The translations under genes were made by a program, and so were the position numbers. From the NCBI RefSeq assembly GCF_000724545.1, contig NZ_JHBV01000031.1:186001-250000 (forward strand): DNA of 64,000 nt. Reading direction: 5' to 3'. This stretch comes from Aureispira sp. CCB-QB1 (lineage in GTDB: Bacteria > Bacteroidota > Bacteroidia > Chitinophagales > Saprospiraceae). The notes beneath the pieces were generated by a model. It made no database searches. It was given only the letters and a program-made list of their open reading frames with translations, and was not told where the DNA came from. Below are positions 1-64,000 of the stretch, piece by piece (position 1 is the stretch's first letter; the number at the start of each line of letters is the position of its first letter).

Positions 1-720
1 AGGGTCAATATCTAGTGCTTTTTTGTACAAACTTTTTGCTTTTTCTAAGTCTTTTGTTGAGGCATAAAAGTTAGCCAATCGAATGATGTATTCAGCTTCT
101 TTGGGATAGGCTTGTATTAAAAGCTCAATTTCTTGACTCGCTTTTTTTTGTTTACCAGATTTCATATACAACTTGTACTTACGCATAGAGATGGTTTCTT
201 TTATACCAACTCGTTTTTCCAGATTGTTGTATACCTTAATAGCTTGGTCAGATTTACCACTTTTGCTTAAAAAATAGGCCCAATCAAAATACAGTTGTTC
301 CTTCTCAGAATATTTATCCGTCAAATTTGCATATAGTTCAGCTGCCTTCTTGAAGTTACCTTCTTTTTCCAATAGACTAGCATAAAGATTATTATAAAGG
401 AGGTTGTATTCTTCTAGTGCAACTGCTTTTTCTGCTCTATTGATTGCTTTGTCGTAAACTTCTTGTTGTTTGTACAAGCGAGCTAACTCATAATGAGCAG
501 CTGCATTGTCATTGTCTTTTTGTAAGACTTCCAAATAACGCATAATTGCTTCATCAATATTCCCCAAAATTTTCTCTCTATTCGCTTCAATAAAGAGTTT
601 TTCCAGCAATACATCACTTTCTTTAGGGCGTGACTTTTGAGGGGGTTGTGCGAACACCCCCACGGTTATACTTAGTAAAAGTATAAGAAGTGACCATTGT
701 TTAGGGGTAAAATTATGCAT
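1..720 (-). CDS. Secreted TPR-repeat protein (C-terminal part outside window)
   Basis: The frame is open from an ATG at 720 to the window edge, giving 240 codons; the rest lies to the left. Residues 5-24 form a signal peptide (LLILLLSITVGVFAQ) that predicts export to the periplasm. The remainder is built of helical pairs with tetratricopeptide consensus, for example NDNAAAHYELARLYKQQ, KAAELYANLTDKYSEKEQLY and KAKSLYKKALDIDP. TPR proteins of this kind are scaffolds in envelope assembly, secretion or gliding in Bacteroidota. No specific partner can be named from this fragment. The start is supported by the signal peptide following it directly. Confidence 0.85.
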   Translation of the reverse strand, partial: MHNFTPKQWSLLILLLSITVGVFAQPPQKSRPKESDVLLEKLFIEANREKILGNIDEAIMRYLEVLQKDNDNAAAHYELARLYKQQEVYDKAINRAEKAVALEEYNLLYNNLYASLLEKEGNFKKAAELYANLTDKYSEKEQLYFDWAYFLSKSGKSDQAIKVYNNLEKRVGIKETISMRKYKLYMKSGKQKKASQEIELLIQAYPKEAEYIIRLANFYASTKDLEKAKSLYKKALDIDP

Positions 721-1039
721 GATAGTATTATTTTTAGTAGACCATACAATTTTTTGATTCTCCTTTGAAAGAAAATTTGTTTATAGTATTGATTATGAGC
801 AAACTGTATTTAGTTTGTTTGGATGTAGGGGCATAATAACCAATCCCATAACTATTTGTACGAACTATTGAATTTATTAAGTGTAAACTCAGAAGAGCGC
901 ACTAATAATATACAAAATTTTATCCAAATGATAGATAATTTTGTTAATCAATTGTTATTGTTTTAAACAAAACAGCTAGAATGAATCCATGCAGGTTGAG
1001 CTATATTAAAAAAGGGGGAAATTTAAATGCAACTCCTTT
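721..1039. other. Intergenic region, no gene seen
   Basis: AT-rich stretch between the TPR gene and the nucleotidyltransferase, both on the minus strand. I see no convincing ORF, tRNA or strong terminator. It should contain the promoter of the TPR gene and the 3' end of the nucleotidyltransferase transcript. Confidence 0.5.
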
Positions 1040-2044
1040 CTATTGATGGAATTTAGAGAAATCGCTTAAGCTAAGCTCGGATTTTTTAGCAATATATTCT
1101 GTGTGAGAACCCAACATAGAGTTTTCGGTAACCACATTATTAACAGTAGAGTGATCTTGGATGATGCTTTTGCTGATAATAGAATTCTCAATCACAGCAT
1201 TTCTACTAATAGAAACATGCGGTCCAATCACAGAATTTTTGATCACTACATCTTGGTCAATAAAACAAGGAGGAACAATGGTAGAATTTTCTACTGTAAT
1301 ATTTGAAGCGACTGTTGCAGCGTTGTTCTTGGTTTCCAAAACACGTTCATTGGCGTACAAAACAGCATTTTTGTTGCCACAGTCAAGCCACTCTTGGATT
1401 TGATGTGTACGGAATTTGACACCTTTTTGGCGCATATTTTCTAGGGCATTGGTGATTTGATATTCCCCTTTATCCATAATATTATTATCAATCAAATATT
1501 GCAACTCATTTTTGAGCATATTAGCATCTTTAAAATAATAGATACCAATGATTGCCAAATCAGAAACAAAAGTAGTTGGCTTTTCGACAAACTCACTAAT
1601 ATAGCCTTCTTCATCGAGTGTAACAACACCATAAGCAGATGGATCCTCAATTTGTTGTACCCAAAGAACACTTTCTTGTTCTGTATCCAAAGCAAAATCA
1701 GATTTGAATAATGTATCTGCAAAGGCAACAATAACATTACCACTTAAACTTTCTTGAGCGCAAAGAATAGCATGAGCCGTGCCTAATTTTTCAGTTTGAT
1801 GATAGACCGAACCTTTAGCTCCAAGGCTTTCAGCGAGTGCCACCAATTCATTTTCCACGTCTTCTCCAAAATCTCCAATAATAAAGGCAACTTCTTCGAT
1901 TGTGTCTCCATAAGCTTCGGCTAAATCTTCTACCAATCTTCTTACAATAGATTTACCAGCAATTTCTACTAAAGGTTTAGGTACTGTTAAAGTATGAGGG
2001 CGAAGACGTGTTCCACGACCAGCCATTGGTATTATTATCTTCAT
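1040..2044 (-). CDS. NDP-sugar nucleotidyltransferase with left-handed beta-helix tail
   Basis: Predicted enzyme of 334 residues that joins a sugar 1-phosphate to an NTP. The N-terminus has the nucleotide-binding signature GRGTRLRPHT followed by VPKPLVEIAGK, typical of the GlmU/RmlA/GalF-like superfamily. Residues from about 255 onward form hexapeptide repeats (ENSTIVPP, KNSVIGPH, ENSIISKS) of a left-handed beta-helix. The chosen start is the ATG at 2044 because MKIIIPMAG opens the Rossmann fold; an in-frame ATG 33 bases upstream would only add a basic leader. The exact sugar and base cannot be told from sequence. No sugar-pathway neighbours are present. Confidence 0.85.
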   Translation of the reverse strand: MKIIIPMAGRGTRLRPHTLTVPKPLVEIAGKSIVRRLVEDLAEAYGDTIEEVAFIIGDFGEDVENELVALAESLGAKGSVYHQTEKLGTAHAILCAQESLSGNVIVAFADTLFKSDFALDTEQESVLWVQQIEDPSAYGVVTLDEEGYISEFVEKPTTFVSDLAIIGIYYFKDANMLKNELQYLIDNNIMDKGEYQITNALENMRQKGVKFRTHQIQEWLDCGNKNAVLYANERVLETKNNAATVASNITVENSTIVPPCFIDQDVVIKNSVIGPHVSISRNAVIENSIISKSIIQDHSTVNNVVTENSMLGSHTEYIAKKSELSLSDFSKFHQ

Positions 2045-2163
2045 AAATTTCTTTCTTGTTTTAGCCCCAAAAGGCATCTGTTTGGTAATTTAAATTTTTG
2101 GATACAGAATTACTATAGGAGTTGTAATCCGTATTTCAAAACACAAATTAATGGTGGTCGAAA

Positions 2164-2598
2164 CTAGGATTTTCCTGTACTACCATAGCCACCAGTTCCT
2201 CGATCACTTTCGGCAAGGCTGTTCACTTCTTCCCATTGGATCGATTCGTACTTGGCAATAACCATTTGTGCAATGCGTTCAGAAGGTTCAATTTCTATAG
2301 GAGTAGAGGACAAATTAATAAGAATAACGCCTATTTCGCCTCTATAATCCGAATCAATAGTTCCTGGGGCATTAGGAATTGACAAACCTTTCTTGAGGGC
2401 TAAACCACTTCGGGGGCGAATTTGAGCTTCATATCCTACAGGGAGTTCCATAAAAAGTCCTGTTGGAATCACTTTTCTTTCTAATGGTTGTAATACAATT
2501 GTTGTATCAATATTGGCTCTCAAGTCCATACCCGCACTACCATTTGTAGCATAATGCGGAAGAGCATTTTTAGATTTATTTATAATCTTAACATTCAT
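2164..2598 (-). CDS. dut: dUTP diphosphatase
   Basis: Cytosolic homotrimeric dUTPase that hydrolyses dUTP to dUMP and pyrophosphate, keeping uracil out of DNA and feeding dTMP synthesis. All five family motifs are visible in the 144-residue product: [32 protein letters not shown] (with the catalytic Asp), RIAQMV and the C-terminal glycine-rich [12 protein letters not shown]. The start at 2598 (MNVKIINKS) gives the usual family length; an in-frame upstream ATG at 2634 would add 12 basic residues. It lies 119 bp upstream of the nucleotidyltransferase on the same strand, so the two may be co-transcribed. Confidence 0.95.
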
Positions 2599-3118
2599 GT
2601 TTCTCTGCCTTCTAGGCTTTTCTCTACAACACAATTAATTCTAATTCAAAAAATAGATTTAAATCGTTTGCTTATTGTTTTTTTTTCGAGTTAATGATTT
2701 TTTAAGCCGTTTGCTACCGATTATCAATAGTTCACAAAAAAAGGATCAAACTAATTGTTAATAGTAACAAGATTCTCAAACGTTAGTATAAGGTGGTTTT
2801 TTAGTTTTTCTTAGCTAAATTTATAACATGTAAGTTTACGTTGTTTGGTTGGGGAAAGTATAGGATGACAAGGCATATTGACGACCAATACAAGCGTGTC
2901 TAGTATTGCAAGAAATTACTTAGTGAACAACTATAATTTACACCTATGGTTATTCTATTAGAAACGCACCAAATATCAAATTATGACCTACTTATCAAAA
3001 TATAGCCCCCAAATATAGTAAGTTTTTTTAGAATAAAGGGGTGTGGGGAATAGATGTTTTGGGTCTAAAAAAAGAAGTAGTTTAATTTGTAGTAGTAAAA
3101 AAAAAATATGACCTAGTT
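2599..3118. other. Intergenic region, no gene seen
   Basis: About 520 bp of AT-rich sequence between dut and the next minus-strand gene. No ORF with protein-like composition, no tRNA fold and no strong hairpin-T-run were seen. It probably holds the dut promoter, but no clean TTTG/TAnnTTTG pair was identified. Confidence 0.45.
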
Positions 3119-3700
3119 TTACCAAGCAATTTCTTGAACTTCAATATCTGTTTTTAGATATTTTATAATTCTAAGAATACCATTCCCAACATCCAGATGC
3201 CATTGATTTTCAGTATGGAGTGTTGCAACCTTAGAAAGGTTGTTTCCTTGTTTATTGGAAAGCCAAAGATGGCGTGTTTTGGACTCAATGTGATACGTCT
3301 CTACAAGTAATTTGTTCTTTAGATTTCTATAAGGAATTGCTTTATTATTCAGCAAATTTGTCTCTTCATTGAACAATAAACGTTGGTTTTCTTCATGATA
3401 TTCCTTTTCAAACAAGATTTTTTGAATAGATTCAGTGCGGGCAATCTCATTTGAAAATAAAGCATTTTTAGTTTGCGTATTGATATCCCAAATGAATAAA
3501 TTAGAAAAAGGCTTTTCTTCCTTCGAGTCTCGCTTGATTAAACTTGTTTTCTGAGGAGAAGGAGTGTGCCGCATCGTAATATAAAGAAGGTTAAATGTAC
3601 TTTCGTAAAAAACACGATTGTTACTAAATGCTGGATAACTTTTCATTGAAGAATAATCTAGGAATATGGTGGATGAATTGGTAAAATTAGGTTTTAGCAC
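3119..3700 (-). CDS. Hypothetical protein, possible beta-propeller fragment
   Basis: 193 residues that I do not recognise. The sequence has short beta-strand-like segments with aromatic and hydroxyl residues (VFYESTFNLLYITMRH, SNLFIWDINTQTKNALF, RHLWLSNKQGNNLSKVATL), which recall TolB/WD40-like repeats reporting on a value and its label. That is only a resemblance. There is no signal peptide or membrane segment. It begins 8 bp after the stop of the lipoprotein gene at 3709-4434 on the same strand, so the two are almost certainly one operon, and a joint envelope role is possible. Confidence 0.6.
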   Translation of the reverse strand: MLKPNFTNSSTIFLDYSSMKSYPAFSNNRVFYESTFNLLYITMRHTPSPQKTSLIKRDSKEEKPFSNLFIWDINTQTKNALFSNEIARTESIQKILFEKEYHEENQRLLFNEETNLLNNKAIPYRNLKNKLLVETYHIESKTRHLWLSNKQGNNLSKVATLHTENQWHLDVGNGILRIIKYLKTDIEVQEIAW

Positions 3701-3708
3701 AGGCTTGC

Positions 3709-4434
3709 TTACATGACAACATCTGGTGTTGCAGGTTCAATTTTGGCTGGTTTTTTAACATTTAGGTCGGTATACACAAATTCGACGCTTTTGTTGGTAC
3801 AATAAAGATCAATATGTCGATTGCCTGTAATCCATACGTAACGAGCGCAACCCTTTTGAGTAGGTAGTTGAAAATTATGTGGACCATACCAATCTGTCAA
3901 AAGTGCATGCACTTCAGCTAAAAAGTCACTCTTGCTTAGTTTTCGAAATTTGCTAGGCTTGCAAATGGTTTGATAAACGCCACCATTGCGACTATATTCA
4001 AAATCCATATAAGTATTGGAACGACCACTTTCTAATTTTAATTGGTAAACATATTCATAGCGATTTGAAGATTTTTTGACGCGAACTAAATGCTTTTTTT
4101 GTTTCATTCTAAGCATATGCTTGGTGACTTCACGTTTGGTCATACCTAGTTCAAAACTAGCAATAATCGTTTCGACACGGTTAGATTTGGAGCGATTGGC
4201 TAAGTCTACTTGTTCTTGTATCATAGCATCCATATCCTCCTGGAGATTAGCAGTATTGTAGGTGCCATCAGCATTTTCTTGATTTCCAGTAGTGTATTCA
4301 TTGGTGCCTAGACTGTCACCGTAAAGAGAATTGCTATCACTATGGCTATTGCCACCATTGCCTTCTCCACAAGAAGAACAAGAAGAAATCATGCATATGG
4401 CTGTTATGGTAAATACTAAGAGTTGTAACTTCAT
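3709..4434 (-). CDS. Hypothetical lipoprotein
   Basis: 241-residue predicted lipoprotein. A signal peptide ends in a lipobox (ICMISSC, Cys19), followed by a Ser/Gly/Asn-rich acidic linker to about residue 65, which is typical of Bacteroidota lipoproteins that face the surface or periplasm. The rest is a soluble alpha/beta domain with basic patches (KHMLRMKQKKHLVRVKKSSNRYEYVYQLKL) and a C-terminal half containing YVWITGNRHIDLYCT. I know no family for it. It is the first gene of a two-gene operon with the protein at 3119-3700. Confidence 0.7.
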   Translation of the reverse strand: MKLQLLVFTITAICMISSCSSCGEGNGGNSHSDSNSLYGDSLGTNEYTTGNQENADGTYNTANLQEDMDAMIQEQVDLANRSKSNRVETIIASFELGMTKREVTKHMLRMKQKKHLVRVKKSSNRYEYVYQLKLESGRSNTYMDFEYSRNGGVYQTICKPSKFRKLSKSDFLAEVHALLTDWYGPHNFQLPTQKGCARYVWITGNRHIDLYCTNKSVEFVYTDLNVKKPAKIEPATPDVVM

Positions 4435-5064
4435 ATTAAGACACGTAAAAAATGATAAAATTGGATTGATTGCTAAGATTTGATTCCATCGTTTGGTACT
4501 TGGTTATAATCAAGGGATTATTGGCATTGTTTGTATTGGTAAACGTACTAGGGGATGGAATTGGTCGAAGAATTATTGTCTTTAAGCGAAAAATTCGCTC
4601 AAATAGGTTAAGAAATAAATTTCAAGAAACTATCTCATTCGTTTGTAAGTTAAGTACAAAGATGGTAAAGTTTAGTTAATAGTCGGATTAATTTTTAGAA
4701 GCCCTTATTGTTTTTAAAATAGTTCGTACGGTTGTTTTTGGGAATGTATTTGAATCAGCTTTCAGGAGTCTCAAAAGACGTTCCACTTTTTTTGTTAATA
4801 AATGTTAAAAAACTAAGGAAACTTTGAAAATGACTTTGGTTTCCTGCGTTTTTATTCTATCTTTGCGGCTAAGAACGAATTTTTTTGTCCAAATGGAAAC
4901 TACAGAAACGAATAGAGTTTCTAAGGTTTTCTTAAAAAGATGAAAAAATGTGTTCATTAAATTGAAAAATAAAGTTGTATCAAATTTACATGAAGCTCTT
5001 GGATGAGATTAAGCAAAAAAGAGACTTTGTGTGATGGTTCAAAGAACGAAAAATAGCAAGCGAC
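4435..5064. other. Divergent regulatory region upstream of the TetR gene
   Basis: 630 bp between a minus-strand lipoprotein gene and the plus-strand TetR gene. The left half shows nothing persuasive. The right half has a consensus promoter (4835-4865), then a leader of roughly 190 nt that includes a 14-codon ATG-started reading frame (4990-5034), in frame with tetR and ended by TGA, and a second start ATG at 5034 overlapping that TGA. Confidence 0.6.
4835..4865 (+). promoter_or_regulatory. Bacteroidota-type promoter of the TetR/efflux locus
   Basis: TTTG at 4835-4838, a 19-nt spacer, then TATCTTTG at 4858-4865 followed by C. This matches the -33 TTTG and -7 TAnnTTTG consensus of the primary sigma factor of Bacteroidota with ideal spacing. 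Transcription would start near 4872. Confidence 0.75.
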
Positions 5065-5691
5065 TTGGATGAATTAACAAAAATATTGGATGCTTCAGAA
5101 AGTTTATTTAAGAAGTATGGAATTCGGAGTGTAACAATGATGGATATTGCCAAAGAGTTGGGCATGTCTAAAAAAACATTGTATGTACATATTGAAAATA
5201 AGCACGATTTGGTGGCAAAAGTCATGAAACGACATATTGTCAAAGATAAAGAAGCGTGTTTTTCGATAGAGAACAAGGCTGGGAATGCTTTAGATGAGTT
5301 GTTGATGTTTATTCTCTATATGCAACAGCAGATAGATGGAATGAATCCTTCTATTATTTACGATTTGCAAAAATACCATCGACCAGTCTGGGAAATGTTA
5401 GACGATTTTAATCGAAAGTATATGTTAGAAATCGTTGTTAATAACTTAAAAAGAGGGGTAGAAGAAGGTTTGTATAGAGAAAATTTAAACGTTTCTCTGA
5501 TTTCGAGATTGCACATTAGTTTGATGCCAATACTAGCAAATGACAAACTGTTTCCTGCCAAGGTATTTCCAACGGATCAACTGCATCGAGAATTTATGCG
5601 TTACCACATCCATGGAATTGTCTCAGAAAAAGGACGCAAATTATTAAAACCAATATTGGATAATTTAGATCCTACAGGTGAAATATATTAA
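5065..5691 (+). CDS. TetR/AcrR-family regulator of the efflux operon
   Basis: 208-residue TetR regulator. The N-terminal helix-turn-helix is canonical (YGIRSVTMMDIAKELGMSKKTLYVH, residues 18-43), and the C-terminal part should bind a ligand and dimerise. It stands directly before an outer-membrane factor, fusion protein and RND pump in the same orientation, so it probably controls them. The start is a problem: the frame upstream reads back only to a TGA at 5032 and holds no ATG, and the first internal ATG lies within the HTH. A TTG at 5065 gives a family-like N-terminus. Alternatives are an ATA at 5053, or an ATG at 5034 if the A5 run at 5049-5053 is one base too long. Confidence 0.85.
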   Translation: MDELTKILDASESLFKKYGIRSVTMMDIAKELGMSKKTLYVHIENKHDLVAKVMKRHIVKDKEACFSIENKAGNALDELLMFILYMQQQIDGMNPSIIYDLQKYHRPVWEMLDDFNRKYMLEIVVNNLKRGVEEGLYRENLNVSLISRLHISLMPILANDKLFPAKVFPTDQLHREFMRYHIHGIVSEKGRKLLKPILDNLDPTGEIY

Positions 5692-5866
5692 ATGTAAGAA
5701 TAAGTAATTGCTAAAGAAAATTATAAAAACCATGTATTGTGCAGGTTCCTCCGCATGGCAAAAACTTTACCCTTATTGTAAGGAGCGATACTCAAATAAG
5801 ATGGTTTCCCAATAATTTCAGACTCATTTACTTAGAACTATAAAATTGTAATTTTAACACGATATC

Positions 5867-7222
5867 ATGAAAAGACTAAACAGTTTATTAATTGTTTTGG
5901 TAGTAGCGATGACAAGCTTACAAGCTCAAGACGTAGAGCAGTTTTCTTTGTCAGAAGCAGTTGCTTATGCTCAGACCCATAGCAATAGTATACGAACCGC
6001 TGAATTAGAGATTGCAAAAGCAAAAGCAGAGGTTCAAGAATACACAGCTATAGGAATCCCCAAATTGAATGCAGGCTTAGATTATAATTATTATATACAT
6101 CTTCCTACACAGTTGATTCCAAATGATGCTTTTTCTTTTGAGATTCCTGGATTTCCACTTCCAGAACCAGAGCCAGGCTATTCTGAAACACAGTTTGGAA
6201 CACGTAATAACTTAACATTTGCACTCAATCTAAATACATTGGTTGTAGATGGATCTTATTTTGTTGGGCTCAAAGCTTCTAGAGGTTTAATGGAAATGAC
6301 AAGACGCCAAGCAGCTCTAACCAAATATGATATTAAACATACAATCGTAAAAGCTTATCTACAGGTCTTGATAGCAGAAGAAAACAAAGGGGTTTTGCTT
6401 CGCAACATTGAGAATGTAGAAAAAATGAAAGAAGAAACACAGGCATTTTTAGACAATGGAATGGTAGAACAATTGGATGTTGACCGTCTGGAGTTGTCCT
6501 TGTCCAATCTTCAAGTAGAGCTAGAGTTGTTAGCACGTCAAACCGAGTTGGCTTATAATGTTCTTAAGTTTCAAATGAATTATCCGTTGGAGGGCAAAAT
6601 TGAATTGACCAATAAATTGGATGATGTATTGGCTTTGCCTGATGCCGAAGATTTGGATGGAGAAATTGCTTTTGATCGTCGTATAGAAACAGATATATTA
6701 AAGCAAACAATTCACTTGAATGAGCTGAATGTAAAGCGTTTTCACATGGGATATTTGCCAAGTTTGTCAGCTTTTGCAGTGCATCAACAGGTATTACAAC
6801 GCGATGACTTGTTCGATGGCAGTCAACCAGGATTCTTTCCAACTACTATTGTAGGTTTAAAGTTAAACGTTCCTATTTTTGATGGTTTGGACAAAGCTGC
6901 TAAAATTAAAAAAGCAAGAATTGATGTGGCAAAGTTCAAACTACAATTGAACGATTTGGAACGTAGTATTACCCTTCAAGTGACGAATGCTAGAGCAATT
7001 TACAACAATGCTAGAGAGCGATTGGCTAGCCAAGAGAAAAATTTAGCCTTGGCTGAGCGAATACTCAAAACAACTAGAATCAAATATAGAGAAGGGGTTG
7101 GGTCTAGTTTGGAAATGACTCAAGCAGAACAAGAACTATATCGCACACAAGCTAATCGTTTGAATGCCTTGTATGAATTGGTCGTTGCCAAAGCAGATTT
7201 GGACAAAGCTTTGGGGAAATAA
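5867..7222 (+). CDS. TolC-family outer membrane efflux protein
   Basis: 451 residues with a signal peptide (LLIVLVVAMTSLQAQ). It shows two TolC-like halves: a long helix beginning VEQFSLSEAVAYAQTHSNSIR, the central alpha-helical part (NVEKMKEETQAFLDNGMVEQLDVDRLELSLSN) and a second helical pair (YREGVGSSLEMTQAEQELYRTQ). As in other TolC proteins it should form a trimeric outer-membrane barrel and periplasmic tunnel. It is the first of three pump genes. A 162-bp gap without a clear terminator separates it from the fusion protein. The substrate is unknown. Confidence 0.92.
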   Translation: MKRLNSLLIVLVVAMTSLQAQDVEQFSLSEAVAYAQTHSNSIRTAELEIAKAKAEVQEYTAIGIPKLNAGLDYNYYIHLPTQLIPNDAFSFEIPGFPLPEPEPGYSETQFGTRNNLTFALNLNTLVVDGSYFVGLKASRGLMEMTRRQAALTKYDIKHTIVKAYLQVLIAEENKGVLLRNIENVEKMKEETQAFLDNGMVEQLDVDRLELSLSNLQVELELLARQTELAYNVLKFQMNYPLEGKIELTNKLDDVLALPDAEDLDGEIAFDRRIETDILKQTIHLNELNVKRFHMGYLPSLSAFAVHQQVLQRDDLFDGSQPGFFPTTIVGLKLNVPIFDGLDKAAKIKKARIDVAKFKLQLNDLERSITLQVTNARAIYNNARERLASQEKNLALAERILKTTRIKYREGVGSSLEMTQAEQELYRTQANRLNALYELVVAKADLDKALGK

Positions 7223-7384
7223 TATCTGTTATTAGGTATTTATAATTGCCATGACAACTATTTTTTACACATTTTGAGAATGAGATAAAGGTCGTTGAGA
7301 GCTGCATTTTGAGAAAAACAGCTTTTGACGATCGGTTTGCTATAAAATTAAAGAATCACGTTAGAACATAACAAAAATTAAGAA

Positions 7385-8542
7385 ATGAAAAATATATTTT
7401 ATCTTTTTGCTCTTGCTGGTTTTATCTTAGCTACTTCTTGTGGTGGTGGAGAAACAACATCAGAAGAAAGTCCCCAAACTTTGGATGCTGCTCGTAAAGT
7501 TTTGCAAGAAAAACGCAAGAAGCTTCAAGAGCTAAAGAAAGAGATTGCGGAAGCAGAAGCGGTGGTGAATAAGTTAGATCCTAGATCAAAAAAGAAATCT
7601 GTAACGCCTGTTACAACTGCCAAAGTACAAGTCAAAGATTTTAACCACTATGTAGAAGTGCAAGGAAATGTAGTGCCAGCACAAGATCCTGGTATGGCTA
7701 GTAGCGAGACGGGTGGAAGAATTATGGATTTGACTGTAAAGGAAGGTGATTATGTCAAAAAAGGAGACTTGATTGCTAAAATTAATTTAGAAAGTATCAA
7801 GAAAAGCATTGCTCAGTTGGATGAATCCTTGAGCCTTGCACAGGATATGTTTAAGCGCCAAGAAAACCTTTGGAACCAAAAAATTGGTTCTGAAGTACAA
7901 TACTTGCAGGCCAAAAGTCAAGTGGAATCTTTGTTGAAGAACAAAGAAAGTTTAGAATACGAGTTGACCAAATCGAATGTTTATGCGCCAATTAGTGGTT
8001 ATGTGGATATGGTAATGGCAAAAGAAGGAGAAATGGCTGGTCCTGGAACTCCAATTGTTCAAATCTTGAATACCAAGAACCTGAAAGTAGTGGCTGCCAT
8101 TCCTGAAATTTATCTAGGAAATGTGAAAAAAGGAGAAGGCGTACTTTTGAAATTCCCTGCATTAAATGAAGAGCAAAAAGGTCGAGTGACTTCGATTGGA
8201 CGTACCATCAACCCTGCCAATAGAACCTTTGAAGTAGAAGCATCTATCAATAGTCAGAATGGTTTGTTGAAACCTAATTTATTGGCAACAATGTTGGTTA
8301 ATGACTTTTCTAAAAAGGATGCTATTGTTGTGCCCGATCAGTTAATTTTGCAAGATGTAAGTGGGGCAGACTATGTAATGGTTCTAGAAGGAAATAAAGC
8401 GGTAAAAAAATTAGTGACTATGGGAAGAGGGTATCGTAATGAAACTATTATCACTTCAGGATTAAATGGTGATGAAACACTGTTGATAAAAGGAGCTCGT
8501 CAAGTTTCGGATGGCGATTTGGTAGAAGTTTTACCAGAATAG
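7385..8542 (+). CDS. RND efflux membrane-fusion lipoprotein (AcrA/HlyD type)
   Basis: 385 residues. The signal peptide ends in a lipobox (LATSC, Cys19), so the protein is probably anchored by lipid. Residues 30-65 are an extra heptad-like coiled coil (ARKVLQEKRKKLQELKKEI) before the core. The lipoyl/barrel-sandwich halves (GGRIMDLTVKEGDYVKKGDLIAKI and VYAPISGYVDMVMAKEGEMAG) flank an alpha-hairpin, followed by the beta-barrel and membrane-proximal domains. It bridges the RND pump to the TolC-like channel. It ends 59 bp before the pump gene. Confidence 0.93.
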   Translation: MKNIFYLFALAGFILATSCGGGETTSEESPQTLDAARKVLQEKRKKLQELKKEIAEAEAVVNKLDPRSKKKSVTPVTTAKVQVKDFNHYVEVQGNVVPAQDPGMASSETGGRIMDLTVKEGDYVKKGDLIAKINLESIKKSIAQLDESLSLAQDMFKRQENLWNQKIGSEVQYLQAKSQVESLLKNKESLEYELTKSNVYAPISGYVDMVMAKEGEMAGPGTPIVQILNTKNLKVVAAIPEIYLGNVKKGEGVLLKFPALNEEQKGRVTSIGRTINPANRTFEVEASINSQNGLLKPNLLATMLVNDFSKKDAIVVPDQLILQDVSGADYVMVLEGNKAVKKLVTMGRGYRNETIITSGLNGDETLLIKGARQVSDGDLVEVLPE

Positions 8543-8601
8543 GCGTTTCTCTTTATTATAAACTATTTTCAATGCTTTAGGGCATTAAAATTAAAAGCAG
8601 A

Positions 8602-11600
8602 ATGAGTAATAATAAAAATAAATTATATAGAAATTTTAGGGCGACTTCCTTTGCTGTAGACAATGCAACTAGTATGTTTTTGTTGACAGTAATGTTGTTG
8701 GTATTTGGAGTACAGTCCTATAACACAATGCCCAAAGAACAGTTCCCAGAAATTGTTATTCCTACTATTTATGTAGCAACAACTTACTCTGGTAACTCTG
8801 CCGAGGATATGGAAACATTGGTGACAATCCCTATCGAAAAAGAGTTAGCTTCTATTAATGGCGTTAAAAAAATTGATGGAAACTCTATTAATGATTTCTC
8901 GAACATTATTGTCGAATTTAATACCAATGTTGAAGTAGACAAAGCCTTACAAGATGTAAAAGATGCCGTTGACAAAGCCAAAGGAGATCGTGATTTTCCC
9001 AAGGATTTGACGGCTGGACCAAATGTTTTTGAAATCAACTTTTCAGAGTTTCCTATTATGACGGTGAATTTGTCTGGAAATTATTCTAATGATGAGTTGC
9101 GCTCGTTTGGAGAGTATTTACAAAACGAAATTGAAAAACTTTCGGAAATTTCAGAAGTAAAATTAAAGGGAACTTCTGAAAAAGAAATACAAATCGATGT
9201 CGATTGGAAGCAAATGCAAGCCAAAAAAATCAGTTTTGATGATATTGCCAATGCTATTGCGATGGAAAACATAACCATGTCTGCTGGTGAACGCAATTTT
9301 AATGGCTTTAACCGTTCTGTACGGGTTGTGGGAGAATTTAAGAACATACAGGAGATTGAAAACATTATTATCAAAAGTGAATTTCAAAACCCTGTATTTA
9401 TCAAGGATGTTGCAACCGTCATAGAGGGAGTTGCCGACCCAACTAGTATTGCTCGTTCAGATCAATTACCCGTTGTTTCTTTAGATGTTATCAAACGTGC
9501 AGGAGAAAACTTGTTGTCAGCTTCAGATGAAATCAAAAAAATTGTCGATAAAGCTAAAGCAAATAAATTTCCAGAAGACCTAAAGGTGACTATTTTTAAT
9601 GATCAATCGATCAACACTAGAGATCAAGTTGCTAACTTACAAAATAGTATTATCTCTGGGGTAATTTTAGTAGTACTCGTATTGTTGTTCTTTTTGGGGA
9701 TTAGAAATGCCATGTTTGTTGGTTTGGCAATTCCATTGTCGATGTTGATGGGAATTTTAATCCTAAATATCATGGGGATTACATTGAACGTTATTGTGTT
9801 GTTTTCTTTGATTTTGGCTTTAGGGATGTTGGTAGATAATTCTATTGTAGTAGTGGAAAATATATACCGGTACATGCAAGAAGGCTATTCGGGGGTAGAT
9901 GCCTCGAAAAAAGCAGCGGGAGAAGTCGCCATGCCAATTATCGCTTCCACTGCAACAACTTTGGCTGCCTTTGTTCCGTTGATGTTTTGGCCAGGAATGA
10001 TGGGAGAGTTTATGGGCTATTTGCCATTGACATTGATTATTGTTTTGACTTCTTCTTTGTTCGTGGCTCTAATCTTGACACCTGTATTTGCTTCTGTACT
10101 GATGAAAGTAGAAGAAGAGCAATTGGTACGTGATAATGAAAAACGGAAGTTGTTCAACAATTTATTGGCAGCAGGCTTGATGTTAGCAGGAGCTGTATTT
10201 GCGCATTTTTCCAATGTCATGTGGTTGCGAAACGCCTTGGGAATGGCTATGATTATTAGCTTGGTCAATTACTTTTTGTTTAGACCAGGAGCCATCTTGT
10301 TCCAAAACAAAGTATTGCCTTGGTTAGAAAATGGATACGATAGCTTTATTCGATTTGTATTGAAAGGAGTTATGCCTATTGTTACTTTTGTGGGAGTGAT
10401 TTTCTTGTTATTTGGCTCTATATCGTTGTTTAGCAGCAACCCTCCTAAGACAGTATTTTTCCCAGAAACAGATCCTTTGTACATCAATGCATTTGTTGAA
10501 CTACCTATAGGAAGTGATATACAAAGTACCAATGCATTGATGAAGGAATTAGAAGCAAAGGTAGACCGCTCTATAAAAACATTTAAAGATGCAGGAATTG
10601 TTGATGCCGTTTTGTCTCAAATAGGTGAAAATACATCAGATCCTGCGGCACCACCAGAACCAGGAGCAACACCTAATAAGGCTCGTATTACAGTCGCTTT
10701 TGTCTCGTCTGATAAACGAAAAGGTTTGTCTACTTATGATGCTATGGATTCGATTCGAAATGCGTTGACAGGATACGCAGGGGTGTCTTTAGTCGTTGAC
10801 CGAAACCAAGATGGTCCACCAACTGGAAAACCAATTAATTTGGAAATTTCTGGTGATGATAAAACCATGCGAGAACTTACCATTGTTTCTGATGATATTC
10901 TGAGACACTTGAAATCGCTCAATGTGCCAGGAGTAGAGGAACTGAATATGAATATTTCTTCTAAAGTACAACAAGATGTTATCGAAATTGACCGAGAAGC
11001 ATCAAGACGTTATGGTTTGTCTACTTTGGATATTGCGAAAGCCTTGAATACAGCTTTGTATGGTAGAGAGGTTAGTAAGTTTAAGGATGGAGAAGATGAG
11101 TACCCAATTATGTTGCGTTTCAATGATGAGTATAGAGATAATAACGAAGCATTGATGAATCAAATGGTAACATTTAGAAACATGGATGCGGGTGGACAAA
11201 TTGTTCAAATTCCAATTTCTGCCGTAGCACGCAAACGCCCAAGTTCTACTTATAGTGCTGTCAAACGTAAGAATGAAAAACGAACCATTACAATTTACTC
11301 CAATGTATTAGAAGGATACAATGCCAATGAAGTAGTAGAAGAGTTGAAGCGAGGAATGGCATCTTATGCAGAAGAAAACCTTGACGAAGCATATAGTTAT
11401 GTGTTTACGGGGGAGCAAGAGGAAATGGCAGAAAATATGGCTTTTTTGAGTCAAGCATTGCTGATTGCCGTATTTGCAATTTTCTTAATCTTGGTATCTC
11501 AATTTAACTCCTTTATTTCACCATTCATTATCATCCTATCGATCTTATTTAGTACGATTGGAGTATTTTTAGGATACTGGTGGACAGAAATGGATTTGGT

Positions 11601-12051
11601 AGTTATTATGACGGGAATTGGTATTATTTCTTTGGCGGGGATTGTGGTTAACAATGCCATTGTATTGATCGACTATATCAACTTTTTACAGTCTAGGGAG
11701 AAAACAAACTTAAATCAAGAGTACCTTTCAGACGAAATGGTCAAACAGTCTATTATTACAGGAGGAAAAACAAGATTGCGTCCAGTATTGCTAACAGCAA
11801 TTACAACAGTACTAGGTTTGATTCCTTTAGCAATTGGATTTAACTTTAATTTTACCACTTTTGTAACAGAACTAGATCCACATATTTTTATTGGTGGTGA
11901 CAATGCGGTTATGTGGGGGGCAATGTCGTGGACGATTGTATATGGTTTGATCTTCGCAACCTTTTTAACATTAGTAGTTGTACCTGTAATGTACTGGTTG
12001 TTTTATAGAGTAACTAAATTTGTAAAAAGCTTATTTGGCTTTAAGCACTAA
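8602..12051 (+). CDS. RND-family efflux transporter, inner membrane pump
   Basis: 1149-residue AcrB-like transporter with the usual arrangement: TM1, a large periplasmic loop with porter and docking domains, TM2-6, a second periplasmic loop and TM7-12. It takes substrates from the periplasm or membrane and drives them out through the TolC-like channel using an ion gradient. The coupling residues differ from E. coli AcrB: TM4 reads LGMLVDNSIVVVEN (Asp412-Asn413 in place of Asp-Asp) and TM10 reads GIVVNNAIVLIDY (Asn1017 where AcrB has Lys940). Such variants occur in several Bacteroidota RND pumps. It is last in the operon and is followed by a hairpin terminator at 12088. Confidence 0.95.
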   Translation: MSNNKNKLYRNFRATSFAVDNATSMFLLTVMLLVFGVQSYNTMPKEQFPEIVIPTIYVATTYSGNSAEDMETLVTIPIEKELASINGVKKIDGNSINDFSNIIVEFNTNVEVDKALQDVKDAVDKAKGDRDFPKDLTAGPNVFEINFSEFPIMTVNLSGNYSNDELRSFGEYLQNEIEKLSEISEVKLKGTSEKEIQIDVDWKQMQAKKISFDDIANAIAMENITMSAGERNFNGFNRSVRVVGEFKNIQEIENIIIKSEFQNPVFIKDVATVIEGVADPTSIARSDQLPVVSLDVIKRAGENLLSASDEIKKIVDKAKANKFPEDLKVTIFNDQSINTRDQVANLQNSIISGVILVVLVLLFFLGIRNAMFVGLAIPLSMLMGILILNIMGITLNVIVLFSLILALGMLVDNSIVVVENIYRYMQEGYSGVDASKKAAGEVAMPIIASTATTLAAFVPLMFWPGMMGEFMGYLPLTLIIVLTSSLFVALILTPVFASVLMKVEEEQLVRDNEKRKLFNNLLAAGLMLAGAVFAHFSNVMWLRNALGMAMIISLVNYFLFRPGAILFQNKVLPWLENGYDSFIRFVLKGVMPIVTFVGVIFLLFGSISLFSSNPPKTVFFPETDPLYINAFVELPIGSDIQSTNALMKELEAKVDRSIKTFKDAGIVDAVLSQIGENTSDPAAPPEPGATPNKARITVAFVSSDKRKGLSTYDAMDSIRNALTGYAGVSLVVDRNQDGPPTGKPINLEISGDDKTMRELTIVSDDILRHLKSLNVPGVEELNMNISSKVQQDVIEIDREASRRYGLSTLDIAKALNTALYGREVSKFKDGEDEYPIMLRFNDEYRDNNEALMNQMVTFRNMDAGGQIVQIPISAVARKRPSSTYSAVKRKNEKRTITIYSNVLEGYNANEVVEELKRGMASYAEENLDEAYSYVFTGEQEEMAENMAFLSQALLIAVFAIFLILVSQFNSFISPFIIILSILFSTIGVFLGYWWTEMDLVVIMTGIGIISLAGIVVNNAIVLIDYINFLQSREKTNLNQEYLSDEMVKQSIITGGKTRLRPVLLTAITTVLGLIPLAIGFNFNFTTFVTELDPHIFIGGDNAVMWGAMSWTIVYGLIFATFLTLVVVPVMYWLFYRVTKFVKSLFGFKH

Positions 12052-12087
12052 AATAAGTTTCAACAATCATATATATGTTGATAGATA

Positions 12088-12128
12088 AAAAATCACAGTT
12101 CCATTGTTGGGGCTGTGGTTTTTGTTTT
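12088..12128. terminator. Bidirectional terminator between RND pump and GNAT genes
   Basis: A 15-bp stem (12088-12102 with 12109-12123, several G-U pairs) with a 6-nt loop, A-rich on the left and T-rich on the right. It can end the pump operon on the plus strand. It overlaps the last codons of the convergent acetyltransferase gene. Confidence 0.75.
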
Positions 12129-12650
12129 TCCATAATAATAGACATCAATCAATTGGTTGTCTGCGGTGCGAAAATCAGATTTTAACGTACCTTCTAACTC
12201 AAAACCTGCTTTTAAAGCAACTTTTTGACTAGCGATATTCTCTAAGCCCGTTCGCAAATACAGTTTTTCCAATCCCCAAACATCAAAACAATGCTGAGAA
12301 AACACCTTTAAAGCTTCTGTTGCAATTCCTTTCCCTTGCCAATTCTTGTCGATAAAATAACCAATTTGTCCTTTAGGAACTATCCACTCAATATCTCGAA
12401 GAAAAATCTGTCCCAAGTATATATCTTGAACGGAATCAAATATTCCATAGACCAATTTTGTCTTATCTTCAATCGCATGGATTTGGTTTTGTATGAATTC
12501 GGTACATTTCTCTAGGTTATCTAATTCCAATAGCAAAGAAAAGTATTGTTGAAACTGTTCTTGATTGTTGAGAATAAAATTATAAACTCTTGAAGCATCG
12601 GTTGGTTGATAGGCTCTAAGCAGTAGCCGTTCCGTTTTAATTTGGTGCAT
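12093..12650 (-). CDS. GNAT acetyltransferase, RimJ/RimL-like
   Basis: 185 residues of the GNAT fold. The N-terminus MHQIKTERLLLRAYQPTDA is the hallmark of the RimJ/RimL subgroup, which acetylates N-terminal amines of ribosomal proteins or small molecules. The acetyl-CoA pyrophosphate loop is visible (NWQGKGIATEAL), followed by KLYLRTGLENIASQKVALKAGFELEG, the motif B region. The substrate cannot be assigned. Its 3' end is shared with the terminator of the convergent RND gene. Confidence 0.88.
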   Translation of the reverse strand: MHQIKTERLLLRAYQPTDASRVYNFILNNQEQFQQYFSLLLELDNLEKCTEFIQNQIHAIEDKTKLVYGIFDSVQDIYLGQIFLRDIEWIVPKGQIGYFIDKNWQGKGIATEALKVFSQHCFDVWGLEKLYLRTGLENIASQKVALKAGFELEGTLKSDFRTADNQLIDVYYYGKTKTTAPTMEL

Positions 12651-12746
12651 GGAGGAGCGCTTATTTTATTATTAATTTTGTTGAAGATTTCTAATATAAT
12701 AAAAGAACCGCTTAAATGGAAATTAGGAGCTTGTTTGAGGGCATAG

Positions 12747-12784
12747 AAAAAGAGGAATTATATTTATAATAATTCCCCTTTTTT
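12747..12784 (-). terminator. Terminator of the T9SS-cargo operon
   Basis: Inverted repeat gaggaattat/ataattcccc with flanking A and T runs, about 55 bp beyond the stop of the gene at 12841 on the minus strand. Confidence 0.65.
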
Positions 12785-12840
12785 AGGACGAGACAAGATG
12801 CATGTTTCGCAATAAAACTTCTTATTTGGTAAAAAATCTA

Positions 12841-14535
12841 TTAATCCGAAGTTATAAAAATACTTTTGGTTATAGTTGTATTGGGAGTTGTTAGATGAAA
12901 ATAATAAACTCCCTTTTTTAAGTTTGTATTTTTGAAGTGTATTTGTTGGTGACCTTTTGGAGTTAGTGAGTTGGTGATAATATTTTCAACTGTTCTGCCT
13001 AATAAGTCAGTAACATGAATAGAGATATTAGCCTCATTTGTTAAATTAAAGGAAATGGTTGCTACTTCTCGAATAGGGTTAGGATAAATAGACAGTGTTG
13101 TTACGTCTATTAGTTTATTAGTTTGACTTAGTGGAATAGTTTTAGGAGGTAAATATTCTTCTAGTACCTGTTGATAATCTAAACTAGAGGAAGAATGATG
13201 GGGTAAACAGTGACACGCACAAGTAACGGTTATATCTTGAGAATAGGTTCTTACCGTACCATCACAAAGATAGAGCTCTAGAACCGCAGCATATACCCCA
13301 TCTTGATGTCCTGCTATGCAGGGATCCCAAGTTAGCGAATTTAAAGTGATACCATTTTGGTGTTCAGAGGACTCTTCTTCGTCTGTGTAAATCAATCCTC
13401 CCCATCGATTGTAAATAGAAAGTCTACCTTTCCAAGCATTATAAGGTAAATTATAACCTTTTGAGAAAACAACAAGGGGAGCTCGATTGCCCCATGGATC
13501 ATGTCCCGCTGCATTGGGCATCGCCACAGCTTTTGAGTGGTTGTTTATATTAGCTAGGGTAGTTATTGTAACTCCTCCTGTTTCATAGTACAAGCACCGA
13601 TTGGGCTCATAAGTACAATTATCGCCAATGTATCCTAAAAAATCACTTCCAGATAGAGCTAAAAAATTAGGTTGTAATAAAATAGAATTTGCACTTTTAA
13701 AATGAACTTGATTATTATTTAGTATGGTAGCATTGTTTTTAGCAGTTATTTGGTTGGATGCTTCTGAAAATGAAGGGATAGAAGAAGATGTATACGTTAT
13801 GTCTGTATTAGGAATACTACCAACACATTCAAATTGTAGACCTCCTACGCCGAATGCAGCCCATTTGATGGCTACGTCATTGTCGTCATCAGCAGCAAGG
13901 GCATCATCATCATATACTGTAAGCCAAATCTTGTTGTAGTTTTGTTCTGGAACAAAGTAAAGTTCTACTTCTACCCAACCATTAGGGTCCATTCCTCTGA
14001 AATAAAAAGGATTGTAGGGGGGAGTTTGTAGTCTAAATGTTTCGTCGTTTAAAACTTCAAAGATTTTTTGAACGTCATTGTGTTGAGGCTGAGTATATGA
14101 GATATTGTGAGTGGTAATATTTGTTAAATCAGCTTGAACATCATTAGTTAAAGCAATAAAAGCTTGATCGACTTTACCCGGATCTTGTAAACCTCCTTGT
14201 CGAGTTTGGTAAGAGAACCTTAATTTATAAATATGGTTTTTTTTGAAGTCGTAGGGGTATAAGGCTCCTTCTGATTTTTGTACTCCTGCTCTTTTGCCAG
14301 ATGCTACTTCTATCCAATAATCAAATGCCCCGTTAGTTGGTGCACCATAATTATTACTATTGGGAGTTCCATGAGAATTTTTCCAAGGCGGACAAAGACC
14401 GTTGGGAACTGAAAATGGGGCATTGGTGGCACTACCAATACAGCTTGTGATATAAAAGTTCTGTAAATTGGGAAATGACTGTCCATGAGTAATATAACTA
14501 CTCATAAGACAATATATAATTATTATATTTTTCAT
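12841..14535 (-). CDS. Secreted protein with T9SS type A C-terminal sorting domain
   Basis: Predicted 564-residue exported protein. It has an N-terminal signal peptide (MKNIIIIYCLMSSYITHGQS), an N-terminal beta-rich domain (GVQKSEGALYPYDFKK, FRGMDPNGWVEVELYF), a middle region with RLSIYNRWGGLIYTDEEES that resembles the CHU_C gliding-motility-associated domain, and a C-terminal type A sorting domain (LSIYPNPIREVATISF ... LKKGVYYFHLTT) recognised by the type IX secretion system. It should be released or attached to the cell surface. The start at 14535 (not 14565) leaves a 7-bp gap from the gene upstream, so the two are one operon. Function is not known. Confidence 0.85.
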   Translation of the reverse strand: MKNIIIIYCLMSSYITHGQSFPNLQNFYITSCIGSATNAPFSVPNGLCPPWKNSHGTPNSNNYGAPTNGAFDYWIEVASGKRAGVQKSEGALYPYDFKKNHIYKLRFSYQTRQGGLQDPGKVDQAFIALTNDVQADLTNITTHNISYTQPQHNDVQKIFEVLNDETFRLQTPPYNPFYFRGMDPNGWVEVELYFVPEQNYNKIWLTVYDDDALAADDDNDVAIKWAAFGVGGLQFECVGSIPNTDITYTSSSIPSFSEASNQITAKNNATILNNNQVHFKSANSILLQPNFLALSGSDFLGYIGDNCTYEPNRCLYYETGGVTITTLANINNHSKAVAMPNAAGHDPWGNRAPLVVFSKGYNLPYNAWKGRLSIYNRWGGLIYTDEEESSEHQNGITLNSLTWDPCIAGHQDGVYAAVLELYLCDGTVRTYSQDITVTCACHCLPHHSSSSLDYQQVLEEYLPPKTIPLSQTNKLIDVTTLSIYPNPIREVATISFNLTNEANISIHVTDLLGRTVENIITNSLTPKGHQQIHFKNTNLKKGVYYFHLTTPNTTITKSIFITSD

Positions 14536-14542
14536 TAATGAG

Positions 14543-15451
14543 CTATTTTTGATTAGACAATGCATTTTTTAATTGTTTGTTTTCTGTCTCTAAATCCTTA
14601 ACTCGCTGTTCTAGTTGAATCAAGTGCAAGAAAATTTCTTCAATTTTTTCTTGCTGATTGATTGTCATACTTTTTAGCTCCAAACCTTCTTTTTCAATGG
14701 TGCTAGCAGAGGCAATTTTGTGTAAGTGTCCTGTTTCTTGGATGTGTTGGGCTACCTCTGCTAGAGGCATTAACTGATAATCTTCTTTAAAAACATAATC
14801 ACACCAACTACCCGTACACATTTCTACCTTAACTTCTTCTGTTTTGATCCCTCCTCGTACATATAGACGATAGAGCTGATTGTTGGCTGTATGCTCGTTG
14901 GGAATATTAGAAGTACCAATGCCAACTTTGTTTGTTTGAAAGATAACTTTAGGACCATGAAAGAAAGCACCTCCCTCGAAGTCACCATCATAATTGATGA
15001 TTAATTTGTCATCTAAGTCATGAACCAAGGCACGTTGTGCTTGTCTAGTTCCAATAGGACGTGAATTATCTCTTCCCAAGACAAGGTCCGTACCTCGGAT
15101 AACCAAAGAGCCATTCACATCCAATTTGGCAATAGGCGTGTTGGTACCAATTCCTACATTTCCACCATCTTTTATGAATAGTCTATAATCAGAAACACCT
15201 GTCTCTGTTAGATTAAATCCGCCTCGGAGATTAATATGCCATTTGTACTGATTGGAGCTATTTTTAAAACTGATGAGTTCATTGCCAGAGTTTATACCTT
15301 TTATAGTTAGAGGGCGGTCGGGAGTATTGGTGCCAATTCCCAAATAGTTGTTATTGGACGAACCTTGTATGGTATTGTTAGGAGTATATATTTGTGCCCA
15401 ACCAGAAACAGAGAGCAATAAGAATGATGCAATTAACGAATACATTTTCAT
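14543..15451 (-). CDS. Secreted GIGT-repeat protein with C-terminal coiled coil (fibre-like)
   Basis: 302 residues after a signal peptide (MKMYSLIASFLLLSVSGWAQ). It carries repeated phage-fibre-like elements, NYLGIGTNTPDRPLTIKG, GNVGIGTNTPIAKLDVNGS and NKVGIGTSN, which occur in trimeric tail fibres and in Bacteroidota surface proteins often annotated near peptidase S74. The end is a coiled coil (EKIEEIFLHLIQLEQRVKDLETENKQLKNAL) that suits trimerisation. No S74 catalytic dyad was recognised. It is upstream of the T9SS cargo by 7 bp and probably acts with it at the surface. The start is placed at the ATG that opens the signal peptide. Confidence 0.75.
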   Translation of the reverse strand: MKMYSLIASFLLLSVSGWAQIYTPNNTIQGSSNNNYLGIGTNTPDRPLTIKGINSGNELISFKNSSNQYKWHINLRGGFNLTETGVSDYRLFIKDGGNVGIGTNTPIAKLDVNGSLVIRGTDLVLGRDNSRPIGTRQAQRALVHDLDDKLIINYDGDFEGGAFFHGPKVIFQTNKVGIGTSNIPNEHTANNQLYRLYVRGGIKTEEVKVEMCTGSWCDYVFKEDYQLMPLAEVAQHIQETGHLHKIASASTIEKEGLELKSMTINQQEKIEEIFLHLIQLEQRVKDLETENKQLKNALSNQK

Positions 15452-15635
15452 AATAAACAAGTTAAAAATTTGAGTAATAATATTAACTACAAATGTATAC
15501 AAACAATACGCTAAATGCTTCGCTGTCTTCTGGATGTATGGTTTTACTTTCTGAATGGTGCTATTTAACTTCTAAATAGTTTTAATTGGCAAAATAAGTG
15601 ATAAATACCTTAAATGGAAATGTTCTTATAGCGTG

Positions 15636-16106
15636 TTAGTACATTCTAAATCGAATAGGAATACTAAAACGAACATCCAAAGGAGTAGCATGAAAAGCCC
15701 ATCTACCTAATTCACGATTAAGTGATTGAATAATTCTAAGCGCCTCTTCTCCACAACCATAGCCAATATCTCTAAGAATTTGAATGCTTTGGGGCTCTAT
15801 CCACCCATCTTTTTTTACCAAAAAAGAAACCACAACCAATCCCTCTATTTGATTGGTCATAGCAGAATCAGGATAACGAAGCGTTTTATATATGTAATCA
15901 AGCAACTTTTTATCTGAGGCATCTTTTTTATCTTGATACGTATCCGTATTATTTTCACAACTGCCAAGATAAGGCAGAAGGTCATTTACGTAGGGAGGCA
16001 GTCCTACTGCTTCGTTTAGATTAGGTTCGGGAAAACTATCATATTGAGCTTGAATTGGTGGAGTACTGATTAAGTGGATCAACAAGATAAAAGGTAGTAT
16101 TTTCAT
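15636..16106 (-). CDS. Secreted TonB C-terminal-domain protein (paralogue 2)
   Basis: 156 residues: a signal peptide (ILPFILLIHLISTPPIQAQ), a Cys-containing linker (GSCENNTDTYQDKKDASDKKLLDYIY) and a TonB C-terminal domain (LRYPDSAMTNQIEGLVVVSFLVKKDGWIEPQ to FSIPIRFRMY). Classical TonB keeps an uncleaved N-terminal anchor and a Pro-rich spacer; both are absent here, so it probably does not transduce energy and may be a periplasmic adaptor. It lies 12 bp downstream of a homologue at 16119-16607. Confidence 0.75.
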   Translation of the reverse strand: MKILPFILLIHLISTPPIQAQYDSFPEPNLNEAVGLPPYVNDLLPYLGSCENNTDTYQDKKDASDKKLLDYIYKTLRYPDSAMTNQIEGLVVVSFLVKKDGWIEPQSIQILRDIGYGCGEEALRIIQSLNRELGRWAFHATPLDVRFSIPIRFRMY

Positions 16107-16118
16107 TAGGATCTGTTT

Positions 16119-16607
16119 TTAGTTAAAATTTAATCGGCAAGGAAAATAAATCTGAACAGGCACATTTCTACCTTGGTGTCGAGCAGGAATCCATGGACCA
16201 TTTTGATCTGTAGTTAATTGTAACACTCGGATAAATTCTAGTGCGAATACTGGATTACTATTTCCTCTTATGATTTTAAAATCATCTAGATATCCATTGG
16301 CTTGCACAACAAAAGAAATAACAACTGTAGCTTCTAAGCCCATTTCTAAAAGTGTAGAAGGATAATTAATATGATTATAAATAAACTGTAGTAATTTTTG
16401 GTCTGAACATGTTTTTTGTTTCTGATAAGAAGTAGCATGACAGCTAGTATCTCGAAACATAGGCATTTGCTCAGTAATTCTAAAAATGGTAGGGATGCTA
16501 TCTTCTAGAATTATAGAAGGGGCTTGTATTGCCGTGGTCTTTGACAATTCTTGAGAAAAAAGATAAGAAGTATATAAGAGCGTAAAGAATAAGTAGAGTG
16601 CTTTCAT
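16119..16607 (-). CDS. Secreted TonB C-terminal-domain protein (paralogue 1)
   Basis: 162 residues with a signal peptide (LYLFFTLLYTSYLFSQ), then the same layout as its downstream neighbour: a Cys-rich linker (RDTSCHATSYQKQKTCSDQKLLQFIY) and a TonB-C-like domain (INYPSTLLEMGLEATVVISFVVQANGYLDDFKI to GRNVPVQIYFPCRLNF). The two genes look like a tandem duplication in one operon. The conserved cysteines suggest a disulfide in the periplasm. No TonB-dependent receptor is nearby. Confidence 0.75.
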   Translation of the reverse strand: MKALYLFFTLLYTSYLFSQELSKTTAIQAPSIILEDSIPTIFRITEQMPMFRDTSCHATSYQKQKTCSDQKLLQFIYNHINYPSTLLEMGLEATVVISFVVQANGYLDDFKIIRGNSNPVFALEFIRVLQLTTDQNGPWIPARHQGRNVPVQIYFPCRLNFN

Positions 16608-16957
16608 AAGAATGAGTATGATTGTACTTCTTTAGATGACATCATTGATGGGAATGGTGCCTTAATACAAAAAAAACTGCCTTCCCATTGCGGCATGGAA
16701 GGCAGTTTTATGTTCTCGAACTTAGCAAATTAAAAATCAGTTTAACTTATAGGCAGTAGGTTTTAATGTGTTATAAGAATGGGTTATTTTAAAGTTTTAG
16801 GGAGCAATAAAAGTAGTTTAAGTTTGGATGTTTTTAAAGTATAAAAATTGAATAAGTGCGTCGATAAGAGCCCATTAGCTAAAAGCTCTTATTGTATTGT
16901 ACAAACTAATTGGCAACGAGATGTTCTATTGGCAATTAGATGGATTATTATATTAGA
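16608..16957. other. Intergenic region with terminator and an extra hairpin
   Basis: 350 bp between the TonB-C operon and the stand-alone S24 gene. It holds the strong hairpin at 16673-16709. A second inverted repeat (ataagagc/gctcttat, about 16866-16893) lies 65 bp beyond the S24 stop but lacks a good T-run. No ORF was seen. Confidence 0.55.
16673..16709 (-). terminator. Rho-independent terminator downstream of the S24 genes
   Basis: Perfect 13-bp stem (aaaactgccttcc with ggaaggcagtttt) and an 11-nt loop, followed on the minus strand by eight T. It separates the S24 genes from the TonB-C operon. Confidence 0.85.
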
Positions 16958-17266
16958 TTAAGCCGTAACAGGTAAGCGCTGTTCTACTTTTAGGAGTGTT
17001 CGAATATTATACCCTGAAATTTGGAGGGCAGCTCCTTCTAAGGCATTGTCTGAGGCTAAATTTAGTTGTCTGATTTGGCTGTTTCCATTCCATTTTACTT
17101 TTTGAACTCGTTTGACCATAACGGCACCTGTTGTGGTGATGATAGCATAAAGCTCATTTTCTTCTATGTTCTCGAAAGGTTCTAGTTCTCTACAGATAAC
17201 CATATCACCATTAGAGATTGTTGGTGCCATCGAATTTCCTTGAATATAGAAAGCTAAATTATTCAT
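16958..17266 (-). CDS. Stand-alone S24/LexA-type peptidase domain, no DNA-binding part
   Basis: 102 residues that match the C-terminal half of the neighbouring repressor: NNLAFYIQGNSMAPTISNGDMVICR against EHIAFYIKGESMTPTIADGDMVICR. The putative Ser/Lys dyad is intact (Ser12, Lys52) with the same 40-residue spacing. There is no HTH upstream in frame. Known HTH-less S24 proteins include UmuD, but UmuD is longer and pairs with UmuC, which is absent here. It could dimerise with and modulate the neighbouring repressor; that is inference. The two genes are 61 bp apart on the same strand. Confidence 0.8.
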   Translation of the reverse strand: MNNLAFYIQGNSMAPTISNGDMVICRELEPFENIEENELYAIITTTGAVMVKRVQKVKWNGNSQIRQLNLASDNALEGAALQISGYNIRTLLKVEQRLPVTA

Positions 17267-17327
17267 AACAGAAGGTTTTATGATATAAGAAGAATAAAAT
17301 AAATGAGAGGGAATGTTAGCAGTAGCT

Positions 17328-18104
17328 TTAAAGCCCTATTTCGGTTAGCTTACGTTCTACCTTAAGCAGTTTTTGAACTTCATTAATAGAAAGGGTAAAT
17401 GGATCGTGTTCTAAATAATTATCAGAAATACACTTAATTCCTTGTAATTGGCGGTGTTTGTTTAGAATTTTTTGAACTCGTTTGACCATTACATTACCAC
17501 TAGAAGTAACAATAGCATAAATTTCATTTTCAATAATTCGCTCGTTTGAATCTAAAGAACGACAGATAACCATATCCCCATCAGCAATCGTAGGAGTCAT
17601 GGATTCTCCTTTGATATAAAAGGCAATATGTTCTCCTTGCATTCCTGGAATATAGAATCGTTCGGAATCTTCATGTACCCCAACATCTACGGTACTACTA
17701 GCAAAAGCAGAAATGGAAGAAAATACAATATTAGTTTTGTGTTTGGGAACGTTTGTTTTTGTAAAAACATCGTCTGATTTTGGCGAGCCAGCAGAGAGTT
17801 CTTGAGAAGAGAAGTTACCTTCCTCTTTGTTTGAAACAAAGATTTCGCCTTTTCCTTCAAACATATAAGACCAGTTGACACCATAGTATTTAACCAAGCG
17901 TTTGGCTTGTGGGTAAGTAATTGTTCTGGAATCACTATCTTTTAGATAAGCTCTGATGATATGTCCATAACTCTTATTGCCCATAATTTTTTCTGCAAAA
18001 CTAGACATACCTTTTTCTCTAGAGCTTTTGACAACTTCTCCTTTCTCTACCAGATGTTGGAAGACAATTTTAAAACGTTGATTTAGCAATTCTTTTTCTG
18101 TCAT
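17328..18104 (-). CDS. HTH-S24 repressor (CI/LexA-like)
   Basis: 258 residues. The N-terminal part (MSSFAEKIMGNKSYGHIIRA to YPQAKRLVKYYGVNWSYMFEG) is an XRE-like helix-turn-helix domain. The C-terminal part from about 158 is an S24 domain with Ser168 and Lys208 in the family positions. LexA and CI cleave themselves at Ala-Gly; an Ala105-Gly106 occurs in the linker but lies farther from Ser168 than in those proteins, so self-cleavage is uncertain. The start at 18104 begins with MTEKELL; the open frame upstream to 18206 is AT-rich leader. Inverted repeats 30-100 bp upstream of the start are candidate autoregulatory operators. No phage genes are near. Confidence 0.82.
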   Translation of the reverse strand: MTEKELLNQRFKIVFQHLVEKGEVVKSSREKGMSSFAEKIMGNKSYGHIIRAYLKDSDSRTITYPQAKRLVKYYGVNWSYMFEGKGEIFVSNKEEGNFSSQELSAGSPKSDDVFTKTNVPKHKTNIVFSSISAFASSTVDVGVHEDSERFYIPGMQGEHIAFYIKGESMTPTIADGDMVICRSLDSNERIIENEIYAIVTSSGNVMVKRVQKILNKHRQLQGIKCISDNYLEHDPFTLSINEVQKLLKVERKLTEIGL

Positions 18105-18133
18105 AGTTCCTTTTTTATTGTTCAATAAAGAAA

Positions 18134-18161
18134 AACAAACATTTTGGTTTTGTTGTTTGTT
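18134..18161. promoter_or_regulatory. Inverted repeat upstream of the S24 repressor, candidate operator
   Basis: AACAAACA at 18134-18141 and its exact complement TGTTTGTT at 18154-18161, with 12 nt between. It lies 30 bp upstream of the repressor start, where an autoregulatory site is expected. Low complexity lowers the confidence. Confidence 0.4.
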
Positions 18162-18185
18162 CTTGTATTGTTTATACGCCAAAGT

Positions 18186-18200
18186 AAAACAAAAAGTTTC
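18186..18200. promoter_or_regulatory. Imperfect palindrome AAAACAAAAAGTTTC upstream of the S24 repressor
   Basis: Differs at two of 15 positions from AAAACAAAATGTTTT, which occurs twice upstream of the glucosaminidase gene (41864 and 41896). The sharing suggests one DNA-binding protein, possibly this repressor. AT-rich background makes chance possible. Confidence 0.35.
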
Positions 18201-18348
18201 AAACAAAATAATTTTTATTCATTTTTTTTGAAAAAAAAGGGTTAAAATTCAAAAAAATAGAACATAATTGGCTTTAAAGTATTATTTTTAAATAGATGAA
18301 AAACAGTTTGTTTGTCGCTTTTATTCCACTTAAACCAAAAATAGAAAC

Positions 18349-18960
18349 ATGAAATTGCAACATTTTGTACTAATTTTATTACTGTTAAGTAATGTTTACT
18401 CCGTTCAAGGACAAGAATGGACATTGGCCAAAGATAAAAATGGTGTTAAAGTATACACTCGAAAGATAGAAGGGTGGGGAATTAAAGAGTATAAAGTGGT
18501 GATGAATGTCCAAACAAGCTTGTCTAAAGTAGTCGCAGCGCTTAAAGATGTCCCAAGTAGATATGAGTGGGCATACAATTCTATTGAAATTAGAGAAATC
18601 GAACGCCCTCACAGCGAAGAAGTGGCTATTTATAATAAGGTAGATGCCCCTTGGCCCGTAGCAGATCGGGATAATATTACACGGTTTTCGTTTTCTTATC
18701 CTAGTGCTAATACTGCGAGAGTTGATATGACCATTATCAAATCACATGCAAAAGCTCCTGTATACGATGGTATTGTGCGGGTCGAGCGTTTAAAAGGGCA
18801 TTGGTTGATTCGAGATAAAGGCAATGGGTGGACAGAAGTGATTCAGCAATGTGTAGCTGAACCTGGTGGTAGTATTCCTGATTGGTTGGCTAATTCTGCG
18901 GTAGTGGATAATCCCTACAATTCTATGTATAACCTAAAGAAATATGTAGAAAAAAGTTAA
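18349..18960 (+). CDS. START-domain lipid-binding-like exported protein
   Basis: 203 residues with a signal peptide (LQHFVLILLLLSNVYSVQGQ) and one START-like domain: EWTLAKDKNGVKVYTRKIEGWGIKEYK, SLSKVVAALKDVPSRYEWAYNS, YNKVDAPWPVADRDNITRFSF and IPDWLANSAVVDNPYNSMYNLKKYV. START domains form a deep pocket for lipids or other hydrophobic ligands, and bacterial secreted members are mostly uncharacterised. The pattern DAPWPVADRD is typical of the bacterial group. It is transcribed divergently from the S24 repressor and convergently with the next gene, so it is likely a single-gene unit. Confidence 0.85.
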   Translation: MKLQHFVLILLLLSNVYSVQGQEWTLAKDKNGVKVYTRKIEGWGIKEYKVVMNVQTSLSKVVAALKDVPSRYEWAYNSIEIREIERPHSEEVAIYNKVDAPWPVADRDNITRFSFSYPSANTARVDMTIIKSHAKAPVYDGIVRVERLKGHWLIRDKGNGWTEVIQQCVAEPGGSIPDWLANSAVVDNPYNSMYNLKKYVEKS

Positions 18961-18973
18961 AAAATGAAGTGTA

Positions 18974-19555
18974 TCAAACTTCTCTAACCTCAACACCTCT
19001 ATTTCTTAATTCTGTACTTAACTGTTGTAAAGAGCCTTCATAGAAATCTTCATCCTCCAAGAGCTCAAATAACTCATGTTCAGGATGTCCGTGATCGTCT
19101 TCATCTTCGTCAGGTGGGTCTTGCATATGCAACCAATCACAACGGAAGCGATGTATTTTAGAGTTGTTTTTGAGTTGAATCGCCAACCATTGTTTGTTGT
19201 CTTTTTCTTGAGAATATTTTATTTCTATGTATTCTATCGATTTGTAGTCAAACGTCTGTACTTGTTGGGTAATAGAAATACTAGGAGATATTTGAATGTC
19301 GTGTTTGCTAATCTGAAAGTTGTGATTGGTATACGCAGAGTGTGCTAAAATAATAGCTAATAGTAAAACAGCGCTTAAGATAGCTAGTTGCCAAGTGAAA
19401 AAGTAATAGACAACGGCAACAGCAGGAGCGGCTTTTAAAATAAGATAAGTAAGAAAAACAGAAACAGTACTTTGAAATTGAAGTGTATGTTGCACAGAGT
19501 TGAGATAGATGCAGGTAATAAGAAATAAAGAACAATTGTAAATTGACCACTCCAT
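18974..19555 (-). CDS. Hypothetical membrane protein with acidic C-terminus
   Basis: 193 residues. Two or three hydrophobic segments span about residues 8-80 (YNCSLFLITCIYL, AAPAVAVVYYFFTW, LAILSAVLLLAIILAH). A soluble beta-rich part follows, resembling a PH-like domain found after membrane segments (DIQISPSISITQQVQTFDYKSIEYIEIKYSQ). The tail is acidic and histidine-containing (PPDEDEDDHGHPEHELFELLEDEDF). I do not know the function. It converges with the START gene with only 13 bp between stops. Confidence 0.6.
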   Translation of the reverse strand: MEWSIYNCSLFLITCIYLNSVQHTLQFQSTVSVFLTYLILKAAPAVAVVYYFFTWQLAILSAVLLLAIILAHSAYTNHNFQISKHDIQISPSISITQQVQTFDYKSIEYIEIKYSQEKDNKQWLAIQLKNNSKIHRFRCDWLHMQDPPDEDEDDHGHPEHELFELLEDEDFYEGSLQQLSTELRNRGVEVREV

Positions 19556-19768
19556 ATAAAACTATATATTGTTGTAATAGTTTAGCATATGCGCAGTCTC
19601 AAAACTATGATACAAAATAATTTATAATAAACAATAGTAGTTTAAGGATTATTTTGAGTAGTGGTGTGTTTAGGGAATGCCAACAAGCATTTGTCGTTGT
19701 TAGAAGCACCTGTATGACAAATGTTTAGCATATAATATGCCTTTTGTATGCTTATTAGAGTGAAAAGG

Positions 19769-20743
19769 TTACTTTTTTCGTTCTGTTACATAATTGACCA
19801 AATCTTCCAAAGAAGTTCTAGCATCAGAAAAAGGTAAGGTTCTCAAGATTTCGAAAGCTTCTGTACGGTATTGATACATCATTTGTCGAGCATACTCAAT
19901 ACCTGGACTCGCTAAAACAAAGTCGGTTACTTCCCGAATTTTTTTAGGATTCGTGTTCTCATTTTTTATAATATTAATAATATAATTTCGCTGTTCCTTT
20001 GTTGTCATGTTAAGTGCATGAATCAAGGGTAAAGTCATTTTCTTTTCTTGAATATCATTGCCTTGAGGCTTGCCTGCATCTCCATCACCAAAATCAAATA
20101 AATCATCTCGAATTTGGAAAGCAATGCCAATTTTTTCACCAAAATCATGCATTTTTTGGATAACAGCTTCATCGGAAGTGGTAGAGGCAGCCCCACTAGC
20201 ACAAGCAGAAGCTATGAGTGAAGCCGTTTTTTTACGTATGATTTGGAAATATACTTCCTCCTTAATGTCCAATCGACGTGCTTTTTCAATTTGCAATAGC
20301 TCTCCTTCGCTCATTTCTTGAACGGCATTGGAAGTTATTTTTAATAAATTGATCGCATTATTCTCAATAGAAAGTAAGAGACCTTTAGAAAGTAGATAAT
20401 CTCCTACCAAAACAGATATTTTATTGCCCCACAATGCATTTAATGAGAAAAAACCTCTGCGTTGCATCGAGTCGTCAACTACATCATCATGAATAAGCGT
20501 GGCCGTATGTAATAATTCAACCAAACTAGCAGCATGATAAGTCAAGTCGTTGACGTCACCACATACCTTGGCACTTAAGAAAATAAACATTGGACGCATT
20601 TGTTTGCCCTTGCGACGGACAATGAAGTTGGTCACCGTATCTAGTAAAGGAACATCACTTTTCATTGCGTTTTTAAAACGCCGATGAAATTCCTTAATTT
20701 CGGTATCAATAGGTGCTTGTATATTGGACAATGATTTTATCAT
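19769..20743 (-). CDS. Long-chain polyprenyl diphosphate synthase
   Basis: 324-residue trans-prenyltransferase that adds isopentenyl diphosphate to an allylic diphosphate, most likely making the menaquinone side chain in this phylum. Both Asp-rich motifs are present: LIHDDVVDDSMQRRG (FARM) and QIRDDLFDFGDGDAG (SARM). RRKGKQMRPMFIFLSAKVCG is the conserved N-terminal diphosphate-binding segment. Chain length cannot be read with confidence. The start is the ATG at 20743. A promoter about 140 bp upstream and a perfect palindrome in the leader are listed separately. Confidence 0.93.
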   Translation of the reverse strand: MIKSLSNIQAPIDTEIKEFHRRFKNAMKSDVPLLDTVTNFIVRRKGKQMRPMFIFLSAKVCGDVNDLTYHAASLVELLHTATLIHDDVVDDSMQRRGFFSLNALWGNKISVLVGDYLLSKGLLLSIENNAINLLKITSNAVQEMSEGELLQIEKARRLDIKEEVYFQIIRKKTASLIASACASGAASTTSDEAVIQKMHDFGEKIGIAFQIRDDLFDFGDGDAGKPQGNDIQEKKMTLPLIHALNMTTKEQRNYIINIIKNENTNPKKIREVTDFVLASPGIEYARQMMYQYRTEAFEILRTLPFSDARTSLEDLVNYVTERKK

Positions 20744-20793
20744 GCACTAAAAGTCAAATAGAGCTAAGCCTCTGTTTATGATTGGAAACGAAA

Positions 20794-20807
20794 ATGAACA
20801 TGTTCAT
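20794..20807. promoter_or_regulatory. Perfect 14-bp palindrome ATGAACATGTTCAT
   Basis: A perfect dyad with no spacer, 51 bp upstream of the polyprenyl synthase start codon and probably inside the transcribed leader. Such sites often bind dimeric regulators; none can be named. Confidence 0.35.
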
Positions 20808-20883
20808 AGTAGTAGTATTTCTTAGAACACCTTTTCTATCCTTTTGTTTTATCCATTACTTGCTTTAAATATTCATAATGTTA

Positions 20884-20913
20884 GCAAAAGTAATGGTATT
20901 TTGTTGGTTATCA
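20884..20913 (-). promoter_or_regulatory. Probable promoter of the polyprenyl synthase gene
   Basis: On the minus strand a -7 box TACTTTTG followed by C fits TAnnTTTG. The -33 position 19 nt upstream reads CTG, not TTG, so the match is partial. Confidence 0.45.
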
Positions 20914-21410
20914 GTTTTATAGAATTTTATTTTTTGCTTTTAAATAAACAAAGAATCAAATTTTTATAAAAAAATAGCAACATTCGTTATACAAAAATAG
21001 TAAAAAAAAACTTTATTTTCAATTTTTATTGAAAATATAAAATGTTATGAATTTACTTGGTGTAGTAGGCTTTTAATAGTTTGTTACAGAGTCTATTAAG
21101 GAGTATGAAAGGAGGAAGTTTGAGGTGGTTTTATACGATTGATTTTTTGCTTCCTTAATATGGTTTTAGCAAATTATTCTAAAAAGTAAGAGGAAATAAA
21201 CAATTGTTGTTGAATATCAGTGCTTTGTTGTGCGGGATGTCAGTGCTTGAAATCTAAATTAAGTGCTGCGTTTAATTCCGTTAAACTCTAGAGCGACCAG
21301 TTACTAAAGTTATGAACCGTTTAATAATACAAACCCAAAAAAGGTCGTGAAAAATAAGAAAAAAATTACCTTTAAGTAAGAAATTTGTAAAGCATTAAGA
21401 ATAGAATCAA

Positions 21411-22289
21411 ATGGATCAAATCAACAACCATTTATTAAAAGGTAAATACGGAAAGTCAATTCCTGTAGATATCTACTGGAAAACTTCAATTGCTCCTTTA
21501 CCCATTCTTGTTTTTGCTCATGGATTCAAAGGTTTCAAAGATTGGGGGCATTGGGAAGCAATTGCTAAAAAGTTTGTAGAAGCAGGATATTGTTTTGTAA
21601 AGTTCAACTTTTCACACAATGGAACAACACCAGACAATCCTCTTGATTTTGTAGACTTGGAGGCTTTTGGGCAAAATAATTATAGTAAGGAATTAGATGA
21701 CTTGCAAACTGTGTTGGATTGGATTGTTCAAGCACAAGAATTGCGTTCAAAAATTAATTGTAACACCAAGGATATTAATCTAATTGGACATAGTAGAGGA
21801 GGACCAATTGCGCTAATTGCTACCAAAGAAAATGATTATGTGCAACGAGTCATTACGTGGGCAGGGGTACATGAGTTGAATTATGCTTGGCAACAGGAAG
21901 AAGAAAAGATAAAACAATGGGAAAAAGATGGTGTTTATTATGTATTGAATGGTAGAACCAAACAAAATATGCCACTTTATTATCAGTTATTTGAAGATTA
22001 TCAAAAAAATGCCAAACGATTGTCTATCAAAAATACTTTGCAAGATTTGAACAAACCGTATTTGATTGTACATGGAAGTGCTGATCCTGCCGTACCTGTA
22101 GACGCTGCTAACTACTTGTTAGAACATGCTGCCAATGCAGAATTATGTCTTATTGATGGTGCCAATCATGTTTTTGGAGGACAGCATCCTTTTGATAAAA
22201 AACATTTGCCTAAGCATACCCAAGAACTGATTGTAGAAAGTTTATCCTTTTTGAAAAAAAAAGGTAATAAAAATGAGAAAAAGTACTAG
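21411..22289 (+). CDS. Alpha/beta hydrolase, dienelactone-hydrolase-like
   Basis: 292-residue cytosolic serine hydrolase. The catalytic triad can be placed: nucleophile Ser128 in GHSRGG, Asp225 in HGSADPAVP and His253 in DGANHVFGG. The early HGFKGFKDWGHW forms the oxyanion-hole loop. Family members are esterases or peptidase-like enzymes with small substrates, so the substrate is not predictable. No signal peptide is seen. It stands alone upstream of the mre cluster, from which it is separated by a promoter at 22477. Confidence 0.88.
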   Translation: MDQINNHLLKGKYGKSIPVDIYWKTSIAPLPILVFAHGFKGFKDWGHWEAIAKKFVEAGYCFVKFNFSHNGTTPDNPLDFVDLEAFGQNNYSKELDDLQTVLDWIVQAQELRSKINCNTKDINLIGHSRGGPIALIATKENDYVQRVITWAGVHELNYAWQQEEEKIKQWEKDGVYYVLNGRTKQNMPLYYQLFEDYQKNAKRLSIKNTLQDLNKPYLIVHGSADPAVPVDAANYLLEHAANAELCLIDGANHVFGGQHPFDKKHLPKHTQELIVESLSFLKKKGNKNEKKY

Positions 22290-22646
22290 TAAGACTAATT
22301 TATCAACAAAAAGTCTTATTATGTAAAAAGATGAACCACCATAAGTTACTTTTAGTAACTTATTTATAACAAGTAATAGTTTGATCGTTTTATTTTGTGT
22401 CAAATAGAGGATTAATGACTCTATAAATTAACAAAGTATTATTATCCTAAACTATACCAAAAATGTAGGTTAATTTTTTGTTGAACTACTTATAATTGGT
22501 AAATTTGTGCTAAATAAGACGACTATCGTAACAACTTGAAAAAGAAATACTAATTTAATAGAAACTGACTTAAGTTTAGACCCCTAGATGAATACACGAT
22601 CAATTTAAACTAGTTTCGCAAACACTCAATCCTTTTATAGATAAGA
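22290..22646. other. Intergenic region holding the mreB promoter
   Basis: 357 bp with the consensus promoter at 22477-22507 and about 130 nt of predicted 5' leader before mreB. No ORF or riboswitch-like fold was recognised. Confidence 0.6.
22477..22507 (+). promoter_or_regulatory. Bacteroidota-type promoter of the mre cluster
   Basis: TTTG at 22477-22480, a 19-nt spacer, and TAAATTTG at 22500-22507 followed by T. This is a full match to the -33/-7 consensus. Transcription should begin about 22514. Confidence 0.8.
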
Positions 22647-23681
22647 ATGAAAAATTTCTTCAGTTTTTTTACGCAAGAAATAGCCATAGATTTAGGGACC
22701 GCTAATACACTAATTACTGCTGATGATGAAGTAATTGTTGATGAGCCGTCTATTGTTGCCGTTAACAGAAATACCAACGAAGTAATTGCTGTTGGTCGAA
22801 AGGCAATGATGATGCATGAGAAGACCCACCAAATGATTCGTACTGTTCGCCCTCTGAAAGATGGAGTTATTGCTGATTTTGAGGCAGCAGAACGTATGAT
22901 TCAAGGTATGATTGATATGATTCCCAATCGACGCAGGCTGTTTCGAAATATGTGCATGGTTATTTGTATACCTTCTGGTATTACAGAAGTAGAAAAACGT
23001 GCTGTATTTGACTCGGCAGAGCATGTGGGATCTAGAGAAACGTATCTTATTCACGAACCAATGGCTGCTGCTTTGGGAATTGGATTGGATGTAACAGAGC
23101 CGATTGGAAACATGATTATAGATATTGGAGGTGGAACGACAGAAATTGCTGTTATTGCACTAGCAGGAATCGTTTGTGATCAATCTATCCGCACAGCAGG
23201 AGACGAGTTTACGGTTGATATTATGAATTATATGCGTCGTCAACACAACTTACTGATTGGTGAACGCACGTCTGAGCAAATCAAAATTAATGTTGGTGCT
23301 GCTTTGCATGAGTTAGAAGTACCACCAGAAGATTATGCGGTTAATGGTCGAGACTTGATGACTGGTATTCCAAAACAAATCATGGTTTCTTATAATGAAA
23401 TCAGCCATTGTTTGGATAAATCTATCTCAAAAATTGAAGATGCTATTCTAAAAGCATTGGAAAATACGCCTCCAGAGCTTGCTGCGGATATTTATCAAAC
23501 AGGGTTGTACTTAACTGGTGGTGGTGCTTTGTTGAGAGGATTGGACAAGCGCATTGCTCAAAAAACCAAATTACCTGTACATGTTGCTGAAGATCCTCTT
23601 CGTGCTGTTGTTCGTGGTACAGGTATTGCACTTAAAAATAGAGTTAAATACTCTTTCTTGATTACACACAAGAATATGTAA
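22647..23681 (+). CDS. mreB: Rod-shape actin homologue MreB
   Basis: 344-residue bacterial actin that polymerises under the inner membrane and guides lateral peptidoglycan synthesis. The ATPase motifs are clear: AIDLGTANTLI (phosphate 1), MIIDIGGGTTEIAVIAL (phosphate 2) and the C-terminal TGGGALLRGLD (adenosine). The N-terminal FFSFFTQ can serve as a membrane-binding helix. It is the first gene of mreB-mreC-mreD-mrdA-rodA. A hairpin-T-run just after it suggests that the later genes are made at a lower level or from another promoter. Confidence 0.97.
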   Translation: MKNFFSFFTQEIAIDLGTANTLITADDEVIVDEPSIVAVNRNTNEVIAVGRKAMMMHEKTHQMIRTVRPLKDGVIADFEAAERMIQGMIDMIPNRRRLFRNMCMVICIPSGITEVEKRAVFDSAEHVGSRETYLIHEPMAAALGIGLDVTEPIGNMIIDIGGGTTEIAVIALAGIVCDQSIRTAGDEFTVDIMNYMRRQHNLLIGERTSEQIKINVGAALHELEVPPEDYAVNGRDLMTGIPKQIMVSYNEISHCLDKSISKIEDAILKALENTPPELAADIYQTGLYLTGGGALLRGLDKRIAQKTKLPVHVAEDPLRAVVRGTGIALKNRVKYSFLITHKNM

Positions 23682-23724
23682 TTAAAGCTGATGATCAAAA
23701 AAAGCTTTGGTTACCAATAGCTAC

Positions 23725-23777
23725 AATTGCCGAATTTGCCACCCTTTTTTTAGTGTTGTAAATTCGGCAATTTTTTT
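23725..23777 (+). terminator. Terminator or attenuator between mreB and mreC
   Basis: 13-bp perfect stem (aattgccgaattt at 23725-23737 with its complement at 23760-23772) and a 22-nt loop, ending in seven T. It lies 43 bp after the mreB stop and inside the cluster. Confidence 0.75.
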
Positions 23778-23870
23778 AAAAAAACTCTACCTCCATCTTA
23801 AGCTTTGATAAAACGATCCTATTGTAAGGATGGATGGTTTTCGTTTCCTACCTATCTGATTTAGTACATT

Positions 23871-24710
23871 ATGCAGCGGATATTCTTATTTTTTATAAAA
23901 TATAATGGTGTGTTTGCCTTTTTTCTATTAGAGGTGATTGCATTGTCGATTTATTTTACAAGAAATAGTAATGCAAATACACAAGCTTTTTTAAGCTCAG
24001 CCAATGGTTTGATTGGTGGTGTTTATGAATCGACTAGTCGAGTAGCACGATATTGGAATCTCTCTGCGGTTAATGATAGTTTGGCAAGAGAAAATGCTGA
24101 ATTAAAAATGCGGCTGCCAAATTCAAAGTTTAGTTCCTTGATTCAGACCAGCACCATAAAAGATACTACTTTGCAGCAATATTATCGATACCATGACGCC
24201 AAAGTTGTCAACAACACAATCCATCGACCTAGAAATTTTATTACGATCAACAAAGGGGCTGCACAAGGCTTAAAAGCTAATTCGGGGGTTTTGAATGGCA
24301 ATGGGATGGGCATTGTTGGGGTCGTACAGAAAGTGAGCCGAAATTATGCAGTAGCGATGTCTATCTTAAATCTAGATACACGAATTAGTGCCAAAATTTT
24401 GGGAAACAATAATTTTGGTGTTATGGTTTGGGATGGTTTAGATTCTCGTTATATGAACTTAGAATCTGTCCCCAAGCATGCTACGATTCATAAAGGTGAT
24501 ACAATTGTTACAAGTGGCTATTCGACTATTTTTCCAGAAGGAATATTGATAGGAACAATTGATAGTTTTTACCACCCTCCTGGAGTGAACTTTTACAGCA
24601 TTAAAGTAGCCTTGTTTAATGACTTAAATAGTACACAATATGTATATGTAGTATCCGATTTATTAAAAGAAGAACGATTAAAATTAGAAGAGGAGGTAAT
24701 CAATGACTAG
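23871..24710 (+). CDS. mreC: Rod-shape protein MreC
   Basis: 279-residue bitopic protein linking cytoplasmic MreB filaments to periplasmic synthases. It has one N-terminal transmembrane helix (about 9-28, YNGVFAFFLLEVIALSIYF), a coiled-coil stretch (SAVNDSLARENAELKMRL) and the two beta-barrel domains (FITINKGAAQGLKANSGVLNGNGMGIVGVV and KGDTIVTSGYSTIFPEGILIGTI). The stop overlaps the start of mreD by 8 bp, which points to translational coupling. Confidence 0.95.
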   Translation: MQRIFLFFIKYNGVFAFFLLEVIALSIYFTRNSNANTQAFLSSANGLIGGVYESTSRVARYWNLSAVNDSLARENAELKMRLPNSKFSSLIQTSTIKDTTLQQYYRYHDAKVVNNTIHRPRNFITINKGAAQGLKANSGVLNGNGMGIVGVVQKVSRNYAVAMSILNLDTRISAKILGNNNFGVMVWDGLDSRYMNLESVPKHATIHKGDTIVTSGYSTIFPEGILIGTIDSFYHPPGVNFYSIKVALFNDLNSTQYVYVVSDLLKEERLKLEEEVIND

Positions 24711-25197
24711 TTTAATTAGAGCCAATTTTATTCGATTTGTTTTGTTGATTATCATACAGTTTATTCTGAAAGGAGTAGATAGTGTCGATATCTATATTTA
24801 TCCTGTCTTTATCTTATTATTACCTGTGGGAATGATAGATGGCTTGGTCTTGTTGTTGGCGTTTATCTATGGTTTGTGTATTGATGCTTTTTACAACACA
24901 CCAGGTTTATTTGCTTCGGCAGCAGTAGCTGTTGCTGCTGCTCGACCATTGGTCTTAGCAATTTTAGAACCAAGAGGAGGTTATGAAAAAGGAAAAGCTC
25001 CTACAAAATACAACCTAGGAACAAGATGGTTTATACAGTATAGTAGTATTTTGATGTTATGGCATACGATCTGGGTAGTAACATTAGAGCAGTTGAGTCT
25101 TTTTTCTTGGTTGCGGTTGTTAATCTGGATTTTAATTTACGCTTTATCAATGCTAATCATTATTTTATATCAATTCTTATTCAATCCCAAAGAATAA
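24703..25197 (+). CDS. mreD: Rod-shape protein MreD
   Basis: 164-residue polytopic inner-membrane protein with five or so hydrophobic segments (FVLLIIIQFILKGV, IYPVFILLLPVGMIDGLVLLL, LIWILIYALSMLIIILYQF). PVGMIDGLVLLLAFIYGLCIDAFYNTPG is the pattern of the Bacteroidota MreD group. The start codon lies inside the end of mreC. It works with MreC, PBP2 and RodA in the elongation complex. Confidence 0.92.
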   Translation: MTSLIRANFIRFVLLIIIQFILKGVDSVDIYIYPVFILLLPVGMIDGLVLLLAFIYGLCIDAFYNTPGLFASAAVAVAAARPLVLAILEPRGGYEKGKAPTKYNLGTRWFIQYSSILMLWHTIWVVTLEQLSLFSWLRLLIWILIYALSMLIIILYQFLFNPKE

Positions 25198-25227
25198 CTC
25201 AACAATAGGTCGTTGAAACCACGCAGT

Positions 25228-25282
25228 AGCAGCGAACCGAGCTATGTGAGCTCACGGCTGTAGGGAGTAACAGAGCTAACTG
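25228..25282. repeat. Dispersed repeat module GCGAACCGAGC...GTAGGGAGTAAC
   Basis: The stretch from gcgaaccgagc to gtagggagtaaca matches 48210-48250 with few differences and centres on a GAGCTC palindrome. It sits in the 164-bp gap between mreD and the PBP2 gene. It appears to be one module of the larger repeat family described at 47905. Confidence 0.6.
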
Positions 25283-25361
25283 CTAATTCAATGGATAAAG
25301 GTGTATTACTTGAGCAAAAGTAAGTAGACGCACTACATTAAATTAAACGAATATAAGTTAT

Positions 25362-27230
25362 ATGCAAGATTTGTATCAAGATAGACAGAAGGTATTGCAA
25401 GTTGCATTTGTAATTTGTGCTGCTATGCTTGTGTTTAAATGTTTTCAAATACAAATTTGGGACAAGTCTTATCAGCAACAGCATAGTTACCGAGAGGCAG
25501 TAACCTTATACCCATCTAGAGGCGCTCTCAAAGATAGAAATGGGGAGTTATTGGTTTATAATTTGGCGATGTATGATTTGAAAGCAACCTACAACCAAGT
25601 TCGCAAAGCGAACATCGATACAGCTGCCTTTTGTAAACTATTGGGAATTACAGATAGTACGTTTTATGCCAATCTAAACAAGGATTTTAGCGATCGCCGT
25701 TTTTCACAGCGCAAACCTTTTGATTTTTTGACTCAGATTCCAGGAGACAAATTTGCCTCTATTGAAGAACGCTTGTACGAATTCCCTGGTTTTGAAAGCC
25801 AACTAAAGAGCGTTAGGGGGTATCCTGCACATGTGGGGGCGCATATGTTGGGGTATATCAGTGAGGTTAGCCCCAAGAAAATCAAAGAATCCAATGGTCT
25901 GTATCAACGAGGGGAATATGTAGGAACGAGTGGTTTAGAGTTGTTTTATGAGGAACAGTTGAGAGGTATTCGAGGAGTAGAGCATGTTTTAAAAGATAAA
26001 TGGGGGAAACGAAAAGGGAAGTATAAAGAAGGTGCATTGGATGAAGCTGCCGTATCAGGTTATGATTTAATCACTTCGATAGATTTGGAGTTACAAGCAT
26101 ATGGAGAGCAATTGATGCAAAATAAAACAGGGGTAATTGTTGCAATTGAGCCCTCTACAGGAGAGATATTAGCAATGGTTAGCTCTCCATCTTATGACCC
26201 TGCTATTTTAGCTGTCAATAGAAACCGAAAAGAGGCTTTTAAGGCACTGCAAGGCGACTCCTTGTTTCCTTTGTTCAACCGTGCTTTAATGGCACAATAC
26301 CCACCAGGATCTATTTTTAAAACCACTTTATCGGCAATTGGTTTGCAAGAACGAATTCTTACTCCCAATAGAGGAATGTCTTGTAGTGGAGGCTTTATTT
26401 ATGGATCATTGCGAATTGGATGCCATGGGCATGGTGCTATTAATGATGTGGGAAATGCCATTCAGTATTCTTGTAACAAGTATTATTGCCAAACTTTTAG
26501 AGAGTTGGTCAATGTTTATGGATTTTACTATCCAGAAAAAGGCATGGATCGCCTGGCAGAACATTTGCACAGTTGGGGATTAGGAGCACCGTTAGGGGTT
26601 GACTTGCCGCACGAAGCATCTGGACACGTTCCAACGGCTGCTTATTATAACAAAAAACACGGGAAAGGAACTTGGAAGTTCTCAACAGCTGTATCGGTTG
26701 GTATTGGACAGGGAGAATTATTGATAACTCCTTTGCAAATGGCAAATATGGCTGCGATTATTGCTAATAGAGGCTATTATTATACCCCTCATTTTGCCAA
26801 AGAATTTGAAGGAGATACTTCTGGAATATTGGATCATTTTAAAGAAAGACATTACACGAAGGTACATCCCATGCATTTTGAGCCTGTTGTTGACGGGATG
26901 GCAAGAGTGGTAACTGCTGGAACTGGAGCTCGTTCTCGAATCCCAGATATTACGATGTGTGGCAAAACGGGAACCGTGGAGAATAACAAGGGAAAAGACC
27001 ACTCTACGTTTATTGCTTTTGCTCCTAGAGAAAATCCTAAAATTGCCATTGCTGTTTATGTAGAAAATGGAGGATTTGGATCTACCTATGCGGCACCAAT
27101 CTCTAGTTTGATGATTGAGAAATACATAAAAGGAAGCATCGAAAGCCCTCAACGAAAATCGTTGGAAAAAAGGATGCTAAATGCGGATCTAGTTAAACGA
27201 GAAAAACCATCGTACTCTTCTGTTCCTTAA
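25362..27230 (+). CDS. mrdA: Penicillin-binding protein 2, elongation transpeptidase
   Basis: 622-residue class B PBP that cross-links new peptidoglycan during elongation. It has one N-terminal transmembrane helix (about 13-30), a pedestal domain, and the transpeptidase domain with all three active-site motifs: Ser317-Ile-Phe-Lys320 (SxxK), Ser370-Cys-Asn372 (SxN) and Lys535-Thr-Gly537 (KTG). It follows mreD by 164 bp and precedes rodA by 58 bp, the normal partner order. The spacing before it carries a dispersed repeat module. Confidence 0.96.
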   Translation: MQDLYQDRQKVLQVAFVICAAMLVFKCFQIQIWDKSYQQQHSYREAVTLYPSRGALKDRNGELLVYNLAMYDLKATYNQVRKANIDTAAFCKLLGITDSTFYANLNKDFSDRRFSQRKPFDFLTQIPGDKFASIEERLYEFPGFESQLKSVRGYPAHVGAHMLGYISEVSPKKIKESNGLYQRGEYVGTSGLELFYEEQLRGIRGVEHVLKDKWGKRKGKYKEGALDEAAVSGYDLITSIDLELQAYGEQLMQNKTGVIVAIEPSTGEILAMVSSPSYDPAILAVNRNRKEAFKALQGDSLFPLFNRALMAQYPPGSIFKTTLSAIGLQERILTPNRGMSCSGGFIYGSLRIGCHGHGAINDVGNAIQYSCNKYYCQTFRELVNVYGFYYPEKGMDRLAEHLHSWGLGAPLGVDLPHEASGHVPTAAYYNKKHGKGTWKFSTAVSVGIGQGELLITPLQMANMAAIIANRGYYYTPHFAKEFEGDTSGILDHFKERHYTKVHPMHFEPVVDGMARVVTAGTGARSRIPDITMCGKTGTVENNKGKDHSTFIAFAPRENPKIAIAVYVENGGFGSTYAAPISSLMIEKYIKGSIESPQRKSLEKRMLNADLVKREKPSYSSVP

Positions 27231-27288
27231 TTTCATAATCCAAAGAACAATAGTATTTAAACAAAACAATTAATTTTAGATAGAGTAT

Positions 27289-28704
27289 ATGCGTCAAGGT
27301 AGAGATTCAGATATTGGAGGATATGATTGGATTACCATAGCACTGTGGGGAATCTTAGTTTTTTGTGGTTGGATGATGATTTTTGCAGCAGGCTATTTGG
27401 ATGAGGATTCATTTACTAGTTTGTACGACTTGAAGAAAAACTATGGGAAGCAGTTGTTGTGGATTACTGTAGGAATGGTGCTAGTTGGAATAATTCAATT
27501 GGTTGAGCTAAGGATTTACCAAACGTTTGCGCCTGTTTTTTATGGAATTACTATCCTCTTGCTAATTGCTGTTTTATTTACCACTCCTATTAACGGAGCA
27601 ACTTCTTGGTTTGATATAGGTGGCTTTCGATTTCAACCTTCCGAATTTGCAAAAGTAACGACCTGTATCATGTTATCAGCCTATTTGGCAATGCCCACTG
27701 CACGAATGCAAGAACTAAGAACAAAATTGATTGCGCTAGGGATTGTATTGTTACCTGTATTGTTAGTCCTCTTACAGGGAGATGCAGGATCAACCCTAGT
27801 TTATTTTGCTTTCTTTATTTTACTATTCAGAGCAGGGATGGATGCTTGGATTTATATACTAGGTTTGGTGGTAGCGGCTTTGGCTATTTCTGCGTTATTA
27901 TATGACGAAACGTGGTGGCTTATTAATACTATCTTGTTGGTTGGCAATATAGTACTGCTAAAATCTTGGCGAAAAGAAGATTTGTGGTTGGGGCTTATTC
28001 TTATAGAAGCTATTTTGACGTATTTATTTTTTGATGAGAGTCGTTATATTTTAATTACAGGAGTTAATGGATTAGTTTTAGTTGTATTGGCTTTGGTAAA
28101 TATTGGGGATAAAAAATGGGAAAACAGCTTTTTTGTCTCGCTCTTAGTAACTGCGGCTATTCTTTTTTCTACGTCGGTCAATTATATTGTTAATAATTTG
28201 ATAGGAGGGCATAGGCAAGAGCGTATTTGGGTATGGCTCCGACCAGAAAAATGCCATCCTTTGGGACCTTTATACAATGTAGAGCAGTCAAAATTTGCTA
28301 TTGGTTCTGGGGGTTGGGCTGGCAAAGGTTTTTTGCAAGGAGAGCGCACCAAGTTAGACTATGTGCCTGAGCAATCGACAGACTTTATTTTTTGTACTGT
28401 TGGAGAAGAATGGGGATTTGTTGGAACAACCTTTATTATTTTAGTCTTTTTTGCGCTTATCTTACGTATTTTATTTATTGCACAACGCCAACGTTCTTTG
28501 TTTACAAAATACTATGCGTTAGGGGTTGCTTGCATTTTGTTTTTTCATGTCTTTATCAATATTGGTATGACAACAGGTTTGGTGCCTGTTATTGGAATAC
28601 CACTACCATTTATCAGCTATGGAGGCTCCTCATTACTCTCTTTCTCCATTCTAATGGGTTTGCTAATTAAATTAGATAGCAACCGCTTATTTGTGTTTCG
28701 ATAG
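27289..28704 (+). CDS. rodA: SEDS peptidoglycan glycosyltransferase RodA
   Basis: 471-residue polytopic SEDS protein that polymerises lipid II with PBP2. Conserved blocks include GATSWFDIGGFRFQPSEFAKV, QGDAGSTLVYFAFFILLF with the loop Asp considered essential, RIWVWLRPEKCHPLGPLYNVEQSKFAIGSGGWAGKGFLQG, DFIFCTVGEEWGFVGT and PLPFISYGGSSLL. It is longer than E. coli RodA (370) because of about 100 extra residues near 190-290 with additional hydrophobic segments (AISALLYDETWWLINTILLV, EAILTYLFF, YILITGVNGLVLVVLALV). Enlarged RodA proteins are common in Bacteroidota. Confidence 0.95.
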   Translation: MRQGRDSDIGGYDWITIALWGILVFCGWMMIFAAGYLDEDSFTSLYDLKKNYGKQLLWITVGMVLVGIIQLVELRIYQTFAPVFYGITILLLIAVLFTTPINGATSWFDIGGFRFQPSEFAKVTTCIMLSAYLAMPTARMQELRTKLIALGIVLLPVLLVLLQGDAGSTLVYFAFFILLFRAGMDAWIYILGLVVAALAISALLYDETWWLINTILLVGNIVLLKSWRKEDLWLGLILIEAILTYLFFDESRYILITGVNGLVLVVLALVNIGDKKWENSFFVSLLVTAAILFSTSVNYIVNNLIGGHRQERIWVWLRPEKCHPLGPLYNVEQSKFAIGSGGWAGKGFLQGERTKLDYVPEQSTDFIFCTVGEEWGFVGTTFIILVFFALILRILFIAQRQRSLFTKYYALGVACILFFHVFINIGMTTGLVPVIGIPLPFISYGGSSLLSFSILMGLLIKLDSNRLFVFR

Positions 28705-29032
28705 ACTCGAAATACACACATTTTAACAAAAAAATGCTTAATCTTTTTGATGTCAATGGATTACCATATTGACACGAATCCCCCCATGCCATCAACTTCC
28801 TAACATTCTGTTGACATAAAAATAACTTAATAATTGGAACTTATCTCTATAAAGAGGAGTTTAACCAAGGAACGTCACATCAAAAACACATTGAAAACCA
28901 ATAAATAATAAGGAACGAATATTGCTGTTAATCACAAATAACAGCCTATCGACAAAACTTCGTGGTTAACTTCGAAGGAGCATAGCATAAAACATACATC
29001 CAAGTATTTTTTAACTTCAAAACTGAGAAGAC
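28705..29032. other. Intergenic region downstream of rodA
   Basis: 328 bp with a 7-bp inverted repeat (tgtcaat/attgaca, 28751-28774), another (gctgtta/taacagc near 28924-28946), and a short piece (acttcgtggttaacttcg, about 28962) resembling words inside the 47.9 kb repeat. No clear rodA terminator was found. Confidence 0.45.
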
Positions 29033-29503
29033 ATGAGCTGGCGCAGACTAAATGGGAGCAGAATTTTGTTGCCTATCAAAGAAGCTGTAGAAAAAACCAT
29101 TCAAAAAGAATTGGAAGCAGGTCACCAACTAAAAATTTGTATTGGAACAGATTCGCAAGTACGTGGTAAAAACATCGGCTTTGCGACCGTTATTGTATTT
29201 TTGCGAGAAGGAAAAGGAGGTTTTATGTTTATAAAAAGCGAGATTTTAACGCAAAAAATGGCGATCAAAGAACGAATGATTCACGAGGTGAGTAAATCGG
29301 TAACCCTAGCCTACGAGCTATCTGAAATATGGGATAAGTATGCTATTTCTTTAGAAATTCATGCCGACATCAATACAGATGCAAGCTTTAAATCAAACGT
29401 AGCACTGAAAGAAGCTATGGGGTATATCAAAGGAATGGGCTATGAATTTAAAGCAAAACCAAATGCTTTTGCTAGTTCTAGCTGTGCAGACAAAGTCTGC
29501 TAA
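29033..29503 (+). CDS. YkuK-type (DUF458) RNase H-fold protein
   Basis: 156 residues matching the YkuK/DUF458 family, which has an RNase H-like fold. ICIGTDSQVRGKNIGFATVIVFLREGKGG carries the first acidic residue (GTDSQ) on the first strand, and LEIHADINTDASFKSN supplies the next acidic cluster. Activity in this family has not been firmly shown, so nuclease function is only a family-level guess. It is a single plus-strand gene ended by a hairpin terminator. Confidence 0.8.
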   Translation: MSWRRLNGSRILLPIKEAVEKTIQKELEAGHQLKICIGTDSQVRGKNIGFATVIVFLREGKGGFMFIKSEILTQKMAIKERMIHEVSKSVTLAYELSEIWDKYAISLEIHADINTDASFKSNVALKEAMGYIKGMGYEFKAKPNAFASSSCADKVC

Positions 29504-29532
29504 TGGCAAAAATTAGTGATTTATAATAATAT

Positions 29533-29566
29533 AAGGCTACTTTCATTTGAGGGTAGCTTTTTTGTT
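29533..29566 (+). terminator. Terminator of the YkuK-like gene
   Basis: 8-bp stem (aaggctac with gtagcttt, one G-U) followed by a T-run from 29558. Confidence 0.7.
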
Positions 29567-29597
29567 TTTTGTTGCCCAATTTATAGATTGGAGCTAG

Positions 29598-30065
29598 TTA
29601 TTTACCTTCCATTTGCTCAATAAGCGTTTTTCGAGGAGGTGTTTTAACAGGTGGAGATAGTTGATTGGCTTTTCTTTTAGCCCATGCGTACGTAGCAATT
29701 CGAAATAAAATCCAAACGATAGGAAGGGCAATCGCAATTAAATAATAATAAAGAAAAAGTGTACTCCTATTATCAATAGGAATATAAAAAGACAAGACTT
29801 GATATAAGAGATAGACATAGGCAGCCAATATTACCAACCACATAAACGTAACCGTAATTTGAGCAACTTTATTTCCAACATTCCAGATTTTATCCAATGC
29901 TTTTTCTGTTTTGTAATGTTTTATAGCCCATGCATCGACTACGTTTTGTGTTTTAAGAAACAAGGGGAGTGGAAAATAATGTAAGAGAAAGGAAATAAGA
30001 AAGTAAAACCCTCCCGCTCCCATAGAACCAATCATTAGTGCTTTTACGATGTAAATAATATCCAT
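29598..30065 (-). CDS. Hypothetical three-helix membrane protein
   Basis: 155 residues with three predicted transmembrane segments: IGSMGAGGFYFLISFLLHYF (about 12-32), VTFMWLVILAAYVYLLYQVL (about 72-91) and FLYYYLIAIALPIVWILFRI (about 103-123), and a basic Pro-rich tail (KANQLSPPVKTPPRKTLIEQ). I recognise no family. It lies downstream of two other minus-strand genes, but the gap of 142 bp argues for a separate unit. Confidence 0.65.
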   Translation of the reverse strand: MDIIYIVKALMIGSMGAGGFYFLISFLLHYFPLPLFLKTQNVVDAWAIKHYKTEKALDKIWNVGNKVAQITVTFMWLVILAAYVYLLYQVLSFYIPIDNRSTLFLYYYLIAIALPIVWILFRIATYAWAKRKANQLSPPVKTPPRKTLIEQMEGK

Positions 30066-30207
30066 TGTGTTGTATTGATGTTTTGGGTGAAGTACATTAT
30101 TGAATGAAAAACTAAGCTTGCAATCTCATGGAGCATAACACAGAACTAAAACGTAACCCCGTATTGGTTAAAAATAATCAATTCTAGATAGAGGAACAAA
30201 AGGAAAT

Positions 30208-30636
30208 TCACAAACTTTTGAAATGACCATCTATTACTGAATAGACCCAACTCGTTTTGTAAAAAAAATTAGGCTTGGCTTGCCGTTCATTAGACTCTTT
30301 CCCTAAGAATAATAAAGGGATATTTTTAAGTGCCTTTTTTATACTAATGCGTTGTTTAGGATTGAGAGGTTCGTTTTTGTCATGAATAAAAAGGTATGTA
30401 TTTAAGACCTTTTCTTGTGGAATAGAAATGACTAACTTAAATTCAACTTGTCCTGTAAAGCCCTTTAGTGTTTCACTACATTGTTCCTCTAATATGGTTT
30501 TGACACAAGAAGGAAAACATATTTTTAATGGTTTTTTATAAAAACCAGTTTCTTTGCAGTGTAGTTTTTTTTGTGCAAATACAAAGGTATAACCCAAAAG
30601 TAGTACCAATAGAATAAATAAACGTATCGTTTTCAT
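30208..30636 (-). CDS. Hypothetical exported protein
   Basis: 142 residues with a clear signal peptide (RLFILLVLLLGYTFVFAQ). The mature part has four cysteines in the first 35 residues (HCKETGFYKKPLKICFPSCVKTILEEQC), suggesting disulfides, then a segment like a TonB-C or lipocalin strand pair (GQVEFKLVISIPQEKVLNTYLFIHD). No family can be assigned. It starts 54 bp after the end of the gene at 30691 on the same strand, so an operon is likely. Confidence 0.65.
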   Translation of the reverse strand: MKTIRLFILLVLLLGYTFVFAQKKLHCKETGFYKKPLKICFPSCVKTILEEQCSETLKGFTGQVEFKLVISIPQEKVLNTYLFIHDKNEPLNPKQRISIKKALKNIPLLFLGKESNERQAKPNFFYKTSWVYSVIDGHFKSL

Positions 30637-30690
30637 AGGGGGAAATTAAAAGGTGTTTGGACCTAATTTACGGCTAGAGAATAGATGTAC

Positions 30691-31683
30691 TCATGGTTTT
30701 ATGACCATTTGTTTTTTATCTATTAGAGCAGGACTTGCTTTGCAAATAGGTTGATAAATGTTGTTTAAAGCGTCAGGTTTATGATAGAAGTAGCCAATGG
30801 TATAGCTGGAACCAGGCGCTTTGCGACGCCAATGTTGTACAAACTGCTGTTGGTACAAAGCAAAGGTAGGCAAATCTATCCAATAAAAAGCTAAGTGCCC
30901 AAGACGTTTTGTGGTAGTTCCATTGGAATAAAGTGTGTTTCTCTTGAGATAACGATGAATAATTTTCCGTCCTTTTCCACCAGTATTATAATCATCTGTA
31001 TCTATAATATCTTGAACCGAGATACCACAGGTTTGATGTTGAATAAAATAAGTCATTAATTTTGCCTCACTTTCGATAAAAGCATGTTTTTGACCAAATT
31101 TTTTCCAGTTTAAAAGTCCTTTTTTTCTAGCTTTAGAATAGTCTTTGCCTTGCTGCAAGCTTTCTTGTTCTCGCTTGGCACGGTATCGCCCATGCGTATA
31201 ATTATAATAAAGAGCTTGATAAGCGTGGGCAAATTCTTCGATAATAGTGGCATCAAAGAAAAAATCATGCATTTGGTCTACCCCAAATTTGAGCGTACCG
31301 TTTTTAGAAGAATAAGTACCATAAGCATCTTTGACAGGCGTATTATTAATAGAATAAGGATATTCAGATTCTTCTAAATGGGTTAAAATTTGATTAAACA
31401 TACTCGATTCTTGGCGAAGTTCTGCCACACGAGTTTGTATGCGCTCTGTATTTTTGCCCCATTGAAAACTCTGTTTCTGAGATGATGCTTCGAGAACAGG
31501 CTCAATCGTAAACAAATGGGAGGAGTTTTCTTGAAAGGTATTCAACTCTAGCTCTGGAATGATATAATAGGTTGTTGACCCTTCTTTTAGAACTTGAGTC
31601 TGGTGCCAATCAAAGGGATTTTGAGTCAAATAAGGAATTAAAAGCAGACCAATTAAGCCTGCAAAGATGTAGATACTGTTCAT
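30691..31683 (-). CDS. Membrane-anchored zincin-like protein, possibly inactive
   Basis: 330 residues. An N-terminal hydrophobic segment (SIYIFAGLIGLLLIPYLTQ) would anchor or export it. The middle reads IIEEFAHAYQALYYNYTHG and, some 40 residues later, FIESEAKLMTYF. This resembles gluzin-type metalloproteases of Bacteroidota, where HExxHAYQ is followed by a third ligand in ExEA. Here the first His is replaced by Glu (EEFAH), so zinc binding or activity may be lost. The start is placed at 31683, where the hydrophobic segment begins; an earlier ATG at 31743 adds a second hydrophobic stretch. Confidence 0.65.
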   Translation of the reverse strand: MNSIYIFAGLIGLLLIPYLTQNPFDWHQTQVLKEGSTTYYIIPELELNTFQENSSHLFTIEPVLEASSQKQSFQWGKNTERIQTRVAELRQESSMFNQILTHLEESEYPYSINNTPVKDAYGTYSSKNGTLKFGVDQMHDFFFDATIIEEFAHAYQALYYNYTHGRYRAKREQESLQQGKDYSKARKKGLLNWKKFGQKHAFIESEAKLMTYFIQHQTCGISVQDIIDTDDYNTGGKGRKIIHRYLKRNTLYSNGTTTKRLGHLAFYWIDLPTFALYQQQFVQHWRRKAPGSSYTIGYFYHKPDALNNIYQPICKASPALIDKKQMVIKP

Positions 31684-31765
31684 GTGGGAATATAAAGAAG
31701 TGTGAATAGTGTTGTAAATTAAAACGCACAAATCTAATACCAAATCTGATCATTTGGTGACATAA

Positions 31766-31797
31766 AAAAATGCCTCTCAAAAAAATCGAGAGGCATT
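31766..31797 (-). terminator. Terminator of rho
   Basis: 10-bp stem (aatgcctctc with gagaggcatt) and a T-run on the minus strand, 20 bp beyond the rho stop. Confidence 0.85.
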
Positions 31798-31817
31798 CAT
31801 TTTGGAATTCTATCTTA

Positions 31818-33485
31818 TTATTTAGTCATAGAGTGCAAAAACTCATCGTTACTATGTGTGCCTTTCATGCGACTTAATAAAAAGTCCATTGCTTCTTCTG
31901 TTTTCATATCTGCAAGATAGCGACGAAGGATAATCATTTTATTGATAACATCTGGGTGATGCAATAAATCATCACGGCGCGTACTTGATTTGGTCAAATC
32001 AATAGCAGGATAAGTACGTCTATTGGCTAATTTTCTGTCTAATTGCAATTCTAAGTTACCTGTACCTTTAAACTCTTCAAAGATAACCTCATCCATTTTG
32101 GAACCAGTATCAATCAAAGCTGTCGCTAAGATAGTCAAAGAACCACCATCTTCGATATTACGAGCTGCCCCAAAGAATTTTTTAGGTTTTAACAATGCAC
32201 TCGCTTCCACACCACCAGACAATACTTTTCCACTAGAAGGAGATACTGTATTATGAGCTCTTGCCAAACGCGTGATAGAATCTAATAAGATGACAACATC
32301 ATGCCCACATTCTACCATACGTTTTGCTTTTTCCAAAACAATATTGGCAACACGAACGTGATTTTCTGGATGAGCGTCAAAAGTAGAACCAATAACTTCA
32401 GCACGCACGCTACGTTGCATATCTGTCACCTCTTCTGGGCGTTCATCGACTAATAGAATAATCAAATAACACTCTGGGTGATTTTCTGCAATAGCATTAG
32501 CGACATCTTTCAGCAAGAATGTTTTACCTGTTTTGGGTTGGGCAACAATAAGACCACGTTGACCTTTCCCAATAGGAGTAAACAAATCCATGATACGAGT
32601 AGAATACAAATTGGGTTTACTCTTCTGAACAATATTTAGTTTTTGCTCAGGAAATAAAGGCGTTAAGTGATCAAAGTGAACACGGTCACGAATTTCTTCA
32701 GGACTCCAACCATTAATCTTTTCAACCTTTAGCAAGGCAAAATATTTTTCCCCTTCTTTGGGAGGGCGGATGGCTCCTTCTATAGAATCACCTGTTTTCA
32801 AGCCAAATAACTTGATTTGAGAAGGCGAAACATAAATGTCATCTGGAGAGGTTAAGTAGTTGTAGTCTGAAGAACGCAAAAAGCCATATCCTTCTGACAT
32901 CATTTCTAGCACACCTTCTCCCGATACAACACCATCTAAGTCAATATTAAACTTAGCAGATTTGTTGAATTTCTCTTTATGAGAGGTGCTTCTAGGTTTT
33001 TTAGGCTCCTTTTTGTTATTACTACTATTACTATTCGTACTGTTACGAGGAGTAGAACGCTCTTCTTTCTTTTCTGGAACAGCAACTTTTTTCTCTTCAG
33101 TCTTTTTAGCGACTTCCGTTTCTTTATTGGTTGTGTTAGTATCTGCTGACTCTCTGTTTTCTGTCTTGCGAACTCTTCTACGTTTTGTTGGTTCTTCTGT
33201 TGTCTTAGAAGTTTTTTCAACTTTTGACTTTTCCTTTTCAGCAACAGCAACTTTTTGAGTTTTTGTTGTCCTAGGTGTTCTAGTTCGGGTTGTTTTTGCA
33301 ACCTTTTTTTCTTCTGTAGGAGTTGTTGAAGTAGAGATAGTATCTCCTTTAATTGCTTGGAAGTCCAAGATTTTATAAATCAGCTCTTTTTTGGTGAGTC
33401 TCTTATATCCTTTCATCTCCAGCGTCTCAGCTATTTCTCTTAGCTCAGGAACGAGCATCTGATTTAATTGAAGTATGTCGTACAT
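31818..33485 (-). CDS. rho: Transcription termination factor Rho with long charged insert
   Basis: 555-residue hexameric RNA helicase that ends transcripts. Order: Rho_N domain (1-45, [34 protein letters not shown]), a Lys/Thr/Glu/Ser-rich disordered insert (about 50-175), the cold-shock-like RNA-binding domain ([20 protein letters not shown]) and the ATPase core. Walker A is [13 protein letters not shown], Walker B is [16 protein letters not shown], and the secondary RNA site includes [19 protein letters not shown]. coli Rho is 419 residues; the extra length is mainly the insert. A promoter 690 bp upstream implies a long leader, a common place for Rho autoregulation. Confidence 0.96.
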
Positions 33486-34170
33486 ACAAAGGTAGGTTAA
33501 ATGAAATTAAGTGAATAAATCAATGAAAATTATACTATTAAGTATATGTAATTAACCATGTAACTACGATAAGACTTGATAGATTAAATAATTGTTGTTT
33601 TTTATATAATCAAACTATTGTCCACACAAAACAGCAAACTTTATTTGTTTATGTGTTGTGGTTTTTTATCATGGAGTCTTATAAGTTATAGTTGAGGAAT
33701 TTTGTTTTTTTACAAAACAACAATCAACCAAACAAAGAGCTCCTTATGGGGTATAATAGACTTACCAACTAAATACAATAACTTGTTGAAGTTTGGTGTA
33801 TAAGCAACAGAAAAGGCATCTCAACGATTGAGAATATAATTGCTTTATTGTTGTTACCTACCTTTCTAACAAATTATAGAAAATTAAATAACAGCTTGCT
33901 GCACTTTTGCTCTAACATTGATGTATAGCAGAGCAATTGTTTTCTCCAAATTCATACCTCAAATAGATGAAATTGTTGAACAAACTGTAGATAAATGCAA
34001 ACTCCCTTGCTTGATGTTATGCAAAATAAAATCATTAAAAAGTTCGTTGAATGGAACTAAATAGTGTGGTTTTAAATTTACAAGCTATGTAGAAATGATT
34101 TTTTTGAATTGATAACAGTGGGAGGTTAACGATTTTTTGAGGGAAGTCGATTTTACTTGACTTAGTGATG

Positions 34171-34200
34171 CAAAAGTACACTTTAATTTTTGAATTCAAA
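34171..34200 (-). promoter_or_regulatory. Probable rho promoter
   Basis: On the minus strand: TTTG (34200-34197), 18-nt spacer, TACTTTTG (34178-34171) followed by C. Good match to the Bacteroidota consensus, spacer one short of ideal. Confidence 0.6.
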
Positions 34201-34211
34201 TAGTATATTTG
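34181..34211 (+). promoter_or_regulatory. Possible serS promoter
   Basis: TATATTTG at 34204-34211 followed by C fits the -7 box; the -33 region 19 nt upstream reads CTTT, a partial match. It overlaps the rho promoter, so the two could compete. Confidence 0.45.
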
Positions 34212-34481
34212 CAAAAATATTAGATTTAGAACTAAATTAACAGGATTTTATACTTAAATAAACCTATTTTTATTCAAAATAACGTTTAACTTCGTAATAA
34301 GTTATATTTAATCCATAAAAAATTAAAAAAAAGTCTTTTTTGAAGTCCAAAAAGGATCAAAACGCAAGAGTATAGTTTAAAAAATGAGTTGAGAAAAACA
34401 GTTTTTAAGCATATTCAAAATAAGAAGCTTAACATAGAGCAATGGAGCTCGTACTATATACTATTATAAATATAAAAAGAA

Positions 34482-35756
34482 ATGTTGCCAGTTAGTTTTA
34501 TTCGAGAACACAAAGAGAAAGTAATCAAAAGTTTAGAAATAAGAAATTTTACAGATTTCTCTATTCTAGACCAAATCATACAAGTAGACTCCAAACGCAA
34601 AAGCCTTCAAAAAGAATTGGACGAACATTTGGCAGAGGGAAACAAAATTGCAGCTGAAATCAAGGATTTGTATAAAACAGGTAGAGGTGCAGAAGCAGAA
34701 GGGAAAAAGAAACGAGGAAGTGAGCTAAAAACCATCAATGCCGGTCTTAAACATGAATTGACAGAAATAAAAGCGCAATTAGAAGATTTGATGTTGCAAG
34801 TGCCCAATTGTGCCAATGAAATCGTTCCTCCTGGAAATTCAGATGAGGACAATCAAGTACAGCAAGATTGGGGACAAGATTTGCCAGAAGTTAGTGGTAC
34901 AGCATTACCGCATTGGGAACTAGCCAAAAAGTACAATTTAATTGATTTTGAATTGGGGGCTAAAATTACCGGTGCTGGATTTCCCGTCTATATAGGTAAA
35001 GGGGCAAGACTGCAACGTGCCTTGATTAGTTTCTTTTTGGATGAAGCACAAGACGCAGGATATATTGAGCACCAAGTACCTTATGTGGTAAATGAAGATA
35101 GTGCTCGTGGAACAGGTCAGTTGCCTGACAAAGAAGGTCAAATGTATCACATTGGCAACGATGACTTGTATTTAATTCCAACAGCTGAGGTTCCTCTGAC
35201 GAATATTTATAGAGATGTGATTCTAAAAGAAAAGGATTTTCCTGTAAAATTAACAGGTCATACGCCTTGTTTTAGAAGAGAAGCTGGTTCTTATGGAGCG
35301 CATGTGCGTGGTTTGAATCGTTTGCATCAATTTGAAAAGGTGGAGTTGGTACAAATTCAACATCCTGAAAAATCGTATGATACGCTTACCGAAATGTGTA
35401 ATCACGTAGAAGGTTTGTTGAAAAAACTAGAACTTCCATACCGCATCTTGTTATTGTGTGGAGGAGATTTGGGCTTTACTTCTGCTTTAACCTATGACTT
35501 TGAAACCTATTCTGCGGCACAAAAACGTTGGTTGGAGGTAAGTTCTGTTTCTAATTTTGAAACTTTCCAAGCCAATCGTTTGAAATTGCGTTATAAAGGA
35601 GAAGATGGTAAAAACCACTTGGCGCATACCTTAAATGGTTCTGCATTGGCATTGCCTCGTATTATCGCGACTTTGTTGGAGAATAATCAGACAGAAGATG
35701 GTATTAAAATTCCTAAAGTATTGCAAAAATACACAGGTTTTGATATGATCAAATAA
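34482..35756 (+). CDS. serS: Seryl-tRNA synthetase
   Basis: 424-residue class II synthetase that charges tRNA-Ser and tRNA-Sec-type tRNAs with serine. An N-terminal antiparallel coiled-coil arm (about 27-100, QVDSKRKSLQKELDEHLAEG) binds the tRNA long arm. The catalytic core has YLIPTAEVPLTNIYRD, motif 2 (TPCFRREAGSYG...RLHQFEKVE) and motif 3 (LNGSALALPRIIATLLENNQ). Length and order are normal. It begins after a leader of about 270 nt and ends in a hairpin terminator. Confidence 0.97.
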   Translation: MLPVSFIREHKEKVIKSLEIRNFTDFSILDQIIQVDSKRKSLQKELDEHLAEGNKIAAEIKDLYKTGRGAEAEGKKKRGSELKTINAGLKHELTEIKAQLEDLMLQVPNCANEIVPPGNSDEDNQVQQDWGQDLPEVSGTALPHWELAKKYNLIDFELGAKITGAGFPVYIGKGARLQRALISFFLDEAQDAGYIEHQVPYVVNEDSARGTGQLPDKEGQMYHIGNDDLYLIPTAEVPLTNIYRDVILKEKDFPVKLTGHTPCFRREAGSYGAHVRGLNRLHQFEKVELVQIQHPEKSYDTLTEMCNHVEGLLKKLELPYRILLLCGGDLGFTSALTYDFETYSAAQKRWLEVSSVSNFETFQANRLKLRYKGEDGKNHLAHTLNGSALALPRIIATLLENNQTEDGIKIPKVLQKYTGFDMIK

Positions 35757-35791
35757 ATAGAAGCTGTTGACAAAATACTAGAATAAAAAAT

Positions 35792-35822
35792 AAAAGCCCC
35801 TTGATTTTCAAGTGGGCTTTTT
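35792..35822 (+). terminator. Terminator of serS
   Basis: Stem aaaagccc-cttg with caag-gggctttt, a short loop and trailing T. The following ribD promoter overlaps it. Confidence 0.8.
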
Positions 35823-35831
35823 CTATTTTTG
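35801..35831 (+). promoter_or_regulatory. Promoter of ribD, overlapping the serS terminator
   Basis: TTG at 35801-35803, 20-nt spacer, TATTTTTG at 35824-35831 followed by C. The expected start of transcription, about 5-7 nt downstream, coincides with the ribD ATG at 35836, which would make a leaderless message. Confidence 0.55.
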
Positions 35832-35835
35832 CAGC

Positions 35836-36906
35836 ATGAAAGAAAAAGACGAATTATATATGCAACGTGCCATTGAATTGGCCAATCGAGCAGGCGGTCA
35901 CAATGCCCCAAATCCAAGGGTAGGCGCTGTTATTGTGCATCAAGATAAAATTATAGGAGAAGGCTATCATGAGCGTTGTGGAGAAGGACATGCAGAGGTG
36001 AATGCAGTAGCTTCTGTACGCCCTGAAGACCTAAGGTTATTGGCAGCATCTACCATCTATGTTACGCTAGAGCCTTGCTTTCATTATGGCAAAACACCTC
36101 CTTGCGTAGAGCTTATTCTAAAACATAAGTTTCCACGAGTGGTGATTGCTTGCAAAGATCCATTTGAAAAAGTTGCGGGGCAAAGCATTCAAAAACTCAA
36201 AGCCGCAGATGTTGAGGTGGTGGTAGGAATATTAGAGCAAGAAGCATCTTGGGTAGTTCGACGATTTTTTACCAACGTTCAAAAAAAGCGACCTTATATA
36301 TTATTAAAATTTGCCCAATCTAAAGATGGGTTTATGGGAGATCCCTCTAAGGAGATAGCGATTTCCAATGCATTGAGCAAACGGTTGGTGCATCAGTGGA
36401 GAAGTGAAGAAACGGCTATTATGGTAGGAACCAATACTGCTTTAATTGATAACCCTCAACTCAATAATCGTTTGTTTTACGGTCGATCTCCACTTCGATT
36501 GGTCTTAGATCGACAATTACGCTTACCTGATCATTTATATTTGTTTGATGGTTCTATCGAAACTTGGGTGTTTACAGCACAAAAAAAGCAGGCAAGTCAA
36601 AAGAACGTTCGCTATGTAACTTTAGATTTTGATGAAAACTTATTGCCTTCAATATTGGAATACCTATATGAGCAAAAAATACAATCTGTCATGATTGAAG
36701 GAGGGCAACAGCTTTTACAAGGTTTTATAGCTGCCAATTTGTGGGACGAAGCCAAAGTTCTGTGTAGCAATTTATGTCTTGGAGAAGGAGTCATTGCGCC
36801 AAAAATTCCAACTCAATATTTACAGTTTGAAGAACCATTAGGGGATAACTGGGTTAAAACTTATGTGAATGCTACTCAAAACGACACCAGTTATATTCAA
36901 TCTTAA
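35836..36906 (+). CDS. ribD: Bifunctional riboflavin deaminase/reductase RibD
   Basis: 356 residues performing two steps of riboflavin synthesis: deamination of the pyrimidinone and reduction of its ribosyl group. The N-terminal cytidine-deaminase-like domain has the zinc site HAEVNAV and TLEPCFHYGKTPPC. The C-terminal RibD_C reductase domain includes YILLKFAQSKDGFMGD, EETAIMVGTNTALIDNPQLNNR and VMIEGGQQLLQGFI. The start at 35836 (MKEKDELYMQRAIELA) is chosen; a GTG further upstream would read through the terminator. No FMN riboswitch fits in the short upstream space. Confidence 0.95.
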   Translation: MKEKDELYMQRAIELANRAGGHNAPNPRVGAVIVHQDKIIGEGYHERCGEGHAEVNAVASVRPEDLRLLAASTIYVTLEPCFHYGKTPPCVELILKHKFPRVVIACKDPFEKVAGQSIQKLKAADVEVVVGILEQEASWVVRRFFTNVQKKRPYILLKFAQSKDGFMGDPSKEIAISNALSKRLVHQWRSEETAIMVGTNTALIDNPQLNNRLFYGRSPLRLVLDRQLRLPDHLYLFDGSIETWVFTAQKKQASQKNVRYVTLDFDENLLPSILEYLYEQKIQSVMIEGGQQLLQGFIAANLWDEAKVLCSNLCLGEGVIAPKIPTQYLQFEEPLGDNWVKTYVNATQNDTSYIQS

Positions 36907-36925
36907 ATTGAAATATTCACAAGCA

Positions 36926-37022
36926 CTACTCTGTTGAAGAAAAAATGTATTGGTTTGGTTATTAGTTAGATGTGTTTTTGTCTTGAGCCTAAAAACCTAA
37001 AAAAAGCAACAGCGTATTAACA
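36926..37022. repeat. Degenerate copy of the ATTACTCCGTTG-bounded repeat
   Basis: The left end tactctgttgaa and right end gcaacagcgtatt match the inverted termini of the copies at 47.9 and 55.0 kb with a few changes. The interior gtattggtttggttattag aligns with gtattagtttgattatcag of the 55 kb copy read on the minus strand. About 97 bp, in the gap after ribD. Confidence 0.5.
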
Positions 37023-37184
37023 AAGAAAACTTCATTTTTTATAATCTGCTAAGGGCAATTGTGTACTAGCATAACGAATCTAAGTCATAAAACTCACGAA
37101 TAGGCGAGTGACAACCTAGTTATGTCTAGTGAGAGATTGTGAAATGAGCAGATGACAAACTTCTTAATACAAAAAAAATAAATC

Positions 37185-38066
37185 TTGGGCTATTTACTTT
37201 TATCAGCGAGTTGCTCGATAACCATTGTGGTTATTTTTAAGTTGTTCGACCGCTACTCAATAAATCGTTATCAAGCGATTGTTTTTAACTATCTTATTTG
37301 CGTTATTACAGGTTGTCTTACATTAGGGGCAGTCCCTTTTGAAAAAAATATGATTACGGAACCTTGGTTTCCTATTATGATTGGGCTTGGTTTTTTGTTT
37401 ATGGGTGGGTTTAACCTTATTAGTAGAACTGTTACTCATTTTGGTATGGCAGTTACATCCGTTGCACAACGAATGTCTTTAGGTCTTTCGGCCACATTTG
37501 CTATCTTATATTATGGTGAACCCTATGATGTCTTTAAAATAATAGGAATATTATTGGCCCTTTCTGCAGTTGTATTTATTAATATTCCAGATAAAAAAGT
37601 AAAAAAGACTCAAGAAGGAGATAATCAATCTTCTAAATGGTTAATACTCTATCCAGTATCTATCTTTCTAGTAAGTTCATTGATTGAAATATTATTACAA
37701 TATTTGCATGCTGTTCATGAAATGAAACCTGCCAATGAGTCCATTATTTTATTTGCTAATGCAGGAGTAGTAGGCATGATTGGTTTGATAATTTTTAGAG
37801 AAAAAATTAAACTTAAAAATATCATAGGAGGAATTATACTTGGTGTACCCAATTATTTTTCCATTTATTTTATGCTAAATGCTTTAGATAGTGGCATGGA
37901 TGGTTCAGTGGTTTATTCTTCTTGTAATATTATAATTGTAACTGGAGCAGCCTTGGTAGGGTATTTGTCGTTTAGAGAGCATTTGTCTAAGCTAAACATG
38001 GTCGGCATCTTATTGTCAATAGCAGCAATTGTCTTAATTGCTCTGTCGAATATGGAGATTATTTAG
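37185..38066 (+). CDS. EamA/DMT-family transporter
   Basis: 293 residues in about ten transmembrane helices arranged as two EamA halves (for example IVVIFKLFDRYSINRYQAIVFNYLICVI, SVAQRMSLGLSATFAILYYGEPYDVFKIIGILLALSAVVFI and, in the second half, GSVVYSSCNIIIVTGAALVGYLSFREHLSKLNMVGILLSI). Family members export amino acids, metabolites or nucleotide sugars; the cargo here is unknown. The only start in frame after the TAA at 37179 that gives a full first helix is a TTG at 37185, so initiation is probably non-ATG. Confidence 0.85.
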   Translation: MGYLLLSASCSITIVVIFKLFDRYSINRYQAIVFNYLICVITGCLTLGAVPFEKNMITEPWFPIMIGLGFLFMGGFNLISRTVTHFGMAVTSVAQRMSLGLSATFAILYYGEPYDVFKIIGILLALSAVVFINIPDKKVKKTQEGDNQSSKWLILYPVSIFLVSSLIEILLQYLHAVHEMKPANESIILFANAGVVGMIGLIIFREKIKLKNIIGGIILGVPNYFSIYFMLNALDSGMDGSVVYSSCNIIIVTGAALVGYLSFREHLSKLNMVGILLSIAAIVLIALSNMEII

Positions 38067-38475
38067 AATGAGAACTAAGGCTATGTGCTAAGGTCTTGTT
38101 TATTAACTCTTAGGTGATTTTCTTGTACAATAAATTGTGTATATTTGCCCAACTCGTATTTAGAAAAAGCTTAACAGATGATTTATAGCAGACCTATGTG
38201 TTACTTCGTGGTTTGTAGAATTTTTCTGGACGACTACTATTGTAAAATAATACTCTGCTGATTATTCCATGGGCAGTGCCTTTGTGCTATTGGTGTAAGT
38301 TTAATTGGCTGTCAATTAGTTTTTTATGCTACTACTGTATGGTTTTGACAAAGTAATGATAAAAAATATTATCCCCAATATTGATAATCAACAATTAAAA
38401 TTTGTGTAAGAAAAGAATTAAAAACATTCTTATATCAAATTCATGTTGTGAGTATCACTAATAAATCAAGTTAAA
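38067..38475. other. Intergenic region
   Basis: 409 bp. A -7-like TATATTTG followed by C lies near 38133-38140 on the plus strand, without a clean -33 partner. Words such as ttacttcgtggtt and aatactctgctg resemble pieces of the dispersed repeat family. No ORF was seen. Confidence 0.45.
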
Positions 38476-39252
38476 ATGACACGCATTTATATTGTACTGA
38501 TTTTCTGTTTTTTTGTAATTCCCACTTCTTTTGGGCAATATTATATTTTTGGTGGCTATAATTATGGCGCAATAAATATGGAAGGCTCCAATGCGGTGAT
38601 AGATGCTTTTAATGCTAGAGAAAGTCACACGATAGGACCATTGACAAACAACTTTCATGGCTATCGTTTTGGAGCAGGAAAATACAGCAAGTATACCGTT
38701 TTAGAGCTAGGATTTGGAAATTTAGTTTCTAGTCAAAAAAGTACGAATCCTAATCAATTAAAAGAAAGTGCAGAGGTAGTAGCCAATTATATGTCGGCTA
38801 CGGCACGAGCAGGGGTCAAACCTTTTCCTAAACATTATTTTACTTTTGGCGCTGCAATGCACTTGGGGGCTCAACGAATTCGTTATTCTTTTGGAGGAGA
38901 TTATCAGACACCTGTTAACAAATATGTTATTGCCCCTGAGTTTTACATTGATTATGCCATCAAAATTAAATTCTTGCTAAAAAAATCTCAAAGAGATAAG
39001 TATTACTACTTGTTGAGAATTCGCCCTTATTATCAGTTACATGCTTATTTAGAAAGCGGTAATTTTGAAGCAGAGCTCAACCAAACGCCCAACGTTGCTA
39101 TGGATGCAATAGAAGATGATATGAGTCATTTTGGATTTAATGTTTCAATTGTAATTCCATTTATAAGCGATGAGGATAGAGCTTATTTATTTACTCCCAA
39201 TAAGCGCAAGCAAAGAAAGAATAAAAAAGAGCAACCCAAAGGACGATTATAG
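38476..39252 (+). CDS. Outer-membrane beta-barrel protein, PorT-like
   Basis: 258 residues with a signal peptide (IVLIFCFFVIPTSFGQ) and alternating strands with aromatic ends, such as YYIFGGYNYGAINM, FHGYRFGAGKYSKYTVLELGFGN, HYFTFGAAMHLGAQRIRYSFGG and YYYLLRIRPYYQLHAY. This is the pattern of the 8- to 10-strand outer-membrane proteins common in Bacteroidota. The C-terminus is unusually basic (TPNKRKQRKNKKEQPKGRL), which would sit in the periplasm. Specific function unknown. Confidence 0.7.
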   Translation: MTRIYIVLIFCFFVIPTSFGQYYIFGGYNYGAINMEGSNAVIDAFNARESHTIGPLTNNFHGYRFGAGKYSKYTVLELGFGNLVSSQKSTNPNQLKESAEVVANYMSATARAGVKPFPKHYFTFGAAMHLGAQRIRYSFGGDYQTPVNKYVIAPEFYIDYAIKIKFLLKKSQRDKYYYLLRIRPYYQLHAYLESGNFEAELNQTPNVAMDAIEDDMSHFGFNVSIVIPFISDEDRAYLFTPNKRKQRKNKKEQPKGRL

Positions 39253-39351
39253 TCTTTGAAGCTAGTTGAACTTTAATTTTTTTTTAATTGTTGAAATTTA
39301 AGTTGAATGTGTGTAATGCACGTAAATAATTGATAAAAACGAACTGTAATT

Positions 39352-39771
39352 ATGATTGGTAAGTTAATAAGTCTTGTATTCTTTTTTATTGTAGGTTGGG
39401 TAGTTTACACTCAATTTTTTGGAACGAAGCAAGAACAAGCCATGGGGCAAGAGGTCATTAGCAATGCTAAGGAAACGGTACAAGGGATATTTAATATTTT
39501 TCAGCACGAAAGCGGAAAATTTAAAGAAGGTACTTATGATGATTCTATTGATAAATTAGGAGCCTTGTTGGATCGATTGCGAGAACAAGCTAAGAGCGAG
39601 GATAGTCAAGACGAAATTCAGGATTTGGTACAAGAAACCAAACGAATTAAGGAAAAAGTAGAACAATCAAAAGAAGGAGAAAATATAGATGAGGAGCAAA
39701 CCAAAGAAGATTTGAAAAAGTTGACCAAGGAAGTAGAGGAGATTGTTAATAAGATGGATAAGAAAAAATAA
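39352..39771 (+). CDS. Membrane-anchored coiled-coil protein
   Basis: 139 residues: one N-terminal transmembrane segment (IGKLISLVFFFIVGWVVYTQFFG) and a long soluble alpha-helical region very rich in Glu, Lys and Gln (LGALLDRLREQAKSEDSQDEI, RIKEKVEQSKEGENI, LKKLTKEVEEIVNKMDKKK). Heptad spacing indicates a coiled coil. No family is recognised; it may tether or space envelope components. It lies 100 bp after the beta-barrel gene on the same strand. Confidence 0.65.
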   Translation: MIGKLISLVFFFIVGWVVYTQFFGTKQEQAMGQEVISNAKETVQGIFNIFQHESGKFKEGTYDDSIDKLGALLDRLREQAKSEDSQDEIQDLVQETKRIKEKVEQSKEGENIDEEQTKEDLKKLTKEVEEIVNKMDKKK

Positions 39772-39806
39772 GACTACCAAATAAGCAACAACGTAACCGT
39801 ACGAAG

Positions 39807-39845
39807 AAAAAAGGCTATTACTCTCAAGGAGTAGTAGCCTTTTTT
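39807..39845. terminator. Bidirectional terminator
   Basis: Stem aaaaaggctattactc with gagtagtagccttttt, a 5-nt loop and A/T runs on either side. It separates convergent genes at 39771 and 39872. Confidence 0.85.
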
Positions 39846-39871
39846 AGATTGATTTGATGATTTAGCAACTC

Positions 39872-40111
39872 TTATCCAGCCTCTGCTTCAAATTCAGAAC
39901 TTTTGCTGTAATTTAAAATATTTTGGACCACAAAACTAGGTGGTTGGATATCGACTGCATCTAATAATTGTTGTGCTTTTTTTAAAGCATTGTGATTTTC
40001 CTTGATTTTAGAATCAGAATGTTTTGCTTTTTGGATAGCCATTTTTTCTAAATAATCAGTTTCTCCATAAATATCACGAACTAAATCTTCTTTTGTAATT
40101 TGATGCTTCAT
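39872..40111 (-). CDS. Small hypothetical protein
   Basis: 79 residues, helical and charged (MKHQITKEDLVRDIYGETDYLEKMAIQKA ... NALKKAQQLLDAVDIQPPSFVVQNILNYS). The layout recalls short anti-sigma or regulator-associated proteins of Bacteroidota in which a helical bundle precedes a PPxxVVQNIL motif, but I cannot claim that. The start at 40111 is preferred over 40135 because the earlier one adds only a basic stretch. A terminator on its downstream side supports it as a real unit. Confidence 0.6.
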   Translation of the reverse strand: MKHQITKEDLVRDIYGETDYLEKMAIQKAKHSDSKIKENHNALKKAQQLLDAVDIQPPSFVVQNILNYSKSSEFEAEAG

Positions 40112-40323
40112 TTTCCGGGTCGTTTTATTTTTCAAAAATAAACTGTTTGAAATTAAATTTGCTACTATATGGAAAACGCAACCTTTTGTCTAAATGTTGC
40201 ATGGGTGTCATTTTTTTTTCGGAATTTTATTTTGTATAACACCTGTTAATATTTTTATAAGATTCTTATAGGACGTCCCCCATAGTCAAAAGGTTGGAAA
40301 TATTAGCGAAAATAATAATAAGA

Positions 40324-40361
40324 AAGCCCTTTTTGCCTATAATAGAAGCAAAAAAGGGCTT
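40324..40361 (-). terminator. Terminator of the YbjN-like gene
   Basis: Stem aagcccttttt-gc with gc-aaaaaagggctt, about 45 bp beyond the stop at 40407 on the minus strand. Confidence 0.75.
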
Positions 40362-40406
40362 AAAAGTTGCCTACCTGTTATTTGTAGTAGCTTGGCTTTT
40401 AATTTT

Positions 40407-40850
40407 TTAAGCGCACTTGATCATTTTGGTTATTTTTTGTAGGTGCTGTTCCATAATAGAAATGTTGATCAATAAATTTCGTTCAACTGTTTTTTCTGAG
40501 AATGAGCGATTTTCAAAATCAATATAGGTCTTGAAATGCAAATCGCCAGAATCTGGATCTAACTCAAAGTTTCCAAAAACACGATCACTATTTAAGCACA
40601 TTAAAAAAAGAGCCATTTGATTGCGTAGGGTTAGAGGAACTTTCATTGGATGGGTAGAGTATAAACCGATGCCGCTGTGGAGCGCTCGTTTATTGGTCGT
40701 GCTATTTTTAGTTTTATTGCCTACCAAAATTAAGCATTGCCATTCTCCTTCAGGCGTTTTGACATCAAAACTCAATGCCTGGCGATCAGGGTCCGTTATA
40801 AAATCAATTCCTATCCTTTGAAAGTAACGTGTTATTTTTTGGATCATCAT
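40407..40850 (-). CDS. YbjN / type III chaperone-like domain protein
   Basis: 147 residues with the alpha-beta layout of the YbjN family: an N-terminal helix (IQKITRYFQRIGIDF), strands (ALSFDVKTPEGEWQCLILV), a HPMKVPLTLRNQMALFLMCLNSDRVFGNFELDPDSGDLHFKTYIDFEN core and a C-terminal helix (NLLINISIMEQHLQKITKMI). YbjN-like proteins share the fold of type III secretion chaperones and are thought to bind partner proteins. The partner is unknown. It is 31 bp downstream of the glucosaminidase gene, so the two form one operon. Confidence 0.75.
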   Translation of the reverse strand: MMIQKITRYFQRIGIDFITDPDRQALSFDVKTPEGEWQCLILVGNKTKNSTTNKRALHSGIGLYSTHPMKVPLTLRNQMALFLMCLNSDRVFGNFELDPDSGDLHFKTYIDFENRSFSEKTVERNLLINISIMEQHLQKITKMIKCA

Positions 40851-40881
40851 AGTATAAAAAGATTATAGTAGCCCATCAAAA

Positions 40882-41808
40882 TTATTTGTCAAATCGATCC
40901 AAATTCAATGCTTCAATAATGGCAATCAATTTGGATGCATACCTTTTGTCTGTTGCATAGCCTGCTGCTTGTAGACCATGTGCCCAGTTTTTATAATCCG
41001 TGCGTTTTAATTTAGATAAGTGTTTGTAACGAGTGTTAGATAATAACTTGCTATGTTCTCTAAAACTCTCCCAAGCAGAGTCAAAAATTCTAAACATATC
41101 GTATCGACTGTCGTCGGTATAATTGGCACAACGACAACCAAGGCATTTTTTACGGCATTTGATTCCAAAGTGATTATTTTCTTTGGCGGCAAGAGAGCTT
41201 TTGCCGGCATTGCTCTCTAACAAACCTTGTGCTAGGGTGATGCTAGCAGGAATATTGAACAAATCCGCTTCTTCTTTGGCTGTTACACTATATTTAGCAA
41301 TATAATCTGTACAAATCTTGTTTTTAACGGCTACAATTTGTGGATCTACGTTGTGTTTTTTTGCAAAGTTGGGATTCAAAATAAAACCTAAGTTAGAGTA
41401 TTGAGCAGCCTTCTTCTTTTGTTCTTCTGTTAAAGCACTACCTACTGCTGTAGCAGCATTGGCTAAATTCATTTGAGAGCGAATATCTTTGCTTTCGTCA
41501 CGAATGGTTTCCCACCATTTTTTGTCTTTAGAGGCAGTTGTACTAGATACTGTTGTAGCATAAGGAGCTACAGTATTTTGTGGGGTTTGTGATGGCGGAG
41601 GTGTTTCGACAACACTAGCTGTTTGTTGAGCTGTCCCATTGCCAATGGTAAATTGGAAGCTAAATTCTTTCTGCGTTAATACCAAAACAATTAAAATAAA
41701 GAATGCGACACGCAGCCATAGTTGCTTTGCTAGATTTTTGATTCTTTGTAGACTATCATCAACGGCTTGTTTTACCACTACGGGCAAATTTTTGTTTACT
41801 ATCATCAT
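40882..41808 (-). CDS. Membrane-anchored glucosaminidase (peptidoglycan hydrolase)
   Basis: 308 residues. A hydrophobic segment (LWLRVAFFILIVLVL, about 30-44) anchors it, followed by a Pro/Thr/Ser linker (about 60-115) and a glucosaminidase domain of the FlgJ/Atl type: LFNIPASITLAQGLLESNAGKSSLAAKENNHFGIKC has the catalytic Glu in LLESNAG. The Cys cluster KCRKKCLGCRC is typical of Bacteroidota members and may form disulfides. The end GLQAAGYATDKRYASKLIAIIE is the family C-motif. It should cleave the glycan backbone at N-acetylglucosamine. Two AAAACAAAATGTTTT palindromes stand upstream. Confidence 0.88.
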   Translation of the reverse strand: MMIVNKNLPVVVKQAVDDSLQRIKNLAKQLWLRVAFFILIVLVLTQKEFSFQFTIGNGTAQQTASVVETPPPSQTPQNTVAPYATTVSSTTASKDKKWWETIRDESKDIRSQMNLANAATAVGSALTEEQKKKAAQYSNLGFILNPNFAKKHNVDPQIVAVKNKICTDYIAKYSVTAKEEADLFNIPASITLAQGLLESNAGKSSLAAKENNHFGIKCRKKCLGCRCANYTDDSRYDMFRIFDSAWESFREHSKLLSNTRYKHLSKLKRTDYKNWAHGLQAAGYATDKRYASKLIAIIEALNLDRFDK

Positions 41809-41863
41809 AATTAATGCATTTTATATTGTCTATAATGTCTTTTTGTTATCACATTACAAATGT

Positions 41864-41915
41864 AAAACAAAATGTTTTAAAAATAAAAGAAATCAAAAAC
41901 AAAATGTTTTAAAAA
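41864..41915. promoter_or_regulatory. Tandem palindromes AAAACAAAATGTTTT upstream of the glucosaminidase
   Basis: Identical 15-bp sites at 41864-41878 and 41896-41910, each followed by AAAAA. Their starts are 32 bp apart, about three helical turns, so bound proteins would lie on one face. They stand 56-107 bp upstream of the start codon. A two-mismatch copy precedes the S24 repressor. Confidence 0.5.
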
Positions 41916-42002
41916 GTGCAAAAAATAAATTTGATAGTGTTTTTGGAGGTTTGTTAGGGTGTTTTTTGAAAATTTTGAAACAAAAAAATGTATTTATAAA
42001 TA

Positions 42003-42030
42003 AAAAAGAGCCCTCGAAAGGGCTCTAAAA
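42003..42030 (-). terminator. Terminator of the small membrane protein gene
   Basis: 8-bp GC-rich stem (agagccct with agggctct) with a UUCG loop on the minus strand and a U-run. Confidence 0.85.
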
Positions 42031-42071
42031 ATTACAAAATTATTTCTTATTAAACTTAGCAGACTGTGTAT

Positions 42072-42461
42072 CTAGCCCATCATAACACTAATAAGAGGAA
42101 ATAAGATATTCCACAACGCAGCAGCAAAAAATAAAGAAATCGTTACTCGAGTTGTCAAATTACCTACATTGGCAACCATGCCTGCTATAAACAGTGACAT
42201 ACCACCAAATAGATAAATAGAAAATCCAATTCCAGCTCCACCAAAATTTAGCATTGTATAGATAGCTAGAGGCATAAACAAACAAGGTAGAATTAAAGCA
42301 GGAAATAAGAACCAAGTCATTCTATATTTCATTTGATTGTCACAAAAATCCAAGTATCGTTCAATAATACCTCTGTTGGTTGTAGTTGTTGTTGCTGTTT
42401 TAGTAGTGACATCTTTTTGAGGTAATGTCTTATGTTCGGTTTTTGCAGCTATCGTATTCAT
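42072..42461 (-). CDS. Small hypothetical membrane protein
   Basis: 129 residues. After a Thr-rich N-terminus (ATTTTTNRG) there are three hydrophobic segments: WFLFPALILPCLFMPLAIYTM (about 50-70), GIGFSIYLFGGMSLFIAGMVA (about 76-96) and VTISLFFAAALWNILFPLISV (about 106-126). I recognise no family. It has its own terminator and lies between two terminators, so it is probably monocistronic. Confidence 0.7.
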   Translation of the reverse strand: MNTIAAKTEHKTLPQKDVTTKTATTTTTNRGIIERYLDFCDNQMKYRMTWFLFPALILPCLFMPLAIYTMLNFGGAGIGFSIYLFGGMSLFIAGMVANVGNLTTRVTISLFFAAALWNILFPLISVMMG

Positions 42462-42565
42462 GACTTGTTTGTTTTTGCATTAATTAATAACTCAAAGATA
42501 GGTTATGAGATGGTGCAAATTGTTGATAAAAGTCACTTCTAGAGATGATTGTGGTCATTCTAAAA

Positions 42566-42608
42566 AAAAGTAGGAGAAGCCCCTTTAACGAATGCTTCTC
42601 CTACTTTT
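42566..42608 (-). terminator. Terminator of the dipeptidyl peptidase gene
   Basis: Perfect 15-bp stem (aaaagtaggagaagc with gcttctcctactttt) and a 13-nt loop, 20 bp past the stop. Confidence 0.9.
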
Positions 42609-42627
42609 AGAAACGATAATTGTTATT

Positions 42628-44772
42628 TTACAAATTGTTTAGAACAAAGTTGGTCATTTTATTATATAGGTGCGATCTAGTGTACCCACCATAAATGCCA
42701 TGATTTTTATTGGGATAGTAAGCCTCTTCAAAAGGAATATTCTTGTTGATCAAAGCCCTTGCCATTTCAGCTGCGTTTTGAAAATGCACGTTATCATCAG
42801 CCATTCCATGTACTAAGAGATATTTGCCTCGGATCTGTCCTGCAAAATTGATGGGAGAGTTATCTTCGTATCCCTTATCGTTTTCGCTAGGGGTACGCAT
42901 AAAACGTTCGGTATAGATGGTATCGTACCATTTCCAGTTGATAACAGGAGCTACAGCAATTGCCATTTTGAAAACATCAGCTCCTTTGGCTAGGCAAGAG
43001 GTGGATAAATAACCACCAAAACTCCATCCAAATATTCCAATTCTATTAGGATCGACATAGGATTGATTGGCGAAAAATTTAGCGACTTCAATTTGATCTT
43101 TTGTCTCTAGTCCACCCAAGTTCATATAAGTAGATTTACGAAATGCTTCTCCACGAGCATCTGTCCCTCTATTATCAACCGAGACAACGATGTACCCTTG
43201 TTGAGCCAACATTTGAAACCACATATAGTTTTGACCGCCCCATTCGTCCATGACCGTTTGGCGACCAGGCCCTCCGTATACATACATAAAGACAGGATAT
43301 TTTTTGTTTGGATCAAAATTAGCAGGCTTAATCATCCAACCATGCAGCACCACTGAATCGGTGTTGGTATATTCAAAGAAGCTATGTTTGCCCATGTTAT
43401 ACTCCTTTAGTTGCTTGTTCAGATATTGATTATCTTCTATGGTACGAACAAGTTGGTTGTTTTTAGTTTCATAAACTTTATAAGTAGGAGGAGTCGTTGC
43501 ATTAGAATACGTATTGACATAGTAATCAAACGTACTGCTAAATTGTGCCTTATTAACTCCTTTTTCTGTATGTAAAGCTTTCATTTTGCCACCTGACAGT
43601 GCTGTGCTATAAACCCCTCTATTCATAGCGCTTTCTGCTGCTGCTTGAAAGAATAGTTCTTTGGTGGTCTTGTTAATACCATAAAAGCGAATGACGTCAA
43701 ATTCACCTTTGGTTAATTGGCGTATTTTTTTGCCCTTCATATTGTAAAGGTAGATGTGGTTGAAGCCATCGTCATCGCTCGTCCAAATAAACTCATTATT
43801 ATCTAAAAAAGTCAAATTATCATGTACATCAATAAAGTACTTGTTTTCCTCGTGTAGCAAAACTTTTGTCTTGCCTGTTTTAGGATTGGCGATTAATAAG
43901 GTCAAATCATTTTGGTGGCGATTGAGGCGAGTCACACAAAGTTGATTGTCATCAATCCACTTAATACGAGGGATGTATTGATCTTTCTCTCCTTTTACTT
44001 GTACTTTTGTTGTTTTCTTTGTTGCCAAGTCATAAATATGAACCGTTACATCCGAATTTTTTTCTCCTGCTTTGGGATATTTGAAGGTATTATAAATAGG
44101 ATACAACTCATTGTTATAAGATGTATAAGTAAACTCCTTAACGTCTGTTTCATCAAAACGTAAAAAGGCAATTTTAGTACCTTCAGGAGACCATACAAAA
44201 GCGCTAGACATTGCAAATTCCTCTTCGTACACCCAATCTGTTGCACCATTGATAATCTTATTTTGCGCTCCATCTGTTGTAATTTGAACTTCCTTAGAGG
44301 CGTTCACTTCTTTGTAAAATAGGTTATTGCCACGAACGAAAGCAATTTTGTTTCCTTTAGCATCCAATGTTGCATAACGTTGTTTGCCTTCTTTAGAAAC
44401 AGGGGTTAATTTTTCTGCTTTTCGATCCCAAACATAAAAATTAGCTTTAGAGGAACGGCGATAAATTTGCTCTCTATCTGTTTCTAAAACAATTTTATTC
44501 TCATCAGCACTAAAAGTATAGCTAGAAAAGTTGATGTCCTTGGCACTATAAATGACTTGTGTTTGTTCGCCAGAAGTCAAGTCATATTGGATAATTTCGC
44601 TGCTCTTTTGAACCGAATAATGTTTACCATCATTCATGAAATTAAATCCAGGAACCATTTTAGGGTAAAACTTATAGTCTTCCCAGATTTGAGGAATAGT
44701 AATATCTTTTAATTGCGCAGTTGCTGTATAACAAATGCTTAAAAAGGCAAGGATGAAAAAACTATTTTTCAT
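42628..44772 (-). CDS. Dipeptidyl peptidase IV, S9B family
   Basis: 714-residue exported serine peptidase that removes X-Pro (or X-Ala) dipeptides from N-termini. Signal peptide SFFILAFLSICYTATAQ, an eight-bladed beta-propeller (about 30-460) and the C-terminal hydrolase. Ser584 in GWSFGG, Asp659/660 in HGMADDNVH and His691 in NKNHGIYGG form the triad. The double-Glu motif DWVYEEE (about 179-185) that holds the substrate N-terminus in DPP IV is present, which separates it from prolyl oligopeptidases. Its own terminator follows at 42566. Confidence 0.95.
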   Translation of the reverse strand: MKNSFFILAFLSICYTATAQLKDITIPQIWEDYKFYPKMVPGFNFMNDGKHYSVQKSSEIIQYDLTSGEQTQVIYSAKDINFSSYTFSADENKIVLETDREQIYRRSSKANFYVWDRKAEKLTPVSKEGKQRYATLDAKGNKIAFVRGNNLFYKEVNASKEVQITTDGAQNKIINGATDWVYEEEFAMSSAFVWSPEGTKIAFLRFDETDVKEFTYTSYNNELYPIYNTFKYPKAGEKNSDVTVHIYDLATKKTTKVQVKGEKDQYIPRIKWIDDNQLCVTRLNRHQNDLTLLIANPKTGKTKVLLHEENKYFIDVHDNLTFLDNNEFIWTSDDDGFNHIYLYNMKGKKIRQLTKGEFDVIRFYGINKTTKELFFQAAAESAMNRGVYSTALSGGKMKALHTEKGVNKAQFSSTFDYYVNTYSNATTPPTYKVYETKNNQLVRTIEDNQYLNKQLKEYNMGKHSFFEYTNTDSVVLHGWMIKPANFDPNKKYPVFMYVYGGPGRQTVMDEWGGQNYMWFQMLAQQGYIVVSVDNRGTDARGEAFRKSTYMNLGGLETKDQIEVAKFFANQSYVDPNRIGIFGWSFGGYLSTSCLAKGADVFKMAIAVAPVINWKWYDTIYTERFMRTPSENDKGYEDNSPINFAGQIRGKYLLVHGMADDNVHFQNAAEMARALINKNIPFEEAYYPNKNHGIYGGYTRSHLYNKMTNFVLNNL

Positions 44773-45108
44773 GGTGTTATTTTTCTTGTTGAAATAAATG
44801 AATGGGCTATGAAATTTTGAGATTTCTTATAACGCATTGTATTGATCAAATATACAAACTAAATACCAGATTTGAATTCAATTTCTACTAAAGTGTACAA
44901 TTGATAGATGCGTGTATTAAAGCGACTGAATACTTATAGGGGAATCAACGAAAGTGCTTAAGGATTGAGAGAAGGAACCAAGAGAAAGTGCACAAGGAGT
45001 TATTACCAAACCAAGCACACTCAGTCGGTACAGTATAAGTTCATACGATCTTATCAAAAAAAGATAACTTGGTTTGCAAGACAATAACCTATTTTACAGC
45101 TCTTGAAG
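44773..45108. other. Intergenic region
   Basis: 336 bp between two minus-strand genes. A -7-like element (CAAATATA on the plus strand, about 44847-44854) may serve the dipeptidyl peptidase gene, but the -33 position is poor. No terminator of the upstream gene and no ORF were seen. Confidence 0.4.
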
Positions 45109-46173
45109 CTATAACTTTTTATAACTAATTTTTCCTGTAATTCTTTTAGGTTTGGGCTTTCCTAGCATCAATGTCATGTGCAATCGCAAAATTTTGCCCA
45201 TAGAGTTCATTCTTGAAAATTTATTGGTATTGTGATAAAGGTTTAAATCTTTGATGAGGGAACGACGCTTTTCTTTAGTGGATAAGGTGTCTTTGGACAT
45301 ACTATTGAGCAAGCGCTTGATTCGTTTTTGTGCGACTTGATACCTTTTTTTCATCAAAGTACGCTCTTCGTGTTTGTATTGGTTAACGGTTGTAGGATGC
45401 AGTGCCTCCATACAGAATTTAACGATTTTATAGTTTTCTTTATAAAATTGTGGCAAATAATGATTCTTGCGTCCTTCATAACAAACTTGATCAAAATCAA
45501 TGGCACGAACCCTGTACTGTTCCTTGTCAAAGTCAGGTGTTACATCAACCACATAATTATAAGAACGCATATCACCCAATAACATGACAAAACATCGCTC
45601 GTTAAATTTCACAAACTCCTTAGCAGCATATCCCTTTAAAAAAGAAGGCGTTTCTATATAGTAATCCAGAAAAGAATCACCAGGAATTCCAGGAATGTGT
45701 TCTTCAACCAAGGTGTTTTTGTCGACAATAAAATCTAAACGATTGGGACTCAGAATATGCTCTAACTCCAGACCATATACTCGTGATGCATCTGCCTTTT
45801 TGATATAGAAGTAATCGTGGTTGTCGTTTAACGTATTTACGATACGAATTCGGAATGGTTTTGAATTTCCAAACAGACAGTAATCAATTCGGCTGACTCG
45901 AAGATGTTCGATTACAGACATATTTCCATCTGTTTTGAGCTTTCCATAAATATAGGTCAAAGCTGCTTCGATTTCATCTTGAAAGGTAGGGTGGTACAAC
46001 ACGGATTCCCAAAGGGTGTCGTTTCCTTTGTTATCGTAGATAGCAGCCGACTCAAACCAATTGGTTAAATCATTATAAGAAATAGGTAAATCAGTCGCTC
46101 GATCATAATCTTCTAAGTATTTTCGTAGATTTTCAGAAATAGGAAAACTAGGTTTCTTTTTAGAGATATGCAT
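45109..46173 (-). CDS. Kinase-fold protein of unknown function
   Basis: 354 residues without a signal peptide. The order of motifs resembles the aminoglycoside-phosphotransferase/HipA-like kinase fold: a Lys on a strand (DYFYIKKADASRV, Lys125/126), a Glu in a following helix (GLELEHIL), a hinge-like LVEEHIPGIPGDSFL, a catalytic loop with Asp201 and Asn206 five residues on (LLGDMRSYNYVV), and a metal motif Asp226-Phe-Asp228 (RAIDFDQVC). The C-terminal 90 residues are basic (KKRYQVAQKRIKRLL, KRITGKISYKKL) and may bind nucleic acid or acidic lipid. The kinase assignment is my inference. Confidence 0.6.
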   Translation of the reverse strand: MHISKKKPSFPISENLRKYLEDYDRATDLPISYNDLTNWFESAAIYDNKGNDTLWESVLYHPTFQDEIEAALTYIYGKLKTDGNMSVIEHLRVSRIDYCLFGNSKPFRIRIVNTLNDNHDYFYIKKADASRVYGLELEHILSPNRLDFIVDKNTLVEEHIPGIPGDSFLDYYIETPSFLKGYAAKEFVKFNERCFVMLLGDMRSYNYVVDVTPDFDKEQYRVRAIDFDQVCYEGRKNHYLPQFYKENYKIVKFCMEALHPTTVNQYKHEERTLMKKRYQVAQKRIKRLLNSMSKDTLSTKEKRRSLIKDLNLYHNTNKFSRMNSMGKILRLHMTLMLGKPKPKRITGKISYKKL

Positions 46174-46516
46174 AGAACGTAAGAATGGTTTTTGATGGTT
46201 GGATAGCGTATTTTTCGAATACTAATCCGATAATAAATGTTACAAAGATAAAGGAAAGCGATAGGAAATCGTAATAAATTTTATCGTTTTTGGGTTAAGT
46301 GCTTGATTGTTTGGTTCAATAACTACGAAATATTTCAAGAAAAAATGCTTCAGAATATTCTGATAAAAGAACTAATAAGCAGGAAATGCCAGTGGCTTTT
46401 CGTTCGTTTTAGAGCAAACAAAAGGCTGCCTGACTTATTTTCAGACAGCCTCCCAAATTTAGTAGCTTTTGTTAATTTTTCTTTTGCATCTTGCTTCGAA
46501 AAGCATATGAATGTGG
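46174..46516. other. Intergenic region with the tpx terminator
   Basis: 343 bp. Besides the hairpin at 46423-46451 there is nothing I can support; an 81-codon plus-strand frame here looks accidental and runs through the terminator. Confidence 0.5.
46423..46451 (-). terminator. Terminator of tpx
   Basis: Stem aggctgcctga with tcagacagcct, one mismatch, with a T-run on the minus strand. Confidence 0.75.
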
Positions 46517-47014
46517 CTACAAAGCAGCTAAAGCAGCCTCGTAGTTAGGTTCTTGAACAATGTCTGGTACCAACTCTGTATACGTAACAGTTCCTTCTTC
46601 ATCCAACACGATAACTACTCTTGCAGATAAATCGTGTAAAGGTCCATCTGTCATCAATAGACCATAATCTTTAGAAAAAGAACCAGTCGCATAATCAGAT
46701 AAGTTGATTACATTTTCAATTCCTTCTGCTCCACAAAAACGATTTTGAGCAAATGGTAAATCTCTTGAAATACACAATACTTTAGTGTTTTCTAGACCTG
46801 CTGCTTTCTCATTGAATTTTTTAACAGACATTGCACAAATTCCTGTATCTACACTAGGGAAAATGTTTAAAACAACTTTGGAGCCTTTAAAATCAGCTAA
46901 AGTAGCCTTAGCTAAATCTCCTTTTACTAGATTAAAATCTGGAGCTTTCGTACCTACAGAAGGAATCTCGCCAGAAGTTTGAACAGGATCCCCTTTAAAT
47001 GTAATTGTTGCCAT
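46517..47014 (-). CDS. tpx: Thiol peroxidase, atypical 2-Cys peroxiredoxin
   Basis: 165-residue periplasmic or cytosolic peroxiredoxin that reduces lipid and alkyl hydroperoxides with thioredoxin. The peroxidatic Cys is in FPSVDTGICAMSVKKFNE (about residue 60) and the resolving Cys in LPFAQNRFCGAEGI (about residue 94), the Tpx pattern. MATITFKGDPVQTSGEIPSVGTKAPDF is the typical N-terminus, without a signal peptide. Single gene with its own terminator. Confidence 0.96.
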   Translation of the reverse strand: MATITFKGDPVQTSGEIPSVGTKAPDFNLVKGDLAKATLADFKGSKVVLNIFPSVDTGICAMSVKKFNEKAAGLENTKVLCISRDLPFAQNRFCGAEGIENVINLSDYATGSFSKDYGLLMTDGPLHDLSARVVIVLDEEGTVTYTELVPDIVQEPNYEAALAAL

Positions 47015-47227
47015 TGGTTTATTTTTATAGTTATTATGTTTAATTGATAGTATTAGAATGGTAAATTAAACAACTCTTGTTTTGTGTTTGTGTCTATCTA
47101 ACAGAAATAAAAGTAAATAGTTTTTTAGAATTTTAATAACAATAGGACTTCAAAACATTAGCCTGCTCAAATCATACCATAGCAGTATAATCCTTAGGCG
47201 GACTATTATCAAACCAGAACGGTTGTT

Positions 47228-47827
47228 TTATTGATCTTTCCACCGCCATAGATATAGACAAGCCGTTGTGCGATAAGGGCTCCATGGTGCTGCGATCTCT
47301 TTCATTTTGGTAATAAGTGCTTTGCCTGTTTCTTCTATACCATACAACTCTTGCATAGCTTGTTGAATCCCTAAGTCGGCAGTAGGAAGAACATCAGGGC
47401 GTTGCAATGTAAACATCAAAATCATTTGAACAGTCCAGACTCCAACTCCTTTAATTTGCGTTAAAAATGCAATAATCTGTTCGTCAGAATAGGTACTCCA
47501 GTCAATTTTGTCTAGGTGATGTTGCTGGGCAAAGGTAGCAATATTATGCATATAGCCTGCTTTTTGTTTGGATAAGCCAACCGCTCGTAAATCGTCTACA
47601 TTAGTAGTTATAATCAGAGTAGGATCAGGCGTTGTACTATCGAATAAATCGACAAAGCGTCTATAAATAGTTGCAGCAGCTTTTACAGAGAGTTGTTGTG
47701 AAATAATAGACCGCAATAGACTGCCATAAACGGTTGTTTCGGGCTTATGTTCGGGCAATTGAAACCGTTCAATTGCTTTTTTTAATAGAGGATCGTTGGA
47801 TAAATGTTGAAGGATTTTTTTGTCCAT
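47228..47827 (-). CDS. DNA-3-methyladenine glycosylase II-like (HhH-GPD)
   Basis: 199-residue base-excision glycosylase of the HhH-GPD superfamily, AlkA-like core without the N-terminal AlkA_N domain. The helix-hairpin-helix is LTQIKGVGVWTVQMIL (about 122-137) and the catalytic Asp is Asp151 in PTADLGIQQAM. SIISQQLSVKAAATIYRRF is the typical entry helix. There is no Fe-S cysteine cluster. It removes alkylated bases. It lies about 210 bp upstream of tpx on the same strand. Confidence 0.9.
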   Translation of the reverse strand: MDKKILQHLSNDPLLKKAIERFQLPEHKPETTVYGSLLRSIISQQLSVKAAATIYRRFVDLFDSTTPDPTLIITTNVDDLRAVGLSKQKAGYMHNIATFAQQHHLDKIDWSTYSDEQIIAFLTQIKGVGVWTVQMILMFTLQRPDVLPTADLGIQQAMQELYGIEETGKALITKMKEIAAPWSPYRTTACLYLWRWKDQ

Positions 47828-47904
47828 GTTAATTGGTGTGTTTGGTTTGGTTATGAACTAGTGATGGATGAATTACCCAAGGTTAGTTATACAGTTGTTT
47901 AACT

Positions 47905-48280
47905 CATTACTCCGTTGAAAAAACGCATTAGTTTAGCTGCGCTGCTACTTCGTGGTACTTCGTGAGCGCTACGCTTTTAGTTAGTTTTGTTGCCACTACG
48001 TGGTATTGCATAAGTACTTCGCAGTTGATTATTAGCAAGATATATTTCTGTTGGTCTTTATGTTAAAAGACTGATAATTAAATTAGTGCAAGGTGGTTTT
48101 TATGTTTTTTGTAGAAAAACTAAAAAACTAAGCTTGCCGAGTAGGCTTGTGCTAGTAGCACAAAAGCCCAAGTTCATGACCAGAGGGAACTAGCCTTGCG
48201 CTCTCATGAGCGAACCGAGCATAGCGAGCTCACGACCGTAGGGAGTAACAAAGCGAATAATAATCAACGAAGTATTATTA
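47905..48280. repeat. Composite 375-bp intergenic repeat with ATTACTCCGTTG ends
   Basis: Left end attactccgttga (47905-47917), right end tcaacgaagtatt, an inverted match with one change. 48027-48131 aligns closely with the minus strand of the 55 kb copy, including ttaaaagactg and gtagaaaaac. The left part holds an extra module with gctacttcgtgg, and 48208-48256 shares its gcgaaccgagc...gtagggagtaac block with 25230. No ORF of worth lies inside. Confidence 0.7.
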
Positions 48281-48311
48281 ACTATCAAAAAGGACAGGAT
48301 GCTAAGATGAA

Positions 48312-48351
48312 AAAAATCCAACAAAAAGTCATTGCTTTGTGTTGGATTTTT
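48312..48351 (-). terminator. Terminator of the small lipoprotein gene
   Basis: 12-bp stem (aaaaatccaaca with tgttggattttt), extended by an inner aaag/cttt pair, about 20 bp past the stop. Confidence 0.8.
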
Positions 48352-48367
48352 GAGACTCAATATCAAC

Positions 48368-48574
48368 TTAAAACGGTTGATTGTTTTCTTTTTTGGCTAA
48401 AGCGTATATGTCTTGCGTTGTATTTTTATCAAAATCGACGGCACCAAGATTACGCTTACCATACCAACTTCCATTTCCTCGACAACCCTTGCGTTTTTTG
48501 TACGGGCTACTTCCACAAGAAGCTAATGTGGATACTACTAGAACGATAACACAGAGTAGGGACAAATTTTTCAT
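48368..48574 (-). CDS. Small lipoprotein
   Basis: 68 residues with a lipobox signal (LLCVIVLVVSTLASC, Cys20). The mature part is short and basic, with a CxGxGSWYGKRN motif (RKGCRGNGSWYGKRNLG) of the kind seen in small Bacteroidota lipoproteins. Function unknown; such proteins are often constitutive envelope components. A strong terminator just after it and the clean lipobox support it over the overlapping plus-strand frame. Confidence 0.75.
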   Translation of the reverse strand: MKNLSLLCVIVLVVSTLASCGSSPYKKRKGCRGNGSWYGKRNLGAVDFDKNTTQDIYALAKKENNQPF

Positions 48575-48726
48575 AATTTAAGTTTAAGTAGGATTATTTA
48601 AAATAACTCATTACTACTATAACGATAAAAAAATAAAAATGTAACCTAAAGTGTTATAAATTAGGTTTTTAATGCCTTATAAGTCTATGCAAGAAAGTGG
48701 CAGTTTTTTACTTGTAACAGTTTTAT

Positions 48727-49920
48727 TTATTGAGTTTGTTCCATGTCTTTTAGCGCTGCTTCCTTGACGGCTTTAGCTACCTTATAGGCGACGATTTCAT
48801 CAAGCGCAGGAGGAATAATCATATCCTTGGATGGACTGGAAATGCTTTCCGCAATAGCATAAGCTGCAGCTAATTTCATATTGGGCGTAATTTGCTTAGC
48901 ACGGGCATCTAAAGCCCCTCTGAAAATCCCAGGAAAACCTAAAACATTATTAACTTGGTTGGGCAAATCACTACGCCCTGTCCCAACAATAGCAGCGCCT
49001 CCTTTGTAGGCTTCTTCAGGCATAATTTCAGGAGTAGGGTTGGCTAATGCAAAAATAATAGCATCTTTTGCCATTGTTTGTACATCCTCTTTGGTAAGTA
49101 AATTTCCCATACTCACACCAATAAAGACATCGGCGCCAACCAAAGCATCCTTCAAAGAGCCTTTTTTGTGATTTAGGTTGGTAAAACCTAAGGCTTGCTT
49201 TTTAGCATCATTTAAGTTGTCTCTGTCTTTATGGACAATCCCTTTGCTGTCGCAAATGATCATATCTTTAACAGGAATACACAGGCTATTGTCTGCTCCG
49301 TGGTCTACACAACGCAACAATTTAGCAATAGCAATACCTGCTGCCCCCGCACCATTAATAACAACCGACAAATCTTCCAAGCGTTTTCCAACTAGTTTAG
49401 CAGCATTGATTAAGGCTCCTAAAACGACGATTGCCGTTCCGTGTTGATCGTCATGAAATACAGGAATGCCTAAGTCTTGTAGGCGTTCTTCTACTTCAAA
49501 GCTTCTTGGTGCTGCGATGTCTTCTAAATTGACACCACCAAAAACAGGAGCAATACGGCGTACTGTTTCTACAATTTCGTCTACATTTTGTGTATCTAGA
49601 CAAATTGGGAAGGCGTTGATTCTTCCAAAACGACGAAATAGCATTGCTTTTCCTTCCATAACAGGAATAGAAGCTTCTGCCCCCAAGTTGCCGAGTCCTA
49701 AAACGGCAGACCCATCTGTGACGATTGCAACAGAGTTACTCTTCATGGTGTAATCCCAGACAGATTCTGGATTTTTTTGTATTTCTAGACATGGAGCTGC
49801 AACGCCAGGAGAATAAACTAATGAAAGGTGTTCTTGCGTACGCACGTCCATTTTGTTACGAATGCCAATTTTTCCTTTCAAGTAACGATGCAAATGAAGA
49901 GATTCTTCGAAATAATCCAT
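48727..49920 (-). CDS. NADP-dependent malic enzyme (short form)
   Basis: 397 residues converting malate to pyruvate and CO2 with reduction of NAD(P). The malic-enzyme domain includes VYSPGVAAPCLEI and VTDGSAVLGLGNLGAEASIPVMEGKAML; the metal region is FGGVNLEDIAAPRSFEVE and HDDQHGTAIVVLGAL. The cofactor fold is VVINGAGAAGIAIAKLL. It lacks the phosphotransacetylase-like C-terminal domain of E. coli MaeB, which exceeds 700 residues. NADP preference is not proven by the sequence. Confidence 0.92.
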   Translation of the reverse strand: MDYFEESLHLHRYLKGKIGIRNKMDVRTQEHLSLVYSPGVAAPCLEIQKNPESVWDYTMKSNSVAIVTDGSAVLGLGNLGAEASIPVMEGKAMLFRRFGRINAFPICLDTQNVDEIVETVRRIAPVFGGVNLEDIAAPRSFEVEERLQDLGIPVFHDDQHGTAIVVLGALINAAKLVGKRLEDLSVVINGAGAAGIAIAKLLRCVDHGADNSLCIPVKDMIICDSKGIVHKDRDNLNDAKKQALGFTNLNHKKGSLKDALVGADVFIGVSMGNLLTKEDVQTMAKDAIIFALANPTPEIMPEEAYKGGAAIVGTGRSDLPNQVNNVLGFPGIFRGALDARAKQITPNMKLAAAYAIAESISSPSKDMIIPPALDEIVAYKVAKAVKEAALKDMEQTQ

Positions 49921-50240
49921 AATTGTAAGTAGTTTTTTTGGTTAAATTAACAGGTTTTGGTGCTTAGTATTTGAACAAGAGCCTTTTATTATTGGTTGTA
50001 ACTGTCATACTTGCGATTACAACCCTAGAGAGCTCTAACAAAGAAAATAAACTAAAAAGAAAAACATAGTTTACTTTATATTTAACAAACGTAGATTAAA
50101 ATGTCCAATTTGCAAAACAAAAAGTCATTATATCTCTTTTAAGAGTTTAAAAGCTTGGCTTTTTTTATAGATATTGCATATTTTTATAATATATAAAAAA
50201 ATTTATTTCTATTTCCACCCAACCTAACAAAATAAGAACT
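49921..50240. other. Divergent promoter region
   Basis: 320 bp between malic enzyme (minus) and the sulfoxide synthase (plus). It holds the malic enzyme promoter (50087-50116) and a T-rich stretch upstream of the synthase with no convincing -7 box. Confidence 0.5.
50087..50116 (-). promoter_or_regulatory. Probable promoter of the malic enzyme gene
   Basis: On the minus strand: TTTG (50116-50113), 18-nt spacer, TACGTTTG (50094-50087) followed by T. Good match to the Bacteroidota consensus. Confidence 0.6.
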
Positions 50241-51587
50241 ATGATTACTCCAGTTACAAGCTTGCAAGAGCAGAATATGCCCATTTTATTGAGTGCAGTT
50301 ACCCAATCAGATGTACTGAGATATTTCCGTCACTCTTGGTCTATTTACGAATGGTTATTTAGCGCTATTCGATCTGACGAAACGTATTATGAAGCTCCAG
50401 ACCCATTGCGGAATCCTTTGATCTTTTATTGGGGGCATACAGCCGCTTTTTACATTAATAAACTATTGATGGCAGGTTTGATTGATGAAGGTGTTGATGA
50501 AGCATATGAAGTTTTATTTGCCAAAGGAGTTGACCCTAATTTGCCAGAACACTTAGAAGTACATGACTTGTGGCCAACTCTAGAATCGGTGACTAAGTAT
50601 AGAGCAAAAGTAAAAGAAGTGGTAGAAAATTGCATTCAATCCTATTCCTTTCCAACCACCATTACAGACCAAGATCCTTTGTGGGCGTTGTTAATGGGAA
50701 TAGAACACGATAGAATTCATTTTGAGACATCCTCGGTTTTGATTCGGCAATTGCCTATCAGCAAGGTACAGCGCCCAATCAACTGGACCTATGCTCCAAG
50801 TCAAGGAAAGAGTCCCATCAATTCTATGATTCAGGTAGAGGCTACCAAGGTAGTTATAGGGAAACAACAAGAGGAATCTATTTTTGGGTGGGATAATGAA
50901 TACGGGCAACTTGTGCAAGAGGTTGCTTCTTTTGAAGCCAGTAAAAATTTAATTACCAATGAAGATTATTTAGAATTTTATAATAGTGGAGCTTATCATG
51001 AGGCGGCATATTGGACAGCAGAGGGTTGGGCTTGGAAAGAACGGACGGCTACTAAGCATCCGAAATTTTGGGTTGCTTCAGTAGATGGCTTTGAATATAG
51101 AGCTATGTTTGATGTTTTGCCGATGCCTTTAGATTATCCTGTTGAAGTCAATGCTCACGAAGCTTGGGCGTATTGTAAGTGGAAAGGCAATGGATATCGA
51201 TTAATGACAGAAGCAGAGTTTCATGCCATAACTCAGAATGAAATGCAAACAACCGACTGTGCTTTTGAGACTTGTTATAATATCAATCTAAAATATGGCT
51301 CTCCTAATCCTGTGGGAAGCTTAAAAACAGGACAAACTTCGCTAGGATTTAACGATGTGTTTGGAAATGTTTGGGATTGGCTACAAGATGATTTTTATCC
51401 CTTACCTAGTTTTAAAACTCATTATTTATACGAGGACTTTTCGGCTCCTTATTTTGACGATCAGCACAGTATGCTACTAGGAGGAGCTTGGGCAACAACA
51501 GGAACAGGTGCTTCTAAGTACTATCGCTTGTGGTTTAGAAAGCATTTTTATCAACATGCTGGTTTTCGTATAGCTCGAAGTTTGTAA
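50241..51587 (+). CDS. OvoA-like 5-histidylcysteine sulfoxide synthase, no methyltransferase domain
   Basis: 448-residue non-heme iron enzyme. The N-terminal DinB-like domain has the iron ligands His66 (WGHTAAFYINKL) and His156/His160 (GIEHDRIHFETSSVLIRQLP), which fit the OvoA/EgtB pattern. NPLIFYWGHTAAFYINKL plus HDLWPTLESVTKYR fits OvoA better than EgtB. The C-terminal half is a formylglycine-generating-like domain (RLMTEAEFHAI, FGNVWDWLQDDF, GGAWATTGTGASKYYRLWFRKHFYQHAGFRIA). It should join histidine and cysteine with O2. Full OvoA adds an N-methyltransferase domain, which is absent. OvoB is not in the window. Confidence 0.8.
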   Translation: MITPVTSLQEQNMPILLSAVTQSDVLRYFRHSWSIYEWLFSAIRSDETYYEAPDPLRNPLIFYWGHTAAFYINKLLMAGLIDEGVDEAYEVLFAKGVDPNLPEHLEVHDLWPTLESVTKYRAKVKEVVENCIQSYSFPTTITDQDPLWALLMGIEHDRIHFETSSVLIRQLPISKVQRPINWTYAPSQGKSPINSMIQVEATKVVIGKQQEESIFGWDNEYGQLVQEVASFEASKNLITNEDYLEFYNSGAYHEAAYWTAEGWAWKERTATKHPKFWVASVDGFEYRAMFDVLPMPLDYPVEVNAHEAWAYCKWKGNGYRLMTEAEFHAITQNEMQTTDCAFETCYNINLKYGSPNPVGSLKTGQTSLGFNDVFGNVWDWLQDDFYPLPSFKTHYLYEDFSAPYFDDQHSMLLGGAWATTGTGASKYYRLWFRKHFYQHAGFRIARSL

Positions 51588-51662
51588 TTTTGTATTTGCA
51601 TCAACTTTTCTTGCGTTGAAAATGTCTAAAAAGAACGCTTATTTTTTCTAGATAAATAAAGA

Positions 51663-51706
51663 GGAAGCAGCTATTCTACTAGGGTATAGAATAGCTAAGC
51701 TTCTTC
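51663..51706. terminator. Possible bidirectional terminator
   Basis: Stem agctattct with agaatagct, continued by gaagc/gcttc with a 2-nt bulge, between convergent genes. Confidence 0.45.
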
Positions 51707-51750
51707 TTAACAATAGTTAGCAGCGTAGCTAGCTACTATCTTAAAGCAAA

Positions 51751-53301
51751 CTATCTATTTTCAAGATGCATCAATCGAGTCATTATAGGAGCGAGCAATA
51801 GGGCTAAGCATCCAATGCTTAGTGTAATTATTCCAAAACTTACATAGACGGAGACATAAGCGTACAACTGTTCAAAAGCAGGACCTTTGTGAATGGCAAT
51901 ATCTTGTGTTAAACCTGTAATGAGTTTTATAGCAGATCCGAAAGTATCGAACAGATTATTGGATGCGCCATTACTAACTGTGAGTTGGGCAACTTTGCCA
52001 GCGAAATAATGGCCATAAAAATAAGAAGAAAACCAAACGCCCATAATAAAGGAAATGTATTGTTTAGGAGAGAGTTCGGTTACCTTAGATAAGCCTATTG
52101 GAGATAAAAAAAGTTCTCCTACAGTTAAGACAAAATAACCGATAATAAGATAGATCATAGAGGTTTGTGCCAAGGCATCTGCACTAATAGCAGAACGACC
52201 AAAAATAATAGCTGCTAGCCCTAACAAAATAAGCCCAAAACTAAACTTAAATGGAGCTGCTGGATTTTTGCCAATGCGACTCAACCACGCCCAAAGCATT
52301 GAAAAAGGAATGGCTAGTAGAACAATAAAAGTGGCGTTAATGCTATTGGTTTGTGCGGCATTGATGCCTATGAGATGTACATTTCTATCGGCAAATAGAA
52401 CTAGCGAGCTACCTGTTTGCTCAAATAAAGCTGCAAAAAGAGTAGAGAGCAAAGTAAAGTAAATGACAACAATTAATCTACCTCGTTCTATCGTACTAAC
52501 TTTGCTTAAAATAAACAAAATGTATAGAATCAAAAAGGCACTAGCTAGTAGAATTAAGTAATGCTCATACTCATGAAAGAAGATGATAGCAGCAAAAATA
52601 GGAGTGGTTAAAACAGCGCCAATTGCTACCCATTGTCCTTGATTGAGCCCTGCTATTTTTTGATGGTAACGAGTTGCATTAGGGAGTTGTCCTGCTGCTC
52701 CAAAAACATTGCTTTTAAGACCTTGTTGAAAGAAAGCCAGACCTAGCAACATGCCGAAGCCTGCTAACATAAAACCATAGTGCCAACCATATAGAGCTGC
52801 GATCCAAGCGCAAATCAAAGGGGCTATTGCTGCTCCCAAATTAATTCCCAAATAAAAGATGGTGAAACCTGCGTCTCGTTGGTGCGGATTGTCTTTGTAT
52901 AAGGCGCCAACAAACGAGGATATATTGGGTTTGAAGAAACCATTCCCTAAAATAATTAAGGCCAATGAGCCATAGAAAAAAATGGGCGTTTCAAAAGACA
53001 ACAAGAAATGTCCTAATGCCATTAGGATTCCCCCCAATAGAATAGATTTTCGATAACCCAAAATCTTATCTGCCAAAATACCTCCCCATAGTGGAGTGAT
53101 GTAGACAAGTGACATATAAGCAGACAAAATACCAAAAGATGCTTCATCTGTATAAAGCAAATGTTGGGTCATATAGAGCAATAACAGAGCTTTCATTCCG
53201 TAGAAAGAAAACCGTTCCCATAGTTCTGCAAAAAATAAGTAAAATAATCCCTTGGGATGTCCAAATAAAGTGGCGGTTGAAGCTGTTTTTGAGGCTTTCA
53301 T
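51751..53301 (-). CDS. POT-family proton-coupled peptide transporter
   Basis: 516 residues, about 12-14 transmembrane helices. The first helix carries the family signature ELWERFSFYGMKALLLLYM (ExxERFxYYG), and GNGFFKPNISSFVGALY and DAGFTIFYLGINLGAAIAPL are the PTR2 signatures. It imports di- or tripeptides by proton symport, which matches the exported dipeptidyl peptidase at 42.6 kb, though they are not linked in an operon. Confidence 0.95.
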   Translation of the reverse strand: MKASKTASTATLFGHPKGLFYLFFAELWERFSFYGMKALLLLYMTQHLLYTDEASFGILSAYMSLVYITPLWGGILADKILGYRKSILLGGILMALGHFLLSFETPIFFYGSLALIILGNGFFKPNISSFVGALYKDNPHQRDAGFTIFYLGINLGAAIAPLICAWIAALYGWHYGFMLAGFGMLLGLAFFQQGLKSNVFGAAGQLPNATRYHQKIAGLNQGQWVAIGAVLTTPIFAAIIFFHEYEHYLILLASAFLILYILFILSKVSTIERGRLIVVIYFTLLSTLFAALFEQTGSSLVLFADRNVHLIGINAAQTNSINATFIVLLAIPFSMLWAWLSRIGKNPAAPFKFSFGLILLGLAAIIFGRSAISADALAQTSMIYLIIGYFVLTVGELFLSPIGLSKVTELSPKQYISFIMGVWFSSYFYGHYFAGKVAQLTVSNGASNNLFDTFGSAIKLITGLTQDIAIHKGPAFEQLYAYVSVYVSFGIITLSIGCLALLLAPIMTRLMHLENR

Positions 53302-53428
53302 AAAATGCGTTGAATGTTAACAAAAAATGATTCAAACGCAAAATGGACGAAAGGCACCAAATCTCCATGACTTGTTTCAAAGTATAGCAAAAAATAGCTA
53401 TTGGATACTATTTGATATTGAATAACAA

Positions 53429-54562
53429 TTAATTACAAATTGAGTTATAGCTTTGGTTATCAGGTGATTTTAAGAATTCGTTTAAAAGGGATTTTTCTAC
53501 AGTAATGTGTTCTGGCAAAACACGAAGTCGATACTGACCATTGCCTATAAAGGTGAAAATATCTCGTCGTTCTAATTTCTGATGTTCTTGTAAATGGAGA
53601 ATGTCGTTACAATTTTCGATAATTCTACTCAGGTAAGTTTGATTTTTTAGCTCGCCTGCTCCCCCTACTACAATACACTGTTCTTGACCTTCGCCCCATT
53701 TTCTACGAAGGGCAAATTTAAATAGATTTTTGTATTGAGTTGTTTTGGAACCGAAGTCAATGACTTGGTCGTAAATTTCCTTGGATGGAATGCTGATTTT
53801 TACCAAGGACCAGTCTAAGAATTGTAAGGTCATTTCATTGGGACGAGGGGTGCTGGCTAATTCAATTACCCAACTCGTTGCCAGAACTAAGAATATAGAA
53901 ATTAAAGAAGTTTTGGCAATGATTTTTATGAGCTTATTCGTAAACCCATTATCTAATTCTGTAAACACTTCAGGAAGCTGAGCGATAAACATTAACAGCA
54001 CTGCCATGACAGCAATATAGGCAACTACTTTCAAGTCTCGATCAATAAATGTTTTGTATAAAGAGTAAGAAAGTAGGCAGCATAAAAAACTAGAAAGTAA
54101 TAAATCTGGTATTCCTGCTATATGTATGGAGTTTTGGTTAGGTGGAATCCATAAATTAAGACCAATTGTTAATAAACTAACCAATAGAATTAGACCAATA
54201 ATTTTACTAATATTTTTCTCATTATTATAAATAAAATTGGGGGCATGAGAGAAATAAAAGAGTGCCAAAAGCAAGAACAAGTTGTTTAAGGTTGAAAATA
54301 GGCTTACGCCTAGTAGGTAGGTGGTAGTTTGACTAAAACTCCAATGTGTCCCCAAATACCCCCATGTTCCTGAGCCTACCCAAACAAATAGTGCCAAGCT
54401 CAAATAAACCAAACCTTTGTCAATTCTTAACAGAGAATCGTCTTCTTCCAAACGATTGTTGAAGCGTTTACGGATGTTGTACCAGATTGCTAGCAATAAA
54501 ATAGCTCCAATAAAAGCAATGGATAAATGAGCAAGGGTATGGAATATTGCCACTTCTTTCAT
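53429..54562 (-). CDS. Polytopic membrane protein with soluble C-terminal domain
   Basis: 377 residues: about seven transmembrane helices in the first 240 residues (for example LSIAFIGAILLLAIWY, GLVYLSLALFVWVGSG, LFSTLNNLFLLLALFYF, IIGLILLVSLLTIGL, VVAYIAVMAVLLMFIAQL), then a soluble 130-residue domain (EMTLQFLDWSLVKISIPSK to NGQYRLRVLPEHI) that looks like a winged-helix or receiver-like output. I know no family; a membrane sensor is a guess. The start at 54562 (MKEVAIFHTLAH) leaves 56 bp to the divergent gene; a longer frame begins at 54619 and would abut it. Confidence 0.7.
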   Translation of the reverse strand: MKEVAIFHTLAHLSIAFIGAILLLAIWYNIRKRFNNRLEEDDSLLRIDKGLVYLSLALFVWVGSGTWGYLGTHWSFSQTTTYLLGVSLFSTLNNLFLLLALFYFSHAPNFIYNNEKNISKIIGLILLVSLLTIGLNLWIPPNQNSIHIAGIPDLLLSSFLCCLLSYSLYKTFIDRDLKVVAYIAVMAVLLMFIAQLPEVFTELDNGFTNKLIKIIAKTSLISIFLVLATSWVIELASTPRPNEMTLQFLDWSLVKISIPSKEIYDQVIDFGSKTTQYKNLFKFALRRKWGEGQEQCIVVGGAGELKNQTYLSRIIENCNDILHLQEHQKLERRDIFTFIGNGQYRLRVLPEHITVEKSLLNEFLKSPDNQSYNSICN

Positions 54563-54618
54563 ATAATTGTTAGACAGCTTGTTTTGAATATTGGAGAGTA
54601 AATACAAAATTATAAACA

Positions 54619-55044
54619 ATGTCCGATAAATATAAGAAGAATCCTTTACTTGATGAACATTTGGTGGATATACCCGATGAGCGATCTATTTTAGATAAAT
54701 ATCTTTGGATTAGGGGAGTAGCCTTGCTGGTCTTATGTACGCTAATTGGATGGATCAGTGTGCTGTTTCGCCCTTATTTTCAAAATGGTGTTCATATAGA
54801 AGCAATTGTCTCCTTGGTGATGGTAGCAACAATTAATTTAGGTTTGCTGGTGTATATAATACGTCAAAAACGCAAACAATATAAATTGGCGTATCTCATT
54901 GGTACGACCGCAATTTGGCTAGGTTATACCATAGGATGGGCGTTGGGTTTAGGACATCTTTGGGAAGATGTTTTGGTAATGAATACCATCGGCGCACTAG
55001 CAGGCTTGGGAATTGGACAATTTGTCTTTTATTATAGACAATAA
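54619..55044 (+). CDS. Small hypothetical membrane protein
   Basis: 141 residues: a soluble acidic N-terminus (MSDKYKKNPLLDEHLVDIPDERSIL) and four hydrophobic segments (GVALLVLCTLIGWISVLF, EAIVSLVMVATINLGLLVYII, LAYLIGTTAIWLGYTIGWALGL, VLVMNTIGALAGLGIGQFVF). Divergently transcribed from the neighbouring polytopic protein. No family is recognised. Confidence 0.65.
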   Translation: MSDKYKKNPLLDEHLVDIPDERSILDKYLWIRGVALLVLCTLIGWISVLFRPYFQNGVHIEAIVSLVMVATINLGLLVYIIRQKRKQYKLAYLIGTTAIWLGYTIGWALGLGHLWEDVLVMNTIGALAGLGIGQFVFYYRQ

Positions 55045-55190
55045 TACTCCGTTGCTTTTTTACGTTTTTCTACGAAAAACGTAAAAAAGCATCTTGTATT
55101 AGTTTGATTACCAGTCTTTTAGTGTAAAGGTTGGTGAGGTTCATCTTGCTGATAATCAAACTAATACGATTTTTCAACGGAGTAATGACA
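55042..55190. repeat. Structured 149-bp copy of the ATTACTCCGTTG-bounded repeat
   Basis: Termini atactccgttg (55043) and caacggagtaat (about 55178-55189) are inverted. Inside, gtattagtttgatta and taatcaaactaatac form a perfect 15-bp inverted repeat, and gcttttttacgttttt with its exact complement forms a 16-bp hairpin with a 5-nt loop. Read on the minus strand the core aligns with 48027-48131. It begins at the stop codon of the upstream gene, so it may also act as that gene's terminator. Confidence 0.75.
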
Positions 55191-55257
55191 CAACAAAAAG
55201 GCTACTATTGGTTTGGCTATTAACCTGCTTGCTGCACTATAATTAATTTTAACCAAT

Positions 55258-57162
55258 CTATTGCCAATCCCAAGCTGAGCCATAGGCTCCTTGTGCATCG
55301 ACATAGTCCAAGAAATTACTATAAAAAGTGTCGCTGGCTAAAGTCGCACTATCTCCAATAACAATTAACTTTTTCTTAGCTCTGGTCATGGCTACATTCA
55401 TTCGGCGAGTATCTTTTAAAAAGCCGATTTCTCCCATATCGTTCGAGCGAACCATTGAAATATAAATAACGTCTCGTTCTTGTCCTTGAAAAGCATCAAT
55501 TGTGTTAACTTCAATATCGGCATCAGGAAAATGATCAAAGTCTTTGACAATCGCATCTTGAATCGAAATAACTTGTTCTCGATAGGGCGAAATAATGCCA
55601 ATAGAAATCGGCTGGTTTCCTGTAATCACTAGCAGGTTGTCTAAATGCTGCCGCAAGACAAAGTACTCTTCTGGATTATAATAACTCTGAGATTCGGGGT
55701 TGACTTTTTCTTCAAAACCACATCCTGCGGTATCTATAAATTCTAAGGGGGGACTGGGAGTACCATCCGAAAATTGTAGTTGCCAAGTAGCAACCGCATC
55801 GTCGGATTGCAATTGTCCATCATAAAATTGCTCATTAGAAAACCCCATAATGGTATTGTGCATTCTATATTGAGTATCTAATAAATTGACAACGTCTAAA
55901 CGTTGAACCCCTTTTTCTAGCAGCGTTACATTAAAGCCATTTTTAGCAGCAGCACTACTTTTGACAGTTGGAGGCAATTGAAATGGATCGCCAGCAAAGA
56001 CAACTTTGTTGGCTTTGCAGATTGGAATCCAAGTAGCAGGCTCTAAGGCTTGTGCTGCCTCGTCAATTATTACGGTATTAAATGTCATTTTCTCGATGTG
56101 TCGCCCAACTGCCCCTACCAAGGTGCTACAAATGACGTCCGCTTCACGCAAGGTTTTGTCAATAATATAGTCTTCAAGCATCTTGGCTTGATACATTAAA
56201 TCCTTGGCCTCTCTATAATTGTCTCGGCGATCTTGGCGTTCTTTGGCACCAAACTTTCGTTTAAATTTCTCCGCATCTCTTCGCATTTTAGCAGCTTCAA
56301 TCTTCATTTTTTTGACCTCTTGTATTTCAGGAAGCCGTTGAAGAATACCTTCCATTGTGTGTTCTAAGAGGCTTTCATCAACTCTAGAGATATTACCAAT
56401 ACGAACGACATTTAGCCCTACGCTGGCTAATTTTTCGGTTAACAAATCAGTAGCTGAATTAGAAGGGGCGCAAACTAAAATAGGCGACTCACGTTTGACC
56501 AACTGTTGAATGGCCGCAACTAAAGTGGTTGTTTTTCCTGTACCTGGAGGACCATGAATAATGGCAACATCTTCTGCTGCTAAGATCGTTTGCACGGCTG
56601 CATTTTGAGAAGCATTTAGTTTGGGTATTTCAAAGGGATGATGCTCTTTGTCAAAACGGGCTGGCTGTTTGCCTAATAAAATCTCTCGCAATTCTGCTAG
56701 TCGATCATTCTTGGCTGCTTTTACTGTTTTAACAGCACGCTCCATTTCTTGATAACTGCGTTCATCAAAATTGAGTTGAATACCAATTTTACCACCCAAA
56801 ACCCAACGAGGCAATTGCGTCCCGTACAAAATAATTTTCATACGATTACCCTTGATAAAATAAATGACTCCTTTTTCCTCTACATTATTATCCAGTACCT
56901 TTTCGGAAAAAATACTGACCACTTGTCCAGAGCGGAATTTATGCGCTTTGTCCAAGTGCTTGACTCGTTCTACAATAATAAAAGGATGTTCCCCTAAACT
57001 CCATCCTGAGCTTTCAACTTGTACAGGATACCAACAAGCACCTTTTTGAATACGTTGCTGGATGCTCAATTCTCGGAGCAGTTGGTCAAATTGACGGCTT
57101 TCCTCTTCTTTTTCTTGTTGTAATAATTGGAGTAAATGATCTAATTCTTCTTGCGTTGTCAT
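55258..57162 (-). CDS. DNA2/NAM7-family helicase (IGHMBP2-like)
   Basis: 634-residue superfamily 1B helicase. The N-terminal OB-like part (ACWYPVQVESSGWSLGEHPFIIVERV) precedes the two RecA folds. Motif I is VAIIHGPPGTGKTTTLVAAI, motif II IIDEAAQALEP, motif III AGDPFQLPPTV, then LDTQYRMHNTIMGFSN, NTIDAFQGQERDVIYISMV and NVAMTRAKKKLIVIGDS. An alpha-helical stalk (about 265-310, MKKMKIEAAKMRRDAEKFKRK) is inserted as in IGHMBP2 and related RNA/DNA helicases. It probably unwinds RNA, R-loops or DNA 5'-3'. Confidence 0.93.
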   Translation of the reverse strand: MTTQEELDHLLQLLQQEKEEESRQFDQLLRELSIQQRIQKGACWYPVQVESSGWSLGEHPFIIVERVKHLDKAHKFRSGQVVSIFSEKVLDNNVEEKGVIYFIKGNRMKIILYGTQLPRWVLGGKIGIQLNFDERSYQEMERAVKTVKAAKNDRLAELREILLGKQPARFDKEHHPFEIPKLNASQNAAVQTILAAEDVAIIHGPPGTGKTTTLVAAIQQLVKRESPILVCAPSNSATDLLTEKLASVGLNVVRIGNISRVDESLLEHTMEGILQRLPEIQEVKKMKIEAAKMRRDAEKFKRKFGAKERQDRRDNYREAKDLMYQAKMLEDYIIDKTLREADVICSTLVGAVGRHIEKMTFNTVIIDEAAQALEPATWIPICKANKVVFAGDPFQLPPTVKSSAAAKNGFNVTLLEKGVQRLDVVNLLDTQYRMHNTIMGFSNEQFYDGQLQSDDAVATWQLQFSDGTPSPPLEFIDTAGCGFEEKVNPESQSYYNPEEYFVLRQHLDNLLVITGNQPISIGIISPYREQVISIQDAIVKDFDHFPDADIEVNTIDAFQGQERDVIYISMVRSNDMGEIGFLKDTRRMNVAMTRAKKKLIVIGDSATLASDTFYSNFLDYVDAQGAYGSAWDWQ

Positions 57163-57838
57163 AAGATGGTAACGATGCTCTAAAATATAGAGTTTGGTAA
57201 TAAATCTTTGATATCTAAAAAGCCGAAGTTAAAGAGAAAAGTAGACTTATTGTGCTTGAATAGCTTATTGATTTTTTAGTTTTTGGCTTGTAAGGGGGGA
57301 AGAGGATCAGTTTTAGTTATTAAGAAATATAAAAAACTAGCTTGATAAGTACTTAAAGGGCAAAATAATACAAGAACTTTTGAGAGCAGGTGTTTAAATC
57401 CTCGAGGGGAGATGATTGGACCTTGTTTGTAAATACACAGGTATTTTACAAGTAAATTCAGGATACCTCAACAAATAGTGAAATTAAGCTGTTAGGTTTT
57501 ATAGATTCTTTTTTATGAAAGAGTATATTGTGGTCTATTTGCAAATGATAAGAATGATTATGAACTCTATTATTATAGAATCTCTGTTTTGTGATAATTG
57601 TTCGCCTACAAAATTGAATGCCACATTAAATCAAGAAAAATAAATATAAACAGAGATTAACATACAGAGACGTAAATAAGAGTTTTATAATAGAAAATAA
57701 GCATTTTTCTTAGAAAAGTGCAAGTTTTGTTGCAACTTAACAAGTTGATAGGTGGATTGTAATTTATTACATGTATAGAGGCAAGAAATCTATCCACAAA
57801 TGAAATAAGAAGTTTTATCTAACGAAAATACTAGAACA
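57163..57838. other. Intergenic region, no gene seen
   Basis: 676 bp between the helicase and the MlaE-like permease, oriented divergently. AT-rich; gaagc-like hairpins are absent and no tRNA fits. A palindromic piece gttgcaac with surrounding aagtt/aactt occurs near 57725-57750, but its role is unclear. Confidence 0.45.
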
Positions 57839-58576
57839 TTGAATTTGTTTTTCCATTTTGGTCGTTATATACTATTTATCAAGAATATGTTTTCTCGACC
57901 AGAGAAAGTATCCATGTATTGGAAAGAGACGACCCGACAGATGATCGATATCGGAATTGGGTCATTGGTTATTGTTGGTTTGGTTTCCGTTTTTATTGGC
58001 GCTGTAACAGCCATACAGTTTGCTTATCAATTAGGCGGTTCTTCGATTCCTAAATATTACATTGGTTATATTGTGCGGGATATCATGATTATCGAATTAG
58101 CACCAACATTTACCTGTTTAGCATTGGCGGGAAAAGTCGGTTCTAATATTGCCGCCGAGTTAGGAGGGATGCGCCAAAAAGAGCAAATTGATGCGCTAGA
58201 AGTTATGGGAGTAGATACAACTGCTTATTTGGTCATGCCTAAAATAATAGCTGCGGTTACAGTGATTCCAATGTTGGTGGTATTGTCTGCTTTTATGGGA
58301 ATGGCTGGAGGTTATGTGGCGTGTACGGTTGGTAATTTAGTATCAGAAGCTGAATTTATGCAGGGGTTAAGAGCATTCTTTGATCCGTATAATATTTGGA
58401 TGATGGAAATCAAGGCATTGGTTTTTGCCTTTTTATTAACCTCTATCTCTTGTTATCAAGGTTTCTTTGTAACAGGCGGTAGTATTGAGCTAGGGCGAGC
58501 AAGTACCAGTGCCGTAGTAATTAGTAATATTCTAATTCTATTGGCAGATTATGTCTTGGCATTGCTCTTAACTTAA
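57839..58576 (+). CDS. MlaE-family ABC transporter permease
   Basis: 245 residues of the MlaE/YrbE lipid-transport permease: an N-terminal amphipathic helix (LFFHFGRYILFIKNMFSRPEK), then about five transmembrane helices with IDIGIGSLVIVGLVSVFIGAV, AGKVGSNIAAELGGMRQKEQIDALEVMGVD (the conserved coupling loop) and GRASTSAVVISNILILLADY. With its ATPase it should move phospholipids across the envelope. The frame has no ATG before the first helix; the TTG at 57839 is preferred over an ATG at residue 17 because family members include this leading helix. Confidence 0.92.
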   Translation: MNLFFHFGRYILFIKNMFSRPEKVSMYWKETTRQMIDIGIGSLVIVGLVSVFIGAVTAIQFAYQLGGSSIPKYYIGYIVRDIMIIELAPTFTCLALAGKVGSNIAAELGGMRQKEQIDALEVMGVDTTAYLVMPKIIAAVTVIPMLVVLSAFMGMAGGYVACTVGNLVSEAEFMQGLRAFFDPYNIWMMEIKALVFAFLLTSISCYQGFFVTGGSIELGRASTSAVVISNILILLADYVLALLLT

Positions 58577-58610
58577 TCATTAAAATAGGTTTAAAATTTA
58601 GATATTTAGC

Positions 58611-59378
58611 ATGATTCGTATTGAAGATATTAAAAAGCAATTTGGTGACCAGAAGGTTTTGAAGGGAGTCTCTACTGTATTTGAGCATGGTAAAACCAAT
58701 TTGATTATAGGTAAATCGGGTGCAGGAAAAACTGTTATGCTCAAAATTTTGGTGGGATTGATCCAGCCAACCTCTGGAACCGTTTGGTATGGAGATACTA
58801 ATTTTACGGCACTAACAACCAAACAAAGAAAGGCAATTCGGACAGAAATGGGAATGCTTTTTCAAGGATCTGCTTTGTTTGACTCTATGACTGTAGAAGA
58901 AAACGTGCGCTTCCCATTGGATATGTTTACTAAGTTGACTAAAAAAGAAAAACAAAAAAAAGTAGATCAAACGCTTGAACGGGTAGAGTTAAAAGGAAGT
59001 AATAATAAATATCCTTCGGAGGTAAGTGGTGGAATGCAGAAGCGTGTTGGTATCGCCCGTGCAATTATATTAGACCCTAAGTATTTGTTCTGTGATGAAC
59101 CTAACTCTGGTCTAGACCCTACAACCTCAATGAAAATAGATGAACTAATTCGCAATATTACCAAAGAAAACAAAATTACAACTGTGATCAATACACATGA
59201 TATGAATTCGGTGATGGAAATAGGAGACAATATTAACCTACTGCATCTAGGAGAATTAGCATGGGTAGGAACTCGGCACGAAGTGATGACGAGCGAAAAT
59301 GAATTATTGCAAGATTTTATATTTGCTTCGCCATTTTTACAGCGATTACGAGATGCTGCCACCAATAAGAATGCATAA
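58611..59378 (+). CDS. MlaF-family ABC transporter ATPase
   Basis: 255-residue ATP-binding subunit. Walker A GKSGAGKTVML, Q-loop MLFQGSALFDSMTV, signature VSGGMQKRVGIARAI, Walker B YLFCDEPNSGLDP and H-loop NTHDMNSVMEIGD. QGSALFDSMTVEENV and the GMQKR signature are characteristic of the Mla group. It is 34 bp after the permease and forms an operon with it. The MCE-domain partner (MlaD) does not follow in this window. Confidence 0.95.
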   Translation: MIRIEDIKKQFGDQKVLKGVSTVFEHGKTNLIIGKSGAGKTVMLKILVGLIQPTSGTVWYGDTNFTALTTKQRKAIRTEMGMLFQGSALFDSMTVEENVRFPLDMFTKLTKKEKQKKVDQTLERVELKGSNNKYPSEVSGGMQKRVGIARAIILDPKYLFCDEPNSGLDPTTSMKIDELIRNITKENKITTVINTHDMNSVMEIGDNINLLHLGELAWVGTRHEVMTSENELLQDFIFASPFLQRLRDAATNKNA

Positions 59379-59612
59379 TTAAAAAAGGCATACCTTAGCT
59401 TCTAAAAGGCTTTTAAAGCTTATTTTTTGTATTGTTTCAAGTGTTTTTTTCAAAACGATACCTTTTTCCATTTTGGAAAAGGTTGTTCTTTTTTGGGGTT
59501 TTGTTGGAAATTTGTAATCTATAATATGTTGATTTTTAGAATTTTGTGCTTTGGGAATGATTTTTTCTTTATTAGAGATAAATCCCCTGTATATTACTAA
59601 ATATCCCTTACA

Positions 59613-59996
59613 ATGAATACAAAATTTCGGATACTCGTTATATTCTCTCTTGTATTGTCTGTTGTTTTTTCAACAACAAAAATCTACGCCAATACTCCAA
59701 CGACAACGCCAACTACCTCTGTTTCAGAGGATAAAACAACGCTTCGTTTTATTGTTTATTATAGTGGTGATCTATCTCCCGTATTAAATGACAAAGATAG
59801 CTACATGAAGACCTTTATGGATGTGTATAATCTAACATTAATTAGCACATTCAAAATAGATGAGACCAACAGTGGTTTTACCTTGGAGGCAAAAGAAGCA
59901 CTTGATTTTCCAACCGAAGTCGCTAGAGAAATCTCATTGATTACAAATGTTTTGATGGTAGAAGTAACACGTGTTCCTACCACAAGAGAAAGTTAA
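59613..59996 (+). CDS. Hypothetical exported protein
   Basis: 127 residues with a signal peptide (RILVIFSLVLSVVFSTTKIYA) and a Thr/Pro-rich linker (NTPTTTPTTSVSEDKTT). The mature part is alpha/beta (LRFIVYYSGDLSPVLNDKDSYMKTFMDVYNLTLISTFKI ... ALDFPTEVAREISLITNVLMVEVTRV) and could be a small binding domain. Unrecognised. It is 234 bp after the ABC ATPase, without proof of linkage. Confidence 0.6.
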   Translation: MNTKFRILVIFSLVLSVVFSTTKIYANTPTTTPTTSVSEDKTTLRFIVYYSGDLSPVLNDKDSYMKTFMDVYNLTLISTFKIDETNSGFTLEAKEALDFPTEVAREISLITNVLMVEVTRVPTTRES

Positions 59997-60276
59997 TCTT
60001 TGACCCATTATCGACAATAGCATACTTAATTTCTCGAAAATACTTCTTTTCTAGAGGTAATACTAGATGCTTTTTTTTCATAGAATGCCATGCATTCTAT
60101 CTAATTCATTTCTCTATTTAGACAGACACTAAAAATTATTCGTCTGTAGGTAATCCAAAGCAATCGTATCATCAAAATTGGCAAAAATCAAAAGTAGAGT
60201 GTTTTAGTATGAGAACTTTTGGACGATGACTTCTTTCTAGTAGATAGGATGTAAATGACCTCCAAAAATAAAAGCA

Positions 60277-60786
60277 ATGAAATACTATTTACCAACCTCC
60301 CTTTTTTTTCTGTGTATTCTATTTTTTTATAGCTGTGATTCTACGCCTCCGACTAATCCAAATCCTAAGGAGCTAGGAGTAGTATTTCCAGATGCGTCGT
60401 ATACTAGCGTTATTGCTTACCATTTTGAAGATTTGGAAGGCAATCCAATTATTAGCAAAGAGGGAATACTAAACCCTACCATCAAAAAAGAAAAGGTATT
60501 GTCTGAGGAAGAAATTCAAGTTTTTCTAAAGACAATTAATGATCCTAAAACTTATGGCGGGCTTTATACAAGGTGTTTTAAACCGAGATTAGGGCTTGTG
60601 TTTTACAACGAAGATAAAGCAGTTGCTCATATTAGTATCTGTTTTGAATGCTCTCAGCAGATGGCTTTTCCTCAAATAAAAGCTTATGCCAAAGCTCCTC
60701 AAGGAGAACATGGTTATAGTGAAGCTGGCTTTCGGAAGTTAACTAGTTTTTGCCATGAATTGGGCTTTGGTCAATGTGGAGAATAA
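60277..60786 (+). CDS. Hypothetical lipoprotein
   Basis: 169 residues with a lipobox (LFFLCILFFYSC, Cys20) and a Pro/Asn-rich start after it (DSTPPTNPNPKE). The soluble domain has paired cysteines (YTRCFKPRLGLVFYNEDKAVAHISICFECSQQ, FCHELGFGQC). The FYNEDKAVAHISICFECSQ element looks like a conserved core of small Bacteroidota lipoproteins, but I cannot name a family. It is probably in the outer membrane facing the periplasm or outside. Confidence 0.65.
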   Translation: MKYYLPTSLFFLCILFFYSCDSTPPTNPNPKELGVVFPDASYTSVIAYHFEDLEGNPIISKEGILNPTIKKEKVLSEEEIQVFLKTINDPKTYGGLYTRCFKPRLGLVFYNEDKAVAHISICFECSQQMAFPQIKAYAKAPQGEHGYSEAGFRKLTSFCHELGFGQCGE

Positions 60787-60926
60787 AGAATGGTTATTCT
60801 TTACTCCTTGAAAATTAGTTTACTTATAGGTCTATTCTTATAACTTCCCTTTCTCTTTTTCGTATAAATGTCTGCCAAATTGACTTCTACAATATACCTG
60901 ACAGTAGGAAACAAAATTTATAATGG

Positions 60927-61346
60927 ATGAAGGACTTTTTTTACACCATATTTCTAATCTGTATATCGATAACCTCTGTACAGGCGCAAAATACAAGCTA
61001 CAAAAGCTACGAAAACACCCTTGACTCTTTTGCCAAAGCATCGGTAAACAATCTTAGCTTTCAAAATGGGATTTATATTTTTATAGAAAAGCCAGAAAGT
61101 GATGAAGATGCTTTATACAAAGGGTTTAGAGTGACACATACTGATGGGGAATACAATGGAGGGTGGGAGATATTAGCTGCAAAAGATATTGTAATCAAAG
61201 AGAAAATCCCATTGCATTTTAGAGCTGTTTTATATTTGTTTAAAAATAAACAATATATTGCATTGTATAAAGAGGATTCAAACAACAAGTATTATTTTAG
61301 AATCTTTAAAGCTGTTTACTCCTCTCCGCGAAGTACTACCCCATAA
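60927..61346 (+). CDS. Hypothetical exported protein
   Basis: 139 residues with a signal peptide (FFYTIFLICISITSVQAQ). The mature part (ENTLDSFAKASVNNLSFQNGIYIFIEKPESDEDALYKGF ... HFRAVLYLFKNKQYIALYKEDSNNKYYFRIFKAVYSS) is beta-rich. Unrecognised. The stop lies 22 bp before the ATG of the next gene, so the two are likely one operon. Confidence 0.6.
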   Translation: MKDFFYTIFLICISITSVQAQNTSYKSYENTLDSFAKASVNNLSFQNGIYIFIEKPESDEDALYKGFRVTHTDGEYNGGWEILAAKDIVIKEKIPLHFRAVLYLFKNKQYIALYKEDSNNKYYFRIFKAVYSSPRSTTP

Positions 61347-61368
61347 CAACAGTTTAAATTTTAACAAT

Positions 61369-61881
61369 ATGCGCCACCAATTAATTCTATTGTTCTATGG
61401 ACTTGTTATCATTAGCTCGCTGGTAGGAGCTTATATTTTTATTGGTTATCATACAACCAAACAAACTGATTTTACAACCAAAGAGGGAGTTGTACAAGGT
61501 GTCTTAATGATATCTAAGGACGAATATGGGGAAGATGTTGGCTTGCGTTTTAGGTTAGAGGATAGCGATGTAGAATATGTTCTGGCGGGGAAGCTTTTGG
61601 AAATTACGCACCCAGATATTCACCAGTTAAAAGAAGGAGATTCTATTCGGGTTTGGGTAAAAACAGTGGCAGCACAGAATTACTTGGATAAATCTATGGC
61701 ACATATGAATGCCATTTGGGGGATTCAACGTCTGACAGATGGGCTAATTTTATTGGCTTTGGAGGATGCTATTCATCAACGAAGTGGGCTGCAATATTTG
61801 GGTTTTGTCGTGCTATTTATTTTAACAGCGAGTGTTTTTTCTTTCTTTTTTTATCGAAAAGTCAAATTGCATAAAAAGTAA
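61369..61881 (+). CDS. Hypothetical bitopic/polytopic membrane protein
   Basis: 170 residues with an N-terminal transmembrane helix (LILLFYGLVIISSLVGAYIFIGY) and a C-terminal one (GLQYLGFVVLFILTASVFSFFFY). The periplasmic part is beta-rich (EGVVQGVLMISKDEYGEDVGLRFRLEDSDVEYVLAG), like DUF3592-type envelope proteins. The start is the ATG at 61369; a longer frame from 61258 overlaps the previous gene. It ends 6 bp before the acetyltransferase start, forming an operon. Confidence 0.65.
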   Translation: MRHQLILLFYGLVIISSLVGAYIFIGYHTTKQTDFTTKEGVVQGVLMISKDEYGEDVGLRFRLEDSDVEYVLAGKLLEITHPDIHQLKEGDSIRVWVKTVAAQNYLDKSMAHMNAIWGIQRLTDGLILLALEDAIHQRSGLQYLGFVVLFILTASVFSFFFYRKVKLHKK

Positions 61882-61887
61882 CTAAGG

Positions 61888-62718
61888 ATGGAAATAAGAG
61901 ATTTGAGTAACTGCTCATTAGAAGAAATTGTTTTTGCTATGTTGATGGCGTTTGAGGAGTATTTTTTAAAAATGCCTTCTGATACAACTTATTGGAAACA
62001 TCGCTATCAGGCGGCTAGAGTAGACTGGACGTGTTCTTTCGGGATGTTTGACCAAGGAGAGTTAATTGCTTTTATTATTAACGGAATTGATGAAAGGGGG
62101 ACTCATAGAGTGGCGTTTAATACAGGAACAGGGGTGATAAAAAAATACCGTGGTCAGAAAATAGTTGACCAACTGTATGCTTATGCTTTTCCTATCTTGC
62201 AACAAAAAGGGGTAACTTGTTGTGCACTGGAAGTTATTCAAGAAAACAGCCGTGCCATTCGAGTGTATGAACGAATCGGCTTTTCGATTACAAAGGAGTA
62301 CCTCTGTTTTACAGGAAAATTGGAGGTTTCAAATTATGAAACAACAATCCATAAAATTGATTTTGAAAAAATTACCAATCCACAAGCTAATTGGTATGCT
62401 TGGGACAATTCCAATAGAGCAATACAATTGAGTTCAAAGGGCACTTATACCTGTTACGAGGTTTTTTCTTTGGCTAAAGAAAAAATTGGCTTTTTTGTTA
62501 TCAATGAACAATCTGGAAATTTACCTCAATTTGAGATTTATAAAACGAATCAACAAGAGGATTGGCAACTTCTTTTTGATGGCATCGCTCAAGTAAGTAG
62601 AACAATTAGGACTATTAATATTGATGCTAAACGAACGGATATATTGCAAACCTTGCGTTACTTAGGCATGGAGAATAGCATTAACCAATATGAAATGGAG
62701 CTAAAAATGAAACCATAG
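61888..62718 (+). CDS. GNAT acetyltransferase with extra C-terminal domain
   Basis: 276 residues. The first GNAT domain is clear: TGTGVIKKYRGQKIVDQLYAYAFPILQQKG (acetyl-CoA loop) and ENSRAIRVYERIGFSITKEY (motif B). The second half (YETTIHKIDFEKITNPQANWYAWDNSNRAIQLS to RTINIDAKRTDILQTLRYLGM) repeats the topology without a strong acetyl-CoA motif, as in double-GNAT proteins. The substrate is unknown. It is translationally close to the membrane protein upstream. Confidence 0.8.
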   Translation: MEIRDLSNCSLEEIVFAMLMAFEEYFLKMPSDTTYWKHRYQAARVDWTCSFGMFDQGELIAFIINGIDERGTHRVAFNTGTGVIKKYRGQKIVDQLYAYAFPILQQKGVTCCALEVIQENSRAIRVYERIGFSITKEYLCFTGKLEVSNYETTIHKIDFEKITNPQANWYAWDNSNRAIQLSSKGTYTCYEVFSLAKEKIGFFVINEQSGNLPQFEIYKTNQQEDWQLLFDGIAQVSRTIRTINIDAKRTDILQTLRYLGMENSINQYEMELKMKP

Positions 62719-62766
62719 TGATTGCTAGTAATAAAGAGAGAACCAGTATGGTATCTTATTGAAATC

Positions 62767-62846
62767 ATTACTCCGTTATAAAATCGTAGTAGCACCGTAG
62801 GTAACTAAGCGAAGCGATCTCATAAAATAATCAACGGAGTATTATG
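62767..62846. repeat. Short ATTACTCCGTTA-bounded repeat copy
   Basis: attactccgtta at 62767 and its inverted counterpart tcaacggagtat near 62830-62843 bound about 80 bp. The interior gtagtagcaccgtaggtaac...gcgaagcgatctc resembles the insertion module of the 47.9 kb copy rather than the 55 kb core. It stands directly upstream of the next gene. Confidence 0.6.
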
Positions 62847-62857
62847 GAATAGTATGT

Positions 62858-63436
62858 ATGGAAAAAATATTAAAGGAAATAAAGGAGTGTGCTGTTTGTA
62901 AAGAATATTTAGACTTAGGACCTAATCCAGTAGTAGTAGCAAATCCAAAAAGTAAGATCTTAATAGTCGGACAAGCCCCTGGGAAAAGAGTGCATGAGTC
63001 AGGTATTCCGTGGGATGACCCTAGTGGAGTGCAATTGAGAAAGTGGATGGGAGTAGATGAAAGTGTGTTTTATGATGCAACCCGTATCGCTATTGTACCG
63101 ATGGGGTTTTGTTATCCAGGAAAAGGAAAGACAGGAGATTTACCACCTAGACCAGAATGTGCCCCGTTATGGCATCAGGCACTATTAGAGCAAATGCCAT
63201 CTGTAGAGTTGACCTTGTTAATTGGACAGTATGCGCAGAAATATTATTTGGGAAATGCAAAAAAGAAAAATTTAACGGAAACAGTGAAAAACTACAAGGC
63301 ATACTTGCCAACTCAAATTCCGTTGCCGCATCCATCTCCTAGAAATCGATTTTGGTTGTCTAAAAATCCTTGGTTTCAAGAATCTGTCGTTCCTGAATTA
63401 CAAAAAAGAATAAGGATGCACCTTGACCAAGATTGA
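62858..63436 (+). CDS. Uracil-DNA glycosylase superfamily protein
   Basis: 192 residues of the UDG fold. Motif 1 is GQAPG (about 38-42, LIVGQAPGKRVHESGIPWDD) and motif 2 is HPSPRN (about 158-163). A CxxC pair near the N-terminus (CAVCKEYLDLG) resembles the start of an iron-sulfur or zinc site seen in some families, but the further cysteines needed are not evident. It may excise uracil or only bind DNA. It starts 12 bp after a repeat copy. Confidence 0.8.
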   Translation: MEKILKEIKECAVCKEYLDLGPNPVVVANPKSKILIVGQAPGKRVHESGIPWDDPSGVQLRKWMGVDESVFYDATRIAIVPMGFCYPGKGKTGDLPPRPECAPLWHQALLEQMPSVELTLLIGQYAQKYYLGNAKKKNLTETVKNYKAYLPTQIPLPHPSPRNRFWLSKNPWFQESVVPELQKRIRMHLDQD

Positions 63437-63470
63437 TAGGTTCTAGACAAGTTTTATAATTTATTAACAA

Positions 63471-64000
63471 ATGATAGGATTAATAATTGGAATCGTAAGC
63501 ATTGTAACTTGGTTGATTTGGAGCAATGCTTTTTATCAAGTCAAAGAGGGATTTGCACTCATTCGTTGGGGAGTGGGAGGTGATAAGGTTTATTTTAGAG
63601 GTAGTTTTTTTGCTTATCCTTTGGTGCATCGAGTGGAGAAAATTAATATCAAAGAACAACGAGTTTTGATTAGTTTGATTGGAGAACAAAGTGTTTTAAC
63701 ACAAGATAATATACGTGTCGAGCTTCAGTTAACATTTTTTGTACAAATTCAACATACGAATTGGGATGTATTACAGGTTGCTAGGACTTACGGAGGTACA
63801 GGGGCTGTCGAAAAGGAAACCTTGAAGCAAATATTTGAGCCGACATTTGTCCATGAAATTAAAACGTTAGTCAAACAATACACTTATCAACGCTTGGATA
63901 GCACCCCTCAACAATTTTTAAAAGAGCTAAAGTATCAACTTGAAGTAGATTTTGGAGGATACCAACTCAATAGAATCCGAATAGCAGCTCTAAAATACTT
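63471..64000 (+). CDS. SPFH/Band-7 (flotillin-like) membrane protein, cut at window end
   Basis: The frame opens at 63471 and runs off the right edge after 176 codons. An N-terminal hydrophobic hairpin (MIGLIIGIVSIVTWLIWSN) precedes YQVKEGFALIRWGVGGDKVYFRG and the Band-7 core (RVEKINIKEQRVLISLIG ... VLTQDNIRVELQLTFFVQIQ), the flotillin/YqiK pattern. Such proteins form large membrane-linked oligomers. The C-terminal part is unseen. It follows the UDG-like gene by 35 bp. Confidence 0.8.
   Translation, partial: MIGLIIGIVSIVTWLIWSNAFYQVKEGFALIRWGVGGDKVYFRGSFFAYPLVHRVEKINIKEQRVLISLIGEQSVLTQDNIRVELQLTFFVQIQHTNWDVLQVARTYGGTGAVEKETLKQIFEPTFVHEIKTLVKQYTYQRLDSTPQQFLKELKYQLEVDFGGYQLNRIRIAALKY

Follow-up and report, generated by a model that had tools for sequence, protein, structure and literature searches.

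Dispersed intergenic repeats of Aureispira are very probably miniature transposons of an IS4-like insertion sequence family, and carry a fast-changing hairpin loop

The short repeats studied here are very probably, taken as a whole, miniature non-autonomous transposons (MITEs) of an IS4-like, ISDra7-like family of insertion sequences (IS) in Aureispira. They are short, with terminal inverted repeats, a target duplication of fixed length, clean empty sites and an autonomous partner with like ends, which are the characters of a MITE. For many bacterial MITEs no driver is known; here a driver family, a target duplication and recent movement come together. The repeats came to attention in a 64,000-nucleotide stretch of Aureispira sp. 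CCB-QB1 (the window; contig NZ_JHBV01000031.1, positions 186,001 to 250,000), where a reading of the sequence alone had proposed either a dispersed non-autonomous element or a structured RNA. The reading as a mobile element is borne out by the target duplications, by empty sites within the same species and by an IS with matching ends.

Copies in the window and the genome

All four copies reported by the sequence-only reading were found, with slightly shifted coordinates (Table 1). Three copies had been said to share an alignable core including taaaagactg. By eye, the core does run through the copies at 36924, 47905 and 55042, but the 36924 copy is without taaaagactg, and the copy at 62766 shares cassette sequence only. 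The three core-sharing copies do occur in both orientations, that at 55042 being inverted. The 47905 element is missing from the orthologous intergenic region of genomes G006 and G003, and the 55042 element is absent in G006 and G001. The counterpart of the latter in G060, a genome of the same species, has TTGTCT on each side and an older partial element adjoining it. Loss of the DNA between two similar ends in the window strain can therefore explain the imperfect flanks of the 55042 copy.

Table 1. Repeat elements in the window (positions in the window)
Element	Position	Strand	Remarks
Family A, long form, several cassettes	47905..48277	+	Perfect 6-bp duplication TTAACT at 47899-47904 and 48278-48283
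Family A, full 146-bp form	55042..55187	-	Flanks TTGTGT/TTGTCT (5/6)
Family A, short form, two ends and cassette sequence	62766..62844	+	Flanks 5/6
Family A, decayed, internal deletion	36924..37019	+	Ends 2+2 mismatches; flanks ACAAG/ACAAAG; limits by eye
Probable decayed copy, missed by the sequence-only reading	38248..38358	-	Ends 3+2 mismatches; flanks 5/6
Family-B type, missed by the sequence-only reading	25203..25285	+	Left end CAATAGGTCGTTG, right end decayed; flanks ACTCAA/ATTCAA (5/6); limits by eye

Judged by the window alone, the inverted ends stand out only modestly: 11 sites have two mismatches or fewer against 4.6 expected, and 1 of 100 shuffles reached that many. The repeats are nevertheless real, because counts of the ends in the whole genome lie far above control. 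The sequence ATTACTCCGTTG occurs 85 times exactly against once for its reversed control, AATACTCCGTTG 96 times against once, and the 13-mer at one mismatch has 290 sites against 25. A BLAST search with the 55042 copy gave at least 66 matches, at least 34 of them spanning 146 or more of the 149 query bases and at least 26 being short inverted pieces; these are lower bounds, as the scoring covered 40 of the 328 first-look candidates. The draft genome that contains the window comprises 184 contigs.

The elements are bounded asymmetrically, by CATTACTCCGTTG and TAATACTCCGTTG, ends here called the C and T types. Among 51 convergent pairs of exact ends within 520 bp, 50 are C/T and one is T/T. A finder that takes C-plus-T pairs only yielded 98 paired-end copies of 29–314 bp, coding capacity being judged by length only. 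Hybrid ends, mixing families A and B, are present in L048 and L140. Elsewhere in the genus, G001 carries many copies, and G002 gave no element matches.

The elements had been described as lying always between genes, and this is nearly so: 6 of the 98 sites fall inside an open frame of at least 80 aa, whereas for positions drawn at random from these loci the share is 56%. For this count the element flanks were joined, and 6 bp were dropped at every site, including those that lack a 6-bp repeat. The neighbouring genes are in tandem at 51 sites, divergent at 35 and convergent at 9, with 3 at an edge (raw counts without a control).

Target duplication and recent movement

Perfect repeats of at least 6 bp flank 64 of the 98 paired copies, against 1.1 when flanks are mispaired, which establishes the target-site duplication. 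A further 23 pairs have no exact duplication of 4–11 bp, but in 12 of the 23 the flanks agree at 5 of 6 positions. The 6-bp target DNA is AT-rich and mostly intergenic.

Base-exact empty sites were sought in other Aureispira species without success, because the intergenic DNA there is too diverged; comparison with G060, from the same species, solved the problem. Of 38 tagged loci, 8 lacked an assessable pair (L014 and L023 among them were later seen to be filled), and at 6 of the 30 assessable insertions G060 has an empty site with a single copy of the 6-bp repeat, bearing in mind that L056 lies within a run of A and that the left flank of L038 is just 92% identical. The full strain comparison has 52 rows for 51 elements (one L155 element enters twice), 6 empty and 45 filled. 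There is also one reverse case, an insertion private to G060, which over its 146 bp does not differ from a second G060 copy. Copies have thus moved after the split of two strains of one species.

A candidate driver

An autonomous partner with the same ends had been suggested as something to look for. Fourteen DDE loci were scanned for element-like ends, and reading of L287 revealed a single-copy IS of the window's genome at positions 1282–2646 of that locus, with ends CAATACTTCGTTGAAGTATTA and the duplication TTATGC. It encodes a 429-aa DDE transposase that scores above the cut-off for Pfam DDE_Tnp_1; NCBIfam IS701_3 gives 92 bits, under its cut-off of 170, and tblastn finds 31% identity to an annotated ISDra7. 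A sequence search of the PDB found nothing matching the transposase at E 0.1. Set against the IS end, the family-A element end has 2 mismatches in 15 positions and the B end has 1 in 15. The IS carries a C-type end on each side, and the T end of the elements (TAATA/TAGTA) has no exact IS partner.

On these sequence comparisons the IS4-like (ISDra7-like) IS, with ends CAATACTTCGTTGAA and a 6-bp duplication, is the likely driver of the elements. Its transposase would bind the element ends in trans, and the bound element would be inserted with a 6-bp stagger. The relatives have a similar organisation: four of five plasmid loci (in two Persicobacter, a Bacteroides and a Segatella) have ends of the CAATA(C/G) type and duplications of 6 or 7 bp, and a Deinococcus ISDra7-type copy gave no end pair at the thresholds used. 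Within the nine genus genomes the transposase gene is intact in G000 only. G003 has a broken IS copy, 41% identical, between CAATACTTCGTTGAA and CAATAGTTCGTTAAA, G006 has a fragment, and the gene is absent at E 1e-5 from G060, G001, G002, G004, G005 and G007. Since G060 has a private insertion and G001 many copies, these two must have had another source of transposase, or one since lost.

Other candidate partners were rejected. An IS-sized pair of exact ends in G003 spans a sbcD-like gene. L244, the sole duplication-bounded IS-sized pair in the 1.34 Mb scanned (overlapping loci included), proved to be two neighbouring elements sharing ATCTAA. The ends of six DDE_Tnp_1 IS families in G060 are unrelated to those of the elements. 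As a group, PF01609 genes do not track the elements, being present in 5 of the 9 genomes, including G002 and not G001.

A three-armed fold

The suggestion of a structured RNA survives in part: families A, B and D keep a common three-armed, covarying fold of about 146 nt, which could be that of RNA or of single-stranded DNA, and no Rfam 15 family matched at gathering score in positions 30000–64000 of the window. Two-sided changes occur in 17 of 43 pairs, 95.5% of cells are paired, and none of 500 shuffles scored as high, the structure tested being taken from one aligned copy. A consensus folded without that template still has the outer stem and the main hairpin, with 5 pairs only of the second hairpin.

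Such a fold, together with the asymmetric ends, might suggest a retroelement, in which a reverse transcriptase copies a structured RNA, with RNA editing producing the loop changes described below and template switching the cassettes, which do resemble template jumps. An excess of G-T over A-C in the stems (106 to 16) points the same way. However, most of this excess comes from three columns, and counted by pair position there are 13 with G-T and 12 with A-C, too weak a signal to indicate a strand-specific structure. Like-ended IS with 6- to 7-bp duplications occur in several genera, the private G060 copy is exactly equal to another copy, and the loop changes, polarised by taking the majority base as old, are roughly symmetric between strands, unlike editing of one strand. 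We therefore regard a retroelement as very improbable.

Rapid change in the main loop

The loop of the main hairpin changes in place, nearly always by transitions, and about 19 times faster than the flanks. In the strain comparison there are 50 transitions and 4 transversions in 806 loop sites, against 58 and 25 in 17,550 flank sites (p 5e-39 for the rate, p 0.0013 for the transition:transversion ratio), where the non-loop class includes the loops of elements without a recognised loop, and the family-B numbers count the L155 element twice, so that the loop result rests on family A. Ten copies in the B3_96 MAG show 41 transitions and 3 transversions in 360 loop sites and one change in 1,100 sites outside, of which about 650 were free to vary, since picking of copies by a 25-mer and end pattern fixed 45 of the 146 columns.

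Errors of sequencing or assembly could in principle produce such differences, as the elements are repetitive and the window's genome is a draft. This can be all but dismissed: in each of four genomes the loops of different copies also vary, again in a transition-rich way, the empty sites are exact, and swapped loops should match other copies, which none do among the recognised copies.

A more serious alternative, though a rather unlikely one, is that gene conversion among the many copies, and not local hypermutation or cassette movement, generated the loop and cassette differences. The changes are mostly at columns already variable among copies, L013 and L045 each carry 9–10 changes together, and the spread over loci exceeds Poisson (mean 2.3, variance 4.7). 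On the other hand, the number of differing loop sites is 0–4 in 15 of the 17 ungapped strain pairs, whereas random pairs of copies average 8.5. Columns 78, 92 and 120, immediately outside the loop and commonly variable, have no changes in the 17 pairs where heterozygosity predicts about 6, and the loop takes 39 of 48 changes against an expected 65.5% (p 0.022). Because L355/L358 is the sole identical within-genome pair of segments among the recognised copies (with both strands listed), no changed loop equals another recognised copy. Conversion also leaves the transition bias of the copy pool unexplained.

We infer the causes of the rapid loop change, and of the cassette differences, as follows. 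The inverted repeats may extrude as hairpins or cruciforms, which would leave a loop of about 35 nt single-stranded and exposed to base damage or mispairing, while the stems could be maintained by selection or by arm-to-arm correction. The loop keeps a natural record of how an extrudable hairpin mutates, with dozens of copies per genome and the flanks as built-in controls. This allows one to ask in living bacteria if single-strandedness speeds mutation of the loop, and why nearly all changes are transitions.

Hairpin cassettes

Hairpin cassettes of 20–33 nt differ in 14 of the 45 filled strain pairs, by gain or loss at slots common to several copies. Repeats of 1–3 nt, mostly 2, border nearly every cassette when boundaries are read after alignment; for cassette mZ, 0 of 11 are so bounded, and TT/TT appears only when the edges are shifted by one base. 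In the family-B copies L155 and L070 a longer right-hand tract changed along with the cassette type, and this joint change, like the shared slots and the hybrid A/B ends, is in favour of gene conversion. Cassette gain and loss may proceed through short-repeat events, through conversion from other copies, or through insertion of the cassettes themselves.

The last of these leads to a tentative proposal, which we put forward as possible rather than probable, of a mobile system on two levels: a three-armed element driven by a transposase, its exposed loop an in-place hypermutation hotspot biased to transitions, and, hosted by it, cassette cores of about 18–31 nt with a mobility of their own and duplications of about 2 bp. 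If true, the cassettes would be among the smallest known mobile units. In any event they allow one to ask how segments of about 20 nt come and go exactly.

Relation to known systems

The elements are close to the ISDra7-like/IS701-like branch of the IS4 superfamily through the DDE_Tnp_1 transposase of L287, the CAATA(C/G)-type ends and the 6- or 7-bp duplications; unlike those IS, the Aureispira elements are gene-free and have one end of the T type. Among the matches listed by one open-access collection for Aureispira repeats or insertion sequences, no publication was relevant; those listed for transition hypermutation in hairpin loops or for modular MITEs were reviews and accounts of other MITEs.

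Elhai et al. (2008) reportedly described small dispersed repeats (SDRs) of Nostoc, 21–27 nt long, in which hairpins of roughly 20 nt sit within miniature transposons. Compared with these by description, not by sequence, the Aureispira cassettes are distinguished by the 1–3-nt repeats that border nearly all of them. The REPIN/RAYT system is defined as having no target duplication. The Aureispira elements, by contrast, have clear 6-bp duplications and a like-ended DDE transposase. One source names SDRs and describes REPINs as short hairpin-forming repeats thought to be mobilised in trans (PMC3116915).

According to the accessible text of a 2007 review, RUP of Streptococcus pneumoniae is the exception with a known driver among the bacterial MITEs it covers, being a 107-bp MITE of IS630-Spn1 with 108 intergenic copies (PMC2229807). 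As with RUP, the driver of the Aureispira elements was inferred from ends in common; RUP differs in its TA target and its IS630 partner, and that text describes neither loop hypermutation nor cassette exchange for it. In the same text NEMIS has forms of 107 and 155 bp that differ by a 50-bp internal piece. Correia/NEMIS and ERIC resemble the Aureispira elements in being folded and about 100–200 bp long, but their termini carry a TA motif (PMC2229807), and, as far as that account extends, the Aureispira elements are unlike them in changing many small cassettes, at several slots, within a species.

The ordinary part of this system is a miniature non-autonomous transposon (MITE) together with its IS family. 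What is unusual is a three-armed fold kept in three families (A, B and D), a loop that changes in place as a transition hotspot, and the exact turnover of small hairpin inserts, here called cassettes.

Copy number and anatomy

All four copies that the sequence-only reading had picked out in the window are present. Judged on the window alone, the excess of ends is slight: the end motif occurs at 11 sites with at most two mismatches against a mean of 4.6, and 1 of 100 shuffles had as many. Across the whole genome (7.37 Mb in 184 contigs) there are 85 occurrences of ATTACTCCGTTG, 96 of AATACTCCGTTG (reversed control 1 in each case) and 290 of the 13-mer end at one mismatch (control 25); the 181 exact ends form 127 clusters. 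BLAST with the 55042 copy, which that reading had proposed as a check, gave at least 66 matches, at least 34 of them spanning at least 146 of 149 bases (40 of 328 candidates scored).

The elements have two asymmetric termini. The C end, CATTACTCCGTTG, is paired with an inverted T end, TAATACTCCGTTG, in 98 distinct copies of 29–314 bp, 25 of which are exactly 146 bp. The search for target-site duplications found exact direct repeats of at least 6 bp at 64 of these 98 copies (mispaired-flank control 1.1), and of at least 5 bp at 75 (control 1.8). Family B, with ends CAATAGTTCGTTG and TAGTAGTTCGTTG, has 146-bp copies on the same plan and a like duplication; the family D end is CATTACTTCGTGG, and a few further copies have related ends. 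The elements at loci L048 and L140 are hybrids that join a family-A terminus to a family-B terminus, which suggests that ends are exchangeable. The very short copies raise the question of whether a 32-bp piece can move or these are longer copies that have collapsed.

Coordinates of elements, the candidate driver IS and cassette differences
Feature	Position or loci	Remarks
Window copy	36924-37019	limits by eye
Window copy	47905-48277	
Window copy	55042-55187	
Window copy	62766-62844	
IS in L287 (own genome, G000)	1282-2646	1,365 bp; ends CAATACTTCGTTGAAGTATTA both sides; duplication TTATGC; 429-aa transposase
Family-B element	L287:1031-1254 (+)	adjoins the one intact copy of the IS found in G000
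32-bp element	L158, ~2500	ends alone (CAATACTCCGTTG..CAACGGAGTATTA)
sbcD-like gene	L106:3430-4800 (genome G003)	element ends on either side; left end reads as one-ended remnant with repeat TCTTAG
20-nt cassette	L133, L014, L043, L047, L144	hairpin 2
22-nt cassette	L139, L171, L057, L155, L070, L038	L038 inside B terminus
26-nt cassette	L038	
33-nt cassette	L011, L071	
Larger pieces	L112	

Movement and a candidate driver

The 47905 copy is missing from the orthologous region in the genus genomes G006 and G003, and the 55042 copy from that in G006 and G001; these three genomes are too diverged for base-exact empty sites. In the same-species genome G060 (2 contigs), 30 of 38 tagged elements could be assessed: 22 sites are filled, another 2 hold a copy that differs by more extensive internal changes, and the remaining 6 are empty and hold a single 6-bp repeat (L034, L035, L038, L040, L054 and L056). 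The reverse case is the G060 copy L358, flanked by ATATTC and identical over 146 bp to L355 in the same genome; it is missing in G000, which has one ATATTC. Of the 29 G060 pattern copies, 26 match examined G000 loci. The proposal of a dispersed non-autonomous element is thus borne out by the 6-bp duplications, the same-species empty sites and an IS with like ends.

That IS, in L287, answers the search for an autonomous partner, having ends close to those of the elements (2 of 15 positions differ from the A end, 1 of 15 from the B end) and a 6-bp duplication. Its transposase matches Pfam DDE_Tnp_1 above cut-off and the NCBIfam IS701 and IS4 models below theirs, and is 31% identical to an annotated ISDra7 transposase. 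A broken relative lies in G003 between CAATACTTCGTTGAA and CAATAGTTCGTTAAA (41% identity over the matched part). Like ends with 6- or 7-bp duplications were found in four of five plasmid relatives (two Persicobacter copies, Bacteroides finegoldii, and Segatella copri, whose own two ends mismatch at 4 of 15 positions); the Deinococcus plasmid copy gave no end pair at the thresholds used. From these sequence comparisons, we read an IS family of the L287 type as the probable driver. Two points are weak: within the genus an intact gene for this transposase is found in G000 only, and the IS carries no exact counterpart of the T end. DDE_Tnp_1 matches number 42 in G060 and 3 in the draft G000, probably because repeats are collapsed in the draft.

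A three-armed fold

Folding of four copies (A, B, D and an A copy of G003) gave three arms, with z-scores of -8.7 to -10.7. In an alignment of 15 diverse copies (139–152 nt), 95.5% of cells in the 43 pairs are paired, with two-sided changes in 17 pairs, and none of 500 shuffles equalled the real value on any of five measures. When partners are slid, pairing falls to 37–52%, in a test biased in favour of the structure, which was taken from one of the 15 copies. The unaided consensus fold recovers the main hairpin and the outer stem (34 pairs, two-sided changes in 15), but just 5 pairs from the second hairpin. Taken by itself, the main hairpin shows two-sided changes in 10 of 17 pairs, covariation that terminal repeats serving a transposase would not require. 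The excess of G-T over A-C in stems depends on few columns. Of the structured RNA that had been suggested, the structure stands, as a predicted three-armed fold in A, B and D, which may act as RNA or as single-stranded DNA.

A transition hotspot in the loop

Between strains, transitions in the main-hairpin loop of family A are about 19 times as frequent as in the flanks (p 5e-39), and the transition:transversion ratio differs (p 0.0013). Between copies, loop variation is transition-rich in each of four genomes; G003 has no copies under the pattern used for these counts.

Transitions, transversions/sites in loops and elsewhere
Comparison	Loop	Flanks or rest
Family A, between strains	50, 4/806	58, 25/17,550 (flanks)
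Own genome, between copies	135, 13/864	35, 26/2,640
G060, between copies	66, 1/432	17, 3/1,320
MAG B3_96, between copies	41, 3/360	1, 0/1,100
MAG HLG_10, between copies	49, 14/540	18, 0/1,650
Own genome, family B	22, 3/180	5, 0/550

Every distinct copy in each within-genome set has a distinct loop (the exact repeat L355/L358 counted once). Polarised by majority base, the changes show approximate strand symmetry and a slight preference for C:G to T:A. Conversion between copies could account for L013 and L045, with 9–10 changes each at once. As the main source it is less likely, given that three common markers beside the loop show no changes in 17 strain pairs against about 6 expected, and that 15 of the 17 pairs have 0–4 loop differences where random copies differ at 8.5. 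We infer that the loop is exposed as a single strand, which would leave it prone to change.

Cassette turnover

Cassettes differ in 14 of 45 filled strain pairs (G000 against G060). In L155 and L070 other cassette sequence changed too, as replacement would give. Apart from L112, the pieces as aligned are bounded by repeats of 1–3 nt, mostly TT, TA or AA. Among the sampled cassettes, against a background of 7.5%, equal 2-nt flanks occur in 17/18 m20, 21/35 mX, 11/11 mY, 4/5 mZ2 and 2/3 m22c, in 7/7 of the two 33-nt kinds, and in 0/11 mZ as bounded. Three processes could leave such a pattern: insertion that makes a short duplication, deletion between short repeats, and conversion.

Distribution

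A search of 60 genomes gave matches in five: G000, G001, G003 and G006, which make four carriers among the eight genus genomes covered (G060 is a ninth, outside that count), and G053, with 34 bases only. A 25-base core pattern matches at least 56 stretches in GTDB genomes, and the titles among the matches listed are uncultured Aureispira, bar one Sulfurovum contig. This contig (L217, CACVAR010000311.1) carries an Aureispira-type element and comes from the same metagenome with similar coverage; its binning is likely an error.
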